NCBI GenBank assembly: GCA_009829735.1
Contig: CM020618.1
Location: 42,918,878-42,982,877, forward strand
Reading direction: 5' to 3'
Origin: Pyropia yezoensis
Lineage: Eukaryota; Rhodophyta; Bangiophyceae; Bangiales; Bangiaceae
DNA: 64,000 bases
Shown here: positions 1 through 64,000 of the stretch, piece after piece
Layout of the letters: the number at the start of each line of letters is the position of its first letter
How positions within the stretch are numbered: the stretch's first letter is position 1
Program-made: the position numbers and the translations under genes
Notes under the pieces: model-generated
What the model was told of the DNA's origin: nothing
The model's input: only the letters and a program-made list of their open reading frames with translations
Databases searched by the model: none

Positions 1-296
1 CTTGACGACCGTCGCGGACAGGGCGGTGAGCGCCAGCGTTGCCGCCGACAGGCCCGCCGACGCGGGCACCGCGTACGCCGCCACGAGCAGCTGCAGGGGC
101 ACCTCGACGAGTGACGCGGCCGACAGCAGACGGAGGGTGCGGTCGCCCATGTCCCGAAAGAGCCCGTCCATCGCCACGTACACGCCGTAGTGGGGGAAAA
201 GGTGCGCCAGGTGCCCGCCGGGGAGGGAGGCGGGGCGGAGGTAGAGGAAGGCGGCCTCTTGGAGGGACACCACCGCGGAGAAGAGGAGCCAGTAGC
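1..296 (-). CDS. Partial membrane protein, 3'-ward exon cut by window edge
   Basis: The minus strand is open from about 296 to the window edge and reads as a hydrophobic protein. One stretch beginning GYWLLFSAVVSLQE is a likely membrane segment. A short loop with HLFPHYGVYVAMDG follows, then two further hydrophobic stretches, LRLLSAASLVEVPLQLLVAAY and SAATLALTALSATVV, so at least three membrane passes are probable. A pyrimidine-rich run ending in TAG just upstream (297-300) could be a 3' splice site, which would make this an internal or last exon. No ATG in this frame is evident upstream. I do not recognise the family; a multi-pass protein of unknown function is the safest label. The overlapping plus-strand reading frame is Arg/Ala-rich and looks like a shadow. 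Confidence 0.35.
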
Positions 297-299
297 CTA

Positions 300-1404
300 C
301 CCAGGGGGGGACGAGAGAGATGCCGCTCCGGGGAGAGGGGGGGGGGGGGGCATCGTGGCACAGAGGATGGTCGGAAGGGGGGTTGTTCGAGGATGACGTG
401 GGGAGGGGGAGGGGGAGGGTAGGTGGGAAGGGGGAGGGTGGAGGGCAGGTGAGGGGGATGGAGGAGCCAGCCGGGATGCACCGACAGTGTGGCCAAGGCC
501 GCCGCCAAGACCGCGCCGCCAAGAGGCCCGCCGGGAAAAGGACCGTCGCCGCGCCACCGCCGCCGCCACCGCCACCGCCACCACCCCCGACGAGCGAGGC
601 GGCGGCGGCCACGGCGGCCCGTGACACGGCGCGGCGTGGCGCGGCGCGGCGAGGCGCGGGCCAGTGCACAACACGGCGCGACACGGCACGCCGCGGCAGC
701 CGGTGCGCGGCGATGCGGCGGGGACGGGGATAGGGGGGGGGATTGGGGGGGGGGGGGGGGGTGGGGCGACGATGTATGTAATAGCGGCACCGGGCAGGTG
801 CGTCGCGGGCGGGCGGGGCGCGGTGCGCGGGGGAGGGGAGGGCAAGGCAGGCAACACTGCGGCTGGTCGGCTTGGGGATCACGCCAGGACAGGCGGGAGA
901 GGGGGCACAAGCGGGGGGGGGGCGGACGGCGCCAGCCGCGTCCGCCTGGCTGGCTTTCTTCCCTCCTCAGGCGTGGTGAAGGTGCCGGGCGGGTTTTTTC
1001 TCGGCACACAGAGGTGGTACCTCCCTTTCCCGTCGCGCACTGTCAAAGCCAGCCATATCCAATATGGTTATGTGAATCAGAGCAGGCTATTTTCGGTGTG
1101 ATGGACGGGGAAGACGCATACTCGGCACAATTGGGCGGGGACTTGTAGTGTCAGTGGATGGACACTGCATGGGGCAACGATGTGCACGGCTTCTTGACCT
1201 TGCCGGCTCTCCGACGTCGTGCCCGACCAGTCCCGCCCGCGCTTCGATCCACCCCGCCCCTCGGTCTGCCCCAGTCACTCCTGGACGTTGTTCCGCTTGC
1301 TTTATACCGCCGGCCCTCTGTTTTCCCCCGCTCTTTGTTCTTCCCCCCACTTTATCTCGCTCATCGTGGTCCCTGCCGCCGGTCGCTGCTGTTCGGAAGC
1401 CACC
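300..1404. other. GC-rich spacer upstream of coatomer gene
   Basis: This 1.1-kb stretch is dominated by G runs (around 337-350 and 731-762) and GCC/GGC repeats. The several overlapping reading frames here translate into Arg-, Pro- or Gly-rich low-complexity protein and none shows a domain. The last 250 bases are less GC-biased and pyrimidine-rich, consistent with promoter and 5' UTR of the gene starting at 1405. No TATA box or RNA gene was recognised. Confidence 0.5.
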
Positions 1405-2328
1405 ATGAATTCAGAACTGTACGAGCTCCGCACCTACTACCACCTTGGAAACTATGCAGCGGCGCGTACGGAAGGGGATGCGCTGGCCACCTCCCTGACC
1501 TCCCCCGCGGCCATCACCGAGCGGGACACGCTCATGGCGCGTGTGTCAATTGCCGACGGCCACGCTGCCGAGGTGGTGGCGTCCATCTCCACCTCCCCCC
1601 CCCCCGCCCCTTCGTTGATGGCAGTGCGCCTGCACGCCGCCTACGTGTCGGCCGACAGCGACGCGGCCCGTGCAGAGGTGGTCACCGCCCTCGCCGCCGC
1701 CCTCACGCCCGACGACCCGCCCGCGCCCCCCCCCGACGCCACCCTCCGCTTCATTGGCGCGGCCATCTATGGCGCCGAGGGGGATTGGGATGCCGCCCTG
1801 CGGGCGGTCGCGGCGGGCGGCCCCGCGGGGTCCTCCCTGGAAGCATCGGCGGCGCAGGTGCGGATCCTGCTCGCCATGCACCGCCCTGACGTGGCGGCGG
1901 GCGTCGTCGACGCGATGAAGGCGGTGGATGAGGACGCGACGCTGACGCAGCTGTCGGCCGCGGCGGTGGGCCTAGCGACTGGCCGCGCCGACGCGGTGGC
2001 GGATGCCACCTACACCTACACGGACCTCGTCGAGCGCCACGGCAGCACGCCGGTGCTGCTCAACGGGCTGGCGCTGTGCCACCTCGCGGCGGGCCGGCTG
2101 GCCGAGGCGGACCGGCTGGTGGGGGAGGCACTTGCCAAGGACCCGGGCTGTGCCGAGACGCTCGTCAATGCGATTGTGGTGGCGACGGCGCGGGGGAAGA
2201 AGGGGGAGCTCATTGGCCGCTATGAGGCGGCGTTGATCGCCGCCGCCCCGAGCTGCGCGTGGGTACGCGACCGTGCTGCGGCAGAGGCGGCGCTGGACCA
2301 GGCGATTGCGGGGGTGGGGGGGGACTGA
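1405..2328 (+). CDS. COPE: Coatomer subunit epsilon (epsilon-COP)
   Basis: This is an intronless gene for a 307-residue protein, close to the usual length of about 300 for epsilon-COP. Epsilon-COP is a subunit of the COPI coat that buds vesicles for Golgi-to-ER and intra-Golgi traffic; it is an alpha-solenoid of TPR-like helical pairs that binds alpha-COP. The N-terminus MNSELYELRTYYHLGNY matches the family opening (short acidic start followed by a helix with a YxLGNY-type turn). The C-terminal third contains NGLALCHLAAGRLAEADRL and AKDPGCAETLVNAIVVA, the best conserved part of the family (repeat with the ETLxN motif). The start at 1405 has a strong context (gccaccATGa) after a pyrimidine-rich leader; the open frame extends further upstream but only into untranslatable-looking sequence. 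It ends with TGA. Two short Ala/Pro runs are the only low-complexity inserts. Confidence 0.88.
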   Translation: MNSELYELRTYYHLGNYAAARTEGDALATSLTSPAAITERDTLMARVSIADGHAAEVVASISTSPPPAPSLMAVRLHAAYVSADSDAARAEVVTALAAALTPDDPPAPPPDATLRFIGAAIYGAEGDWDAALRAVAAGGPAGSSLEASAAQVRILLAMHRPDVAAGVVDAMKAVDEDATLTQLSAAAVGLATGRADAVADATYTYTDLVERHGSTPVLLNGLALCHLAAGRLAEADRLVGEALAKDPGCAETLVNAIVVATARGKKGELIGRYEAALIAAAPSCAWVRDRAAAEAALDQAIAGVGGD

Positions 2329-3055
2329 CGGGGAGGGAGCTGGCGGGCAGAGCGGGGTGGTGGCAAAGCAGGCGGTGGGACGTGGGTGGGCACGGCGAAA
2401 GAGGGTCTGAGGAGAGGGGGCGGAGCGAACTGGCGGGGTGGGCGCAAGGGGGAGGGGAGTTGAAAGGTCGCGCCCGGGTGGATGGGGCCCTGCACGCCGT
2501 GCACGGCCGATCGACGCGTGCGCAGGCGGATGCGTCTCTTGCTGTTTCACCTACCTACCGGGTGGCACGTCTGAATGGCAAAGGCGGGGTCGGCGTCAGG
2601 GGGAACCGGCGGATAGGGCCATACATGATGGAACCAGCTCCACCGACTGGCCCGCATCGCTGTCTCAGGCTGTCACCGCGCCATCGCCTTACCATTCTCT
2701 CCGGCAGCAGTGGGCTCCGAGAGACAGCGTCAGCCGGGGGCGTCACCGCCTGCAAGTGTGCCCACCAGTGCGAAGCGAGGGGCGCCAGGCCTCACCGCCC
2801 GGATACACCTGGCCCATGCAGAGAACTGGCGTGGAAACCAGGTGGAAACCCGCCGGGCAGATCCGCGTCCGCGGCGGTCCACCCTGCACCCAAGGCGAAG
2901 ATGCGTGCGGCCACTGTCGGAAGGCCAAGCCGAGGCGAAGTGACACTCAAAACCTTCCCGCTACCGTACTTCGGGCTCCATGACGACCGCCGGACGTGCC
3001 GACCTCATATCCTGCTGTCACCCCGCGCTCGCCCCGCCCCATGGCATTCACGCCA

Positions 3056-3097
3056 CTAAAGGTGGATTCCATATAGCTAAAGGTGGATTCCATATAG
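3056..3097 (-). repeat. Dispersed 21-bp motif, tandem pair
   Basis: Two perfect, directly adjacent copies of a 21-bp unit lie here. On the minus strand each begins CTATATGGAATCC and ends ACCTTTAG. The same motif recurs singly at 4584-4604 and 10774-10794 in the opposite orientation. No function is known to me. Confidence 0.85.
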
Positions 3098-4583
3098 CCA
3101 GGCGGATGGAAAAATTGACCTGGTGAAGCGTCTGTTGCACGCGGCGACCTGTAACTTTGTGGAAGTGTTCCTTGGTGTCTTCCGGGCCGTGCGTGCTGAA
3201 GGCGGTTTCTCGAAAGAGCATCTATCATAGCAGCCGTACGGGTGACGTATTATGATTTACGTCCTCTCTCATGTGCACGGCGAACGTTGTCTCTCCCTCC
3301 TGCATGGCCTCAAAGTTTTAATATATGAGGGCTACTTTGTTGAAACTAGATATTGTGTGTGAAAACTCTCCACCCCAGGAGCGAAGGGCAGCATGGTCGA
3401 TGCGACAGCGCTGGCGCGCTACAACGACGGTTCCTACTCTTCATCCCACACGACGCGGTACGGCCTCGTATGCTCTCGCGTCCCGCTGCCCCATTAGTTG
3501 ACGCCCCCCTCACCCGGAGTTCCCTTGCGCGCAACGCCGCTATGTGGGCCGCCGCCTCGTCTGCACCAGCGTCCCGCTGCCCCTTCACACCCCCCCTCCC
3601 GCCCCCCCTCTACTCCCTGCCCTCCAGGAAACATATTCGCCTTTTCATTTGCCGCACCACGCTGTCCCTCTGCTCCCAACCCAACCCCCCCACCTCCCCG
3701 TACCTGTCGCCCCGCCGGGTACTGCTCAGCTTCGCAGCACCCGCCTCCCTCTGGCTGTTCGCCTTCCCCGCGGCCCCACCCTCCACCCCCAACTTTCCGT
3801 TCTCCAGGACGCTTTGCCACCTCGTCTGTTGCCTTGCCTCTTTCCCCGATCCCCGCCGTTGCCTCCGCTATCCCCTCGCTTGGCGCTCCGCCTTCTTCCG
3901 CCTCCCCCGACTTTCCACCCTCCTGGACGCTGTGCTTCCTCGTCTGCTCCCGCTTCCCTCTCTCCCTATGCTTGCCGCTCCCCCCCACCCCACATTGCCT
4001 GGCCCAGGTCACCAAACGCTGGGTCGCTTTGTCTGCTCTCGCAGCGCTACGCTCGCTGGTCTCTCTTCCCCACCTCCTCCCCGCCTACAGTATACCACGC
4101 CACACGATCCATACTGCATCACGGAGGAATCAGGGCCAGAGGGCAATGTACGATTCACAAGTAGACCCCATGAAATGGAGTTTTCAACGATTTTCAACTC
4201 TCATGAAATCTGTTGCGCTGGCACGCAGATAAGCGCTTCGTGCGCTTCACCTCTTGCATCGTACAAGCCATGCGAGACCCTTGCAAAGGCACGAAAAAGT
4301 GCCTATGGGTGTCTATACACGTTTTGCAATGACGCCACTTCGATCCCGCAGTCAATGAGCTCATGGCTCCCTCATATGTGTGCAAAAGCGTCCGATTTTG
4401 CGAGCCTGATCGCACGGATTTTATTGCTGTACGAGCGTCGCGGCAATGTGAGATACAGAAAGCACTCATAACGAGACGCCCTGAGCTGCCCTAGCCACGA
4501 GAAGGCAGATTGCAGAACGCTTGCGTAACAGCGAAGCTACGGCCGGTCAAAAAAGGGTCGTGCTCAGCCACCTCAAGCTTTAG

Positions 4584-4604
4584 CTATATGGAATCCACAT
4601 CTAG
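4584..4604 (+). repeat. Dispersed 21-bp motif, single copy
   Basis: This copy differs from the 3056-3097 unit at two positions near its end. It lies 39 bp downstream of the stop codon end of the MTR3-like gene on the opposite strand. Confidence 0.75.
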
Positions 4605-4642
4605 GGTGAACCCCTCCTCCCCCCCCCCCACGCTCTATCCGC

Positions 4643-5536
4643 TCACCCGCCCCGCCCACGTTTCCGGTCTGCCCGGCGGACCTTGCGCGTGAGCACCGCC
4701 CGCAACGCAAAGCGCCCCACATCCGCGGCGGCCACCCCTCCCCCCATCCCGGCTGCCAGGTCGCCCCCCCCCGCGCCGCCCAAGCGAAGGTAGGTCAGGC
4801 CAACGCCGTCGCCACCCCAGGCAACAATCCCCCCCCCCTCCTCCCCGCCGGCAGGCGACGGCACCAGCCCGCCGGCTACCAGATCCCGCAACGCCACACC
4901 CGCGTCGGCCAGCGCCGCGGCCGCGACGGTGATGGCAGCGGCAGTGACCACGTCGGCAGCGTCCCCGTCGCCACCTCCCGCGTCCGCTCTACCCCTCCCC
5001 GTGCCGGCCGGGCCAAGGGCGCCCTCCAGCAACAGCAGGTGTAGCTCAACGCGGCACCGCGGGAGAGACGGCCCAATGATGGCGGGCGCCAGCGCGGCGC
5101 CCACCACCGCCGCCACCGCGTCGGCGGCCGTGCGGGTCGCGGCGGTGGCAGCATTGACCGCCGAGCCGCTCGACCCGCCGCCACCGCCGCCGCCGCCACT
5201 ACCATCGGCGACGCTTGTGGCGGCAGCCGCGGCGGCGGCGGCCGCTGCCGCCGCGGGCGCGGCCGCCCACGGGGCGGTGAGGGTGGCCGCCAGCTGCGGG
5301 CCCGTCGCGTAGGCGCCCGAGCTTGCCACCGACCCAGGTAACGGGAGAGGTCCGTGGCAGGCGGCCATGAGCTTGACGCCAGGTGCTTCAAGGTAGGCCG
5401 AGCCGGTGGCGGTGGCGAGGACGCCCAGCTTGAGGAAGGGGGGGGTGTCGGGAGGGGGAGGGGACGGAGGGGCGACCGTGGAGGACGAGGGCGGCGGGCG
5501 AATGAGGGGGCCGTAAGGGGCGACGCAGGGGGTCAT
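4643..5536 (-). CDS. MTR3: Exosome complex component MTR3-like (RNase PH fold)
   Basis: This intronless gene encodes a protein of 297 residues from the ATG at 5536. MTR3 (human EXOSC6) is one of six RNase PH-like proteins forming the catalytically inert hexameric ring of the RNA exosome, which channels RNA to RRP44 and RRP6. Diagnostic stretches in order are LGVLATATGSAYLEAPGVK (the GSAYLE strand of the fold), the helix before PRCRVELHLLLLEG (equivalent to the PRxxxxV motif) and VTAAAITVAAAALADAGVAL followed by RDLVAG (the AAxxALADAGVxxxDLV motif). Phosphorolytic residues of active RNase PH are not evident, as expected for MTR3. The middle carries Ala11 and Gly8 runs that are unusual inserts. 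The open frame extends upstream to about 5758, so an earlier start adding up to 74 residues cannot be excluded; the extension is Arg/Ser-rich and not conserved-looking. The divergent neighbour TFIIE beta starts 612 bp away. Confidence 0.78.
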   Translation of the reverse strand: MTPCVAPYGPLIRPPPSSSTVAPPSPPPPDTPPFLKLGVLATATGSAYLEAPGVKLMAACHGPLPLPGSVASSGAYATGPQLAATLTAPWAAAPAAAAAAAAAAAATSVADGSGGGGGGGGSSGSAVNAATAATRTAADAVAAVVGAALAPAIIGPSLPRCRVELHLLLLEGALGPAGTGRGRADAGGGDGDAADVVTAAAITVAAAALADAGVALRDLVAGGLVPSPAGGEEGGGIVAWGGDGVGLTYLRLGGAGGGDLAAGMGGGVAAADVGRFALRAVLTRKVRRADRKRGRGG

Positions 5537-6147
5537 CGTTGAAGAGACAAGGCGATACGGGAAAAATGAAAGTCTGCGTGCGCGTAGACGGGCTGTATGA
5601 GAAAAGGAGTCGAGCAGCGACGCGGTGGGTTCACAGCGACGTGGAGAGGATGTGGCGTTAGCGAACCCGCGAAACGCCCCTGTGCCGGCCTCGATCATCA
5701 CTGATGGCGCCGTGACTGGTCTCGTGGGGATCATCGGTCTGGCGAAAACTGCCGCCATGGAAAATACTTGTACTCATCCACCCAACTAATTTCAGTGTGT
5801 ACTTGAATATCATGGGTCCCATCCTGGGGCTAGCGACGTCAAGACACGAGAGCGCGCCTGTGTCACAAGGAGCGCAGAGTGCAGGCGAGTCGACTCCAAG
5901 ACACACCATTCGCCGGCCCACCAGTGCGCACCATCTCGTACATCACCGTAACCGCGGACGTCCGTCGCACGTTCCACGTCACGCCACTGCCTCTCTTCGT
6001 TTGTCGTTCCTCTCCTCTTCCCTACCGCTACGCCAGCGACCATCTCACTTCACCTCGTCGCCCACTTCCCCTTCCTTCGACTGCTTCCCGTGCTTTCTGC
6101 TTTCCCAACCCCTCTGACGACCGCCTTGCTCCTTGGCATCCGCTACA
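5537..6147. promoter_or_regulatory. Divergent promoter region MTR3 / TFIIE beta
   Basis: This 611-bp spacer lies between two divergently transcribed housekeeping genes, so both promoters should be within it. The right half (5960-6130) is pyrimidine-rich, like the leader of COPE. No TATA box was seen near either start. Part of the left side may instead be N-terminal coding sequence of the MTR3-like gene. Confidence 0.45.
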
Positions 6148-7223
6148 ATGGCGACCCCCGACCCCCCCCCCGACCGCGTACCTGCCGACGCCCCCTTGGG
6201 CGCCATCATGCACGCGGTGCTCGAGCATCTTCGCTCCGTCCTCCGGCCCGTGCCGTCGTCTGAGCTTGCCGAAGCACTCGGGGTGGATGTGGACCGGCGG
6301 CCGGAACTGGCGGCGGAACTCGAGGCAAACCCCAAGTGCCTCCGCGAAGTGAGCGGGGAGTGGCGCTGGCGGTCCAAGCACTACCTGCGGAGCGCGGCGG
6401 AGCTCGCCAGCCTTCTTCGCCGTTGCCCCAATGGGATTGTGTCGGAGGAGCTGTGGGATGCGTACGCGGGGATTAAGGAGGACATTGAGGTATGTTTTGG
6501 GGGGTTCAGGGCAGACAGACGTTGGCACAGTGGAAGAGGCGCCATGTCGCGGTGTTGCAGAGGGTAGAGAAACCCTCGCTATGTCTTGCTGGGAGCACAG
6601 AGGGGACAAGCACGTTGGTTGGTTTGCAGACATGGTGGTGGAGAATCCCTTGTGTCCCAGTAGGGTGTTGGGCGTGGCCTCGTGTTCATCTACGTTGTGT
6701 GCCCCCCCACGGAGCCCGTGCTAACCAAGTGCGCGTCTCTTCGGCCCTCTACTACCTAGCAAACGCCTCATTCTGACACTGTCGCCTCTTCCGACCGCAT
6801 TTGCTTCATATTCCATACCTTATGTTGCTGCATGCGCCCCGCCCCTTTACCCCCCTTCAGACGCTCATTAACACGGAGCCCCCCACGGTGATCGCCATCA
6901 AGAACTCGGCCACCCGCCGGGTCGTCCTCTACCCCATCAGCGGGGTGCCCTACCCGACTATCTCTCCCGACGTGCGTGAGCGGTGGTCGGCCATCCGGCT
7001 GCCCGACGCGGTGGACATCCACCGGTATCTCGTCGAGCGCGGGCTGAAGGCCAACACCGCCGCGGGCGCGCCGCGAGTTGTCGCTGCATTTGTGCGCCGT
7101 CGACCGACGCGCAAGGGCCGGGCGGGTGGGGCCAAGCGGCTGAAGCTGACCAACGTCCACCTGGAGGGAAGTGCTATTGACCTGAACGCGGATGTGGCGG
7201 GAGGGAAGGGCGCATTTTCTTAA
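6148..7223 (+). CDS. TFIIEB: Transcription initiation factor TFIIE subunit beta, two exons
   Basis: Exon 1 is 6148-6489, the intron 6490-6860 (gtatgt donor, cccccttcag acceptor, 371 bp, phase 0) and exon 2 6861-7223, giving 234 residues. TFIIE beta helps TFIIE recruit TFIIH and stabilises the open promoter complex of RNA polymerase II. The protein begins with a Pro/Ala tail; residues near 15-65 match the first winged-helix domain (MHAVLEHLRSVLRPVPSSEL). The second winged helix runs across the splice junction: SLLRRCPNGIVSEELWDAY, then INTEPPTVIAI and RVVLYPI. The RERWSAIRLPDAVDIHRYLV segment matches the family helix that follows (xxLWRSVxVxxxDxxxIExYL), and the C-terminus is basic and then NVHLEG, like the conserved NxHL. 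The start context is acaATGg. Reading through the intron gives a stop soon after the donor, supporting splicing. Confidence 0.85.
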
Positions 7224-7937
7224 GTGCGTTTGGTTGAGGGGGAGGGGAATGGGTGGATGGAAGAGGCGGTGGAAGTTGGGGCGGGCACGTCTTGCCTCAC
7301 CATTCCAGATGTACATGTACATACCTACACCATGTCAGTCGACCAATCTCCGGTTCGTCTTCATGTTCAGGCTTGCTGCTTGCAGGACATGTCTGGTCAC
7401 CGCGCTCAATTCGCCATAATGGCCTTGCTGGCCCGTCGCGCCCGGAGCGGCCTTTGATTGGTGGACCTGGATTTTTTCCCAATGTGCTCATCCGATCCGA
7501 AATCATCGACGAGCTGATGGAAGGGGCGCTCAGTTGCGTATACATATGGAGCTCTTGATGATTCAGATGTCACACGTGCATTGGAGACACGGCGCTGTTG
7601 GCCTCTGAGTGGCTGTGATGGTGGGGCCCACTGGAGCTCAACGCGTGTGAGTGTCTCAAACGACGACGTTCTGTAAGGCAGCGATGTCGCCCCCCCTGCA
7701 AGTCACGCTGCGCTCGCGGTGACCGCGGTCGAGACCCGGAGATGCGCTTTTCCGGCGGCGTCTGCCGGGCGCCAATTCTGTGCCGCTTCACCTTCGCGTC
7801 CCTCTCGTTGTAACCGCTGCTTCTCCTGTCTGTGCCTGAGGGCGGCAGCGTCTGGCGTGGTGCGTGTCTCCCCCGCCTGCGCCCTTCCCTTCTCCCACCA
7901 TCGCTTGTGGCCGCGTGCCGTCCCGCAGCGCGACACG
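7224..7937. other. Spacer between TFIIE beta and sulfite reductase
   Basis: No gene is supported. It should hold the 3' UTR of TFIIE beta and the promoter and 5' UTR of the downstream gene on the same strand. Short open frames on both strands are without recognisable features. Confidence 0.4.
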
Positions 7938-10076
7938 ATGGCGTTCGTGACGCCTTCGGCCTGGCGGTCGTCCCTCCTGGGGGGGCGCGTGCCGTCGGCG
8001 CGGGCCACCTCGAACTCCCCGCCGGTGGCCATGCCGGTAGTCAAGGTACGGTTGGCTCGGCTGACATGTTGATCTTCGTGCGGGGGCCACGGTCGCCGAT
8101 GCTGTATGGGTGAGATGGCGGTCGAGATGGCGGGGGGTGGCAGGTGGAAATGCGCGCGACTACTCTGCCTGCTTGCTGCACAGCAGTCACTGACGCGCCT
8201 TTCCTCTTTTGGTGATGCGTACTGCCGATTGTGTGCTGTGCCGCCGCGTTGTCTGCGCTGGCGTGGCGCCCCCGTTTCCCTTCACACCCAACAGGCAGTC
8301 CTGTCTCCTGATAAGCCTAAGAAGCTTTCCAAGGTGGAGGGCCTGAAGACCGAGTCTAAGGGACTCCGCTACCCGATTCCCGATGAGCTGGCCACGGACG
8401 CTACCTACATCTCTGAGGCGGCCATTCAAATCATGAAGTTCCACGGTTCTTACCAGCAGGACGACCGCGAGCAGCGGAAGCGCGGTGCGGAGAAGGCGTA
8501 CCAGTTTATGCTGCGCCTCAAGATGCCCGCCGGCGAGTTCCCCGCCGGCATGTACCGCGAGCTGGACGACCTGTCGACGGAGCTGGGCAACTCTACCCTC
8601 CGCGCGACGACGCGCAACACGTTTCAGATGCACGGCATCCTCAAGAAAAACCTCAAGTCGGTGTTCTCACGCATTCTCAACGCGGGGGGCTCCACGATTG
8701 GCGCTTGTGGCGACCTGTCGCGCAACGTCATGTGCACGCCAGCGCCCATTGACTCTCCTAAGTACGTGGCTGCGCGTCACCTGTCGCGGATGCTGGCGGA
8801 GCTGTTTGCGCCGCAGACGGGGGCGTTTTCAGAGATTTGGCTTGACGGGGAGAAGGCCGCGACGCTCGAGTATTGGAAGAAGGATCTGGACATGGGGGCG
8901 GTTGGCCAGCTGATGAGGGAAGACGCCAACGACACCCACCTGACATTCCCCGGCCACGAGGAGCCCATCTATGGAGACCAGTACCTGCCGCGCAAGTTTA
9001 AGATTGGCGTCACTGTCGCGGGTGACAATTCCATTGACATCTACACCCAGGACATTGGGGTGGTGGTGGTGATGAACGCCGACGAGACGGCTGTGGAGGG
9101 CTACAACCTGACCGTCGGCGGTGGCATGGGCCGCACGCATAAGAAGGAGTCGACATTTGCGCGCACTGGGGACCATCTCGGCTTCGTGCCCGCTGCGGAC
9201 ATTTACACGGCGTGCAAGGCGATTGTTGCGGCACAGCGGGACCACGGAAACCGGGAGGTGCGGGCGAACGCGCGGATGAAGTACCTGGTGCACAAGATGG
9301 GTATTGACGCGTTCCGCACGCTGGTCGAGGGCTACTATGGCAAGTCCTTTGAGGCTTTCCGGGAGCTCCCCGAGTGGGAGTTTAAGGACTGGCTAGGCTG
9401 GTACGACCAGGGCGATGGCAAGGCCTTCCTGGGTGTGTTCATTGAGAACGGGCGCATCAAGGATGAAGGCAGCTTCCGACTCAAGACGGCCTTGCGCAAA
9501 GTCGTCGATGATTTTGGCTACGACTTTGTCGTGACCTCCAACCAAAACGTCATCATCCGCGACGTGCCCACCGACCGCAAGGCGGATCTTGATGCGCTGC
9601 TCAAGGAACACGGCATTACTCATCCCGACGATGTGGACACCAACCACCGCCTGGCAATGGCCTGCCCCGCCCTCCCACTGTGTGGTCTGGCCGTCACCGA
9701 GGCCGAGCGCCACATGCCGTCGGTCATTGACAGAGTCAACTCGGTGCTGGTGGAGGCGGACCTAGCGGGCCTTCCCATTGTAATGCGGATGACAGGGTGC
9801 CCAAACGGGTGCGCACGGCCCTACATGGCAGAGATTGGCTTTGTGGGATCTGGGCCATCAGCATATCAGCTGTGGCTTGGAGGCTGCCCCGACCAGACCC
9901 GCCTCGCTTTCCCGTATGACGAGAAGGTCAAGGATGATAATATCGAAGCGACGCTGCGCCCTTTGCTGGCGGCGTACAAGGGAGACCGCAAGGACGGGGA
10001 GTCGTTTGGCGCGTTCACTGCCCGCTGGGGCAAGGATGCCCTTCACGCGTATGTGGCGGAGCACGCTTCGGCATGA
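7938..10076 (+). CDS. SIR: Sulfite reductase (ferredoxin), plastid-targeted, two exons
   Basis: The gene encodes ferredoxin-dependent sulfite reductase, which reduces sulfite to sulfide with six electrons from ferredoxin in the plastid. Exon 1 is 7938-8045 (36 codons, rich in Ser/Ala/Arg, MAFVTPSAWRSS, a plausible transit peptide), the intron is 8046-8294 (gtacgg donor, acccaacag acceptor, phase 0) and exon 2 8295-10076; total 629 residues, the usual size for plant-type SiR. The stretch LRATTRNTFQMHG matches the substrate and siroheme binding arginine region and reads more like SiR than nitrite reductase. The 4Fe-4S/siroheme cysteines are Cys493 and Cys499 (CPALPLC) and Cys538 and Cys542 (GCPNGCARPYMAEIGFVG). 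Continuous translation upstream of exon 2 is possible from 8106 but gives an unrelated N-terminus, so the spliced start is preferred. It ends with TGA. Confidence 0.9.
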
Positions 10077-10773
10077 AGGGTGTCGCGACTGTGGCGCTTG
10101 AAGTGATGTCTTGCCCCGTTTTTTGTAAGCAAGATGACGTGGGTTAGTTTTGCGATTTTGGTTACAATGAATGTTTGCTTGTGCTTTGCTTGTCATTTTT
10201 TTCATCTCTCTTACTCTGTGATCATGCATTTCTTCGTTCTGTCGCTCTCCCCCTGGCTACATATGCGAATGAGGCGGCTCGGGTGCCGTGCACACACGAG
10301 ATTTGTGTTTTGATTAGGGACGCTTTTGAATTTTGATTAGAGCTTCCCGTGGCATCTGAAAAGTTTTAAGTATTTGATTATTTCCTGCTCGCTGTGTATC
10401 TATCTGGCGTGCGGTGAAGAGAGCGGCGTGTAGGACTGACGTTTTTGGACCTCCAGGAGGAGCACTTTAGTGAAGACATACAATGGTGGAGAGGGAGCGC
10501 TAAGGGGGTGAGGAGGGGGCGCCAACTTATGAACCTGTGCTTGATGGCGGCGTCGGCGTCGGCGTGCGACTTCCTCGGGCAGCTCTCGCAGATGACTCGA
10601 GGAGAACGACGTGAGCAGAGTGAAGGCCAGGGGAGGGAGGGGGTGCGGTAGAAATAGGTGAGGTTTTGTGGGGAGCGGGGGCATGGGGTGTGTTTGCGTT
10701 GGTCGCGGCCGTCCCACCGCCTGGCACACGCTGACGACGCCGCCGTGCTCCGAGGGCGTCACCTACAGTTTAA

Positions 10774-10794
10774 CTATATGGAATCCACCTTTAG
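10774..10794 (+). repeat. Dispersed 21-bp motif, single copy
   Basis: This copy is identical to the units at 3056-3097, in the inverse orientation. Confidence 0.85.
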
Positions 10795-11239
10795 GTTATG
10801 CCGCGGAAGTTCATCACGGCGAGCCAGGCGCAGCTGGCTCGCCTCAGCCGCGCGCTTTTCGAATAGGGGGTGGTGGTGCTGACGGAGCAGCCGACGAAGC
10901 CGCTCAACAGCCGCAAGGTGCTGTGCTACGGCGCGTAGGGCGGGCAGGAATGACTTTTGGGAACAGCTTTGAGGAGGGGGGAAGGGGGATGGGTGAGAGG
11001 GGACGAAGGTGGAGAAGAGACGGAGAGAGTTACCAGAGGGCTGGTTGGTCGGGGGACCACCAGCCGCTGCCGGGGTATACCTTGGTCGGTGGCTGTCTAA
11101 ACTCATATGTACACATAGCTGCTGACGTGCCAGCGCCTCTCGGAGGGGTGGCGGGAGAACGGGGGCCTCCCCGCATGCATGATGCGGGGGGGCGACTGGG
11201 GTGCCTGTGGATGAAGAGCGCGAGAATGGACCAAATGGA

Positions 11240-11283
11240 CTTGCTACATGGGCGTAGCCCATGGGCGTAGCCCATGTAGCAAG
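11240..11283. repeat. 44-nt near-perfect palindrome
   Basis: Outer 14-nt arms CTTGCTACATGGGC and GCCCATGTAGCAAG are perfectly inverted, and the centre GCCCATGGGC is itself a palindrome. The only breaks are two GTA triplets, one on each side of the centre. It can form a strong hairpin or cruciform. It lies in a gene-free stretch. Confidence 0.85.
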
Positions 11284-12301
11284 ACGGTGACGGGAGGCGA
11301 CTATTCGACACCTACCCGAGGCCGACATGTTTTCCAAAAGTCGATACTGTATTCATATTTCATGTCATTTTTTACGGTGGTCGATGTCATGAGGTGAAAG
11401 TGTTATCCCAAGGATTCTATAGGCTGATGCCCGACGACCTTGCTGCGCTGGGGGCCATATGTTAGCAGGTCCGTGCAGTATAGGTCGAGAGCTCCGCACC
11501 AGGTCCCCACGTTAACTGAGAGGTCAGAATCTATTGGCCGGCTGAATTGGGAGTCTCGTATGTTCATGACACCTGAGCCAATGAGGCCGAAACATGGCAC
11601 CGCTGGATACTCATGTGCGCCTTTCATAGCTCACCTTGGCATGCTCACTTTGCCAAGCTCAAGAAGCAAATTGGTTATCTATGGGAACCTGCACGTTCGT
11701 CATCAGCGAAGTTCCTCTACATGTATGTAGAACAACGCCCGTGTGATGCAGAGACTGTCCGCTGGCCCGGGCGGGTGTGCTCCGGACACTACTTATCTGA
11801 GACTGTTAGAGAGATTGCTGCCATGGCATTCCTGGGTCCGCTGCAGGGGACCCAGTGTGGGCCCACACGTGAGTGCACTCTCCGCCATTTCGGAAGCACG
11901 GATGTGTGGTCTCTACCTTGAGACCTTGATGTCGTGGGCGTTGCGCACCATTCCGATGGGTCGGCTGCAATCGGCATGCACGTGACATGAGCCGACCAGC
12001 AGTCGCACTGGACGACCAGCCACTTGCCCAAAGAGGAGGTCGGCGCTTCTAGCACACTCCACTCTGCCAGCGGCGGCATCGTCTCGACGACGACACACAC
12101 GGCAATGTGTGGTGCAAGCTGTCCGCGCCTTGATGGGTGAGGGTGCGGCGTGGGCTCTCTTGGATACCACAGGCGTCGCCGTCTTGATGAGACTCCCAAG
12201 GAGACGTGGCAGGGAGACTGGGCGACCTTGACCAATCCCGTCCTTGAACGCAGAGGTAGCGGGTTAAGGCACGTCAGGGGCGATGGACAGAGGCCCGTCT
12301 A

Positions 12302-12907
12302 TCACTTGATAGACCCCCGGAAGCCACCCCCCCACGAGCTCGCTCCTTCCACTTGCCGCAGGCACAGCGGGCACGAGGGCCGCACGGCAAGCCAGCTCAA
12401 AATACAGTGATGGTGGTATTGGTGACCACAAGCCAAGCTCACGACGGAAGATGACTCTGCGTCGTCCGCGCAGCCGTCGTCCTCGGTCGCCCCTCCGTTG
12501 GGTCGTGCAGCCCATGTCCCGCGGCACACGACGCACAGGCCGGTGGCGTCTGGGGAAAGTTCAGACGCCGCGAGGCGGAACCCATCAGGGGGCGCCACCG
12601 CCGTGCCGCGGCGCCGTGTCAGGGATGAGGGCAACGCGGCGGCGGCGAGAGGCGTCGGCAGCACTTGCACGGGCGCCGCGGCAGGGGGAGGCGCGGCCAT
12701 CCCTGCCGCGACACGCAGTCGTCGCACCGTGGCAGCCGCGGCAGCGGTAGCGGCGGTCACGGCAGAGGCGCCCACCGCCACTGCGGTAACAGCCGTCAAC
12801 GCGGCGGCAAGGAACGCCAGCCGCCCGATGGTGGCTGTCGTGGATGTCACAGGTGGGGGGGGAAGGTGACGCCGCTGCTCGGCCAACAGGGGGGTGACGA
12901 GCGCCAT
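12302..12907 (-). CDS. Membrane RING-H2 finger protein (putative E3 ubiquitin ligase)
   Basis: A 201-residue protein from the ATG at 12907, which has an ideal context (gccaccATGg). Residues about 25-60 are an Ala/Val/Leu-rich stretch that could hold one membrane segment. The C-terminal third is a RING-H2 finger: CVVC, then a 31-residue acidic loop, then ACGHQYHHHCILSWLAV and PSCPLC. This C-x2-C...C-x-H-x2-H-x2-C...C-x2-C pattern binds two zinc ions and recruits an E2 enzyme. Such small membrane-anchored RING proteins usually act as E3 ubiquitin ligases; substrate and compartment cannot be told. The loop after the first CxxC is long for the class. A second RING-H2 protein with a very similar finger end (WLAV.P.CPLC) is encoded at 17494-18972. 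Confidence 0.72.
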   Translation of the reverse strand: MALVTPLLAEQRRHLPPPPVTSTTATIGRLAFLAAALTAVTAVAVGASAVTAATAAAAATVRRLRVAAGMAAPPPAAAPVQVLPTPLAAAALPSSLTRRRGTAVAPPDGFRLAASELSPDATGLCVVCRGTWAARPNGGATEDDGCADDAESSSVVSLACGHQYHHHCILSWLAVRPSCPLCLRQVEGASSWGGGFRGSIK

Positions 12908-14895
12908 GGTGGCACGGAGGCAGGCACTGTAGCAGGGGGGATGTAGAGGACGGGGGGTTTGTGTAGGAAGAATGGGGCGGGACGGTCCGGGGGGCAGGGC
13001 AGCGGAAGTCTTGGAGGTGGGCAGCGGCCGCTTTAAGGGTCGTCGTGAGGTGGGGGATGAGAGGGTGCCACTGTGGTTGGCCGTGTGTCTAGGAGACATG
13101 GTCCACAGCCAAGCGGCGGGGTTCTTAACTGTCTGGAGCGAGGACCATCGACAGCTGGCGTGCAGCAGACGGGTCAGCTGCGACAGCGTCGGCTCCCCCA
13201 CCCCCCATTCTGCCCCTCCTCTGGTAAAACCCTGACTGGCGCGCGCCGCTCTGCTGTCTCATTGAGGCGCTGACATTGGGGCCCCGCGGTTCCATGTCGT
13301 GGTTGGTCACCAGAGATCATTGCCACCACAGCCAGCGCAACCTGTACATAACGTGCCTGTCTGCACCCGTAGGGCGGCGGCGTGAGACACTCGAAGAACC
13401 CCGCCGGAACCCCTCCAGCTGGTGCGCCACTCGCGGCCAGTTGGAGATTTTGCCTCTGTTGGTGCATTGTGACACCTCATGTTGATGGGCGACGGTCCGT
13501 TGTGTGGACGGCACCGGCCGCGGGCGACGGCGCCCAGTCGTGGAGGCGGGACAGCCATTGCCACGACAAGGCGGGGAAGCCCGCTGAGGTTGGGGTGCCG
13601 CCCGTTGGTAGCCGCCTCCATGCGTTTGGAGACGAGGCGGATACAGGAGAGGAACAATCTCCCCCCCGAGAGGCGCAAAGCGTTAGAAAGTCGCGCCGCC
13701 TGAGAAGCGGGCAGGCGCCAGCTACCAGCGCCCCCTCCCCCGCAGTGGCTGCGGGGCAGACGGTGTCTGCAACCCCGCCACCGACGGGCTATCAGGCAAC
13801 GCGCGGTATTGGCATCCCTTCCAGTGTGGGAGAAGAAAGGAAGCAGACCAGTTGACCGGGCGGGCGGCGGCGACGGGAGTGTCTTGCAGCCGCGCGATAC
13901 GAGGGATTGGCCGGCAGCGACGTCTCTCACAAGGTCGGTGGAAGGCCGTGACTAGGGGAGAGGCTGCCCTCCTCCTGGGCCGAGGAGAGTGGGAGGAGAG
14001 GGACGATGGCCCCTAGCTGTCCTTCGGTCAGTCATGGCTACTCGTTTTGCCGAGGACAGAGGCGTTGGCGCAGGCGGCCGGCCCCTCGGCGTCTGCGCGC
14101 GGCCAGGACAATCGGCAGCGTGTGATGTGGGGCCCTGCAGATCAGCTGAGTGTGCGGTGGCTCGCGCCGAGTGTACGGCTCCCCGCGCCGAGTGTATCAA
14201 GACACGTGCCAAGTGGACTGCCTCTCGTGTCGAGTGTACGGCACACTGAGCGGTCCAAGGGAGGGCGGCGTCATGGGGGGGGGCGAGGAGGCGCGAGCCA
14301 CCCTTGCTCGGGAGTAGAGTGGTGGTCCATATCTTTGGCACGTGGCCCTACGTGTGTGGCCAAAATCGGTCCGTAGCTAGCCATGAGGCCTCCCGGACAC
14401 GTGACGGACACAAGGTCAAGCGAGCGATCCATATGGCCGATGATTCGCCCCGCTGGCCTCCTCACGGGGGGTTCTTGATACCGAAAAGCTCTTTGGTGGC
14501 TGCTATTTATATAAGCACCTAGGATACCGACTAGCTTTGCAGCGGCACGCCTCAAAGAGCATACCTATCTAGCCCGGGGCCTTTCATTCCTCGAGAGCCA
14601 AGCCGGAGGTCCCACCGTTTCTTGTAGCACTGGCTCACAGAGCGACACCTCTCGTAGCTGCTACATAGATAGATACCGCTTACGATCCCCCCCGTCCAGC
14701 TCCCTTTGAATGGCCGCCTCTCCCGCCGTATCCACGAAGTCCCCCTGCCACAGACGACGGCGGGTGTCCAGCTCTCCGGGAGAAAAAACGTGCCACCGCG
14801 GAAAGAATCATTCGCGGCCCTTAAGAGTTTGCCGAGCAGCTCGCGGTTCCCAATGGGAACGGCTGCCAGCAAACGCCGGCAGCGTTCCCCCCGCC
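12908..14895. other. Intergenic region between RING-H2 and PPTase genes
   Basis: No gene is supported. The overlapping open frames between about 13300 and 14250 on both strands are Arg/Pro/Gly-rich. Around 14140-14250 a short unit containing GCGCCGAGTGTACGGCT recurs in diverged form four or five times, a small imperfect tandem repeat. The end around 14500-14700 is of balanced composition and featureless. Confidence 0.4.
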
Positions 14896-15939
14896 TCAAC
14901 GCTCCCCCCCACCCGCCCCCCCGCCCCCCCACTGAAAGAGGCGGACGTCGGTGACGCCGCCCCCCCCCCACACCGCCACCGCCCCCGCCGCGCCGTGCTC
15001 CGCGAGCGGCACATCGAGGAGCGTCCATCCCGCCACCCCCTCGTCGCTCGCCATGGACAGCAGCAGCGACGGGGCGGACGGCGCCGCCACCCCCGCCTCA
15101 GTCCCCACCGCCTCGACGCCGCCGCCACCCCCACCACCTTCCTGGGGGGAGAGTGGGGAAGGGGGGGTGGTGGCCACCTCAAACGCGCGCATCCCGCCTG
15201 CAATCCCCCGGCCCGTCGCCTTGACCACCGCCTCCTTGCGCGTCCACGCCGCCACCGCCGCACGCCGGCGGCGGCGGGACGCGTCGGCCTCTGCCACCGC
15301 CCCACCGCCGCCGCCGCCGCCGCCGCCGCTGCCAGCGTCGGCGTCGGCATCGGCGTCGGTGGAGGCAGGGGGGGGGAGCGCCGCCCACTCGGCGGGGGTA
15401 AGGACGCGGCGGAGGAGGCGGTCCGAGATGGGGCGGTCGGCCAGCTCCACGTCCACCCCAATGGCCAGCCCGCTACCACCACCCCCACCGCCACCGCTGC
15501 CGGCCGTGCCCGGCACGTCCGCACGCGCAACGGCCACCAGCCCAAGGCCCGTTGTGTGCGCAACGCTAAATGCGAGCTCCCCTTCGCGCCCCCCCTCCCC
15601 CTCCGCCTCCCCCCCTCCGCCCGTCGCCAGCAACACCGGCTTCCCCCTCGGCGCCACGCCCAGCGGCACCTCCGCGGGCGGCAGGCGGAGGTACCCCCCC
15701 AGGACCCCCCGCAGCATGGAGCGGGTGACCAGGTGCGCTGCCCGCGACGCTGGATGGGCGAGCCGCGACACGGCGCGGGCCACCTCGGCGGGCGGCAGCC
15801 CGGGGGGGGGTGGCGACGGGGGGGTGGGCGGCAGCCGCGTCAGCCACAGGTGGAGGGTGCGCGGGGGGAGGTGCAGGTGGGGGGGGGGAGGGACCCAGGC
15901 GCAGCACGCCGCCGACATCGTTGACGACGACCGCACCAT
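14896..15939 (-). CDS. 4'-phosphopantetheinyl transferase, Sfp/AASDHPPT type
   Basis: A protein of 347 residues from the ATG at 15939 (340 from the ATG at 15918). It transfers 4'-phosphopantetheine from CoA to a serine of acyl carrier protein or similar carrier domains. The signature motifs are in order: GKPVL (residues 99-103), FSVAHT (124-129), the Mg-binding GVDVE (161-165) and WTRKEAVVK (232-240). The spacing fits the two-domain Sfp type rather than the short AcpS type. Non-conserved loops have expanded: a Gly run after residue 148, an Asp-Ala repeat near 196-202 followed by Gly9, and another Gly run near the C-terminus; these are encoded by GCC/GGC and GTC repeats. A membrane or targeting signal is not clear, though the N-terminus is Pro-rich. 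It ends with TGA. Confidence 0.82.
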   Translation of the reverse strand: MVRSSSTMSAACCAWVPPPPHLHLPPRTLHLWLTRLPPTPPSPPPPGLPPAEVARAVSRLAHPASRAAHLVTRSMLRGVLGGYLRLPPAEVPLGVAPRGKPVLLATGGGGEAEGEGGREGELAFSVAHTTGLGLVAVARADVPGTAGSGGGGGGGSGLAIGVDVELADRPISDRLLRRVLTPAEWAALPPPASTDADADADAGSGGGGGGGGGAVAEADASRRRRRAAVAAWTRKEAVVKATGRGIAGGMRAFEVATTPPSPLSPQEGGGGGGGVEAVGTEAGVAAPSAPSLLLSMASDEGVAGWTLLDVPLAEHGAAGAVAVWGGGGVTDVRLFQWGGGGAGGGER

Positions 15940-17493
15940 GCTGGTGCACAGGGGGGAAAGGGGGGGGGGGGGGGGGAGGTGGCGACGGGGAGGGGCGGCA
16001 GGAAGTCCCAAGGGTGCGTGGCGATGGTGGGGGTGCGCGCCCCGCGTGGGCACAAGCTACATACACAGAGGGCGGCAGAGGCAAGGGGGGCGGGCGCGAG
16101 GGGCAAGCGTCCGGGCGAGACCTGCGCGCACACGCGGCGCGGTCACACGCGGCGCGGTCACACTGGTGAGACGCGTGCTCCAGATCCACCCTGCGCACGC
16201 TAGGACCTCGATCGCCGTGGAGGCGGCAGCGCGGCCCACCCATCGTCTATAATTGTGCTCATGACTCACACCTGGATCTCGCGGGTGTGCTCGAGTAGAG
16301 CAGGCTCTTTTTGGATCAGAAAAAGAAAAAAGAGAGAAGGATTAAGGGCTGTCGCATGACCATCGGGGCGGCGGCGGCGGCGACGGCAGCGCAACCGCAG
16401 TGGCAGCCGCCGGCACACACTTGCAAGCGCCCTGGCGCGCGCGCACGTGCGCGCGAGCGCACGTGCGACATACAGAGCGAGGACGGGGCGGTAGAATTGA
16501 GAAAAAGGAATCGGGGAAATAATATCCCCCGCAATGCGCGGAGGACACCACGACGTTAACCGCGACGAGACAGTTGGCACGCGCCCGACCGTGCTGGCGG
16601 CGGGGAAGGCGGGGGGGGGGATTGGGGACGGTGGCGAGCGGTGGTGGGCAATGGCCCCCCTTCCCGGCGAGGGCGGCCCCGAGACCCCTGCCCTTCCTGC
16701 TGGTTCAGGGAGCCCCAGTTCCGACCGGGGGGGAGACAAAACACTGGGGCAGGGACAGCGTGGGGCGGCGCTCTTTTTTGCTGCTGTTCTTTTCTTGTTG
16801 ATGCGGTGCCCTGGGCGCACCCATTCCCCAGACCGCCACCCTCCCAGCGCCAGGCGACGTCTCCTTTCATGCTGGTGTCCGTGGTCAAGTCCATAGAATC
16901 GCAGTGCGCTCCCGCCCCCCCCCTTCCCCGCAACGATAAATTACGCGTAGGGCCTACGCATAGGGCCTACGCATAGGGCCTACGCATAGGGCCTACGCAT
17001 AGGGCCTACGCATAGGGCCTACGCATAGGGCCTACGCGTAGGGCCTACTCGTAGGGCCTACGCGTAGGGTAGGGCCTACTAGTAGGGCCTACGCGCAGGG
17101 TAGGCCCTTCGCGTAAGGCAATGACTGGGGCCCCCGCCCCCCCAAAAGAGGGTACCGTTTTTTCTAAACTGGACAAGACGGGAGAACTCCTGGCGAGCTC
17201 CTCTGCCAGCTCATGTTCTCTCTTTTTTAGAAGCAAGCAGCCTAGCTATGTAACAACCTTCTCTCATACCTGAGTTGTGAATAACTGGTGTCAGACGGAT
17301 CGCACTCGTCCATTCATCGCATGCAATCAATTCGGCCACTGGTACCTCTTGTCCATTCATCAGAGCCCCCGGGGACACCCCCTCCCTTGAAAACCTACCC
17401 GCCACCCATCTGCCCCCAACACACTCTTCACAAACTCCACCTCTCCCACGCCGCGCCCTCCCAGAGACGGGGCCCCGCACCACTCCCCCCTCC
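15940..17493. other. Intergenic region with 13-bp minisatellite
   Basis: No gene is supported. The first 20-50 bases hold a G run of about 16 (15960-15976). A GC-alternating, CGCGCA-rich stretch lies near 16435-16460, and the 13-bp minisatellite at 16948-17125. The remaining sequence has only overlapping low-complexity frames. Confidence 0.4.
16948..17125. repeat. 13-bp minisatellite (TAGGGCCTACGCA)n
   Basis: Seven near-perfect head-to-tail units TAGGGCCTACGCA run from 16948 to 17038, followed by two variants to 17064 and then degenerate units to about 17125. The unit contains the palindrome TAGGGCCTA (TAGG-GCC-TA, near-palindromic), so single strands could fold back. The TAGGG part recalls telomere repeats but the unit is not a known telomere motif. 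Confidence 0.9.
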
Positions 17494-18972
17494 TTACCAG
17501 GAAACAGGGGGAGCGCCCCCCCCTGCCCCTGCCGACGCATCCACCACCCCCTCCACCGCCGGCGCGTGTTCCACCGTCCCGCCCCCCGCCCCCCCCACCG
17601 CCACCGCCACCGCTCGGGGCGTCACGTGCGCCACACACAGCGGACAGGTTGGGCTCACCGCCAGCCACCGTGCGAGGCAGGGGCGGTGAAAGTCGTGGCC
17701 ACAGCTGAGCACCACCGCCTCTGTCGGACAGGGAAGCGGGGGCGGGGGCGGGGGTGCTCCTTGCGGCATTGCCGACGCTGCCGGCGCGTCACCTCCGCCG
17801 CCGCCGCCGCCGCCGCCAGCCGTCAGGACCACGGCTGCCGCCGCTGCCGCAGCCGCTGCTGCCGCCGCCGCTAGTGGCGCTGCCTCCCCCGCTAGTGCGG
17901 GCGTCGCGTCAACGACGGCAGCCGTCCGCGGCGGCGCGTCGATTCGCTCCAAGCACACCACGCACGTGCCGCCGCCGCCACCGCCGCCGCGGCGGGTGCC
18001 CAGCCAGTCGGCACTGGCGGCCACGGGGGCCAGCCGTGACACTGCCGCCACTGCCGCCGCTCCCTCCTCCACCGTAACGCCCGCGTGCGGCGGGGCGGCG
18101 GGGGCAAAGCCGGCTGCAGCGCCGGCGGCAGCAGCGCCGGCGCCGCCCCCGCGTCTCCGGCGCGCCCCCCGGTGCGACGACGCCGCCGCCCCGCCCCCCA
18201 GCCACGCCTCGACGCGGCCAACGGCGGCCCGGCCGAGCAGCTCCACCCCCACCGCCGACGCCACCCCCACCCCTACCACCGTACACGCAGAGAGGGCCAA
18301 CGCCAGTGCCACCGTCCGGGCGGCCGTGTCTGCCCACACCGCCGCCGTGCATGCCAGGGTGGCGGGGGGCGGGTGGGGGGGGGGAGCAGCGGATGTTCCC
18401 TCACACCCCCGCCCGGCACCGCCGCCACCACCGCGCCCGTCCAAGTCGTTGTCACCGTCGTCGTCACTGTCGCCGGGGAGGCTGGCCACGTAGCGGCGGG
18501 CGAGGCGCCGTCGCCGAGCGGGGGGCGCCGACGGCCACCATCCCGCCGCTGCCCGCGCGGTCGGGGGGGGGGGGGTGGCGGGGGCAGTCTCGTCGAGGCG
18601 ACCGCCCCCACCTTCGCCGCCGCCGCCGCCGCCGCTGCTGCTGCCACCACCGTCACTGCCGCTACTGCCGCTGCTGCCGTAGCTGCTGCTGCCGCTGCTG
18701 CCGCTGCTGCCGTCGTTGCCGCCACCGTCACAGGCAGCGGTGGGGAGAGGTGGGGTGGGCAAGGCCCCCGAGAGGAGGGAGGAGGAAAAGGAGGAGGAAG
18801 AGGGGGAGGAGGATGGGGATGCACCGCCAGCCCGTGTCGTCATCGTCGCCACTAGGGGAGAGCACGCCCCGGGCAGGGGCGCCCCGCCGCCGACGGCCAC
18901 GGCCAGCGTCAATGCCGGCGGTGTCCGCGGTGCCGACGCGTCGCCGTCGCCCCCAGCGGTCGGCGGATGCAT
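17494..18972 (-). CDS. Large low-complexity RING-H2 finger protein
   Basis: From the ATG at 18972 the frame encodes 492 residues ending with TAA. The N-terminal half is Ser/Gly-rich with Ser-Gly-Ser runs, then a basic patch RRRRLARRYVASLPGDSDDD. A single hydrophobic segment (ALALALSACTVVGVGVASAV) near the middle is a probable membrane span. The RING is split: CVVC at about residues 337-340 is followed by about 80 residues of Ala/Gly/Pro repeats, then SCGHDFHRPCLARWLAV and TCPLC near 424-446. Zinc ligands of a RING-H2 (C-x2-C, C-x-H-x2-H-x2-C, C-x2-C) are all present, so a ubiquitin ligase role is plausible despite the insert. The open frame continues upstream to 19497; an earlier start is possible but the extension is Pro/Ser low complexity. 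The finger end resembles that of the protein at 12302-12907. Confidence 0.62.
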   Translation of the reverse strand: MHPPTAGGDGDASAPRTPPALTLAVAVGGGAPLPGACSPLVATMTTRAGGASPSSSPSSSSFSSSLLSGALPTPPLPTAACDGGGNDGSSGSSGSSSYGSSGSSGSDGGGSSSGGGGGGEGGGGRLDETAPATPPPPTARAAAGWWPSAPPARRRRLARRYVASLPGDSDDDGDNDLDGRGGGGGAGRGCEGTSAAPPPHPPPATLACTAAVWADTAARTVALALALSACTVVGVGVASAVGVELLGRAAVGRVEAWLGGGAAASSHRGARRRRGGGAGAAAAGAAAGFAPAAPPHAGVTVEEGAAAVAAVSRLAPVAASADWLGTRRGGGGGGGTCVVCLERIDAPPRTAAVVDATPALAGEAAPLAAAAAAAAAAAAAVVLTAGGGGGGGGGDAPAASAMPQGAPPPPPPLPCPTEAVVLSCGHDFHRPCLARWLAVSPTCPLCVAHVTPRAVAVAVGGAGGGTVEHAPAVEGVVDASAGAGGGAPPVSW

Positions 18973-19645
18973 GCTTACCGGGGAAGTGCGGGTGGTCTGG
19001 GTGGATGCGTGGGTGGGGTGGTGGATGGACAGAGGCGTGTGGGGGCGGTGGAGGAGGGGGGGGGGGGGGGGGAGGTTGGATTGAGAGTGGATGGTGGGAT
19101 GGATAGAAGGGTGGGTGTAGGGCCTGCGGAACGGAGAGGAAAAGGAAAGGGGGGGAAAGAGTGCCACCACCACCACCACCACTCCGCCTCTCGGGAGGAG
19201 GGATGAAGAGGGGCGACGGCGGGTGGGTTGTTGCTCGTTGCCCCAGTGGCAAAAAAAAACCAGGCGCGGCTTGACCGGCGTCGCCACCCGAGGGGGTGGG
19301 GGGTGCAGGGGGGGCGAGGATGGCGACGAGGGTGTAACGTGGGATAGGCAGGTGAAGCTTGAGCACGGCGCAAGCAGGGCGGCGCAAGGGGGGATCAGGG
19401 GAGACGAGAGGCAACAAGGACGGGGACAGACGGCGCTCCGGCTATAGCTAGGGGGGTTATAGCCCGGCAACCTCTGGAAGTGGCGGCGGGGTGCCAACCG
19501 CCGGCCGCCGCGCTAAACACCCCCCCGCGCCGCGCAGGTTCCAAACCCCGCCGCCGCCACGCACGTCGCGGCGGTCCGTCGCGGCCGTGGGTCGGTGGGT
19601 CGGCCCGGGGTCGGCCCGGGGTGGGTGTGGGTGTGTGGGGAGGGT

Positions 19646-19686
<41 letters not shown>
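19646..19686 (+). repeat. Homopolymer G41
   Basis: An uninterrupted run of 41 G, preceded by further GT/GGG sequence. It is a likely G-quadruplex former and a likely site of assembly length error. Confidence 0.9.
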
Positions 19687-19688
<2 letters not shown>

Positions 19689-20205
19689 CGCCGCCGACCG
19701 AGGATGACTGGCCCGTACACGACCGCCTCCAGCACCCCCATCGACGCGCGAGCGGGCGACCGGGCACTGTCGGCGCTGGTGGGGGAGGTCGAGAGGGGGC
19801 TCGGGGTCAGGACAGGGACGTGGCGCGCACCCCCCCCTCCTCATTCCTTACCGCTCCCCCCCCCCCTCCCTCCAACCCCTCTCCACGGCACTCACCTCGG
19901 CAGGGGGCGTGGCGCTGGATTTCTTCTCCACCGGCCGTCTGCCCCGCAGCAGCAGCAAGGGGGGGGGGGGGGGAAGGGGGAGGAGGACTGAGGGAACCCG
20001 CGACCCGCCACCACAGTGTGATTACAGATGGAGAGTCAGATGCAGATTCTTACGCCGGCGTGTCCGCGACCACCTATGCCCCCCCCCGCCGGCCGCGGGG
20101 CGGGGGTGGGGGAGTGGGGCGGGGGGGAGTAGGGGGGGGGTGGGGGGGGGGGCACCCATCCTCACTCACCCCACCCTCCCGCACGTCAAAAAAAGACCAA
20201 CGACA

Positions 20206-20227
20206 CCCCCCCCCCCCCCCCCCCCCC
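20206..20227 (+). repeat. Homopolymer C22
   Basis: An uninterrupted run of 22 C, 0.5 kb from the G41 run and complementary to it. Confidence 0.9.
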
Positions 20228-21626
20228 ACCTCCTCCTCAATCCAGCACCCCCCCCGCCGGGGGAGGGTGCCCCCCTTGCAGTGGCGGTGGGCTGGTCGGG
20301 GGACGCTCGGTGCGGCCTTGCCTGCCCCCCCCCCCCCACCTGTTTGCCCTTCCCGTCCACCAACCGGTCCAGCAAGGCGTGGGAGGGGTGCGAGCGGCGT
20401 GAAACGGAGGAGGGGGGGGGGTGGGGTGGGGAAGGGGGCAAGGGGGAGGAGGGTGGCGGTGTGAGGTCAACGAGCGGGTGCTGTTGCAAGCCAGCAGCAC
20501 ACCAGCCTCCCCGTCCGAGCCACCGCCCCCCCTTTGTCCACTACGACCGCCGCCACCGCGGCCCCCCCTTTGGTCATCGTTGGTGCCCCCCCTCCCCCCC
20601 CCTTCTCCCCCCCCCCCCACCGCCGCCGCGGACTTCCGCGGACGTCGCCAACGACCGCGGGTGGGGGGGAGGGGAAGGGAAGGGGGGGAAACCGAACAGC
20701 GTGACAAGAAGCCGGCGAGGCGGCCGGCCGGCCGAGCGGGTCGGAAAAAGCGTGCCGACGACGAGCCGCGGCGGCGGGGGTCTCGGTGGCTGCCTCGACT
20801 CGGTGGGGCCGGCGCTCCCCGCTTGCACGCCGCGCCGCCGTGGCGCCAGGGACCGGTGATGGTAGGAAGGGGGGGGTGCCAAAGGTCCACCCACTCTCCC
20901 GCTTGCGCCTCCTTCCTTGGCCCCCCCCCCCGACACCGCCCCCTGTGCTCGCTTGTACCGGCGTGATCGTCTGGTGCGATTGCCGACAGTGATAGCCTCT
21001 CGTGGTAGCCACACGCGGTAGATTCATTAGTTTGGGGGAGAGAGGGATGGGGCCTCAACCGCCCGCCTGTTGTGAATTGACAAAGAAGGTTGCCGCACCC
21101 TGCCCGGGAGATCCGGGCGCAGGGTTGTGATAGGACAATTATACTTGTTATACACAACCCTTAAATATAATAATTATGGAGGTCGGGAAAAAGAGGGTTG
21201 ATAAATATCGCCACGAGTTTACACGTGTCTGTAATACACATATAAAGTTTCTCCCCAGGAAAGCGACCAGGCTCCGCTGGATGAGGACGGCGCGTGCCGG
21301 CACAGGGGGGGAAGCAGCCTTCCACGCCCCAGCCGGACGCAATCGCCACATCCTGCGCGCGCGGTGCGTGTCCGTAGCGCCGGTGGTGTGACGCTCCCGG
21401 TCCGCCGCATCGGGCGGCGCCACGCCCTCACATGGATGCTATCATGAGTGATGACGCAACAGGGCCGTGCGCTCCTGTCAACCGCAGTCCGTGCACGCTC
21501 GCAGCCGCCCGTCGAAAATGAGCTGTCCGGAATTGACCAGTCGTGCGCCCAGTGCTGGTGCGTGGAGCAGTCAACGCCCGGCATGTGCCGGGCCAGTATA
21601 GTGCGTCCCGTAAAAAGTGGACGTGT

Positions 21627-21657
21627 TATGGTACGTTGCACAAAAAAGATACATCGA
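21627..21657 (+). repeat. 31-bp inverted repeat, left arm
   Basis: Begins TATGGTACGTTGCAC and ends GATACATCGA. Its exact reverse complement lies at 24057-24087, 2.4 kb away. Confidence 0.88.
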
Positions 21658-23559
21658 TGTTCTTCTCCGCTCGGGCCCGGGCAGGACACCGGCTGTGACG
21701 AGGTCCACGGCCGCTATGCTGACAGAAGGATCACAGAGGTCCATGCGAACTCATGAGGTTCCTGGGTCTCCTGGCTGGTGCACCGCTCTCAGGGACACCC
21801 TGGGTGGACCGGTTGCTTGCGACCATGAAATGGGGACTGCCTTTTCGGATTGTTTTGCTCGTCTCGGGGGTCGGACCGGGCCCATGTCCTAACTGAGGCA
21901 TGGAAGAGGGGTGGTCGATTTTGGGGAGGAGCCGGGCGGCACCAGGAGGCCATTGTTTTGAGAATATTTTTCCGTGCCCGAGTCCCCTTTCTTGAGAGGG
22001 ACGTTCGTTGGGTAAATGTTCCATGTCATGGGCTCGTTTGATTGGTCCACGAAGAAGCCTGGCACACATGTGTACCACGCCCTTTCGGGCACGATCGGCA
22101 CGTGCCCCGCACACGTCATCATGAGGCGGTCTCCCCCCCCCCTGCCTCTCCTGTTCCCTTCTCCTGGTCCAGGCACCTCGGGGAGACAACCCCCCTCAGT
22201 CCTCTACCCTCCGCGGCGGTCCCTCATGCGGGGACTTGGGCGGGTCCACCTTCGGCGAACGGAGCGCGGTGCCGGGGGGTGTGCCCAGACGGGTGCGTAG
22301 GCGCTAACAGTGCGCGGCCCCAGGGAGCAAGGAGGAAGACGTCGCGCGCATGTGGGGCGTGAGGGGGGGGGGCATGGTTCATGTGAGAAGAGGCGCAAGT
22401 GCACGAAAAGCCTTGGTACTTTTTAGCTTGTCGGGCTGACCGCCCCCGCCTCTCCCGAGGTCCCCTCAAAGTCGGTCCCCACAATACCTTGCGCCATTCC
22501 AACACCAGATTCTCCCCCCTCCCGCTGCACCAGAAGTACCCCGCCCCGCCGCGCATGCCCCTCCTGCCCATCGGTGCCGCCGCGCCCGACCCCCTGCGCC
22601 CGCAACAGAAAAAAAAAAAGCCTGCGCAGGCGCGGGCACCGGCGCTGGTGGCGCAAGCACCACCACCACTACAGCCGCCGCCGCCCACTCCACTCCAGGT
22701 GTAACAGTGACTTTACCCCGCCCGTCTTCCCCTCATGCAGACGAACCCGAACCGCGTACCCCCAACCAGCTATCGATTCTCTCGCCATCGCCGCAGATGC
22801 CCGCGCCCAAACACCAACCCCGCCTCCGCGCGTGACCGGACTCCCCTCCACGAAGCAATCAACGTCCTCTCCCCGCCCCCCGCCAAAAACGGAAGTCACC
22901 GCCCCTTAGAACGCTCTCCCTGAGGCCCAAACGCGGCTGCCGCCACCACACCCCGCAGCCCAAACACCGACCTCGCAGTCCCCACCGACTGGCTCCCCCC
23001 TCACGAAGCGCCACCATCGTACCCCAGCCCTCGCCCTGTAACCGTCCCCGCGGCCGCATGCCCCCCTCCCCCCCACTCCCCCAGACACCTGCGCCACCAT
23101 TGCCCCCCCCGTAACAACGTAGCCACAGTCGCCTGTGGCCTGCCCCCACCACACCAAGACGTCCACGCGACCGCCTGCCGCCCACTCCCCCCCCCCGCTA
23201 AACACTCTCGCCGCCAGTACCCCCCCCAAAATACGTCGCCACAGCCGCCTGTGGCCCGCCCGCCGTCACGGCCGCCTCGGCGGCCGCCGCGGCGACCGCC
23301 GTGACCGCCGTGTAGGCGTTGGTCGCCGCCGCCGCCGCGTCGGCCGCCGCCGCAGAGGCCGCCGTCGCCATCGCCACCGCCGCGGTCACGACCGACGCCG
23401 CGTCGGCCGCTGGGGCTTGCTTCACAGGCACCACGGTAGGCGGGGTGGCCGCCACCGCGGGCAACGGCACTGGCGGGGCGACGGCCAAGACCCCCTCGGC
23501 TACCGCGCCCACGGTCGCAACCGACTCCTCCTGTACCGTCGCCGTCGCAGTCGCCGCCG

Positions 23560-23645
23560 CCGTCTTCTCTCTCCCCCGCCCCGCAAACTCGTCGTCGTCG
23601 CCGCCGCCGCCCTCGTCGCCGTCGCTGTCCTTGCCGCCGTGACCG

Positions 23646-23682
<37 letters not shown>

Positions 23683-23785
23683 TGCCGCCGCTGCCGCCGC
23701 CGCTACCGTTGCCGTCGCCGTCGTCATCGCCGTCCCCGTCGTCGTCGCCGTCGTCGCCGTCGTCGCTGTCGTCGTCCTCGTCGCT

Positions 23786-23819
<34 letters not shown>

Positions 23820-23840
23820 ACGTCCCCACCGTCGTCGACG
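23560..23840. repeat. GTC/GCC trinucleotide tract
   Basis: Irregular GTC, GCC and CTG triplets dominate. On the minus strand they read as an Asp/Gly-rich acidic protein (continuing to 23198 as an Ala-rich frame of 216 codons in all); on the plus strand as Pro/Ser/Arg-rich. I cannot tell whether any frame is used and treat it as a repeat. Confidence 0.6.
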
Positions 23841-24056
23841 CCGACCACGGCACCAGCCCCACCCCCCGTGTCGCGGGCCCCCCACCGAGCGTGCCCCCCT
23901 CCGGCTGTCCCGCTTGATGAGCACGCTTGCTGCGGTTTCCCGGATGGGATCCACCGCGCCCCTTGTTGGGCCCATTACACCGGGTCATACCGTGAAGGCA
24001 CCTGATTGGCGCAGGCCCGTGGCCCGAAGGTTCTCGGAGGCTTGAGAAAAGTATGC

Positions 24057-24087
24057 TCGATGTATCTTTTTTGTGCAACGTACCATA
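24057..24087 (-). repeat. 31-bp inverted repeat, right arm
   Basis: Exact reverse complement of 21627-21657. It is followed within 80 bp by two TAATARCGACCAC-like units in direct order. Confidence 0.88.
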
Positions 24088-25759
24088 GTGTCGTGATCAT
24101 GTCAAGTATCCGTCTGACAGGTAATAACGACCACTGTCGCTTAATAGCGACCACCTGATTTCTACAGTGTTTTCCTATGAGCATGCGGTTTTCGGCCCCC
24201 CAAGGGGCGCCTCAGGCGCCCTTGCGGTAGATGAACGTCTTCAAGAAAAAAGGCTTACCAAAAAAGGTTTATACCACTGGATGCCCGGGCGTACGTGCTT
24301 TTTGTCTAATGGCCCACTGCATCCTGCGCTATGGCCGCTTAAGCGCCCAACATGGCGGCCGCCGCGAGTCAAGTACATCGTCAAATTCCGGGCTCTATGA
24401 CCTATCTGGGTGATTTTCTGCCCAGCCAATCGACTGTGGGTTGCGAGGGATCCTATTCGGCCCGGAGTCCACCTTCTTCCCACGCCTTCTCCGCCGTCAC
24501 CCCCCCCCCCGCCCACCCGCCACCCCCCTGACAGCTATATTGGGCACTTCTCATGACGTGTGGAGCGAGGGCGGCGGGCGGGGGCTCCCTATATCTGGGT
24601 GGCCTGTGTTCCAGGAGAGTCTTGGGAGGGGACTCCTCGGGTCCCCTGCGGTGCCGACCCGCCCCCCTTCCTCCCTCCTCCACTTGCCACTTCCTTTCTC
24701 TTTTGCCCGCAGCTCACTCCCTCTCTCTCCCCTTCCCCCCTCCCTTTCTCTCTTCTCGCGTTGACGCAGCGTGCGCTGCCACACGGAGTCTCGGCCTGCC
24801 AGCCCAAGTGAGGGGGGGAGGGGGGACAGATGGGGGGGGAAGAAGACGGGTGATTTGCCACCCCTGCAGCGCGCGCGCGTGGTCTGGGAGTGGGGTGGGG
24901 GTGTGTGGGCGTGGTTGGTGCGGTGGTCTGCAGGGATGGTGGACGGTAGTGGTGGCGCTGGAAGAAGAGGTGAGGCCGGTATTACAAGGAAGAACGCGTC
25001 ACTGGATGATTGCGGCCCGGTGGCGTGGTTGTTCCAGCTCGACGGTGGCACCGGATGCGCTCCCGGTTGTCAAATACACATAAACTTACTTTGCCTTCAC
25101 TGGACGGACGATCAGTCTTCCTATGAAAAGTCGACTGGTCGCTATTAGAGGACCCCCCCCAAACGGACCCATGCCCCTCGGACCGAAAGAACACATGAGC
25201 AGAAAAAAAAAAAAATGCTCCCGTGCTCAGGAGAGCGAGACGAGTCCAACGGTGTGCTCCGCTGTTTGAGCCGACCATCTGATGATGAGAGCTCGCTGTG
25301 GTGGTCGCTATTACCGGTCATACGGATATCGGCCACTGGACCAATCAAACCCACACTGCGCGACCCGTGCACGTCCACTTTCTGCGGGACGCACAATAAC
25401 CGGGACGTCACGTCAACATCGCTGGCAATACGGGGTACGTTGCAATCCACGTGGCACAAAACGTTGCAGCCATGCTTAGTATAGTTGTTAATATTTATCA
25501 CGATAAGTATTCAAAACTTTATTGCATCAGAATATATGTTAAAATATTGCAACCCTGTCCGGGCGCGGTGCGGTCGTCCTTTGTATCCAAGCAGATAATT
25601 ACTGTCGGATTCGTGCGATTAAGTAACATCCCTAACACTTCCTCCTTTCTGGGTCCTCCTTGAGTCGTTGGCGCCTTGGTTTGGTCGTTGGTCTACTTGG
25701 CGTTTGTTGTTTCCCACGTGCTGGGCGTCCATTGCCAACACTTCTTCCCGTCTGGGGCG

Positions 25760-26319
25760 TCAAGCCATGTTGATGTCGGGGCGCGGGGAGTTCCGGTACC
25801 TGTTCGTCGTCGTGTGGGCCGTTACCGGGGGGTTGAGGACGCACGACGTCAGCGCGGTCCGCACCACTCGGAGACGTTTTTGAGGTGGGCGATGTCGGCG
25901 GGGGTGAACGTGTCCGGCGGGAACGCAGCCGTGATGGTGGATACGGAGGCGTGGCCGAATTGGCGGTGCGCCAGCGCCATTTCCAACCGCGTGTAATATG
26001 AGGGTGTAGGCCGCCGCGCCGCGGTGAGTGATCCCGCCGGCAGAACCAGGTGACCGTTTTGGATGGTGCACTGGACGAGTGTGCGGGCCGTGCCGACGGC
26101 AATCGTTCTAGCGTGGGTGTAGATGTCGATGCGGTGTTGCATGTGGGAGGGCAGGCCGACGAGGAAAGGCACGGTGTCGTGTCGGACGACGGTAACCTCG
26201 TGTAGGTGGATGATAAGTGGATGTCCCGTCGTCGTTGTCGTGTGGACGCGGATGCTTGTGGTACCGATGGTGGGCGGGACGTCATTGCCCAGTGCGTAGC
26301 GACGCGCGGAGGGCTTCAT
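25760..26319 (-). pseudogene. Decayed copia-like pol fragment (protease remnant, GAG-pre-integrase)
   Basis: On the minus strand, reading from 26319, a frame of 156 codons contains a segment DVPPTIGTTSIRV and VPFLVGLPSHMQ, resembling the tail of a copia-type retropepsin domain. It is followed by YYTRLEMALAHRQFGHASVS, the GAG-pre-integrase signature (LxHRxxGHxS). It then ends, and the neighbouring frame continues (LNPPVTAHTTTNRYRNS) before stopping near 25760, implying a frameshift. No reverse transcriptase, LTR or other part of this element is nearby, so this is a broken remnant. Family assignment rests on the pre-integrase motif and order only. Confidence 0.5.
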
Positions 26320-27287
26320 GTAAGGTTTCCCCTTTCAATCCACGCCTGGAACCCATGGGATATGGACTGGGACCTATCCTCACATGTCATGCCCGCCAAC
26401 TCCTCCCAAGACACATCAACTCCCCACTACCCTAGGCGACACCGCGCTGTACCCCTGACATTCTGCGAACGTCGGCTGGCCGCACGAAAACCGTTGTCAA
26501 CTCACTGTCGGAAACTGGTCTTGGATGTCCAACACTCGACAACGAGGAACGAGTGACATCGTCGACCAACCACGGGCGGACATCCCCGTCTGTGCTGCCC
26601 GAACATTATTCTCTGTGCTGGTCGAAAACTGGCAATCAAGGACGAGCCATATGAATAACCGACACCGAGGACACCACAAATCCTCGCTGGCGGCTGAGTG
26701 TTGTATGTCTGGCTCGCCGGCTTGAGGATTGACTGAATTCGGCCAGCTGGCTGGTGACTGACTGGCCGGCCGAGGGATTGATTGAATTTGGCCCTGCTGT
26801 CCCTTACAGTCGGTAGGACCTCCCGGCCGACCAGCGTTTGGAGCCGGCTGGTGGGACGCGCTGGGCGCCACCCACGGCCCCCCCCTTGTTTCGGGCAGAC
26901 TGGGGCTGCAATCCTCTAGTGCGCACGCCCGCCCATGCTTTGTTCTGAGAGTCATGCTTTGTTTTTGGGCTGTTCTGTGCTTACCGGCTGCGCGACGGGG
27001 AAACGCATGCTTTGGGGCACCTTGGGTGCCCCCACCCGAGTATATATTACATGGGTGTCGGCGCCACCGGGGGAGAGCGGGGGGGAACAACAGACACAGA
27101 CGAAAGACACCGTTCACCCTTTGTACCCTCGATCTCCACCGACGTCGCGACCATCTTCCTCCCCAGACCCACCCCCGTCAAGACCACCGTCCTCTTCCCC
27201 CTGCCCTACCGCCCTATTGGCTGGCAGGGCCGGCTGACAGCCCCACGAGTACGTTGAGGGCTCCCCGGTTGTGGGTGGGTCCTCACA
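26320..27287. other. No recognised feature
   Basis: No gene or clear repeat is seen. Around 26720-26840 the words GGCCGGC, GGCTGG and GATTGAnTGAATT recur irregularly. The right limit is the abrupt truncation point of element D. Confidence 0.35.
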
Positions 27288-27630
27288 AGTAGACCCCACG
27301 CCTCAGCGTGGCGTACATCCGGCAAGCCCCAGGATGGGCCGCCAGTGGTAATTCATTGTGGTACGTCATAAGACGTTCCCGTAGCGATGTGGGGATCACC
27401 ATCTGAGTGGTGTCCAGGAAGAAGGACCTCCGGCATAGTATTCCTTCTTCGTTCTCGAAGAAGAAAGCCTTCCTGGCCCATCTTGGGTCAGGGGAAGGTA
27501 CGGACTCCCATTCCTTCCGCCGTTCTAGGCAGAGGGATCCTGAGCCTGAGCTTTTATGATCTCCTCTACCGTGATGGGCCCCAAAGGGCGATGCCTCTCG
27601 CTCCGCCCGGCTAAAGCCTGAGCCGAACGG

Positions 27631-27785
27631 GTCACCGTGGCGTGGACCGGAAAGTCCTTATCTATAGGAGCCTTGTCAGGAGGTCACCGTGGCGAGGACC
27701 GGAAAGTCCTCATCTATAGGAGCATTGTCAGGAGGTCACCGTGGCGAGGACCGGAAAGTCCTCATCTATAGGAGCATTGTCAGGC
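27631..27785. repeat. 52-bp tandem triplication inside element D
   Basis: Three head-to-tail copies of a 52-bp unit starting GTCACCGTGGCG begin at 27631, 27683 and 27735; the last two are nearly identical. The related copy E1 has the unit once (around 55452-55502). As 52 is not a multiple of 3 the frame is broken. Confidence 0.9.
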
Positions 27786-28243
27786 TCGATCGTGGGCAAG
27801 CGTGACGAAGCGTCGGCCACCTTATGGTCGGCCCCCGGTTTATACCGGAGTTCGTAGGTAAACTCAGACAGCCGAAGCCGCCAACGGTTAATCCGTATGT
27901 TTGGGCTATTTGTAGCCAGCACCGACAAAAGGGCACGGTGCTCACACCTTATTGCAAATTCCTCCCCTTCAACGTAGGATCGTAGGTGTGTCACGGCCCA
28001 TACGACACCGAACGCTTCAATCTCGGTGACGTGGTAATTTCTCTCGGCCGGATTCAACGGCCGGGAGTAGTACCCTACAGGGAGGTATTCCCCGTCGGGT
28101 TGCTGTTGTAGTAAACAACAGCCGAGCTGTTCATAGCTCGCGTCCACGTCCACGAAATATGGTGGCCGCCCATCCGAGGTATCGCTAGCACGGGGGGTGA
28201 CAGAAGCAACCCCCGTAGAGTTTCGAAAGCGTTCCTCTCCACC

Positions 28244-28248
28244 TCTGT
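28244..28248. repeat. Target site duplication of E2, left
   Basis: TCTGT, matched by TCTGC at 47279-47283 (one mismatch, the left copy agreeing with the uninterrupted E1 sequence). Confidence 0.75.
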
Positions 28249-28717
28249 TGTGGCAAAAACCTCTCACACACGCGACACCCAAGTTCGGGCGGTGCACAAG
28301 GGCTGCCTCCCGTGTCGGGTGTACCGGAAGAAGTGCAAGTCGCACACACTCTATCCCTGTTGTGGGGCAATCCCCCCACTGACAAACAAGAAGATGGTGT
28401 GTGGTCCAACAGTGTCTTGGTCGGGACGGGGAAGCAAGGCCAAGCCCCGCTGTCCCTCCCCTTATCCCCCCAGGGTCCCCTCAGAATCTCGCCACTCAGA
28501 ATCTCCCACCCGAGCACCTGCCCACCGGGCCACACGAAAATTCAAGACGATAAATGCAGAAAACCCTCAAATCCAAGTTGGATTTACTACTAAGCTAACT
28601 ATCCCAAACTTAGGGAATACGGACCCAAATGCAGGGGGAGGAACGGGTCAGGCTAGTGGCCTGCCGCCCCTTGCATGGCACGTGTTGGCCCCCTACCTGG
28701 GGGTCAATACTGCCACA
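28249..28717 (-). repeat. E2 3' LTR
   Basis: 469 bp, begins TGTGGCA and ends TGCCACA, a 7-bp terminal inverted repeat with the canonical TG...CA. Nearly identical to 46810-47278. Confidence 0.93.
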
Positions 28718-28732
28718 CTCCCCTCTCCTCAG
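28718..28732 (-). promoter_or_regulatory. E2 polypurine tract
   Basis: On the minus strand CTGAGGAGAGGGAG directly abuts the 3' LTR, the expected plus-strand DNA primer. Confidence 0.75.
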
Positions 28733-29055
28733 TTCCGACCGACCCGGTCGGCCCTGCGAGGGGGCGTGTAAACGCACGTCCGGCGTTGGGGACGCGACTT
28801 GCTGTCCCCCCCCGAGTACGTAACGTGGACGTGGAGGCGGTCAAGTTGACCGCCCCCCCTCCTCAAGCTTGCCCACTCGGCAGCTTGCTCTCCTCGGTTC
28901 TCACCTCACCACCACCAACACATCCCCTTCACCTTCCCCTGGGCCGCCCCACGCTGGGGAGGCCACCCATCTACCCACGATCCGAGCCCCCCTCAACTCG
29001 AGGCGGGTCTCGTGCAGCTGCAACCGCCCTGCCTCTCTCTAACTTGGGGAGAGCC

Positions 29056-30998
29056 ATGGCGATCCAGGGGTTGGAGTCTGACTCCCTGGACGAGCGTATG
29101 GAGGACACCTCTTACGGTGTGGCGCCCGCCGGGACTTCCGGCGGGGGCGCCGCGGTCGCTCCGGGGGATAGGACTCCCGCGTCACCCGATTTGGGTTGGC
29201 GGCGGGATCTTCCCCGGAGGCGGGCCGGGTCATTCCACGTGAGGCCTTGGGGCGGTGGTTCTACCCCGCTTGGCCTCTATAGGAGGAGGGGTTGACTGTT
29301 CTCCGCTGTGGCCGACTTGGCACAGCGATGAGTCGGGTATGGGACCGCCTACGGGAGAAGTATCCCCGTAGGGTCGGGTTCCCTGCCGGCTTCAGGACGG
29401 ACCAGTTTGCCTTCCTGCACGATGACGAAGTCGACGACGTACAGCGGGCCAAGGCCATGTTGGACCGCGGGGGAACTACCCCGGGTCTTGGCGACGTGCC
29501 GACCTTTACGTGGGACGCGGCGGCAACTCGTCCCCCGTACCTTCACGAGGCCGATCCGCACACTCATCACTTTGATGTGCGGATGGAGAAGGACTTCCGG
29601 CGAGGTCCCTACTTGGTGACCTCGGCTCAACTTGAGTTTCCGCAGCAGTCCGCTGCTAGTAAGGAGCAGTACTACCCCAAGAAGCCCGAGTGGTGGCCTC
29701 AAGTTGAGGTCCCCTACGGGTTCCCGGCGTTGCTACCACGGTTGCTCGACCACTTCGGCTCCGTCATGTTGACGGCTAGCCCGGATCACCTGGTGTTCGC
29801 CATGTTGGCAGCCCAGTGGCTCCTCGAGGTCATGTCGACCTGGGTGTCTTGTGTTCAGCGGCGGGGGATGCTCTGGCATCTTCCCCTTCGGCATATACAA
29901 GGTTTGGAACAGCTCACCCCTCAGCTAGTTGCAGAGGGGTGCTCATCAGGACAACTCACTCTACTTGAGGAGATGCTCCGTCTCCATAAGTTCATCGAGT
30001 GGGAGAGCATCGAGCACAAGTTGCGCCGCCCCACCCGCGGGCCCAAGGACGATGGAGCACTTCGCCAGTTCGTATGGGTCGGTCGTGAACTTCACGACGG
30101 CCGTGTGGTACTTCGAGAGGGGCTGGGCATCGGGTACTACCCGTATGCCCCGGGGGTGGGTCTCCAAACTGCGCCGCCCCCGGAAAAGGCCAACGTGATG
30201 GCCGTGCCGGCTCATGAGGACTACCTGCTTCAACCCACTGCGGGGGCCCCGAGTAGGGGCCGCAGTTACACTCGGGCACCGCCACCTCGGCGTGCCCCTC
30301 CGCTTCCTCCTGTCCCCTACCAGCCGCACGGGGACATCCCGATAAGCGTGGCCGTCGAGTCGTCCACCCCGGTGTCCCCCAACTTGGGGGCCACTCTCCT
30401 GACCGTTTATCCCAAGTTGGTGTTACCGGCCACGCCTCTGACCTCAGAGATGATGATCACCACGTTGGTGCGCACCATTTCCTGGTTGGCCGCCTCAACC
30501 GCATCCCTTCAAGTTTCCGAGACTCCTCAACTTTAGGAGCGCGTCCGTACGGCGGTGGCGACCGCGAGTGGCGAGTCGGTGGCGGGGTTCATGACGGCCG
30601 AGTTGGCTCTCATCGAGGCTATTGTGCCCCAGCCAGCCCCACTTGGGCGTGGCAAACGTCGGGCGAGCCGGGCATACTCGCCTCCTCGCCGTCGTCGCCG
30701 TCACTCGCGGCGCTCTCCATCCGTGTCGGAAGACGAGTTGTCTTATTCCGTCTCGGAGTCTTCTACCCCGTCAGAGTCGGAGTCCGTCCGGCGTCTGCGT
30801 CGCCAACTTGCGCGCAAGACCAAGCAGAAGGGTAGCCGCGGTCGTCGCCACTTGCGCGATTGTGAGGGGCGCGACGGTTCCGACTTGGAGCCGCCGGCCA
30901 TGCCGACTGGTGGGGAACGTTATCGGCGGGGGTCGCGCCGCTCGCCTCCACGTGAGGGCGAGGGCCGTGGGGTTGGAGAGTCTAGCATGCATGCCTAG
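29056..30998 (+). pseudogene. E2 antisense ORF (aORF), conserved accessory protein, interrupted
   Basis: This gene lies on the strand opposite to E2 gag-pol, between integrase and the 3' LTR, tail-to-tail with integrase (112 bp apart). A first frame starts at ATG 29056 (acidic opening SLDERMEDTSYG) and stops at 29295. A second frame, entered by 29328 at the latest, runs to an amber stop at 30534-30536 and continues in frame to 30998. Stretches shared with the aORFs of E3 and E1 include YYPKKPEWWPQVEVPYGF, AQWLLEV and QFVWVGRELHDGRVVL. The last 140 residues are Arg/Ser-rich (RRRRRHSRRSPSVSEDEL), resembling SR-type nucleic-acid-binding tails. No known domain was recognised. About 640 codons in total if breaks are ignored. 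Function unknown. Confidence 0.7.
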
Positions 30999-31109
30999 TT
31001 GGCAGCTGCCTTTGTTGTGAGAGAGTGAGGGTTAGGGCTGTAGTTAAAAGCCACTCTGCGTACCACTTCGACTTGAAGCACTCTCTTGGCACTGTTACTC
31101 GGCCTTCCC

Positions 31110-32225
31110 TCACGTTGAGGGGAGGCTGTTAGGGTCCATATCACTCCGGGCACAGTATGCCCAGACCTTCTCAGCGGGAAGGTCCTCCACATATTCCCAC
31201 GTATCATCCTTGGCCTTATAGCCGAACCAACGCACCCTCAACATGAGGCGGTTAGTGTCCTCATCCCATCCGTGGTCGATGAACTTATCGAACACGTACT
31301 CCTGCGGGCCCTGTTTGGCCGCAGGCAGCGAGGGCAGGCGCCACGCTTCCAGCGTACGCGCCCAAGCTGGGTCGCCTGCAGGCGGTGGTGCAACTTTGAC
31401 CACGTCCTGTCCGTTTACTGTGCGGACCCCATCGTCACTTGCGATGGTGAACCGCCGCCCATCAGTACGAAGGACCTGGTACGGCCCCTTCGTCTGGAAT
31501 ACCAACTTACTCCCAGTTGGGGTGTGTGAGTGGACCAATACCCAGTCACCCTGCTCGGGGACATGCTTGGCGTTGCGCACCTTTTTGTCAAAAGTACGCT
31601 TGTAGCGCTTTTGCGCTTTGTCCATCTCAGCCCTGACTTTAGGGATGAGTTTTTCAAGCCTAGCAGCGAACTCCGCCTTACTCTCAGTAGGAGAAGGCGT
31701 ACTGCCACCATCCTCCCTAGTTCGGAGCGGCCGCCGCACGGCGATAGACCGCACGCGACGGGGGGTCACAATAGCGAGGGGTACTTCCCAGGTAGATAAG
31801 TGAACCTGAGAATTGTAGGCAGTCGTAAGAATAGAAATGTATTGGTCCCACGTTTTCACGTGCTCACTCACATAGTGGCGCAGCTGCCGAACGAAAGATT
31901 TGTTGAAGCGCTCCACCTGCCCATTAGTTTGTGGGTGGTAGGGGGTGGCATAGTTTGCCTTAACCCCCAACATATCCAGCACTCACTGAAACAGTACAGA
32001 CGTAAATTGCGGTCCATTGCCCGATAGTGTACTGTCCGGGATGCCATACGCGGCAACCCAGTGATCTAGGAAGGCTGACACGACCGACATGGCCGTGATC
32101 TCTGCCAGAGGGATCGCTCGCGTAAGTTTCGTGAAGCGATCACAGATGACAAGGAGGTACTGGTTGCCCTCCTCGGTCACCGGCAGTGGCCCAAGGATGT
32201 CCATTGCCAACGCGGCAAAGGGCTC
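31110..32225 (-). pseudogene. E2 integrase C-terminal part and chromodomain
   Basis: Continuation of E2 pol after the E3 insertion. It begins in the integrase core with AMDILGPLPVTEEGN, contains the DD(35)E catalytic region (ICDRFTKLTRAIP; the second Asp position reads LSGNGPQFTS, i.e. SGN where the related copies have TDN, so this Asp is lost) and YHPQTNGQVERFNKSF with the catalytic Glu. A TGA at 31983-31985 interrupts it. The C-terminus holds YVFDKFIDHGWDEDTN followed by LRVRWFGYKAKDDTWEYVEDL, a chromodomain-like fold. Stop at 31110. Precise removal of E3 plus one target duplication joins this frame to 41880. Confidence 0.88.
32221..32225. repeat. Target site duplication of E3, left
   Basis: GGCTC, identical to 41875-41879. 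Confidence 0.9.
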
Positions 32226-32797
32226 TGTAGCATCCCTGGCCCCGACTTGGCGCCGACCCGGGACTACAACCAGAGGGCACCAGGTGCCAGAACACGCCCG
32301 CCGTGTGGTGATGGTTGGCGGCCGTGGCCCGTGCCCGGCACTGGGATGCGGTGGACTACGCTATCCACACGTGAGAGAGGGATTTCCGATGGGTTTTTGC
32401 ATACTTGTGAGGGACTTGATTTGAGAGAATTTGAGTGTGAGATTAGTGGGTGGGAATAGAATTAGTAGTGATAGTGGCCCCCGACCTGACGAGGTTAGAC
32501 TCGGGTCGGGGCCACTCGGGGTTATGGGGGGGGCTACCTGGCCAACGTGCCGAGGCTCCCCCAGATGCACGTTAAGAGGGACAGCGAGGCGCCCTTGGCC
32601 CGCGCCCTCAGGAAAAAGACAACTGCGCGTTTGCTTTCCTCTTCCCCGTGTGCACTACCGTGCGTATCTGTTTGCTCTGCGAGCAGGCACGTGAGGCAAC
32701 AGGCATACCATTCTCGTAGTTCCCCTTTCTATGTTACTTGTCCCTTTCCCCCGAGGGATATTGACACGTGTCTGAGAGGATCGAGTTTTATACCACA
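32226..32797 (+). repeat. E3 5' LTR
   Basis: 572 bp, TGTAGCATCCC to TATACCACA. It contains a strong hairpin at 32474-32515 (GTGGCCCCCGACC pairing with GGTCGGGGCCAC). Three differences from the 3' LTR were noted: G/A in gacGagg, T/C in gttaCtg context and T/G near the end. Confidence 0.95.
32474..32515 (+). other. Hairpin in E3 LTR
   Basis: Twelve base pairs with one bulged C and a loop of about 17 nt; present in both LTRs (second copy 41551-41592). It may belong to the R region or transcript end, but this is inference. Confidence 0.6.
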
Positions 32798-32801
32798 TAT
32801 T

Positions 32802-32819
32802 TGGTGGAGCAGCAGGGGA
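32802..32819 (+). promoter_or_regulatory. E3 primer binding site
   Basis: TGGTGGAGCAGCAGGGGA starts 4 nt after the LTR. It is complementary to a tRNA 3' end reading TGCTGCTCCACCA, and identical to the sites of E2, D and E4. The tRNA was not identified. Confidence 0.85.
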
Positions 32820-33008
32820 CATTGGAGTGTTTGAGAAGAGACATTTGGGAGCAGCGGTTGGGTTGTTCCTGTTCTGTCTTTTTCTGTGGTTTCGGAATTA
32901 TTTGCACCCGTTCACGGGAATCCCATTCCTGGCTCTCCAACCCCTCTCTTGTGGTCTGGCGATCTTTGGACACGCAGGCAACTGGACTGTGGCTGTCAAG
33001 AGACCAAC

Positions 33009-34769
33009 ATGGCTACCCTCCCTGGCACGACGGTGCCCGAAGGGGTAGACCCCGCGTCCCTTGACGCATCCCTGGTCACCGCGGGGGACGGTGCCCAACC
33101 CGGCGTTCTCCCTACGGGTGAAGCAGACCTGGGTGTGACATCCGGTAGCGGACTGGAGTCCACAGGCGGCCAAGCACCACCTGCTCCCGTTCCTCCGGCT
33201 GTTCCTCCTGTGGGAGCCACCCCGGGGTCAACGGCGTTTGAGTCCGCTCGCAGCAGACATCTCCCTCCTGTCGGTTCTACTCCTCAACCTCCAGGGATAG
33301 CCCCTGGTGTGTTTACTCCTGGACCCACACATGGCAGCTGGGTGTATACACCTCTTCCTGTGGGCACTAGCGATGCCAGAGGCACCGTTGTGACTGGTTC
33401 TACGGGTCTCCCTGAGACCTCGACTCCTGGGACCGGCCAAGCTTTTCCTCCCCTTGCATCCTATGGGGCGAGGAGCTCCAAGACCGGTAACCGGAGCAGC
33501 CGTAGGCGTCGGCGTCGTCGCCGTCGCTCTAGCACCAGCGAGACCAGTTCCTCCAGCTCTGAGGAGGGATATGATTGGGATGCATCTCCCGGTCCCACCC
33601 GGCGCAGGCTAGTCGAGTTTGACTTCCCTGCCCACCAAGTGGGAGATGCCACCCTGAACAAGGTCACGTATTGGGGTAACTGCCGGCTGGAGAACCAAGA
33701 CCAAGGTTACACCCGGAAGATGGCCAAGAAGATGGCGTCCCTGAAACGGCGAATGCAGCCGAGCTTCGGGGGACATCCTAAGATTTCCGGGAAGAGACCG
33801 GCGCTTATCTTTGCCTTCCTGCGCCGGTTTGTCAAGGCATGCAATGACAACGATGTGTCCGAGGGCAAGGCTCTCTACCTCCTGGTTAACTTCATGACCG
33901 GAGAAGCGGAACAGCGGTTTGCACAGGTTCTACCAGACTCTGCCGGACACATTGTCGGACGTACCGTCGCGAGTTATCCGGAGGCGGTCAACTGGCTCCT
34001 GTCCAACTACGCTGACGCGGACTCTCTGCGTAAAGCAGTCGGCAGGCTGAACCGGGCAACCATGGAAAGACAAGAGACTCCAGAGGCGTTCGCCCGTCGT
34101 GTCCGGGAGATGAGCGATGCTTGTGGCAACGTTTACCCTGAGGACAGGCTCAAGATGATCTTCTCGGAAGGGCTTCCTGAATATCTTCAAGTGGATGCGG
34201 AGAACTACAACCAGGAACATCAAGAACATACCTTCCAGCAGTTGATGGCCTACACCCAGGGCAAGTACCGGCAAGCCAGGGCCCTCCAAGCTCCCATGGT
34301 ATCAACTCCCAAGCCGTTGTCGCGAGTTCGACCCGGACCCGACAAGTATAAGGGAGGTGATAGCCCTGTACCGGTACTCGCAGTTGGCGAGGCCTCACCC
34401 ATGGGGTCAGGGGACAAGTGGGGCGGCTTCGTTTCTAAGGAGCAACCATCCCTGGTCGCCCCCAAGCAAGTCAAGAACCAGCGGTTCCGGTCTTGTTGGC
34501 TGTGCCAGAAGGAGGATCACATGTCCTACCAGTGCCCGACCATTCCCAAGGACCTCCAGGAGAAACTCAAGCGTCAAGGACTGGTGTTTGCAAAGGCGGT
34601 CAACTGGGCTGACCGGCGAGCGCCCTCCAAGATGGACAAGGCACAGGTACATGCAATCCGAGTGGCAACCTTACAGAGCATCACGGAGGCTCTGGCAAGG
34701 GAAGCTCCTACGGACTTCGACCTGGAGACCGAAACCTCTAAGGACTCCTCGGACCCGGGAAACGAGTAG
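33009..34769 (+). CDS. gag: E3 Gag polyprotein
   Basis: An uninterrupted 586-residue protein from ATG 33009 (in the sequence ccaacATGg). The first 190 residues are Pro/Gly/Thr-rich. A basic-then-serine block ([19 protein letters not shown]) follows at about 170-195. The capsid-like region begins near [29 protein letters not shown] and ends with the [19 protein letters not shown] segment. One CCHC zinc knuckle [14 protein letters not shown] sits at residues 496-509 and should bind genomic RNA. The last codons GGA AAC GAG TAG contain the slippery heptamer GGGAAAC for entry into pol. Gag assembles the particle in which reverse transcription takes place. Confidence 0.9.
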
Positions 34770-34797
34770 GGCAGGCGCTCTCCCCAAGCGTCTGCCC
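34757..34797 (+). promoter_or_regulatory. E3 gag-pol -1 ribosomal frameshift signal
   Basis: The heptamer G GGA AAC (34757-34763) lies in the gag phase required for simultaneous slippage, 3 nt before the gag stop TAG. After a 5-nt spacer a 10-bp stem (34769-34778 with 34788-34797, one G-T pair) and a 9-nt loop follow. The -1 frame is open from here into pol. All three elements of a -1 signal (slippery site, spacer, stem) are visible. Confidence 0.8.
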
Positions 34798-37700
34798 GAA
34801 TCTCCAACGGCAGGGTACTTCTACCCGTTCTCCCCTTGCGTACCGGGAGAAAGGACGGCAGTTACCCGCTCAACCGGTAGCCGCCTGGACACCCTGTTTG
34901 TTCAAGGGGACATTGCTCGTCCTGCGTAAAGAAAACCTCAAGATTAATGCTCGTATGCGTGTGGGGGATAGCCTCCCCCAAGCTGTTACGCCGGTGGTTG
35001 ACACGGGAGCCGGACCAAGCGTCATCACTGAGAACCTGTTACCTCCGGGCTGGCGTCGACATGCCTGGAGAGCGCCTACCCGGACCCATATCGTCGACGC
35101 TTCGGGTCAAACCCTACGACCGCTTGGCCGTTTTCCTGTCGCCATCTATGTCAACAATGAACCAATGCTTTTTCCCTTTCTAGTAGTCAAGACCCTATCA
35201 GTCCCCCTCATCCTAGGCTGGGACTTCCAGAAGCAGCATGTCAAGAGCATCCTACCCGGAGAAGGGAAGGTCCAGTTCAACCATGGGTTTGTGTCACCGG
35301 TATTGGAGCATCTGGACGCGAAGGTTCGTGTAGCCAAGAGCAAGAGGGAACGCATCCCACCCTCTACCTTGACTCTCTTCAAACCGGTGCTCCTACCTCC
35401 TCGCTCGGAGACCAAGGTTCAAGTAACGACCCGGATTGCAGGTCAATGCCTGATCTACGGACGTAAGGAATTTCTGGCGAAACACCGGTTATACTTGGCC
35501 CACGGACATCACAAGAAGGTAGAAAGGCACACCCCGTTCTCGGTGCTAATCGTCAACGTGAGCCGGAAGCCAGTAATCCTCGCCAAGGGCACCCGAGTTG
35601 GTACAGCAGAGCCTTTCCGGGGATCCGCCCGTGCTATGAGCAAGGAAGACCTCCTGAACCTGCAACAAGAACTGGCATCCATCTTGACGGCCTTAGACGC
35701 ACCTCCGAAACAAGAGCAGGCTGGCAGCGCTACTCCGAAACCCGAACAAGCACCACCCGGGATGCCGAAGGTCAAGCAAGAAAATGTCCCTCCCGACTTG
35801 AAGGAGGCACTGGAGAAGCTTCTCCAGGAATATCGGCACCTGTGGTCGGGAGAGCTGGGCAAGATGGATGCCACTTTACACCGGATTCAACTCAAGCCGG
35901 AAGCTAAGCCAGTGCACATGCAACCATATCGGGCCGGACCTCATCGCCGGGATGAGATTGAGAAGCAGGTTAACAAGATGCTCAAGATGGATGTTATCGA
36001 GCCGTCTGATGGCGAGTGGGCTTTCTCGGTGGTAGTCGTCCCGAAAACCGGCGGTCACTTCCGTTTCTGCGTTGACTACCGGCGCCTGAACGAGATGACA
36101 GTCAAGGACGTATACCCGATACCCCGGATGGATGATTGCCTCGACTTTCTTGGTGATGCCACCCTCTTCTCGACGCTGGATAGTAATGCCGGTTACTGGC
36201 AGATCCCTCTGGCTGACGAGGACAAGGACAAGACCACCTTCACGTACCACCTGGGACTATTCCGGTGCAAGCGTCTTCCTTTTGGTCTCACCAATGCTCC
36301 GGCCACCTTCCAAAGAGCCATCGACATCATCCTGTCCGGGCTAAGGTGGAGAACATGTTTGGTCTACCTGGACGACATTATCGTTTTCTCCAAGACCCCA
36401 GCGGAACACCTGGAGCACCTTCGGGAGGTCTGGCCCTCCTGTCCAAGGCTGGAGTTACCCTCAAGGCCGAGAAGTGCCACCTGTTTGAGACTGAGGTGGA
36501 GTATCTGGGGCATGTGCTGAGTCCGGGGGAGCTCCGAGTCAATGAGAAGAACATCAAGGCCCTCCGGCATACACGGCAACCCAAAACCCAGACGGAACTC
36601 AAGAGCTTCCTGGGTATGTGCAACGTCTATCGCCGGTTCGTACGGGACTATGCTCTGATTGCCCGGCCACTGACCAAGCTGACCAGCAAGAAGCTTCCCG
36701 CACAACACCCGGTGTTCGACGAGAAGCAGACCGCGGCCTTCGAAGAGCTCAAGAAGCGCCTGACCACCACTCCAGTACTGGCGTTACCCAAGCGGGAGGG
36801 CCAGTTTGTTCTGGAGACGGATGCCTGTGGCGTCCAGGTGGGGTGCTCACTACTCCAGCAGCAACCTGATGGGCACTTTCTCCCGATAGGCTACTACAGT
36901 CGCGTCTTGACTCCAGCTGAGAAGAACTATTCCAAGACCGAGCGCGAGTGCTTGGCAGTCGTCTGGGCTTGCTTCCTGTTACGGCCATATCTTGAAGGAC
37001 AAGAGTTCCTCATCCGGACGGACCACGCCAGCCTAAGGTAGCTGCTATGTATGGACAGCAGTCAAGGAAGTGTCGCCCGTTGGCGCCTACGCCTTTCGGA
37101 GTTCAAGTACAAGGTGTGCACCAGAGCAGGGAGGGAGCACCACTGCGCCGACACCATGTCGCGGCTGGAGACTCCTGCAGCCGATACCGGTCCTATCCCG
37201 GAGGAAATACCTTGCTTCATCCTCCCGAATGTCGGACGTGGCTGGCACGCTCCCCTGTATGAGACACCTGAAGCTCATCAACCGGTGACCATTCACCGGA
37301 TGCTGGAGGCACAACTGACGGACCCTCAATGCTTGGAGCTTCGCCACCAAATGGACCTGAACCGGAACAGTCGTTTCTCCGAGTCTACGGACGGACTCCT
37401 AGTACGGGTGTCACCCTTCGATGGGGCCACTCAAGTCTACGTACCCCGGGGCCTACGAGCTGACATCCTACGCCTGGAGCACTCGTCTCCCCAGGCCGGA
37501 CATCCTGGTATCAATCGGATGTATGCTTCCATGAGACGACACTATTACTGGGAAACCATGGCCAGTGACGTCCATAAGTGCCTGGAGGCTTGTGTTTCTT
37601 GTGCAAGGAACCGGTTGTCCCAGAGGAAGAAGACTTCTAAGCTACGCCTATTCCCTGCGGCGGAGCCCTTTGCAAGCTTAAGCATGGACATCCTGGGGCC

Positions 37701-38856
37701 CCTACCTGAAACATCCAGTGGCAACATATACCTGCTCATCATTTGTGACCAGTTCTCCAAGTTCACTCGAGCAATCCCGCTGAGGACCATCACGGCTCTG
37801 GATGTCACGTCAGCCTTCTGCGAGTACTGGATAGCTGCCTACGGCCCTCCAGACACCGTCTTAACCGACAATGGTCCCCAGTTTGCATCCCTGTTCTTCC
37901 AAGGAGTCTGTGACCTGATGGGCATCAAGAACTTGTACACTACGACGTACCATCCTCAAACGAACGGCCAGGTGGAACGATTCAACCGGACCCTAGTAGA
38001 CATGCTACGGCACTACGTGGAGGAGCACCAAGAAGACTGGGACGAGCTCCTGGCTGTCCTCACTCTAGCCTACAACTCCCGAGTTCACCGGACAACGGGG
38101 GTCGCTCCACTCGACTTTGTCACCCCAAGGCGGCTGACCAACTTCTCCCTGGAAAGGATACCAGACGGTCTCCAGCCTGCACTGAAGCCAGGTCCCAAGG
38201 CAAAGGATGAGTTCCTGGAACAACTGAAGCTCCTGCTCCCAAGAGTCAAGGAGTCAGTCTCGAAGACCCAGGAGCGATACAAGCGGGGCTATGACAAGGG
38301 CGTTCGGGAAAAGAACAAGGAACTGGGTGGTGGCGACTGGGTTTTTGTGGACAACCATAGCAAGACCCGGGGGAAGCTGGACTCGAAGACGGATGGACCT
38401 TATGAGATCCTGAATACGGACGGTTGGACCTTTCTTCTAGACGTGGATGGCTCCCCGTACCGCGTGAGCAGCGACCATGGCACCCGAGCTCCACCGCCAA
38501 GCCAACGGGACTTGACCCGGCGCAAGCGGGCCGCAGTACCCTGGCTATCCCAAGAAGAAGGTCGGGAATATGTCTACGTCAAGTTTGTGGACCATGCCTG
38601 GAGAGACGGACGCCTGTACCTGCGAGTACGCTGGTTCGGTTTTAACCCGGCAGATGATACCTGGGAACCCTCAAACCGGCTACCCATCGCGGATGTCTGT
38701 GCCTACACGCGACGGAACGGGATAGAGGGCACTCCAGTGGCCAGAGCCGGCAAGATTCTGGAGTCGGACTCGGAGGAGGACCAAGAGGATGGGGCCAACC
38801 AAGACCCTCGGGACGAGCCGAGTTCATCCGCAACGGATGCGGAACAAGAGGATTGA
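34760..38856 (+). pseudogene. pol: E3 Pol: protease, RT, RNase H, integrase, chromodomain; two breaks
   Basis: Pol is read in the -1 frame after gag and has no good ATG of its own. In order: retropepsin with [11 protein letters not shown]; reverse transcriptase with [40 protein letters not shown] and the catalytic [10 protein letters not shown]; RNase H with VLETDACGVQVG and EKNYSKTERECLAVVWA; integrase with the HHCC finger (HSSPQAGHPGINRMY...CVSCARNR) and the DDE core (MDILGPLPE, LTDNGPQF, YHPQTNGQVERFN); and a chromodomain with YVKFVDHAWRDGRLY and LRVRWFGFNPADDTWEP. A one-base deletion near 36429 shifts the frame within RT after the YLDD motif, and an amber codon at 37039-37041 interrupts RNase H at a position that is probably Gln. 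Apart from these the gene is complete to TGA at 38854-38856. Confidence 0.92.
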
Positions 38857-39001
38857 GAAGAAGGGAACGGGCATATCAAGGAGAACACGCAATACAAGCA
38901 TGGAACAATCAAGGAAAACAAGCACCCGCTCGGGCAACGCTTCTCTCCGCCTCTTCCCTCCTCGCCTTTCCCAAGACCTTCACCCTCCTTGCCTCCAACT
39001 A

Positions 39002-41152
39002 CTACTCCCGGCGCGGACGCTGAGCCGCGGGAGTGTCCTCCAGCGCTGCCTCCGCGGCACGACGGGAACCGGAGGAAGACGGGATGACGTAGTGCGGTGG
39101 ACGCGGTGCATCCCGGTATGACGCCATCGGAGTAGTACCGGTAGTTGCCGGGGGCTCCCGCTCATCCAGATATGCCCGTCGGCGCCCCTGGAAGCCAGTG
39201 AAGGTTTCTGACCACTGCTGGGCCAAGCCATGCCGCGTCAAGGTCGCCAGAAGTTCGCCAACCACCGGGCTGTTCGACATCTGGCCGCTGTCCGCGCAAG
39301 CAAACACCCGGTCGACCACGTTGTTCAAGACGCTGGCGTAAGTACCCAGCACCAGGGAGGACCCAACGCCTTCGACCTGCACCGGAAGACGACCCAGCTG
39401 GTCTTCAATCATACCGACGTCGTACTGGTCGCATGTCGGACCACCTTGGATCAGGTACCAGTCAGGCACCCGGAAGCGGGTAAGGCGCAGAGTCGGCGCC
39501 GGAATCTCGAACCGCCCCGAGGATGACACTACCGGACGGTCCACAACGGCCCCAGAAACCGGAGTACCCAACTCCAGCGGAGGCACAGCGCCGCCGGCGT
39601 TGGAAGAAGGCGTCCGAGGCAGAGCGGCCGGAGTAGTCGGCGTCCGTACGGCCACTCCCAGACTCGCTGCGGACAAGCGCGGTGCTGGAGGAGCTTGAAG
39701 TACCGGCACAGCCGGAACAGGGCGCAAACGCGCCGGTGACGGTTCAGGCGAGGCCACCGGGGCGACAGGTGCAACAGGAGGAAGCGGAGCCGCCGCAGAC
39801 GCCCGACCGACCGCCGCGGCCCATCCCGACTCTTGCACCGGCGGCCCAACTGGCAGAAGATCAAGGGCGGCCGGGGCAGGAAAGCTACCTAGCTGCGGCC
39901 ACGCCGGAAGCGGCGTCGCCAGCTGCACCTTGGCCGGAGAAGACTGGTAGACCACCTGCGCCCAACCGAAGCCATCCCGACGCGGGCGGTTCTGGTCGGC
40001 AATCGCGTTCAAGAAGTTCCGGTCATGCACCGGCACCAGACGCCGGAAGTCAATCATCGCCCGGAAGAGCCCCTTGTACTCTTCGTCCTGGCTGCACAGG
40101 AAGTCGACGGTCAACTTGTCGACAATCCAGACCATCAGGAGGTCAGGGAGAAACCAATGCCGGTTGGACACCAAGACCTCGTGAAGCCAGTGGTTGGCCG
40201 CCAAGACTGTCATCTCGGACGTGTACATCATGTACGGGATCGAGTGGAAGAAGCCCTTGACCGACGCCTGAGTCAAGGCGTCCAAGAAGTACCAGGTGAA
40301 AGGGATGCTGGAAGGAGCAAACCCGACCGGGATCTCGACTTCCTGCTGCTGCGGGATGACCTTGGGGTAGTACGCCGCCCGGTTAGCCTTCTCCAGCTTC
40401 CAGAACTCCTGATGGTTGCAGCTCACGAGGAAGTCACGCTGACGCCCGCGTCGCTCACCCTGCTCCCGTGCCGGTGACAACTTGGAGTACTTCCGGGTAA
40501 GGAAAGGCGGCTCCAGAGCGACCATGCTCGGACGGGGGTCGCAGTTCAGGCTCCCCGACCCCTTGAGCGCCTCGTCCCAGACCTTGAGCGCCCGGTGGAC
40601 CTACCCTTCCTCCTCCGGCCACCGGAGGACGGACGCGGACACGCGACGCTCGGTCAAGGGTAGATCCAGCACCAGCGCGAAGGGGAGATCCTCCAGACGA
40701 GCAACCCAAGAGGAACCCGAGAAGCTCTGGGAGCGGTCTTGTGCCAGGCGCATCTGGTCCGCCGTGTGAAGACGAGCCTTATCCATCTCTGTCAAGACCC
40801 CGCGCTGGAGTTCCTTGCGCCAGAGGTCCAAGCAATCCTGCTGGCACTGGGCCGCGCCGGCGTTGCCGACCACCGTGGAGTAACGCCGGGCCGCCAGAGG
40901 GTCCTGCCCAAGAAGCATCTCCGGGAGACCCACCGGGGGGGTCTCGACCGGGTGCATCACAGAAGCCGGGGGAACCCGATCCGTCCCCGCCGTGGCGACC
41001 GGCGCCGACATCGACACCCGAAGAACCGGAGGCAGGAGAGGGGCGCGACTACCCGAGATCTCCTCCGCAACACTCGCCGCCGGAACCACGGGCCCAGCTT
41101 GGATCTCGGAACTGGACATGACGTCCAGACTCCGGGGGAACGAGAGGGCCAA
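39002..41152 (-). pseudogene. E3 antisense ORF (aORF), one amber codon
   Basis: On the strand opposite to gag-pol, tail-to-tail with integrase (145 bp between stops). A frame from ATG 41152 (or 41119) has 183 codons, an amber at 40601-40603, then continues in the same frame for another 532 codons to 39002; total about 716 codons. Shared features with the E2 and E1 aORFs are DLPF near the amber, YYPKVIPQQQEVEIPVGF, then LAANHWLHEV and a W-rich continuation. The middle is a long Pro/Ala-rich linker, and a C-terminal folded-looking segment starts PTLRLTRFRVPDWYLIQGG. The final residues include DTPAAQRPRRE. No recognised domain, no zinc knuckle, no obvious membrane span. Its promoter could lie in the 3' LTR read in reverse (151 bp upstream). 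Function unknown. Confidence 0.75.
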
Positions 41153-41287
41153 GGTGAAGGAGAATGGGGGGGGCAGAATCGGAGCAGGTGGTCGTAACCG
41201 GGGTGAAGACGCTCGACCTCGGCACCGGTGCGGACGTGCTCGAGGCTGTGCACGGTGGCACCTGGTTCGGCCCGAGGACGTGCCGGA

Positions 41288-41302
41288 CTAGGGAGGGAGC
41301 TA
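41288..41302 (+). promoter_or_regulatory. E3 polypurine tract
   Basis: ACTAGGGAGGGAGCTA immediately precedes the 3' LTR; the purine core is AGGGAGGGAG. Confidence 0.7.
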
Positions 41303-41874
41303 TGTAGCATCCCTGGCCCCGACTTGGCGCCGACCCGGGACTACAACCAGAGGGCACCAGGTGCCAGAACACGCCCGCCGTGTGGTGATGGTTGGCGGCC
41401 GTGGCCCGTGCCCGGCACTGGGATGCGGTGGACTACGCTATCCACACGTGAGAGAGGGATTTCCGATGGGTTTTTGCATACTTGTGAGGGACTTGATTTG
41501 AGAGAATTTGAGTGTGAGATTAGTGGGTGGGAATAGAATTAGTAGTGATAGTGGCCCCCGACCTGACAAGGTTAGACTCGGGTCGGGGCCACTCGGGGTT
41601 ATGGGGGGGGCTACCTGGCCAACGTGCCGAGGCTCCCCCAGATGCACGTTAAGAGGGACAGCGAGGCGCCCTTGGCCCGCGCCCTCAGGAAAAAGACAAC
41701 TGCGCGTTTGCTTTCCTCTTCCCCGTGTGCACTACCGTGCGTATCTGTTTGCTCTGCGAGCAGGCACGTGAGGCAACAGGCATACCATTCTCGTAGTTCC
41801 CCTTTCTATGTTACCTGTCCCTTTCCCCCGAGGGATATTGACACGTGTCTGAGAGGATCGAGGTTTATACCACA
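41303..41874 (+). repeat. E3 3' LTR
   Basis: 572 bp, nearly identical to 32226-32797, followed by the GGCTC target duplication at 41875-41879. Confidence 0.95.
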
Positions 41875-44756
41875 GGCTCCTTGGCCGGGAACAGTAACAT
41901 AGCCTTTGTAGGCCGCCGTTCCATCAGACGGTTCTACGCACAACTTGTGCAGGCAGCCACCCAACTATAGATGTTCACCACCATGGACGGCCAGTAGTAC
42001 CTGGTCCTCAGGGTCTGGTAGAGTTTACTAGACCCCAGGTGTCCACCTGTGGGAGCGTTATGCTCCCTCTCAAGAATACTGTCCTTGAGGGATGCGGGGA
42101 CGACAAGTTGTTCGGTCCCCTGGAATACCCCCCTCCTCAAGAGGTGGCCATCGTCTACGATAAAGAACCGCGTCTCTGCCACCATATCCAGCGTATCCCT
42201 CTGCGACTTGCAGAAGGGGTCCTCGGCCTGGGCGTTCACCACCTCGTCCAGGGGCAGGGGCAAGTACTTCTTGTTCCCTGGCGCCTCAGGGTCCAACGCC
42301 TGACCCGAGCGCGTGACTACCCCCACGATGGGGATTTCCTCATCGACTTAGTTAGTGTCCAGCCCCTCGGTAGGTACCCGAGAGAGACCGACGGCAAGGG
42401 CATGTTGCCTGCCAGGTCGGTACTCAATATCAAAGTTGAAGGGTGCCAGTCGCACCCTCCACCTGTTGAGGCGGGTGTTCGTGCAATCCGTCTTGAAGAT
42501 GAACTGCAACGCGCGGTGGTCACAGCGGATGAGGAACTTCCCACCCTCTAGGTAGTGACGACGTGACGTCGCTGCCCACACCTCTGCGAGTCCTTCCAAC
42601 TCGGTGACTCCATAGTTCTTCTCGGCCGAGTTCAGCCCCTGGCTGAAGTATCCCACCGGCAAGTACTCCTTGTCCGGCTGCTGCTGAAGCAACACACAAC
42701 CAAGTTGGTCGTAGCTAGCGTCCACGTCCAGGATGTAGTGGCCTCCCAGCCTGGGAATAGCCAAGATAGGAGGCTTTAGCAGAAGGTCCCGAAGAGTCTC
42801 AAAGGATTCCTGCTCCACCCGACTTGGGGGAGGCAGGTTCTTCGGTAGCGTTGAGCTAACTAGCTCATTCAACGGCTTCGCCACCTTGGCGAAGCTCTTG
42901 GTGAACCGTCGGTACACGTTACACATCCCGAGGAAGCTCCTCATCTGGGTCTAGGTCCGGGGGTACTGCGCCTTACGAATGGCCCTCAAGTTCTTCTCGT
43001 TGACACTGAGGCGCCCCGGACGGACAACATGTCGCAAGTATTCCACCTCCTGAGTGAAGAGGTGGCACTTACTCGCCCTCAGTGACACACCGGCGTCAGC
43101 AAGTAGCTTGAACACCTGGCCAAGATCGCCAATGTGTTCCTCCGGACTTCGGGAGAACACAATGATATCGTCTAGGTACACGAGACAGATCTGCCACCGT
43201 ACGCCGGCCAGAATCATGTCCACAGCGCGCTGGAAAGTTGCCGGCGCATTGCACAGTCCAAGCGGTAGTCGCTTGCACTAGTAGGTACCACAGTGACAGG
43301 TCAAGGTAGTTTTATGCCTGTCTTCCGGGGCAATGGGAATTTGCCAGTACCCAGCGTTACAGTCCAGGGTAGAGAACATGTTTGCCTCCCCCAGAGAGTC
43401 CAGACAGTCGTCCATCCTAGGTAGGGGATAACTGTCCTTCACCGTGCTCTCGTTGAGCTTACGGTAGCCGATACAGAACCGTGGGGTCCCAAGAACTTTG
43501 TGGACGATAACCACCGGACTCGCCCACTCGGCGTTGCTGGCCTCGATCACATCGAGGGCCTCCATGCGAGCGACTTGCTCCTTACCGAGGGCCGTTGATC
43601 GGGGCCCTCCCCTGTACGGTTTTTGGCGTATAGGGGGTGCACCGTGTTTCAATTCGATCCGGTGTTGAGTGGCTCTCATGAGTCCCAATTGACCATCCCA
43701 CAACTTGTGATATTGGTCCAAGAGGCGTTCAACTTGAACCCTCAACCTGGGTGGAACCTTCTCCATGTTCACATGGGGCCGAGGAGAGGCGGCCGACTTG
43801 GAATGGTGCTTCTCCTTTCCGGACTTCGGGTCGCTACTCGTGCCCGCATTGAGGGTGACCGCTACTACAGGTCCCTCATATTGGTCGATATAGCCGAACT
43901 TGGCTCCCGACTTGAAGTACTTGGGCGACGAGCTCAGGTTCAGATCCTGGATCCTCCACGGGACCCCGGCTTTGGAGTCCATCGTGCCAAGGGCAACATG
44001 CACTTGGTGCTTGCGAGCAAGACGGGGGTGAGGATGCACCAAACCGTTCCCCGTATAATCAGTTACAACGTCAACGTGCGCCACCGAGTTGGGGGGCAAC
44101 GTGACTTTACGGGCTAAACGCAGGGTAGCAGTATACCCTTCTCTCACAGAGCAAACAGGCTTCGTCTGTGAGACTGTCACAGGAGCCACTGACTTTCCCT
44201 TACTAAGGATGGAGATGGTCTCCCCATTCATCAACTTGACCCAATACTCAGGGCCACAAATCAAAGGCACTTGTGTTACAACATAAGGGGTACCCAGAAG
44301 CAGGGGTACCGATATATTCTCAACTACTTCATAGGTCACGTCGGCCTCATGGGTTCCCAACCTAGTTGGTAGGGTCACGGCACCAACGATGGGCAGTACC
44401 CCACCATCGATGTCGATTAGATGGTCAGCTTTAGACTTCCAGCGTTGGAGCTTCATCTCCTTTGGTAATAGCGACTTGTGTATCAAGGAGGCTCCTGACC
44501 CTGCATCAAGTACGATACGGGCACAACAGGCACGGCCGGGGGTTAGTTGCACCCGTCCAGCCACCTGGATGATCTCACCCGTCAGCACCGCGATGAACCG
44601 ACGTGGGTTTACGTTCTTGGGGAGTCTTACCCGAGGTGGGCGGACTCCCTTAGGTCGTCGCAATATCCGGCAGGGTTGGTTCGTCCTCTTGACCCACTTG
44701 GCCGGGGCTGCTGTTGTGAGCTTAGGACGGCCAGCTCCAACGGTCATTCGTTTCCC
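41875..44756 (-). pseudogene. pol: E2 Pol: protease, RT, RNase H and integrase N-terminal part, several stops
   Basis: Read in the -1 frame after gag (slip site 44750-44756). It contains retropepsin with IVLDAGSGASLI, a region of about 200 residues with unknown role, RT with [43 protein letters not shown] and [10 protein letters not shown], RNase H with LDVDASYDQLGCVLLQQQ and the integrase zinc finger (HNAPTGGHLGSSKLYQ...CTSCA). It is interrupted by in-frame stops at 43278-43280 (TAG), 42951-42953 (TAG), 42348-42350 (TAA) and 41934-41936 (TAG), and then by the E3 insertion. The reading frame itself has not shifted: after every stop the same frame continues. The remaining integrase is at 31110-32225. 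Confidence 0.9.
44699..44756 (-). promoter_or_regulatory. E2 gag-pol -1 frameshift signal
   Basis: GGGAAAC (44756 down to 44750) in the correct phase lies 3 nt before the gag TGA. Downstream, GAGCT (44737-44733) can pair with AGCTC (44722-44718), and TGGCCG inside that loop with CGGCCA (44704-44699), an arrangement of an H-type pseudoknot. The spacer of 12 nt is longer than usual, so the structure is less certain than the heptamer. Confidence 0.6.
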
Positions 44757-46486
44757 GCCGACTTGGCGTCTGAATCCGAGGGCGAAGGGGAAGATGACGA
44801 GTCCGAGGACGACGTGTCCGCCCCCTCCGCCGAGGGTGTGGCGACCGTCACTACCGGTCCAGGTCCACCCTCGCGGCGTGAACGTACTTCGTTCGTAGCC
44901 GACTTCTTACTCGCATTCCTAACAAGTTGTTGAATGCGTTTACTCAACATGGGGCAATCAAATGCCCAGTGTCCATCGGAGTTGCAGTTCCAGCACCGAT
45001 TGTCAGTTCCCGGAGGGGTCTTCCCGACTGGGGAAGACGAAGAGGTACCCTGGGAAGTTCCCACGGCAACTACTATCCTCTCCTTGCGAATTCGGCGTGC
45101 CTCCCGCAACTCTCTGGCCTGACGCGCCTCTTCGCGTTCCTTGGCCAACTCGGCCTGACGCTCCTGGCGTTGTTCCTCCCTCAACTTGCGATAGGACTCA
45201 CCTCTGCGGTAGGCGAACCTAGCCAACTCGGCCAGGGTCGCCCGGGCAGTGCTATGCTCCCGGGTCTCCATCCGGACTAACCAATGGAGTCCCTCCACGA
45301 ACCGCCTTTTCGCGACAGCTTGTGGGTGAAGAAACCCACAAAGATGGTTGAGCTTACGAACTCGCTCCGCAAAGTACAACTCGTCCTCAGCCTCTTCCTG
45401 GTGAGCTTGGGTAAACTCCTCAACTTGAGAAGCCAACGCTGCTTCATCCACCATGGCTATTAACAACCAGTTGACGAGCTCCAAATAGGACGTCACCTCA
45501 CCAGCGCCTCCACTTGAGGAGCTGGGCATGACGGACATAAGTTCTGTCCGCAGGTCGCCCTTCGTAAACTACTGCAGCATATAGAAAGCCATGCCTTCAC
45601 TTATGGCATTGTCGTCACAGGCTTTTGTGAAACGACGTAAAAAATCGAAGACACGAAGGGGGGGAGTTCCATCCCACTCCGCTTTGTGCCCAAAAGAGTG
45701 AAGTGCACTCTTCTTGGCACGGCCCATGGCTCGGGCCTGGACAGGACCATACGCCACCGACTTGTTGTGGAGGGCGTAGGTCTCGCAGTCAAAGATCCTC
45801 TGGTAGACCGGGTTTGCTACCTGGATCTTGGGCGGCACCTCACGTTGAGGGAAAATCCGCTGAGGCACTGGGGTAAGTTGACCCACGGTGCCTGTAGTCT
45901 GCCGCGGCGAGCTTGGTGTAGCCGCCGGCGTTTCCGAGGGAAACTCCCCCGTAACGGGCGTACGCCCCACCGAGAATGGTGTGGCTCCCTCGTTGGGAGT
46001 CACAGGGGTCGCCCCCTGTTTGGGGCGACCCGAGATAGGCGTGAGGAGGGATTCCCCCTGCGCCTGCGGGCTCGAAAGTTCCATTCCGGTCTGGACATTA
46101 AGGCCATCTGGCAAACTCGCCACAATTTGATTCAGAATAGTATTCGCCATCGTGACCACCAGGTCCGGCAAAGTCTGCCGTAACACATTGGTCGCCTCCC
46201 GACGGACAGTTTCCGCGAGGAGTGGATTGTCGACTCCAGTTGAGTCTCGGTCAGCCTCCGGGAGTCCACCTGAGGGGTAACCACGATCCTCAGGGGTCTC
46301 AACCGGGGGCATGGGCGCGAGCCCATCGCCGACCAACGGAGGTCCGCCGTCCTCCGAAAGCCTAGTTGGCGACGGCTCCAAGCCAAAGTTGGCTCCAACC
46401 CGAGTGGAACCCGCGGGGGCAGTCCTCTCACCTTGGGACGATCCCGTTGAGTGTACCACACGGTGGCCAGACTTCGGCCCACCCAC
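44744..46486 (-). pseudogene. gag: E2 Gag polyprotein with one amber codon
   Basis: From ATG 46486 the frame encodes a Pro/Gly/Thr-rich N-terminus, then a capsid-like region with YALHNKSVAYGPVQARAMG and PLRVFDFLRRFTKACDDNA. An amber at 45569-45571 interrupts it, and the same frame continues with FTKGDLRTELMS, a Glu/Arg-rich helix (EEQRQERQAELAKEREEAR, probable coiled coil) and the zinc knuckle CWNCNSDGHWAFDC. The last codons GGA AAC GAA TGA hold the same slippery heptamer as E3. The capsid part is clearly related to that of E3 and D (FLRRFxKAxxDNxxSEG). Confidence 0.85.
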
Positions 46487-46789
46487 ATCAGAAGTGTCAC
46501 CCGAATGAACTCCCGACTGAGTCGGGGTGGCCTGTGGCCCGCCCGCACTTCCAGTCCTGCTGGCTTGAGGGACCTCTAGTCCCTCTGCGACCCCTGGTAA
46601 ACCTACCTGTGTCTAACCAGTATTCGAAGGCACTGAAGTACGTGCGTCACCCGTGTACTCCCCAGACGACGGGGGGTCCGAACCGGCCATGTTGGCTAAC
46701 GATCGGTATGACACGGTCCAAGTCCACCGTTCCTCTGAGACAGAGGGCCCCCTACACCCGGGTGCACCCGGAGGTAAAGTTCACCCCTG

Positions 46790-46807
46790 TCCCCTGCTGC
46801 TCCACCA
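46790..46807 (-). promoter_or_regulatory. E2 primer binding site
   Basis: Minus strand TGGTGGAGCAGCAGGGGA, two nt from the 5' LTR; identical to the E3 site. Confidence 0.85.
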
Positions 46808-46809
46808 AA

Positions 46810-47278
46810 TGTGGCAAAAACCTCTCACACACGCGACACCCAAGTTGGGGCGGTGCACAAGGGCTGCCTCCCGTGTCGGGTGTACCGGAAGAAGTGCAAG
46901 TCGCACACACTCTATCCCTGTTGTGGGGCAATCCCCCCACTGACAAACAAGAAGATGGTGTGTGGTCCAACAGTGTCTTGGTCGGGACGGGGAAGCAAGG
47001 CCAAGCCCCGCTGTCCCTCCCCTTATCCCCCCAGGGTCCCCTCAGAATCTCGCCACTCAGAATCTCCCACCCCAGCACCTGCCCACCGGGCCACACGAAA
47101 ATTCAAGACGATAAATGCAGAAAACCCTCAAATCCAAGTTGGATTTACTACTAAGCTAACTATCCCAAACTTAGGGAATACGGACCCAAATGCAGGGGGA
47201 GGAACGGGTCAGGCTAGTGGCCTGCCGCCCCTTGCATGGCACGTGTTGGCCCCCTACCTGGGGGTCAATACTGCCACA
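46810..47278 (-). repeat. E2 5' LTR
   Basis: 469 bp, TG...CA ends; differs from 28249-28717 at two positions (C/G near 28282 and G/C near 28510 of the other copy). Confidence 0.93.
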
Positions 47279-47283
47279 TCTGC

Positions 47284-49116
47284 GGGTGGAGATAGCTTCG
47301 TAGGAAGCTTGGTGCTCGCCAGCGCCGTTAGGGGCTTCGCTACTTTGGCGAAGTCCCGTACGAAGCGCCGACTGACGCCGCACGTCCCCAGAAAACGTTT
47401 CATCTGGGTTTGAGTACGAGGGTATTGCAACCCTCGTAGCGCTCTCGCATGCTTCTTGTTCACTAGAACGCGACCAGGTCTTATGACAAGGCGGAGGTAG
47501 TCGACCTCCTCTTGAAAGAGGTGGTACTTGTTGGCCTTGAGGTAAACCCCATGGGCCTTAAGAAGGGAGAGCACCGTCTCAAGGTGCTCTAAGTGATCCT
47601 CGGCCGGCTTGGAAAAGACAATATCGTCATCCAAGTAGACCAGGCATATCTGCCACTTCACGCCTGCCAGGATCATGTCCATGGCGCGCTGAAAGGTGGC
47701 TGGCGCGTTGCACAGCCCGAAAAGAAGGCGCTTGCACTGCCAAGTGCCAGAGTTGCACGTAAAGGCCGTTAACGGCCGGTCCTCCTTGGCTGCTGGTAGT
47801 TGCCAGTAGCGAGCATTACAATCCAACGTCTAAAAGACGTTGGCGTTCCCGAGTGAATGTAAGCACTCGTCCATGCGAGGGATAGGATATGCATCCTTCA
47901 CCGTCATTTCGTCAATGCAAAACCGTTTACCGCCCCCAGGCTGGGGGATGATTGCCACGGGGCTAGCCCACTCCCCGTGGAAGGGTTCTATGACCTGGAG
48001 CGAGTCCATTAATCGGACGTGCTCCTCTTGTACTAGACAAATGCTAGGACCAGACGTATGGGGATGTTGTCGGACGGGGACCGCTCCTGGCTTAAGCCGG
48101 ATACGGTGTACGGTCTCCTTGATGGTCCCGAGGGTACCATCTCAGAGAGAACTAAACCTCTTTATAAGCGCCTCGAGCTTAGCTCGTAGGCCTTCGGGCA
48201 CCGTCCCCAGGTCTATGCCTGTGGCGAGGGAGGAATCCTTGGGAGCTGATTTCGGCTCCGGATCATTCAACTCTTCGGCGGTAGCCCCCTAGCTGACGCC
48301 ATCAAACACGTTAATGTGTCCTATGGCCATGACGGCACGCAAACGTACCGGCCGCTTACTTGGATTCATCACTTGTACCGTCGTAGGCTGGCCAGGCTTA
48401 AGCGTGGCGGGCCCCTCGGCCAGTTGCGCTCCACGAATGCAGTGCAATGTGCTCTTGCCACGGATGTATCCGTGGCCTTGAAAATTGCCACGCACTTGAA
48501 CGTGCGCTGTTGTGCCCGGACGCATAAGCGTCTTTTGGGTAAAGACCAGGCGGGCGCTCCCCCCACGGGAACACGCACACACCGCTTCCCTATTCGGCTT
48601 GCGGCGGGGGTTCTTTTGAACCCCCCGCAGGACGGGGACGGTCTCCCCCGATAAGAGGGTGACCGTCTGGTCCTCCGAGTTAATCCGCTTAGTTTCGTGG
48701 TCCACGAATGTGTTCCCCAAGATAACAGGAACGCACATATTCGGAACCACACCAAAGGATATGTATGAGACGTGTTGTCCCACACAGACCCCCAGGGTGA
48801 CGCTACCCACTATGGGGAGCAATCCCCCATTCACATCTCAAAACCTTAAGGTTTCCAGGTCTCCCAGGGGCTCCATAGGGAACCCCCGAGGTAAGGCTTG
48901 CTTTCGGGCGAGCGAAGGGCCACTCCCGGTATCGAGGATGGGCCTCGTCGCCCATTCATATCCCTCAGTATTAAAAAGCCGTTCGGCTAATTGATAGGCC
49001 GTGGGTGGTGACACTAATGCCACCATCCGAGCTGCTTGTTTGGCTTCATCCTTCCCTTTAGGGCGGATCATCTTACGCTTCACCCCATGAGGCCGGGGTA
49101 AGATGCGTTTCAACAC
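47284..49116 (-). pseudogene. pol: Element D Pol: protease and RT part, heavily broken
   Basis: Minus strand, following D gag in the -1 frame. It starts near 49116 with a basic stretch (LKRILPRPHGVKRKM), retropepsin PILDTGSGPSLA, then a conserved linker (GQHVSYISFGVVPNMCVPVILG) to 48289, and RT (FTCNSGTWQCKRLLFGLCNAPATFQ, VYLDDDIVFS, with an extra Asp). Breaks include a stop near 48835, an amber at 47830-47832 in the strand before LDCNARYW and an internal deletion that removes the YRxLN part of the RT motif RFCIDYRxLNEMT. The last two are shared with E1. The frame runs into the E2 insertion at 47284 and resumes at 28243. Confidence 0.85.
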
Positions 49117-50987
49117 GACATCCTCTTCCCCGGGGGAGGAATAATCCTCATCAGGCCTCCCCCATAATCGTTTTTTGAGGAGGGGGTATCCTCAGATGAA
49201 GAGTCCTCTGACTCTTTGGTATTCCCGTGGGGGCCAGGCCCCTCTTCAGGGGCGCCAGAAGGGCCCCCCTCAGTGACAAGTGCTATGGACTGCGCTGTCC
49301 CCGCCGTGCCCCGCGGGGTACGGCCTTCAATCCGTGCGCGCTCCTTACGGGCTTTCTTAAACTTTGCCCGCGTCACGGCCCTAAGGTCGGAACAGTGGCG
49401 CGTAAAATGCTCATGGCTATTACAAACCAAGCAGCGGTAGCGATTGAAACGCTCCCTCCCCGGCATATCAGCCGGGGACTTCGCCTCAGAGCCCAATTTG
49501 GCCTTCTCCTCATAAAACGAAGGCACGGGGGAACCGCCGGGGGTAGTAGCCACCCCCGCTGCAATGTCTCCAGAGGCATTGCGCTGAACCCGACGCTCCG
49601 CGGCATCTGAGGACCATTGGGCCCGCAGCTCTTCGTTGCGCCGGCGACATATGTCGCCTTTGCGTTGAGCATAGCGTACCAACGCCTCTATGGGCGTGTC
49701 TGGTGTATTAAATTCACGGACATCAGTCCGTACCTCCCACCAGACCCGTTGCATAAAGCGGCCCTTAAGCTGGCTCGCACTATGTATATACTCGCAGAGT
49801 GCATTTGCGTCGCGGACGCGCCGGAAAAAGGTGGTCTCGGTTTCATCCTCCTCTTGGGCAACGTTATTCAACGCTGCCACTTGGGATGATATTATTTCCT
49901 CGTCCGCATATCTGCGGAGGAGCCAGTCAACCAGCTCCAGATACGAAGTGACCTCTCCCGCCCGTCCCCCCGCCTTAGAGGGGATAAGGGACAGGAGCTC
50001 CTTCTTGAGCTCCCCTTTGGTAAACTCCGGAAGGAGGTACAGAGCCCGACCTTCTGAGAGGTCGTTGTCATCGCTAGCCTTACGGAAGCGATTTAGGAAT
50101 TCGAACACCTCTAGAGGGGGGGTCCCGTCCCTGTGGGCGTCACGCCCAAACGTGAGGGATATCTCTTTGCGCTTCCGGCCTAAGTCGCGAGCCATCTCTT
50201 CATCGTAGCGTACGCTCTTGTTGGCGAGTGCATAAGACTCGCAGTCCAGGATACCTTTAAAGGTATCATCATCGGGTATTATCTTGAGCGGGATAACCCG
50301 CTCGGGTTCCCGGTTACGTCCGGGGGATAGCACACGGGCTACCCGGCGGTGGGTCGAAGCGCTTAAGCGCCTCGCCCCACGTCTCTCAGGATCGACGTCA
50401 CTTGCCTCTGAAGAGGAAGATGTTTGCAAATAACCGTGGGGTCGGCGGCGAGTCCGCCGACCAGATCGAGAGATTGAACCCTCGACCTTTTCGAGTCGAG
50501 CAGAAATTGGTGACACCATTTCAGTCAACATCTGGCGGAAAGCCGCCAGAGGAACAGTTCCCATAGCCGTGGAGGACGACCCCCCGAAAGCGGGTACGCC
50601 CCCCAAAGGCGCGCCTCTAAAATTATCCGTAGCCATACGGTCCTGGGTGGGCGATACAAACGTACCCCCACCCGTGGGTGAGGCCCAGGCCCCCCACTCA
50701 CGGGAGGTAAAGGTAGAGCGGTCGCCGACGCCTTGGGCTGCCTCCCCATCAGGGGTCGCGCCTGGAGTGCCTTGTGCCAGGCCGGGAGCCTCACCGGCGC
50801 CTGGCACTCCACCCGGAGGCAGGTCCAAACGGGACAAGTTCGTGCGTTCCCGCTGAGCGGCCGACTCAACACCAGGGTTGGTCCGTGAGGTGCCACCGGG
50901 AACTTCGCCGGTACCTGCCGTCACGATTGACGCTTCCACAGGTGTAGGACCTCTTCCTTGAGGAGGAGCAGAAGTATCAGACTGCAT
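49110..50987 (-). CDS. gag: Element D Gag polyprotein
   Basis: An uninterrupted protein of 625 residues from ATG 50987, ending at TGA 49110. The N-terminus is Gly/Pro/Thr-rich, followed by GRRTRRRPHGYLQTSSSSE (basic then serine-rich as in E3), a capsid-like region (LEVFEFLNRFRKASDDNDLSEGRALYLL and the following helices) and one zinc knuckle CLVCNSHEHFTRHC. The C-terminal tail is Gly/Ser/Glu-rich. Unlike E2, E3 and E4 it does not end in GGGAAACGA; the formal heptamer C CCG GGG lies 18 nt before the stop and pol is again in the -1 frame. Confidence 0.85.
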   Translation of the reverse strand: MQSDTSAPPQGRGPTPVEASIVTAGTGEVPGGTSRTNPGVESAAQRERTNLSRLDLPPGGVPGAGEAPGLAQGTPGATPDGEAAQGVGDRSTFTSREWGAWASPTGGGTFVSPTQDRMATDNFRGAPLGGVPAFGGSSSTAMGTVPLAAFRQMLTEMVSPISARLEKVEGSISRSGRRTRRRPHGYLQTSSSSEASDVDPERRGARRLSASTHRRVARVLSPGRNREPERVIPLKIIPDDDTFKGILDCESYALANKSVRYDEEMARDLGRKRKEISLTFGRDAHRDGTPPLEVFEFLNRFRKASDDNDLSEGRALYLLPEFTKGELKKELLSLIPSKAGGRAGEVTSYLELVDWLLRRYADEEIISSQVAALNNVAQEEDETETTFFRRVRDANALCEYIHSASQLKGRFMQRVWWEVRTDVREFNTPDTPIEALVRYAQRKGDICRRRNEELRAQWSSDAAERRVQRNASGDIAAGVATTPGGSPVPSFYEEKAKLGSEAKSPADMPGRERFNRYRCLVCNSHEHFTRHCSDLRAVTRAKFKKARKERARIEGRTPRGTAGTAQSIALVTEGGPSGAPEEGPGPHGNTKESEDSSSEDTPSSKNDYGGGLMRIIPPPGKRMSC

Positions 50988-51113
50988 CTCGACCCACCTG
51001 TAAAGGCAAGAAAGAAAAGGTACCAAGGGTCACAACCCAACCACAGAGCACACGACCAAGAAACCACGCAACAAAAGGAGAGGAGGTTCCACCAGAAGGC
51101 GCAGCGAATCCCC

Positions 51114-51131
51114 TCCCCTGCTGCTCCACCA
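51114..51131 (-). promoter_or_regulatory. Element D primer binding site
   Basis: Minus-strand TGGTGGAGCAGCAGGGGA, the same as in E2, E3 and E4. The 5' LTR is expected from 51134 rightwards. Confidence 0.8.
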
Positions 51132-51133
51132 AA

Positions 51134-51600
51134 CGTGGTGGTTCTCTGGGCGTACGCCCACACCAACGGGGTACCTTATCCTCCTGAAGGAGATGGTGGG
51201 GAACCCGGGGTATAAACCCTGGAGTCAGAACCGCCGGAACGTAAAGCTCCACGCGAAGGTGGAAGCGTCCGGGACGGGGAACACGAGGGTAACGCAAGGT
51301 TGATTTTTTGTGAGGGGGAAGCAACGGGCACGGCCCCACGCGCAGATATCCCTCTTTGGCCCGCCGGTCCAGGGCCCGCTGTGGGACCCCGGAGTGCGGG
51401 CCAACACTCCCCACACTAAACACCCAATCAAAACACTCAGAACCCTCCAACACCTCTCTGCACGCAAAACACGCTCAGTGGAGGGATCTCACTAAATCTC
51501 GGCCAGATTGGGGCGGAAGTAGCCCGCGCTAGGGAACTTCCCTTCACTGGCCAGAAGGCCAATTCCAATCGGGCGGGCGTAATCGCTCTACCCGATGTTA
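51134..51600 (-). repeat. Element D 5' LTR, right limit not determined
   Basis: Sequence adjoining the primer binding site must be LTR. Its inner end reads CGTGGTGG where TGTGG would be expected. I found no second copy in the window (3' end of D is lost, and E1 lacks a recognisable LTR), so the outer end is a guess. Confidence 0.4.
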
Positions 51601-51739
51601 TCTTATCTCCCCCCCCCCATTCATGGGGGGATCCAGCGAGGATGACGTGGCGTGCCCCTCCCGAGGGAAGAGCGACCCCCTCCTGCCCCCGATTGGTCAG
51701 GGGCAGAGGTCGCCACGATCCGCCTCCCCCTGAAGGGGG

Positions 51740-52404
51740 ATGCCCCTAGCCCGAGGGGTGCGGTAAACCCCCACACATCGAAGGCTTCGTCGAGGGCGGC
51801 GGTAAGGGCGTAGATCTCCCCCGCCATCGCCGACCGTACGACCTGCTTACACTTGCGGCTACCGTAGGTAAGCACGTGGCTGCGTCCCGACCCATCGCAC
51901 AGCAGGACGACAAACCCCACCTGAGAGGACAGGTCTTTGTTGCCAGCGAACGACGCGTTAGCATACGCCCGGATGCGCAGATTGTCCACGTCGAGCCCGG
52001 GATACAGCAGCGCCATGTTGCGTCCAGCTTCGGCCCGCTTGACCAGCGCGTTGTACTCCCGGAAGGCGTCGTGCCCAAACCCCGGCTCTGTTACCTGCGC
52101 CAGCGTGTTGATGCCACAACACAGGTCAGGGCGGGCATGTGCCAACCGGGCAAGAATTGCCCCCGCCGAGATGAACGCCTTGAGAACAGCGTCATTTGGC
52201 AGGGCGGAATACCGGTCGGTGGAGACTGGCTGGTCCAAGGTGATGGTCCGCCGTGAACCCGGATTCGTTTGGATAGAAACGCCCACAAACTCCATCTTGT
52301 CAAACTTGCGCTCCTTGGCCTCGAACCTCTTGAGGGACCACTCAGTCTCCTCCTGGAACTGCCGCTTGCCCGCCATCATCAGGTCGTCGACAGCGGCGCG
52401 TTCA
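51740..52404 (-). pseudogene. Copia-like RT / RNase H fragment
   Basis: The minus strand encodes a 220-residue segment without stops. It starts just at a VDDLMMAGKR motif (the catalytic DD of copia-type reverse transcriptase), continues with the RT thumb region and ends with a copia-type RNase H: RIRAYANASFAGNKDLSSQ and VRSAMAGEIYALTAALDEAFD. Upstream it is fused in frame to the antisense of E1 gag, which is a chance product of the junction at about 52405. No other part of this element is here. It sits exactly between the D 5' end and E1. Confidence 0.7.
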
Positions 52405-52410
52405 ATAACG

Positions 52411-53162
52411 TTTTCCAAGAGGAGGATGAAACCGAGACCACCTTTTTCCGGCGCGTCCGCGACGCAAATGCACTCTGCGAGTATATACATAGTGCGAGCC
52501 AGCTTAAGGGCCGCTTTATGCAACGGGTCTGGTGGGAGGTACGGACTGATGTCCGTGAATTTAATACACCAGACACGCCCATAGAGGCGTTGGTACGCTA
52601 TGCTCAACGCAAAGGCGACATATGTCGCCGGCGCAACGAAGAGCTGCGGGCCCAATGGTCCTCAGATGCCGCGGAGCGTCGGGTTCAGCGCAATGCCTCT
52701 GGAGACATTGCAGCGGGGGTGGCTACTACCCCCGGCGGTTCCCCCGTGCCTTCGTTTTATGAGGAGAAGGCCAAATTGGGCTCTGAGGCGAAGTCCCCGG
52801 CTGATATGCCGGGGAGGGAGCGTTTCAATCGCTACCGCTGCTTGGTTTGTAATAGCCATGAGCATTTTACGCGCCACTGTTCCGACCTTAGGGCCGTGAC
52901 GCGGGCAAAGTTTAAGAAAGCCCGTAAGGAGCGCGCACGGATTGAAGGCCGTACCCCGCGGGGCACGGCGGGGACAGCGCAGTCCATAGCACTTGTCACT
53001 GAGGGGGGCCCTTCTGGCGCCCCTGAAGAGGGGCCTGGCCCCCACGGGAATACCAAAGAGTCAGAGGACTCTTCATCTGAGGATACCCCCTCCTCAAAAA
53101 ACGATTATGGGGGAGGCCTGATGAGGATTATTCCTCCCCCGGGGAAGAGGATGTCGTGTTGA
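52411..53162 (+). pseudogene. gag: E1 gag, C-terminal part
   Basis: About 250 codons corresponding to the C-terminal 40% of D Gag, beginning EEDETETTFFRRVRDANAL and containing the zinc knuckle CLVCNSHEHFTRHC. It is almost identical to D Gag over its length and ends at the same TGA. The capsid region and N-terminus are absent. Confidence 0.85.
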
Positions 53163-56100
53163 AACGCATCTTACCCCGGCCTCATGGGGTGAAGCGTAAG
53201 ATGATCCGCCCTAAAGGGAAGGATGAAGCCAAACAAGCAGCTCGGATGGTGGCATAAGTGTCACCACCCACGGCCTATCAATTAGCCGAACGGCTTTTTA
53301 ATACTGAGGGATATGAATGGGCGACGAGGCCCATCCTCGATACCGGGAGTGGCCCTTCGCTCGTCCGGAAGCAGGCCTTACTTCGGGGGTTCCCAATGGA
53401 GCCCCTGGGAGACCTGGAAACATTAAGGTTTCATGATGAGAACGGCGGATGCATCCCCATAGTGTGAAGCGTCACCCTGGGGGTCTGTGTGGGACAACAC
53501 GTCTCATACATATCCTTTGGCGTGGTTCCGAATATGTGCGTTCCTGTTATCTTGGGGAACACATTCGTGGACCACGAAACTAAGCGGATTAACTCGGAGG
53601 ACCAGACGGTCACCCTCTTATCGGGGGAGACCGTCCCCGTCCTGCGGGGGGTTCAAAAGAACCCCCGCCGCAAGCCGAATAGGGAAGCGGTGTGTGCGTG
53701 TTCCCGTGGGAGGAGCGCCCGCCTGGTCTTTACCCAAAAGACGCTTATGCGTCCGGGCACAACAGCGCACGTTCAAGTGCGTGGCATTTCTCAAGGCCAC
53801 GGATACATCCGTGGCAAGAGCACATTGCACTGCATTCATGGAGCGCAACTGGCCGAGGGGCCCGCCACGCTTAAGCCTGGCCAGCCTACTACGGTACAGG
53901 TTATGAATCCAAGTAAGCGGCCGGTACGCTTACGTGCCGGCATGGTCATCGGACACATTCCTGTGTTTGATGGCTTCAGCCAAGAGGCTTCTACCGAAGA
54001 ATTGCAGGATCCGGAGCCAAAACCGGCTCCGAAAGAATCCTCCCTCGCCCCAGGTATAGACCTGGGGAAGGTGCCCGAAGGCCTACGAGCTAAGCTCACG
54101 GCGCTTTTAGAGAGATATAGTTCTCTTTTGGATGGCACCCTCGGGACTATTAAAGAGACGGCACACCGTATCCGGCTTAAGCCAGGAGCGGTCCCCGTCC
54201 GACAACATCCCTATAAGTCTGCCCTTAGGTCCCGTCTAGTGGAAGAGAAGCAAGTCCGATTAGTGGACTCGCTCGAGGTCATAGAACCTTTCCCACGGGG
54301 AATTGGCTAGCCCCGTGGTAATCGTCCCCCAGCCTGGGGGCGGTAAACGGTTTTGCATTGACGAAATGACGGTGAAGGATGCATATCCTATCCCTCGCAT
54401 GGACGAGTGCTTACATTCACTCGGGAACGCCAACGTCTTTTAGACGTTGGATTGTAATGCTCGCTACTGGCAACTACCAGCAGCCAAGGAGGACCGGCCG
54501 TTAACGGCCTTTACGTGCCACTCTGGCACTTGGCAGTGCAAGCGCCTCCCTTTTTGGGTTGTGCAACGCGCCAGCCACCTTTCAGCGCGCCATGGACATG
54601 ATCCTGGCAGGCGTGAAGTGGCAGATATGCCTGGTCTACTTGGATGACGATATTGTCTTTTCCAAGCCGGCCGAGGATAACTTAGAGCACCTTGAGACGG
54701 TGCTCTCCCTTCTTAAGGCCCATGGGGTTTACCTCAAGGCCAACAAGTGCCACCTCTTTCAAGGGGAGGTCGACTACCTCGGCCATGTCATAAGACCTGG
54801 CCGCGTTCTCGTAAACGAGAAAAATACGAGAGCGCTACGAGGGTTGCAATACCCTCGTACTCAAACCCTGATAAAAAGCTTTCTGGGGATGTGCGGCGTC
54901 AGTCGGCGCTTCGTACGGGACTTCGCCAAAGTAGCGAAGCCACTAACGGCGCTGGCGAGCACCAAGCTTCCTACGAAGCTATCTCCACCCACAGAGGTGG
55001 AGAGGAACGCTTTCGAAACTCTACGGGGGTTGCTTTTGTCACCCCCCGTGTTAGCGATTCCTCCGATGAGCGGCCACTGTATAGTGGACGTGGACGCGAG
55101 CTATGAGCAGCTCGGCTGTTGTTTACTACAACAGCAACCCGACGGGGAATACCTCCCTGTAGGGTATTACTCCCGGCCGTTGAATCCGGCCGAGAGAAAT
55201 TACCACGTCACCGAGATTGAAGCGTTCGGTGTCGTATGGGCCGTGACACACCTACGGTCCTACGTTGAAGGGGAGGAATTTGTAATACGGTGCGATCACC
55301 GTGCCCTTTTGTCGGTGCTGGCTAGAAATAGCCCAAACATACGAATTAACCGTTGGCGGCTTCGGCTGTCTGACTTTACCTACGAACTCCGGTATAAACC
55401 GCGGGCCGACCATAAGGTGGCCGACGCTTTGTCACGCTTGCCCACGGACGAGCCTGACAATGCTCCTATAGATGAGGACCTTCCGGTCCTCGCCACGCTG
55501 ACCCGGTCTGCTCAGGCTTTGGCCGGGCGGAGCGAGAAGCATCGCCATTTGGGGCCCATTGCGGTAGAGGAGCTTATAAAAGCTCAGGCTCAGGACATCT
55601 TCTGCTTGGAACGGCGGAAGGAATGGGAGTCGGTACCTCCCCCTGACCCAAAAAGGGCCAGGAAGGCTTTCTTCTTCGAGAACGAAGAAGGAATACTATG
55701 CCGGAGGTCCTTCTTCCTGGACGCCACTCAGGTGGTGATCCCTACATCTCTACGTGAACGTCTGAAGACGTACCACCATGAGTTACCTTTGGCGGCCCAT
55801 CCTGGTGCTCGCTGGATGTACGCCACGCTGAGGCGTGGGGTCTACTGGCCCACCATGATTGTAGACGTGTACAAACCCGTCTCCCAGTGCACGAGGTGTG
55901 CTCGGAGTAGGCTGGATGAGCGTAGGCGTACGTCTACGCTCAAGCTATTCCCAGCCAACGAGCCCTTCGCCAGCTTGGCGATGGATACTCTCGGACCCTG
56001 ACCCGCTTCTGAAAAAGGTAACAGGTTTATACTTGTGATGGTGGACCGTTTTAGTGAGCTCACCCGGGCGGTCCCCATGAAGGAGATTACCGCGGTGGCA

Positions 56101-57153
56101 GTGGCCTCGGCCCTTATTGACGTCTGGGTAGCGTCTTATGGCATACCCGACTCAACGCTGACCGATAACGGTCCGTAGTTTGCTTCCGTCTTTTTCCAGG
56201 GGGTCTTCGGACTCGTAGGGGTTGAGGCGAAGTATACGACGCCTTACCACCCCCAAACAGATGGGCAGGTGGAGCGATATAATCGCGCTATTATGAGGCA
56301 GCTCCGGGTTCATACCGCGCAGCACCCAAAGGAGTGGGACCGTTATGTCTCACTCGTCACAACGGCCTGTAACACTCAAGTGCATTCTAGCACTGGGCAG
56401 GCACCCCTCATGTTTGTGGGCCCAAGGCGGCTCCAAACAATGGGGGTCGAGCGCCTTCCGAAGCTCCGTCCCCTTCAGGAGAAGGAGGACGTGGGCGAAG
56501 GCAAGGACGAGGACTCCCAGACCGCAGCCTTACAGTTTGTGGAAGACTTGAAGAGCATTATCCCCCAGGTGCGTAAGCACCTGGCCAAGGCGCAGGAGGC
56601 GTATAAGAAAACCTTTGACGCCACTGTCGCGGAGAAGAATAAGGACCGACGGGAGGGGGACTGGGTTTTCCTGGCCTCCCATACCCGTAGGCGGTCTAAG
56701 CTCGCTCATAAGAGCGTGGGCCCCTACATGGTCTTGAGGACCGATGGGCAACGTTTCACTGTGGAGACACCTTCAGGGATCCGAACGGTTACGAGTGACC
56801 ATGCCACTCGTGCCCCGGCACCCCAAGCAGGCCATCCTGCCTGGGCACGTGCCGAGGCAACACGAGCCAACTTTAAAGTGGCTCAGCCCTCCCCGAGCAC
56901 AGGGGATGGCAGAGAGTACGTGTTCGAGAAGTTCGTGGACCACCGCATTAATGCGGAGGGAGCGCTTGAATTACGCATACGCTGGTTCGGCTATGGCCCC
57001 CAGGATGATACCTGGCGGCTAGCAACGAATTTGCCGGCTGAAGCCGTGCGAAAATATTGCAGAAGAAGGAAGCTTAAAATTCGGGTTACCCCGAGTCGCA
57101 TCTTCTTTTATGCAACGGCACTAAGAAGTAAGGGGCAAAAGCTTTTACTCTGA
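53150..57153 (+). pseudogene. pol: E1 Pol: protease to chromodomain, several breaks
   Basis: Order: retropepsin PILDTGSGPSLV, linker, RT ([35 protein letters not shown]), RNase H (VDVDASYEQLGCCLLQQQ), integrase finger (HHELPLAAHPGARWMY...CTRCARSR), DDE core (TDNGP, YHPQTDGQVERYNRA) and chromodomain (YVFEKFVDHRINAEGA, RIRWFGYGPQDDTW), ending at TGA 57153. Breaks: TGA at 53465-53467, a frameshift near 54295, deletion of the YRxLN part of the RT core motif, amber at 54441-54443, frameshift near 54555, TGA at 55999-56001 and amber at 56176-56178 (expected Gln). This copy supplies the integrase and chromodomain that D lacks. Confidence 0.9.
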
Positions 57154-57265
57154 TGGAAGCCGTCTTTACATGTCCTCACGCGGACCTACGCAAACATGGC
57201 CCCTCGGGGTAAACTCCTATTGAAAAGAAGCAAAGCGCCCCGGCTCAAGCCGGGGAGTACAACCC

Positions 57266-58952
57266 TCAATACCTCCGATAATGGGGGGATAAAGGGGGGT
57301 AGGTCCCATACCCGGGAGATCGGTTCGGACCTGCCTGGGACTCCTCCCCACGGTCGGTACCCGAAGAGCGTCCACCCGCTGAAGCGTGGGCCCAACCATA
57401 TGCGGCTCCCGCGGCCTCTCCATAAGGAGTGGCCGGTGACGAAGCCTGACCCCGTAGTGCCTGGGTGTGGAGGGCTTGCATGTCCACCAGGGCCCGCGTC
57501 TCAGAAGTCGCAACTCCTAACTCACGACGCATACGCGTCGTGAGATTCTCCGCTGACAGGTCCGCTAAAGCGGCCTGGCGTTGGGGAGGAGAGGCACCCG
57601 CCAACACGCCAGCCATGTCGTTGGCCAAGCCTGTATAGGCTCGGAGTAACGCCATAGTCAATACTGACTGGGTGGCAAAGGTAAACTCCGCCGGGAGGTC
57701 CTCACCAAAGGAGGCCCTCATCCCGAACAAAAGTTGGGGAGACATAGTGCCCCCCACCTCCAGACGAAGTTCGGGGTTTCACCGAAAGGGTGAAACCCTC
57801 GGGGGGGCAGCCAGACGGTTACCCCCATAACCCGCATCAAGGCCAGCTCGGCCTCGACCGGGAGCTCCCCGGGAGGAAGCCCCACCCCGGCCTTTCCAGG
57901 CCGAGGTCGCCGCGGGTTGCCCCGTGATGGTTCCTGCGCCAGCGCGGGGAGCTCCTGCTACCGGCGGCCGGGCTGGGTCACAGCGGATCCGGTCGGATCC
58001 CCAGAGGGAGGAGCCCCCTCCCGTATGGGAGGGACGCTCTCCGGGATTGACAACCTCCCCCAACTCTGGGAAGAGCCTTGGGCCTTCCCGGCACATCTGC
58101 ACCTCGGGGTTGGAGACCCGAGTGGATGCGGTAGCACCCTCACCGTAAGGGAGGGTCGCGATGTCAAGCCCCTTCATAAGGAGCAGCCGCTGATCCCCGG
58201 GGGAAAGCTCCCGGGAGACCAAGACGAGTCCTCGGTGGCCGCCTTGATCGCGGAGGCGCTCGTCAAATACGAGCGACCTCACCCGCCGAAGGAGTTGAAG
58301 GGCCTCATCAAAGAGACCCGCCTTGGCAGAGTCCTCCTCTTTAAAGAGGAGGGAAGTGTCCAACGAAGAAAGAGCCTCAAGAAGGGGCTCGTTCAAGAGC
58401 CATAAATGGCCATTAAACGTAACGGCGGACAAAAAGATGTCCGCCACCTCCACCAACCAGGAAGTGGAGGCCATGGCACTCCTCCGAACCCCCTAAAGGG
58501 GAGCAGACAAGAAGACTACCTCGTAGGAGGAAGAACGACGGAAGACGGCACGCCATTCCCCGTGGGACCTCCAATGAGGACCACCACGGGGGCACGGCCG
58601 GGTAGAGCCCCCCCCTCATCGGGGTGGGGACGTGATGGTATTCCTTCTGCTCCCCATTCATTAGGGGTCCAGGAAATTCCCGTAGGCGCCACTCCGCCAG
58701 AGCGCCCCGGTTATAATACCCGGGGTCGTCCAGGCCGAGAGTGGGAATGGGCCCCGGGTAGCACCGGAGGTCAGTGCATGGTCCCTCCCCTGTAAAGAGG
58801 GGACCCGCCAGTATCTCCTCGACCCCCTTAAGGAGGTCTATGTCGATCCGACCCATGTAAAAGGGTAAGTCCGATGGCAGCACCTCCGACACGGTATAAA
58901 CCGTGCCGTACTGCATGCGCAGGTTGCGCCAGATGTTAACCATCGGGAGCAC
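57266..58952 (-). pseudogene. E1 antisense ORF (aORF), broken
   Basis: Minus-strand gene tail-to-tail with E1 integrase (112 bp apart). The first part (58952-about 58460) contains SDLPFYMGRIDIDL and YPAVPPWWSSLEVPRG. After a frameshift the second part (from 58474) reads STSWLVEVADIFLSAVTF, HLWLL and GLVLVSRELSPGDQRLLL. A TGA at 57779-57781 interrupts it, and the same frame continues to 57266 with SPQLLFGMRASFG and a helical segment. Position, orientation and these stretches match the E2 and E3 aORFs. About 560 codons if the breaks are ignored. An upstream extension through the minisatellite region on the same strand is possible but uncertain. Confidence 0.65.
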
Positions 58953-59149
58953 ACCGACCGCTTGATACCGTAGGTGTGAAATACTGGATCACCGGGGACG
59001 CTTAGTCGAGTCCTACCGATCCTCATCGATAGCGATGAGGGGTACGCCCTGGTAGGTGTCGACCCAATCAGAGGTTGACCCACGGTCACCCTCCGGTATG
59101 TCATCCACCCCCATGGGGGGGTGGTCTCCCGGAGACGACATAGCGGCCG

Positions 59150-59560
59150 CCCAGAAGGGCGGCCCTGCAACAAGGAAACAAGCGCCCGCCCACAGCGGCG
59201 ACACGTCCGGCAAGAAGCTGCCCGCCGACAGCGGTTGCGCAACCACGGTGACAGCGCCGGCCCGCAGCGGCCGGACAAACACAACGGCAACCGCCCACAA
59301 CGGCGCCGCAAGAAGGACGACAAGGCCGGCCCACAGCGGCCGGACAACAGCAAAGCCGCGCGCCCACAGCGGCGGCGCGGCCACGACAACGCCGGCCCAC
59401 AGCGGCCGGACAACAGCAACGGTGCCCGCCCGCAGCGGCGGCGCGCCGAGAAAGAGGTGCCCGCGCGCAGCGGCGGCGCGCCCAGGACGAGGTGCGCGCC
59501 CGCAGCGGCGGCGCGCCCAGGAAGAGGTGCGCGCCCAAAGCCGCTGCAGCACAGAGGAGC
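59150..59560. repeat. GC-rich minisatellite near the 3' end of E1
   Basis: About ten imperfect copies of a unit containing CCCACAGCGGC or CCCGCAGCGGC occur at intervals of roughly 40 bp. On the minus strand it reads as repeats such as RRRCGRAP and LSGRCGPAL, on the plus strand as Arg/Gln-rich frames. It is located where the aORF N-terminus or the region before the lost 3' LTR would be. Confidence 0.75.
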
Positions 59561-59792
59561 CGATGGTGGCCGCCCGGAAGGCCGGCACACTCCGAGCGGA
59601 GACCCCCCTTTAAAGGGGGGGTGGGGGGGCGAGTACCGCGAAGGGCCAAGGTGCCCCGCCGAGAATCCGTGGGGTCCCACAAGGAGGCCGGTGGCTCCAC
59701 CGTATGGTGGCGCCAAGGACGAGGTCAACAAGGTCGGGAGGGGTGACACTCTTTCCCAGGACCCCGCGGTTGCACCCTCGTATGAGGGTGCA

Positions 59793-60155
59793 TGTAGCAA
59801 TATGGTTGTCCGTATTGTGACCCTAATATTAGGGAGGCTACTTCTAACCCTTAACTTTCAATTTGATAGTTCGTACTGGTCACGGTATCTATAAGTTACG
59901 TATGACCAGAGGGACTTGCATCTTGGGGTGGAGGGTAGTTAGTAGTGTCTCCGAGGGTTCATAACGAGGGGGCCGGCGGCGAATCCACCGCCGGCCAAGG
60001 TAGAACAACAAACCCCTCCCATTTGGGCTCCCTTCTTGGTCCCGTGGCTTGCGCTCCGAGAACAGCAACCTTGGCCTCCCGGTGACGTTGGTGCCGATCC
60101 CCCGTGGTGAGAGTTCCCTGAGAGTGGATGTGCAGCGGATACCTATTGTGCTACA
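59793..60155 (+). repeat. E4 5' LTR
   Basis: 363 bp from TGTAGCA to GTGCTACA (terminal inverted repeat, TG...CA), adjoining the primer binding site. The 5 bp before it, GTGCA, would be the target duplication. The second LTR lies beyond the window, so the left end is based on the ends only. Confidence 0.75.
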
Positions 60156-60156
60156 T

Positions 60157-60174
60157 TGGTGGAGCAGCAGGGGA
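60157..60174 (+). promoter_or_regulatory. E4 primer binding site
   Basis: TGGTGGAGCAGCAGGGGA, one nt after the LTR and identical to E2, E3 and D. Confidence 0.85.
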
Positions 60175-60379
60175 CGGGTTTCCGTCACCCTTGTGGTGAC
60201 GCCGTCTTCGGCCCTGGCACACGGATAGGGATCCAGTCCTTTTCTTGTACTCGTGGTGCTGCGATCTGTTGATTGTTTTGAGTGGTTGCGTTTGACTGCG
60301 ATATACGGTTACTCTCCCCCAACTACCCCCTTGCTCTCTTATTCGTGGTGACTATTACGTCGGTTGACTGATTGTGACT

Positions 60380-62557
60380 ATGTCTACCCAAGAGACGGGG
60401 AACGTTCAAGATGACGGATCGGCGTCGACGCCGACCCCAGAGCTGAACCCGGGAACCGGGATCGGTATCCCGATCGACAACATTGAGACGCCGATGCTCT
60501 CCGGTGCCGGATCGATGTTTGGTACGGCACGGACGGCCGGGGGCGGCGGACAGCCGCAACTGCCCTCTGCCGACCTCACGCCGCCGCCACCTTCACCAGA
60601 GGACTCCCTGAAGGCATCATTGGCTCGCATCGAGGCCAGGTTCTCCGGGCTCGATGCCCGTCAAGAGCGTACGGAGGACGCAATGGCGGTGCTGATGTCA
60701 GCACGCCATACGACGGTACCCCGTCGGGTCCCCCCCACACCGGTACGGTTCGAACCGGCCGGACTACTTTCGGAGGCCACCAGGGTCAACCCCGGTGTTG
60801 CTACTCCTGGACAACCCCCGGACACGGCGGGTTATGGATCCGACTCGTCGGCGGAGTTGGAACGTAGCCATACGGAGCGCTACGCTCGGAGCACCCAGAG
60901 CGGGCTCCACGGACATGGTCCGGCGGACACTTACGCCGGAACAGAGTCGGCGATGGGGGGAGACGCTACCGTCTCCCATTACCCCCCCGACGACGGAAGC
61001 CAGGCAACTCGGGCACCCGAGGCGCCGACGCCGGAAGTTCCAGCGTCACTGGTGCAAGCGATGACAGCGCAGGTTACTGCGAGCTTACTGAAGGGGATGG
61101 AGTCCGATGAGTTTACTCATCAACTGGCCAAGCGACAGGATATCCAGGACGCGGACACGGAGATTGTCAACGAAGCCTTCAGGTCGGTACTGACTCCCGA
61201 ACGTTATCGTTTGGAGGACCGATCCACTGCCGTATCGGAATCGATGCGTACGACCTCGCACCGAGCGATTCGCTCTATGCAGACCCTTATGAAGGGAGTC
61301 CCTATGTTCGGGGGCCCTAACGGACGCCCGTTGGCAGTCATTGGCTTCTTGAATAGCTTCAAGGCAGCCGCAGACAAGGCACTCGTCAACGAGGGGCTGG
61401 CGCTGGAGATCCTCCCGTTCTTTGTTGACGAACGGGTTCGAGGCATCCTCCGCCAGGCATCCCCGATGCCGGGAATGAGGGTCGCAGCCACCCCCATGGA
61501 TTTCCGTGACATACTGAAGGAGCTGCTTAGCAGCTACCTCAGTGAGGACAAGTGCGAAGACCACTATCGGGCCCTTCGCACTGCCACCGCCCAGTCCTGG
61601 GAGGATGAAGAGATGTTTGGACGCCGGATCCAAGAGCTCGACTACGAGCTGGGGAAGCTCCTCGGTGAAGGGGAACTACGGGCCATCCTGTTCGCAGGAG
61701 TACCCAACTACGTGCGGATATCCGCACGGGGAGCCAATACGGCCCGGACGAACTTCAGTCGACTGATGCATAAGTGCAAGTCCCTAGGGGACGCCTACCG
61801 GGTGCTACACCCGGAATGTGCCTTGGCCTCGAAGCCCAAGGGTGAGGGAGGCAAGCCCAGTCTTACCCTGGTACTGAGGCAAGAGATGGTGGAACGTAAG
61901 GCCGCACCAGTACTGGTGGCGACCGAACATACCCCTACAGGAGAGGATGAACCTCTAGTCGACCAACAGGGCCACCTGTTGCTACCGGCGACGCCGGTGA
62001 TTGATGAGCATGGTACGGTAGCGTACATCGCTCCGGCTGGGACCCAGTTCCAGGTCAACGAGGGAGCAGGAAGGCGCGTCCCGTATGTACGGACTACGCG
62101 GTATGCCCCGGTTACGGGTAACCCCGACCAACCCCTGCCGACATGGGCAGTACGCACGGAGGCACTTCCGCATATCGCTGGTAGGACCAACCGGTTGGGG
62201 GAGTCCATGTTCCGGCTGGCACCGGGACCCAAGGTTTACCAAGGGGCGGGCACTCGGGCGCTCGAGGCAGGCAACCGGACCTATGGAGCCAACCCGACGC
62301 GGACGCCCGGGACGGCCGGCACGTCCGGATGTGTGTTGTGCGGAGACCCCCAACACTGGGTGTCCGCATGCCCGCTCATCCCGGAGGAGTCTTGACGGGC
62401 AGAGGCGCAACGCAAGGCATCCATTATTGGGTATCCCGCCAGAGGCCCGGCACCAGGTAGGCAGCAAGCTCCAGGAGGAGTACTGGCAGTCGAGGAGGCA
62501 CCTCCTCTCCCGGATATCCCGGAAGATAGTACCCGGCCGAGTACGGGAAACGAGTAA
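60380..62557 (+). pseudogene. gag: E4 Gag polyprotein with one in-frame TGA
   Basis: From ATG 60380 (after gtgact) the frame runs 671 codons to a TGA at 62393-62395. The same frame then continues to TAA at 62555-62557, ending GGA AAC GAG TAA exactly like E3 and E2, so the TGA is probably a mutated CGA codon. The N-terminal third is Pro/Thr/Gly-rich with a short coiled segment (LKASLARIEARFSGLDAR). The capsid-like region includes PLAVIGFLNSFKAAADKALVNEG, and the zinc knuckle CVLCGDPQHWVSAC lies at residues 651-664. If termination at 62395 were the normal end, pol would be out of reach because its frame has stops at 62458 and 62527. Confidence 0.8.
62545..62551 (+). promoter_or_regulatory. E4 gag-pol -1 frameshift heptamer
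   Basis: GGGAAAC in the gag phase, 3 nt before TAA; the -1 frame is open from here to the window end. No stem as clear as that of E3 is seen downstream (a short CGAC/GTCG hairpin is possible). Confidence 0.65.
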
Positions 62558-64000
62558 GAGGAAGGACGACACGGGGTCGCTGGGGTAACCCTAGCAAGCC
62601 ACTTCGGATTGCCGCGGGGAAAGCCCCACGGAGAGCGCGGTTGAGCCGACGCCGCATCAACCCCCGGGAACACCTTCCGGCCCCGACGACACGGCGTCAG
62701 GGGATTGATGACCAACCACCAAGGTTGGGAGGAGAGGACGGGAAGCCCCGTCACATGGAACCAGACAAGGGCCCGGTTCAGGATGCCCTAGCTACACCGG
62801 ATATCGGTGTAGGCCACGTGCTGTTCACCTTGGAGAACTTCAAGGTATCAGCCACACTGGGGGTTGACCCCCAGTCGACCCGATCGTTTTACCCTGTACT
62901 GGATACAGGGGCTGGACCTAACCTGATCCGGAAGGATACCCTCCCGGACAAGTGGCTCCCGCGAGTCAGAGTGACTCGGGGACCCACCATCAAGGACGCG
63001 AATGGTCGTCTCATTCGTACGACCGCAGCGATGTCGCTGCGGGTCACCATCAGGGACCTCACTACGGAAGTTGACTTCCTGGTGTGTGAGACTCTATCTG
63101 TGCCCTGCATACTGGGGTGCACCTTCATCAACGTTCACGTTGATGCAATCCGGCCGGGCCGGAGGACCGTCGAGCTGCAAGAGGCCGACGGGACGACGAG
63201 AGGACAGACAGCTATCGTCAGGGACCTGACGCTACAAGGGAGCCACGTTAACGTGGCTGAGGTATACGCAAGTGTAGAACCGAAGACACTCCGGCTGGCT
63301 AAGCGGACTCGCCTTGAGCCGTTATCGGAGACCGTTCTCCCGGTTAGCTGTGACCTCGCAGGCATCTGCAGAGTTCAGTCCAACCTACGAACCTACAAGC
63401 GCCATGGGTTGACCATGGCCAACGGTATCGTAGACCTCCCAGCGGGGGGGTCATCACTGCTTGTGATGGCGAACTATCGCCGTAAGGCAGTCACCCTTCC
63501 GACGGGAACTATCCTCGGGATTGCCGAGCTCTACGAAGGAGATATCCTTACCCCCGACAAGGAAGGTCAAGTGGAACCACTTGAGGTACTGGCGGTCGCC
63601 GAGCCCACCGAGCGGCAGCAACCCGATGACGGGAAGCCTAACCCACGGACAGCTCCGGCAGACATCCCGCCAAAGGACCAAGAAGCCTTGAAGGCACTGG
63701 CCGAGGCTGACCTCGACCACGTTCCCCCTTCGGTAGCTGAAGGGGTACGACGGATGCTAAGAAAGCATGATGTCATGTGGACCGGCGGGGCGCTTGGTAC
63801 CATTGGGGCAACCCGACACCGTATAGACCTGGTACCAGGTGCGCGACCAGCGCGGTCGCAACCGCATTGCGCGGGACCTATGCAACGAGAGATCGTTGAT
63901 GGGGAAGTGAAGAGGATGAGTGAAGCTAAGGTGATCCGACCTTCGATGTCGGAGTGGGGTGCCCCAGTCGTGATCGTACCGAAGAAGGATCAAACCCCTC
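62545..64000 (+). CDS. pol: E4 Pol, protease and N-terminal RT (partial)
   Basis: Open from the slip site to the window end without a stop. An ATG occurs at 62755. Retropepsin is marked by YPVLDTGAGPNLIRKD, about 130 codons after the slip site. The following region includes FLVCETLSVPCILGC (the ILG motif of retropepsins), a linker, then the beginning of RT: TRHRIDLVPGARP (RT N-terminal LxPGxxP-type), AKVIRPSMSEWGAPVVIVPKKD. The RT catalytic motifs lie beyond the window. No break is seen in this part. Confidence 0.88.

What the first reader, a model, noticed from the sequence alone, without database searches (positions are those of the whole stretch)
28718..58952. A long antisense ORF, probably one protein family, in three different chromodomain Ty3/gypsy lineages
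E3 (39002-41152, -), E2 (29056-30998, +) and E1 (57266-58952, -) each hold a long ORF on the strand opposite to gag-pol, between integrase and the 3' LTR and tail-to-tail with integrase, only 111-145 bp away. The products share short stretches in the same order: DLPF (E3, E1); YYPK plus EVEIPVGF or QVEVPYGF or SLEVPRG; WLxEV (WLLEV, WLHEV, WLVEV); and VGRELHDGRVVL versus VSRELSPGDQRLLL. Gag and pol of these lineages are clearly diverged, so conservation of this frame implies selection. Antisense extra ORFs are known in Tat-lineage plant elements (for example Grande and RIRE2), but I recognise no match of this protein to them. Possible roles are a particle cofactor, a silencing suppressor or an antisense regulator; all are inference.
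Basis: partly seen in the sequence, partly recalled or inferred. Interest (0 to 1): 0.88.

Follow-up and report, generated by a model that had tools for sequence, protein, structure and literature searches.

The report
Antisense gene in seaweed retrotransposons
Several families of retrotransposon in a red-seaweed genome carry, on the strand opposite to their usual genes, related genes for a protein that matched no known family and that natural selection has preserved, which suggests that the elements use it to spread.

Summary
The window fits Pyropia yezoensis chromosome S3. Each of three chromodomain Ty3/gypsy elements carries a long ORF antisense to gag-pol, tail-to-tail with integrase, 111-145 bp away. 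Intact copies elsewhere encode 624 (E1), 647 (E2) and 705 aa (E3).

The products form one family. E2 against E1/E4/E5 gives hhalign P 1.8e-22. E3 against the rest gives 1.9e-7; its score of 61.7 exceeds all 60 shuffles (maximum 22.8). A fourth lineage (E4) has the same layout. A fifth repeat (E5) encodes only the core, with no integrase seen nearby.

The antisense frame is under purifying selection in E1-E4. Among 32 E3 copies, variants shared by copies give omega about 0.2 (0.03 in the core), against 0.29 for integrase in the same copies. No significant Pfam, NCBIfam, PHROG or PDB-sequence match; no match to sense Gag or TRP28.

Relatives without a detected ORF are common: 22 of 47 E4-class and 17 of 27 E1-class integrases, in capped lists. 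This hints at action in trans.

Best reading: an independently expressed nuclear accessory protein, analogous to but not shown homologous with plant Grande/Retand antisense ORFs. Transcription, localisation and function were not testable.

The parts
39002..41119 (-). E3 antisense ORF (705 codons + stop; one in-frame stop in this copy)
   Evidence: full-length tblastn match 41119-39005 of the L003 product
29056..30998 (+). E2 antisense ORF (647 aa in intact copy L071; here one frameshift and two in-frame stops)
57266..59141 (-).
37042..38856 (+). E3 integrase with chromodomain-like C-terminus
   Evidence: Pfam H2C2 2.4e-17, rve 5.5e-12, Chromo 1.8e-4 (21.8 bits, below cut-off 25.1) (on 37051-38853)
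31110..31982 (-). E2 integrase 3' part, chromodomain-like
   Evidence: Chromo 2.2e-4, 21.5 bits, below cut-off
56179..57153 (+). E1 integrase 3' part, chromodomain
   Evidence: Chromo 8.9e-6, 26.0 bits, above cut-off
38857..39001 (.). E3 spacer between the two convergent stops, 145 bp in 30 of 32 copies, poor in shared variants
32222..32797 (+). E3 5' LTR
   Evidence: 99.3% to 41299-41874
41299..41874 (+). E3 3' LTR, 179 bp from the antisense ATG
46810..47278 (-). E2 5' LTR
   Evidence: 99.6% to 28249-28717
28249..28717 (-). E2 3' LTR, 338 bp from the antisense ATG

Best explanation
The antisense ORFs are genuine accessory genes of one protein family (596-705 aa in intact E1-E4 copies). The family has a low-complexity N-terminus, a conserved core of about 300 residues with a motif near YP-x2-P-x-WW-x2-(V/L/Y)EVP-x-G in E1, E2 and E4 (CP in E5; no WW in E3), and a low-complexity C-terminus (Arg/Ser-rich in E2). 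Shown here: position, homology, and selection on the protein. Inferred: the gene is transcribed separately from an antisense promoter in or beside the 3' LTR. The protein acts in the nucleus on the element's own DNA or chromatin, through transcription, relief from silencing, or targeting together with the chromodomain integrase. It can serve sister copies in trans, so copies without the gene can persist.
For: Purifying selection in the antisense frame: E3 shared variants N=32, S=68, omega ~0.21; core aa 180-390 N=2, S=26, omega 0.03; singletons 0.70 (Fisher single vs shared p 7.8e-7). E2 dN/dS 0.23 and 0.41, E4 0.15-0.50, E1 0.26-0.51 in 19 of 20 rows (three rows are duplicates of a locus) and 0.94 in one young pair. 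These are similar to integrase in the same pairs; E3 integrase shared omega 0.29. Homology across lineages. The same tail-to-tail layout recurs in E4: gaps of 87-93 bp to the aORF match in 13 of the 25 E4-class integrases that have one. No transmembrane-like segment in 8 of 8 proteins of E1-E4 (max KD19 1.54) and no significant enzyme match. The antisense orientation requires its own mRNA (established knowledge). Integrases without a detected aORF: 22 of 47 E4-class (16 of the 22 rows reach the integrase C-terminus, 6 are cut short) and 17 of 27 E1-class. Known antisense ORF proteins in plants are nuclear (Grande) or predicted DNA-binding (TRP28) (PMC7264820 and PMC11963269, passages).
Confidence: 0.45

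Rival explanations
1. A particle or ribonucleoprotein cofactor: the protein joins Gag particles or the pre-integration complex and helps assembly, RNA packaging or nuclear import.
For: Disordered-helical core-disordered layout; basic C-tail in E2; constraint similar to integrase.
Against: No similarity of 8 aORF proteins to the sense Gag frames of E2 and E3 (best E 0.43-0.46, chance level; E1 and E4 Gag not compared); antisense expression would uncouple it from Gag-Pol stoichiometry.
Confidence: 0.2
2. The functional product is the antisense RNA (regulation of the sense RNA by dsRNA); the ORF is incidental.
For: Antisense transcripts with such roles are discussed for other elements (PMC7264820, passages).
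Against: Third-position excess and low omega in this frame; of the other five frames of E3 only the sense frame sharing its third positions is also low (0.27). Open frames beyond chance and homology of the products across lineages.
Confidence: 0.03
3. Captured host cargo with no role for the element.
For: E5 encodes only the core, with no integrase found near it; many relatives lack a detected ORF.
Against: Selection is seen among element copies, that is during amplification; the family spans lineages whose integrases are 38-52% identical; no cellular homologue with a known domain was found.
Confidence: 0.12
4. Env-like protein placed in antisense.
For: Position between integrase and the 3' LTR.
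Against: No transmembrane-like stretch in 8 of 8 proteins by hydropathy; antisense orientation.
Confidence: 0.02

Closest known systems
Antisense aORFs (aORF-3R) of plant Tat/Retand elements: maize Grande gene23, rice RIRE2, Silene Retand (TRP28, PF04195)
   Same: Long ORF antisense to gag-pol between pol and 3' LTR, kept in many copies and across families; function unknown (PMC7264820 and PMC11963269, passages and one section)
   Different: Retand is described there as non-chromovirus and restricted to flowering plants; here the host is a red alga and integrases carry chromodomain-like C-termini; no PF04195 match in the aORFs or in the whole genome
Boty of Botrytis/Sclerotinia
   Same: Non-plant LTR retrotransposon with an antisense aORF between pol and 3' LTR (named in PMC7264820, section 5); its gypsy type is recalled
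   Different: Sequences not compared here
HTLV HBZ and related retroviral antisense proteins
   Same: Protein from an antisense transcript under 3' LTR control (search listing of PMC10186651); HBZ nuclear (passages of PMC11963269)
   Different: No sequence relation tested; analogy of arrangement only
Plant mobile domain (PMD, PF10536)
   Same: As I recall, a domain shared by gypsy elements and DNA transposons
   Different: No match in the genome, but the control did not ring either, so inconclusive

Membership tests
Plant-type antisense aORF-3R (arrangement) | ORF antisense to gag-pol, between pol and the 3' LTR | tested here: met
   E3 and E2 with LTR pairs; E1 and E4 antisense beside integrase, 3' LTR not delimited in these two
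Plant-type antisense aORF-3R (arrangement) | Conserved in most copies with selection like other element proteins | tested here: inconclusive
   Selection met; but 22 of 47 E4-class and 17 of 27 E1-class integrases had no detected aORF
Plant-type antisense aORF-3R (arrangement) | Antisense transcript from its own promoter; nuclear protein (Grande) | not testable with these tools
   No RNA or protein data
TRP28 (PF04195) aORF family | Match to the Transposase_28 model | tested here: not met
   0 matches at E<=10 in 9 members, in 10 members and in the whole genome; no genuine positive control rang (only an E. coli hit under the cut-off), and a relation below hmmscan sensitivity is not excluded
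TRP28 (PF04195) aORF family | Conserved G21 P25 L34 P46 N47 F55 | tested here: not met
   Best ungapped fit 2-4 of 6 in 16 proteins, never rare among shuffles (4 of 6 in three E3 proteins: 23-32 of 200 shuffles as good); a gapped relation is not excluded
Ty3/gypsy chromovirus (host element) | Integrase with chromodomain C-terminus: E1 | tested here: met
   Chromo 8.9e-6, 26.0 bits, cut-off 25.1
Ty3/gypsy chromovirus (host element) | Integrase with chromodomain C-terminus: E2, E3, E4 | tested here: inconclusive
   Chromo 2.2e-4, 1.8e-4, 8e-4 at the expected place, all below the curated cut-off
Gag-derived protein | Similarity to the element's Gag | tested here: not met
   No significant blastp hit of 8 aORF proteins to E2/E3 gag frames

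The most novel reading that the evidence does not exclude
The family is a portable accessory module shared by at least four chromodomain Ty3/gypsy lineages and by an apparently integrase-free repeat (E5). It supplies a diffusible nuclear function on which aORF-less sister elements depend. The genome would then hold a helper/dependent economy of retrotransposons built around one antisense-encoded protein unknown outside this group of algae.
Probability: 0.22. Interest if true: 0.8.

Novelty: new variant of a known kind. Interest (0 to 1): 0.6.

Why it matters
Antisense accessory genes of LTR retrotransposons have unknown function and are best described in flowering plants. Here a protein with no detected relation to those occupies the same place in red-algal elements, with codon-level selection measured in four lineages, so the arrangement may have arisen more than once and is probably useful. 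Many near-identical copies in a genome of about 108 Mb, with relatives in which no such ORF was detected, make a cis/trans requirement testable.

Tried and rejected

Results against my reading: E1 pair L042/L044 has aORF omega 0.94. L011-L040 were chosen by aORF protein similarity, which biases singletons (omega 0.69 vs 1.03 in integrase). The aORF tree is weakly supported (34-61 at deep nodes) and does not recover the E1+E4 grouping that integrase gives with 97, so strict co-inheritance is not shown. Of the 22 E4-class integrase rows without a detected aORF, 6 stop short of the integrase C-terminus and may be truncated elements. Rows dropped: I entered 78 of the 114 integrase rows (the 36 rows at 48-50% identity left out), 73 of the 227 aORF rows, and 22 of the 118 rows (E5). 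The selection analysis used 32 distinct E3 sequences from 39 loci that covered the ORF.
Full report
What is there. The window lies at G000:C1:42918878-42982877 of a 107.5-Mb genome. Its three large contigs (43.59, 34.33, 29.39 Mb) equal the published P. yezoensis scaffolds of 43.6, 34.3 and 29.4 Mbp (PMC7423979, passages; that paper reports 48.0% repeats, mostly LTR retrotransposons). The species assignment is an inference from these lengths. Element E3 (LTRs 32222-32797 and 41299-41874, 99.3% identical) lies inside E2 (LTRs 28249-28717 and 46810-47278, 99.6%), and E2 lies inside an E1-like pol fragment. E1 occupies the + strand up to integrase at 57153. On the strand opposite to gag-pol, 145, 111 and 112 bp beyond the integrase stop, run ORFs at 39002-41119 (E3), 29056-30998 (E2) and 57266-59141 (E1). 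All three window copies are broken by stops or frameshifts.

Copies with an open frame exist in number. E3-type: 85 rows, 9 of them with in-frame stops, 46 with a listed open frame of 779 aa. E2-type: 101 rows, 2 with stops; 64 of the 101 have the same score (875.1 bits) and 92% identity to the window piece, which suggests a very recent burst. E1-type: 25 of 150 rows at 53% identity or more, several of them pieces of one copy. E4-type: 34 of 77 rows lead the list at 67% or more, some of them pieces. These lists are capped and ranked by similarity, so they are lower bounds and favour intact copies. For one locus of each of five families the open frame exceeds those of 300 first-order Markov sequences.

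One protein family. blastp (database size set to 5e7) gives E1-E4 down to 2e-39, E2-E4 8e-15, E1-E2 9e-11 and E2-E3 0.05. Profile-profile: E2 vs E1/E4/E5 P 1.8e-22 over 274 columns; E3 vs the rest P 1.9e-7, prob 93.7, 152 columns. As a control, the E3 score of 61.7 stands against a maximum of 22.8 in 60 column shuffles and 16.3 reversed. In a search of the 64-kb window the intact E2 protein finds the E3 aORF unprompted at 1e-4 and E1 at 4e-16. A further family, E5, has a 341-aa product consisting essentially of the core. It occurs in 22 nearly full-length rows (7 with stops) of at least 84% identity within a repeat of at least 2.4 kb in 19 copies. A sixth family (open frame 665) is visible only as rows and was not read. 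The core motif is near YP-x2-P-x-WW-x2-(V/L/Y)EVP-x-G in E1, E2 and E4, followed by WLVEV-like and GL-x4-PY stretches; E5 has CP and deviates further. E3 lacks WW and its WLHEV is not in register.

Selection. In 32 distinct E3 copies, variants present in two or more copies are N=32, S=68 (codon positions 14/20/66), omega about 0.2; the core (aa 180-390) has N=2, S=26. Singletons, mostly post-insertion (inference), are N=141, S=88 (difference p 7.8e-7). The sense frame that shares third positions is also depressed (0.27), so strand is decided by the intact ORF and by the homology, not by this count alone. As a positive control, integrase C-terminus in the same copies has shared omega 0.29. E2 window vs L071: dS 0.191, dN 0.043, positions 31/24/89 (p 3e-12). 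E4: L066 vs L069 dS 0.845, dN 0.128; vs L070 0.240/0.063. E1: omega 0.26-0.51 in 19 of 20 rows, one young pair 0.94. Integrase in the same pairs is similar. The protein, not only the DNA or RNA, has therefore mattered during amplification.

The spacer between the convergent stops is 145 bp in 30 of 32 E3 copies and has 2 shared against 28 singleton variants, versus 18 to 27 in the 179 bp between the antisense ATG and the LTR (p 0.0013). It may hold 3'-end signals for both strands (inference). No stable common RNA fold was found.

History. Integrases of E1, E2, E3 and E4 are 38-52% identical between lineages and group E1 with E4 (support 97); the aORFs are 19-37% identical with weak deep support and no such grouping. 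Common descent with the element, or exchange of the module, are both open. Among integrases, 25 of 47 E4-class, 4 of 4 intermediate and 10 of 27 E1-class rows have a detected antisense relative downstream; in E4, 13 of 25 gaps are 87-93 bp. Relatives without a detected ORF may have lost it, may depend on others in trans, may carry a more divergent one, or may be truncated (6 of the 22 E4-class rows stop short of the integrase C-terminus).

Other sources. Three protein searches of 5.8 billion sequences returned only seven relatives (P0001-P0007), in unnamed records. P0006 (JGI source) is about 38% identical to E4 and may come from another species (inference). Only the top 7,999-8,000 candidates were scored each time. 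No significant Pfam (isolated hits at E 0.013-0.44 only), NCBIfam, PHROG, viral-contig or PDB-sequence match (chance-level rows).

Mechanism. Shown: a selected protein, encoded antisense, with no membrane segment by hydropathy, without similarity to the Gag frames of E2 and E3. Inferred: independent antisense expression and a nuclear, regulatory or chromatin-linked role. The analogues are Grande gene23 (nuclear, own promoter) and Retand TRP28 (predicted DNA binding), as described in PMC7264820 and PMC11963269 (passages and one section read). A particle cofactor remains the main rival. The structure model (mean pLDDT 48; 92 of 502 residues at 70 or more, mostly within 161-290, helices followed by a beta-hairpin) gave no match.

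Novelty. Searches of the open library around antisense or additional ORFs, gypsy and chromodomain elements, red algae and Pyropia listed no paper describing this; listings were capped and subscription papers are mostly not covered. The arrangement is of a known kind; the protein family, the host group and the chromodomain lineages are new as far as these searches show.

Noticed in passing
window 27288-28248 and 47279-49881 (-), vs 52392-55846 (+): A second E1-like pol fragment (90-95% identical to E1) interrupted by E2 and ending near 27288; it and E1 lie head to head (5' sides adjacent) with about 2.5 kb between.
   Followed up: partly
window 38857-39001: Spacer between integrase and antisense ORF in E3 is unusually poor in shared variants (2 shared, 28 singletons in 32 copies).
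   Followed up: partly
L072 (G000:C3:23181200-23183600): E5: repeat of at least 2.4 kb in 19 copies encoding only the core of the antisense protein family, no integrase seen within 1 kb downstream.
   Followed up: partly
G000, rows: 64 of 101 listed E2-type antisense ORF matches have the same score, suggesting a very recent amplification of one E2 subfamily; the window copy belongs to another (92% identical) subfamily.
   Followed up: no
window 25852-26334 (-): An open frame ending in a copia-like looking stretch (recalled impression); Pfam gave no match.
   Followed up: partly
window 32835-38853: E3 gag-pol is split over several frames in this copy (frames 32835-34766, 34742-36517, 36217-37038, 37042-38853).
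   Followed up: no
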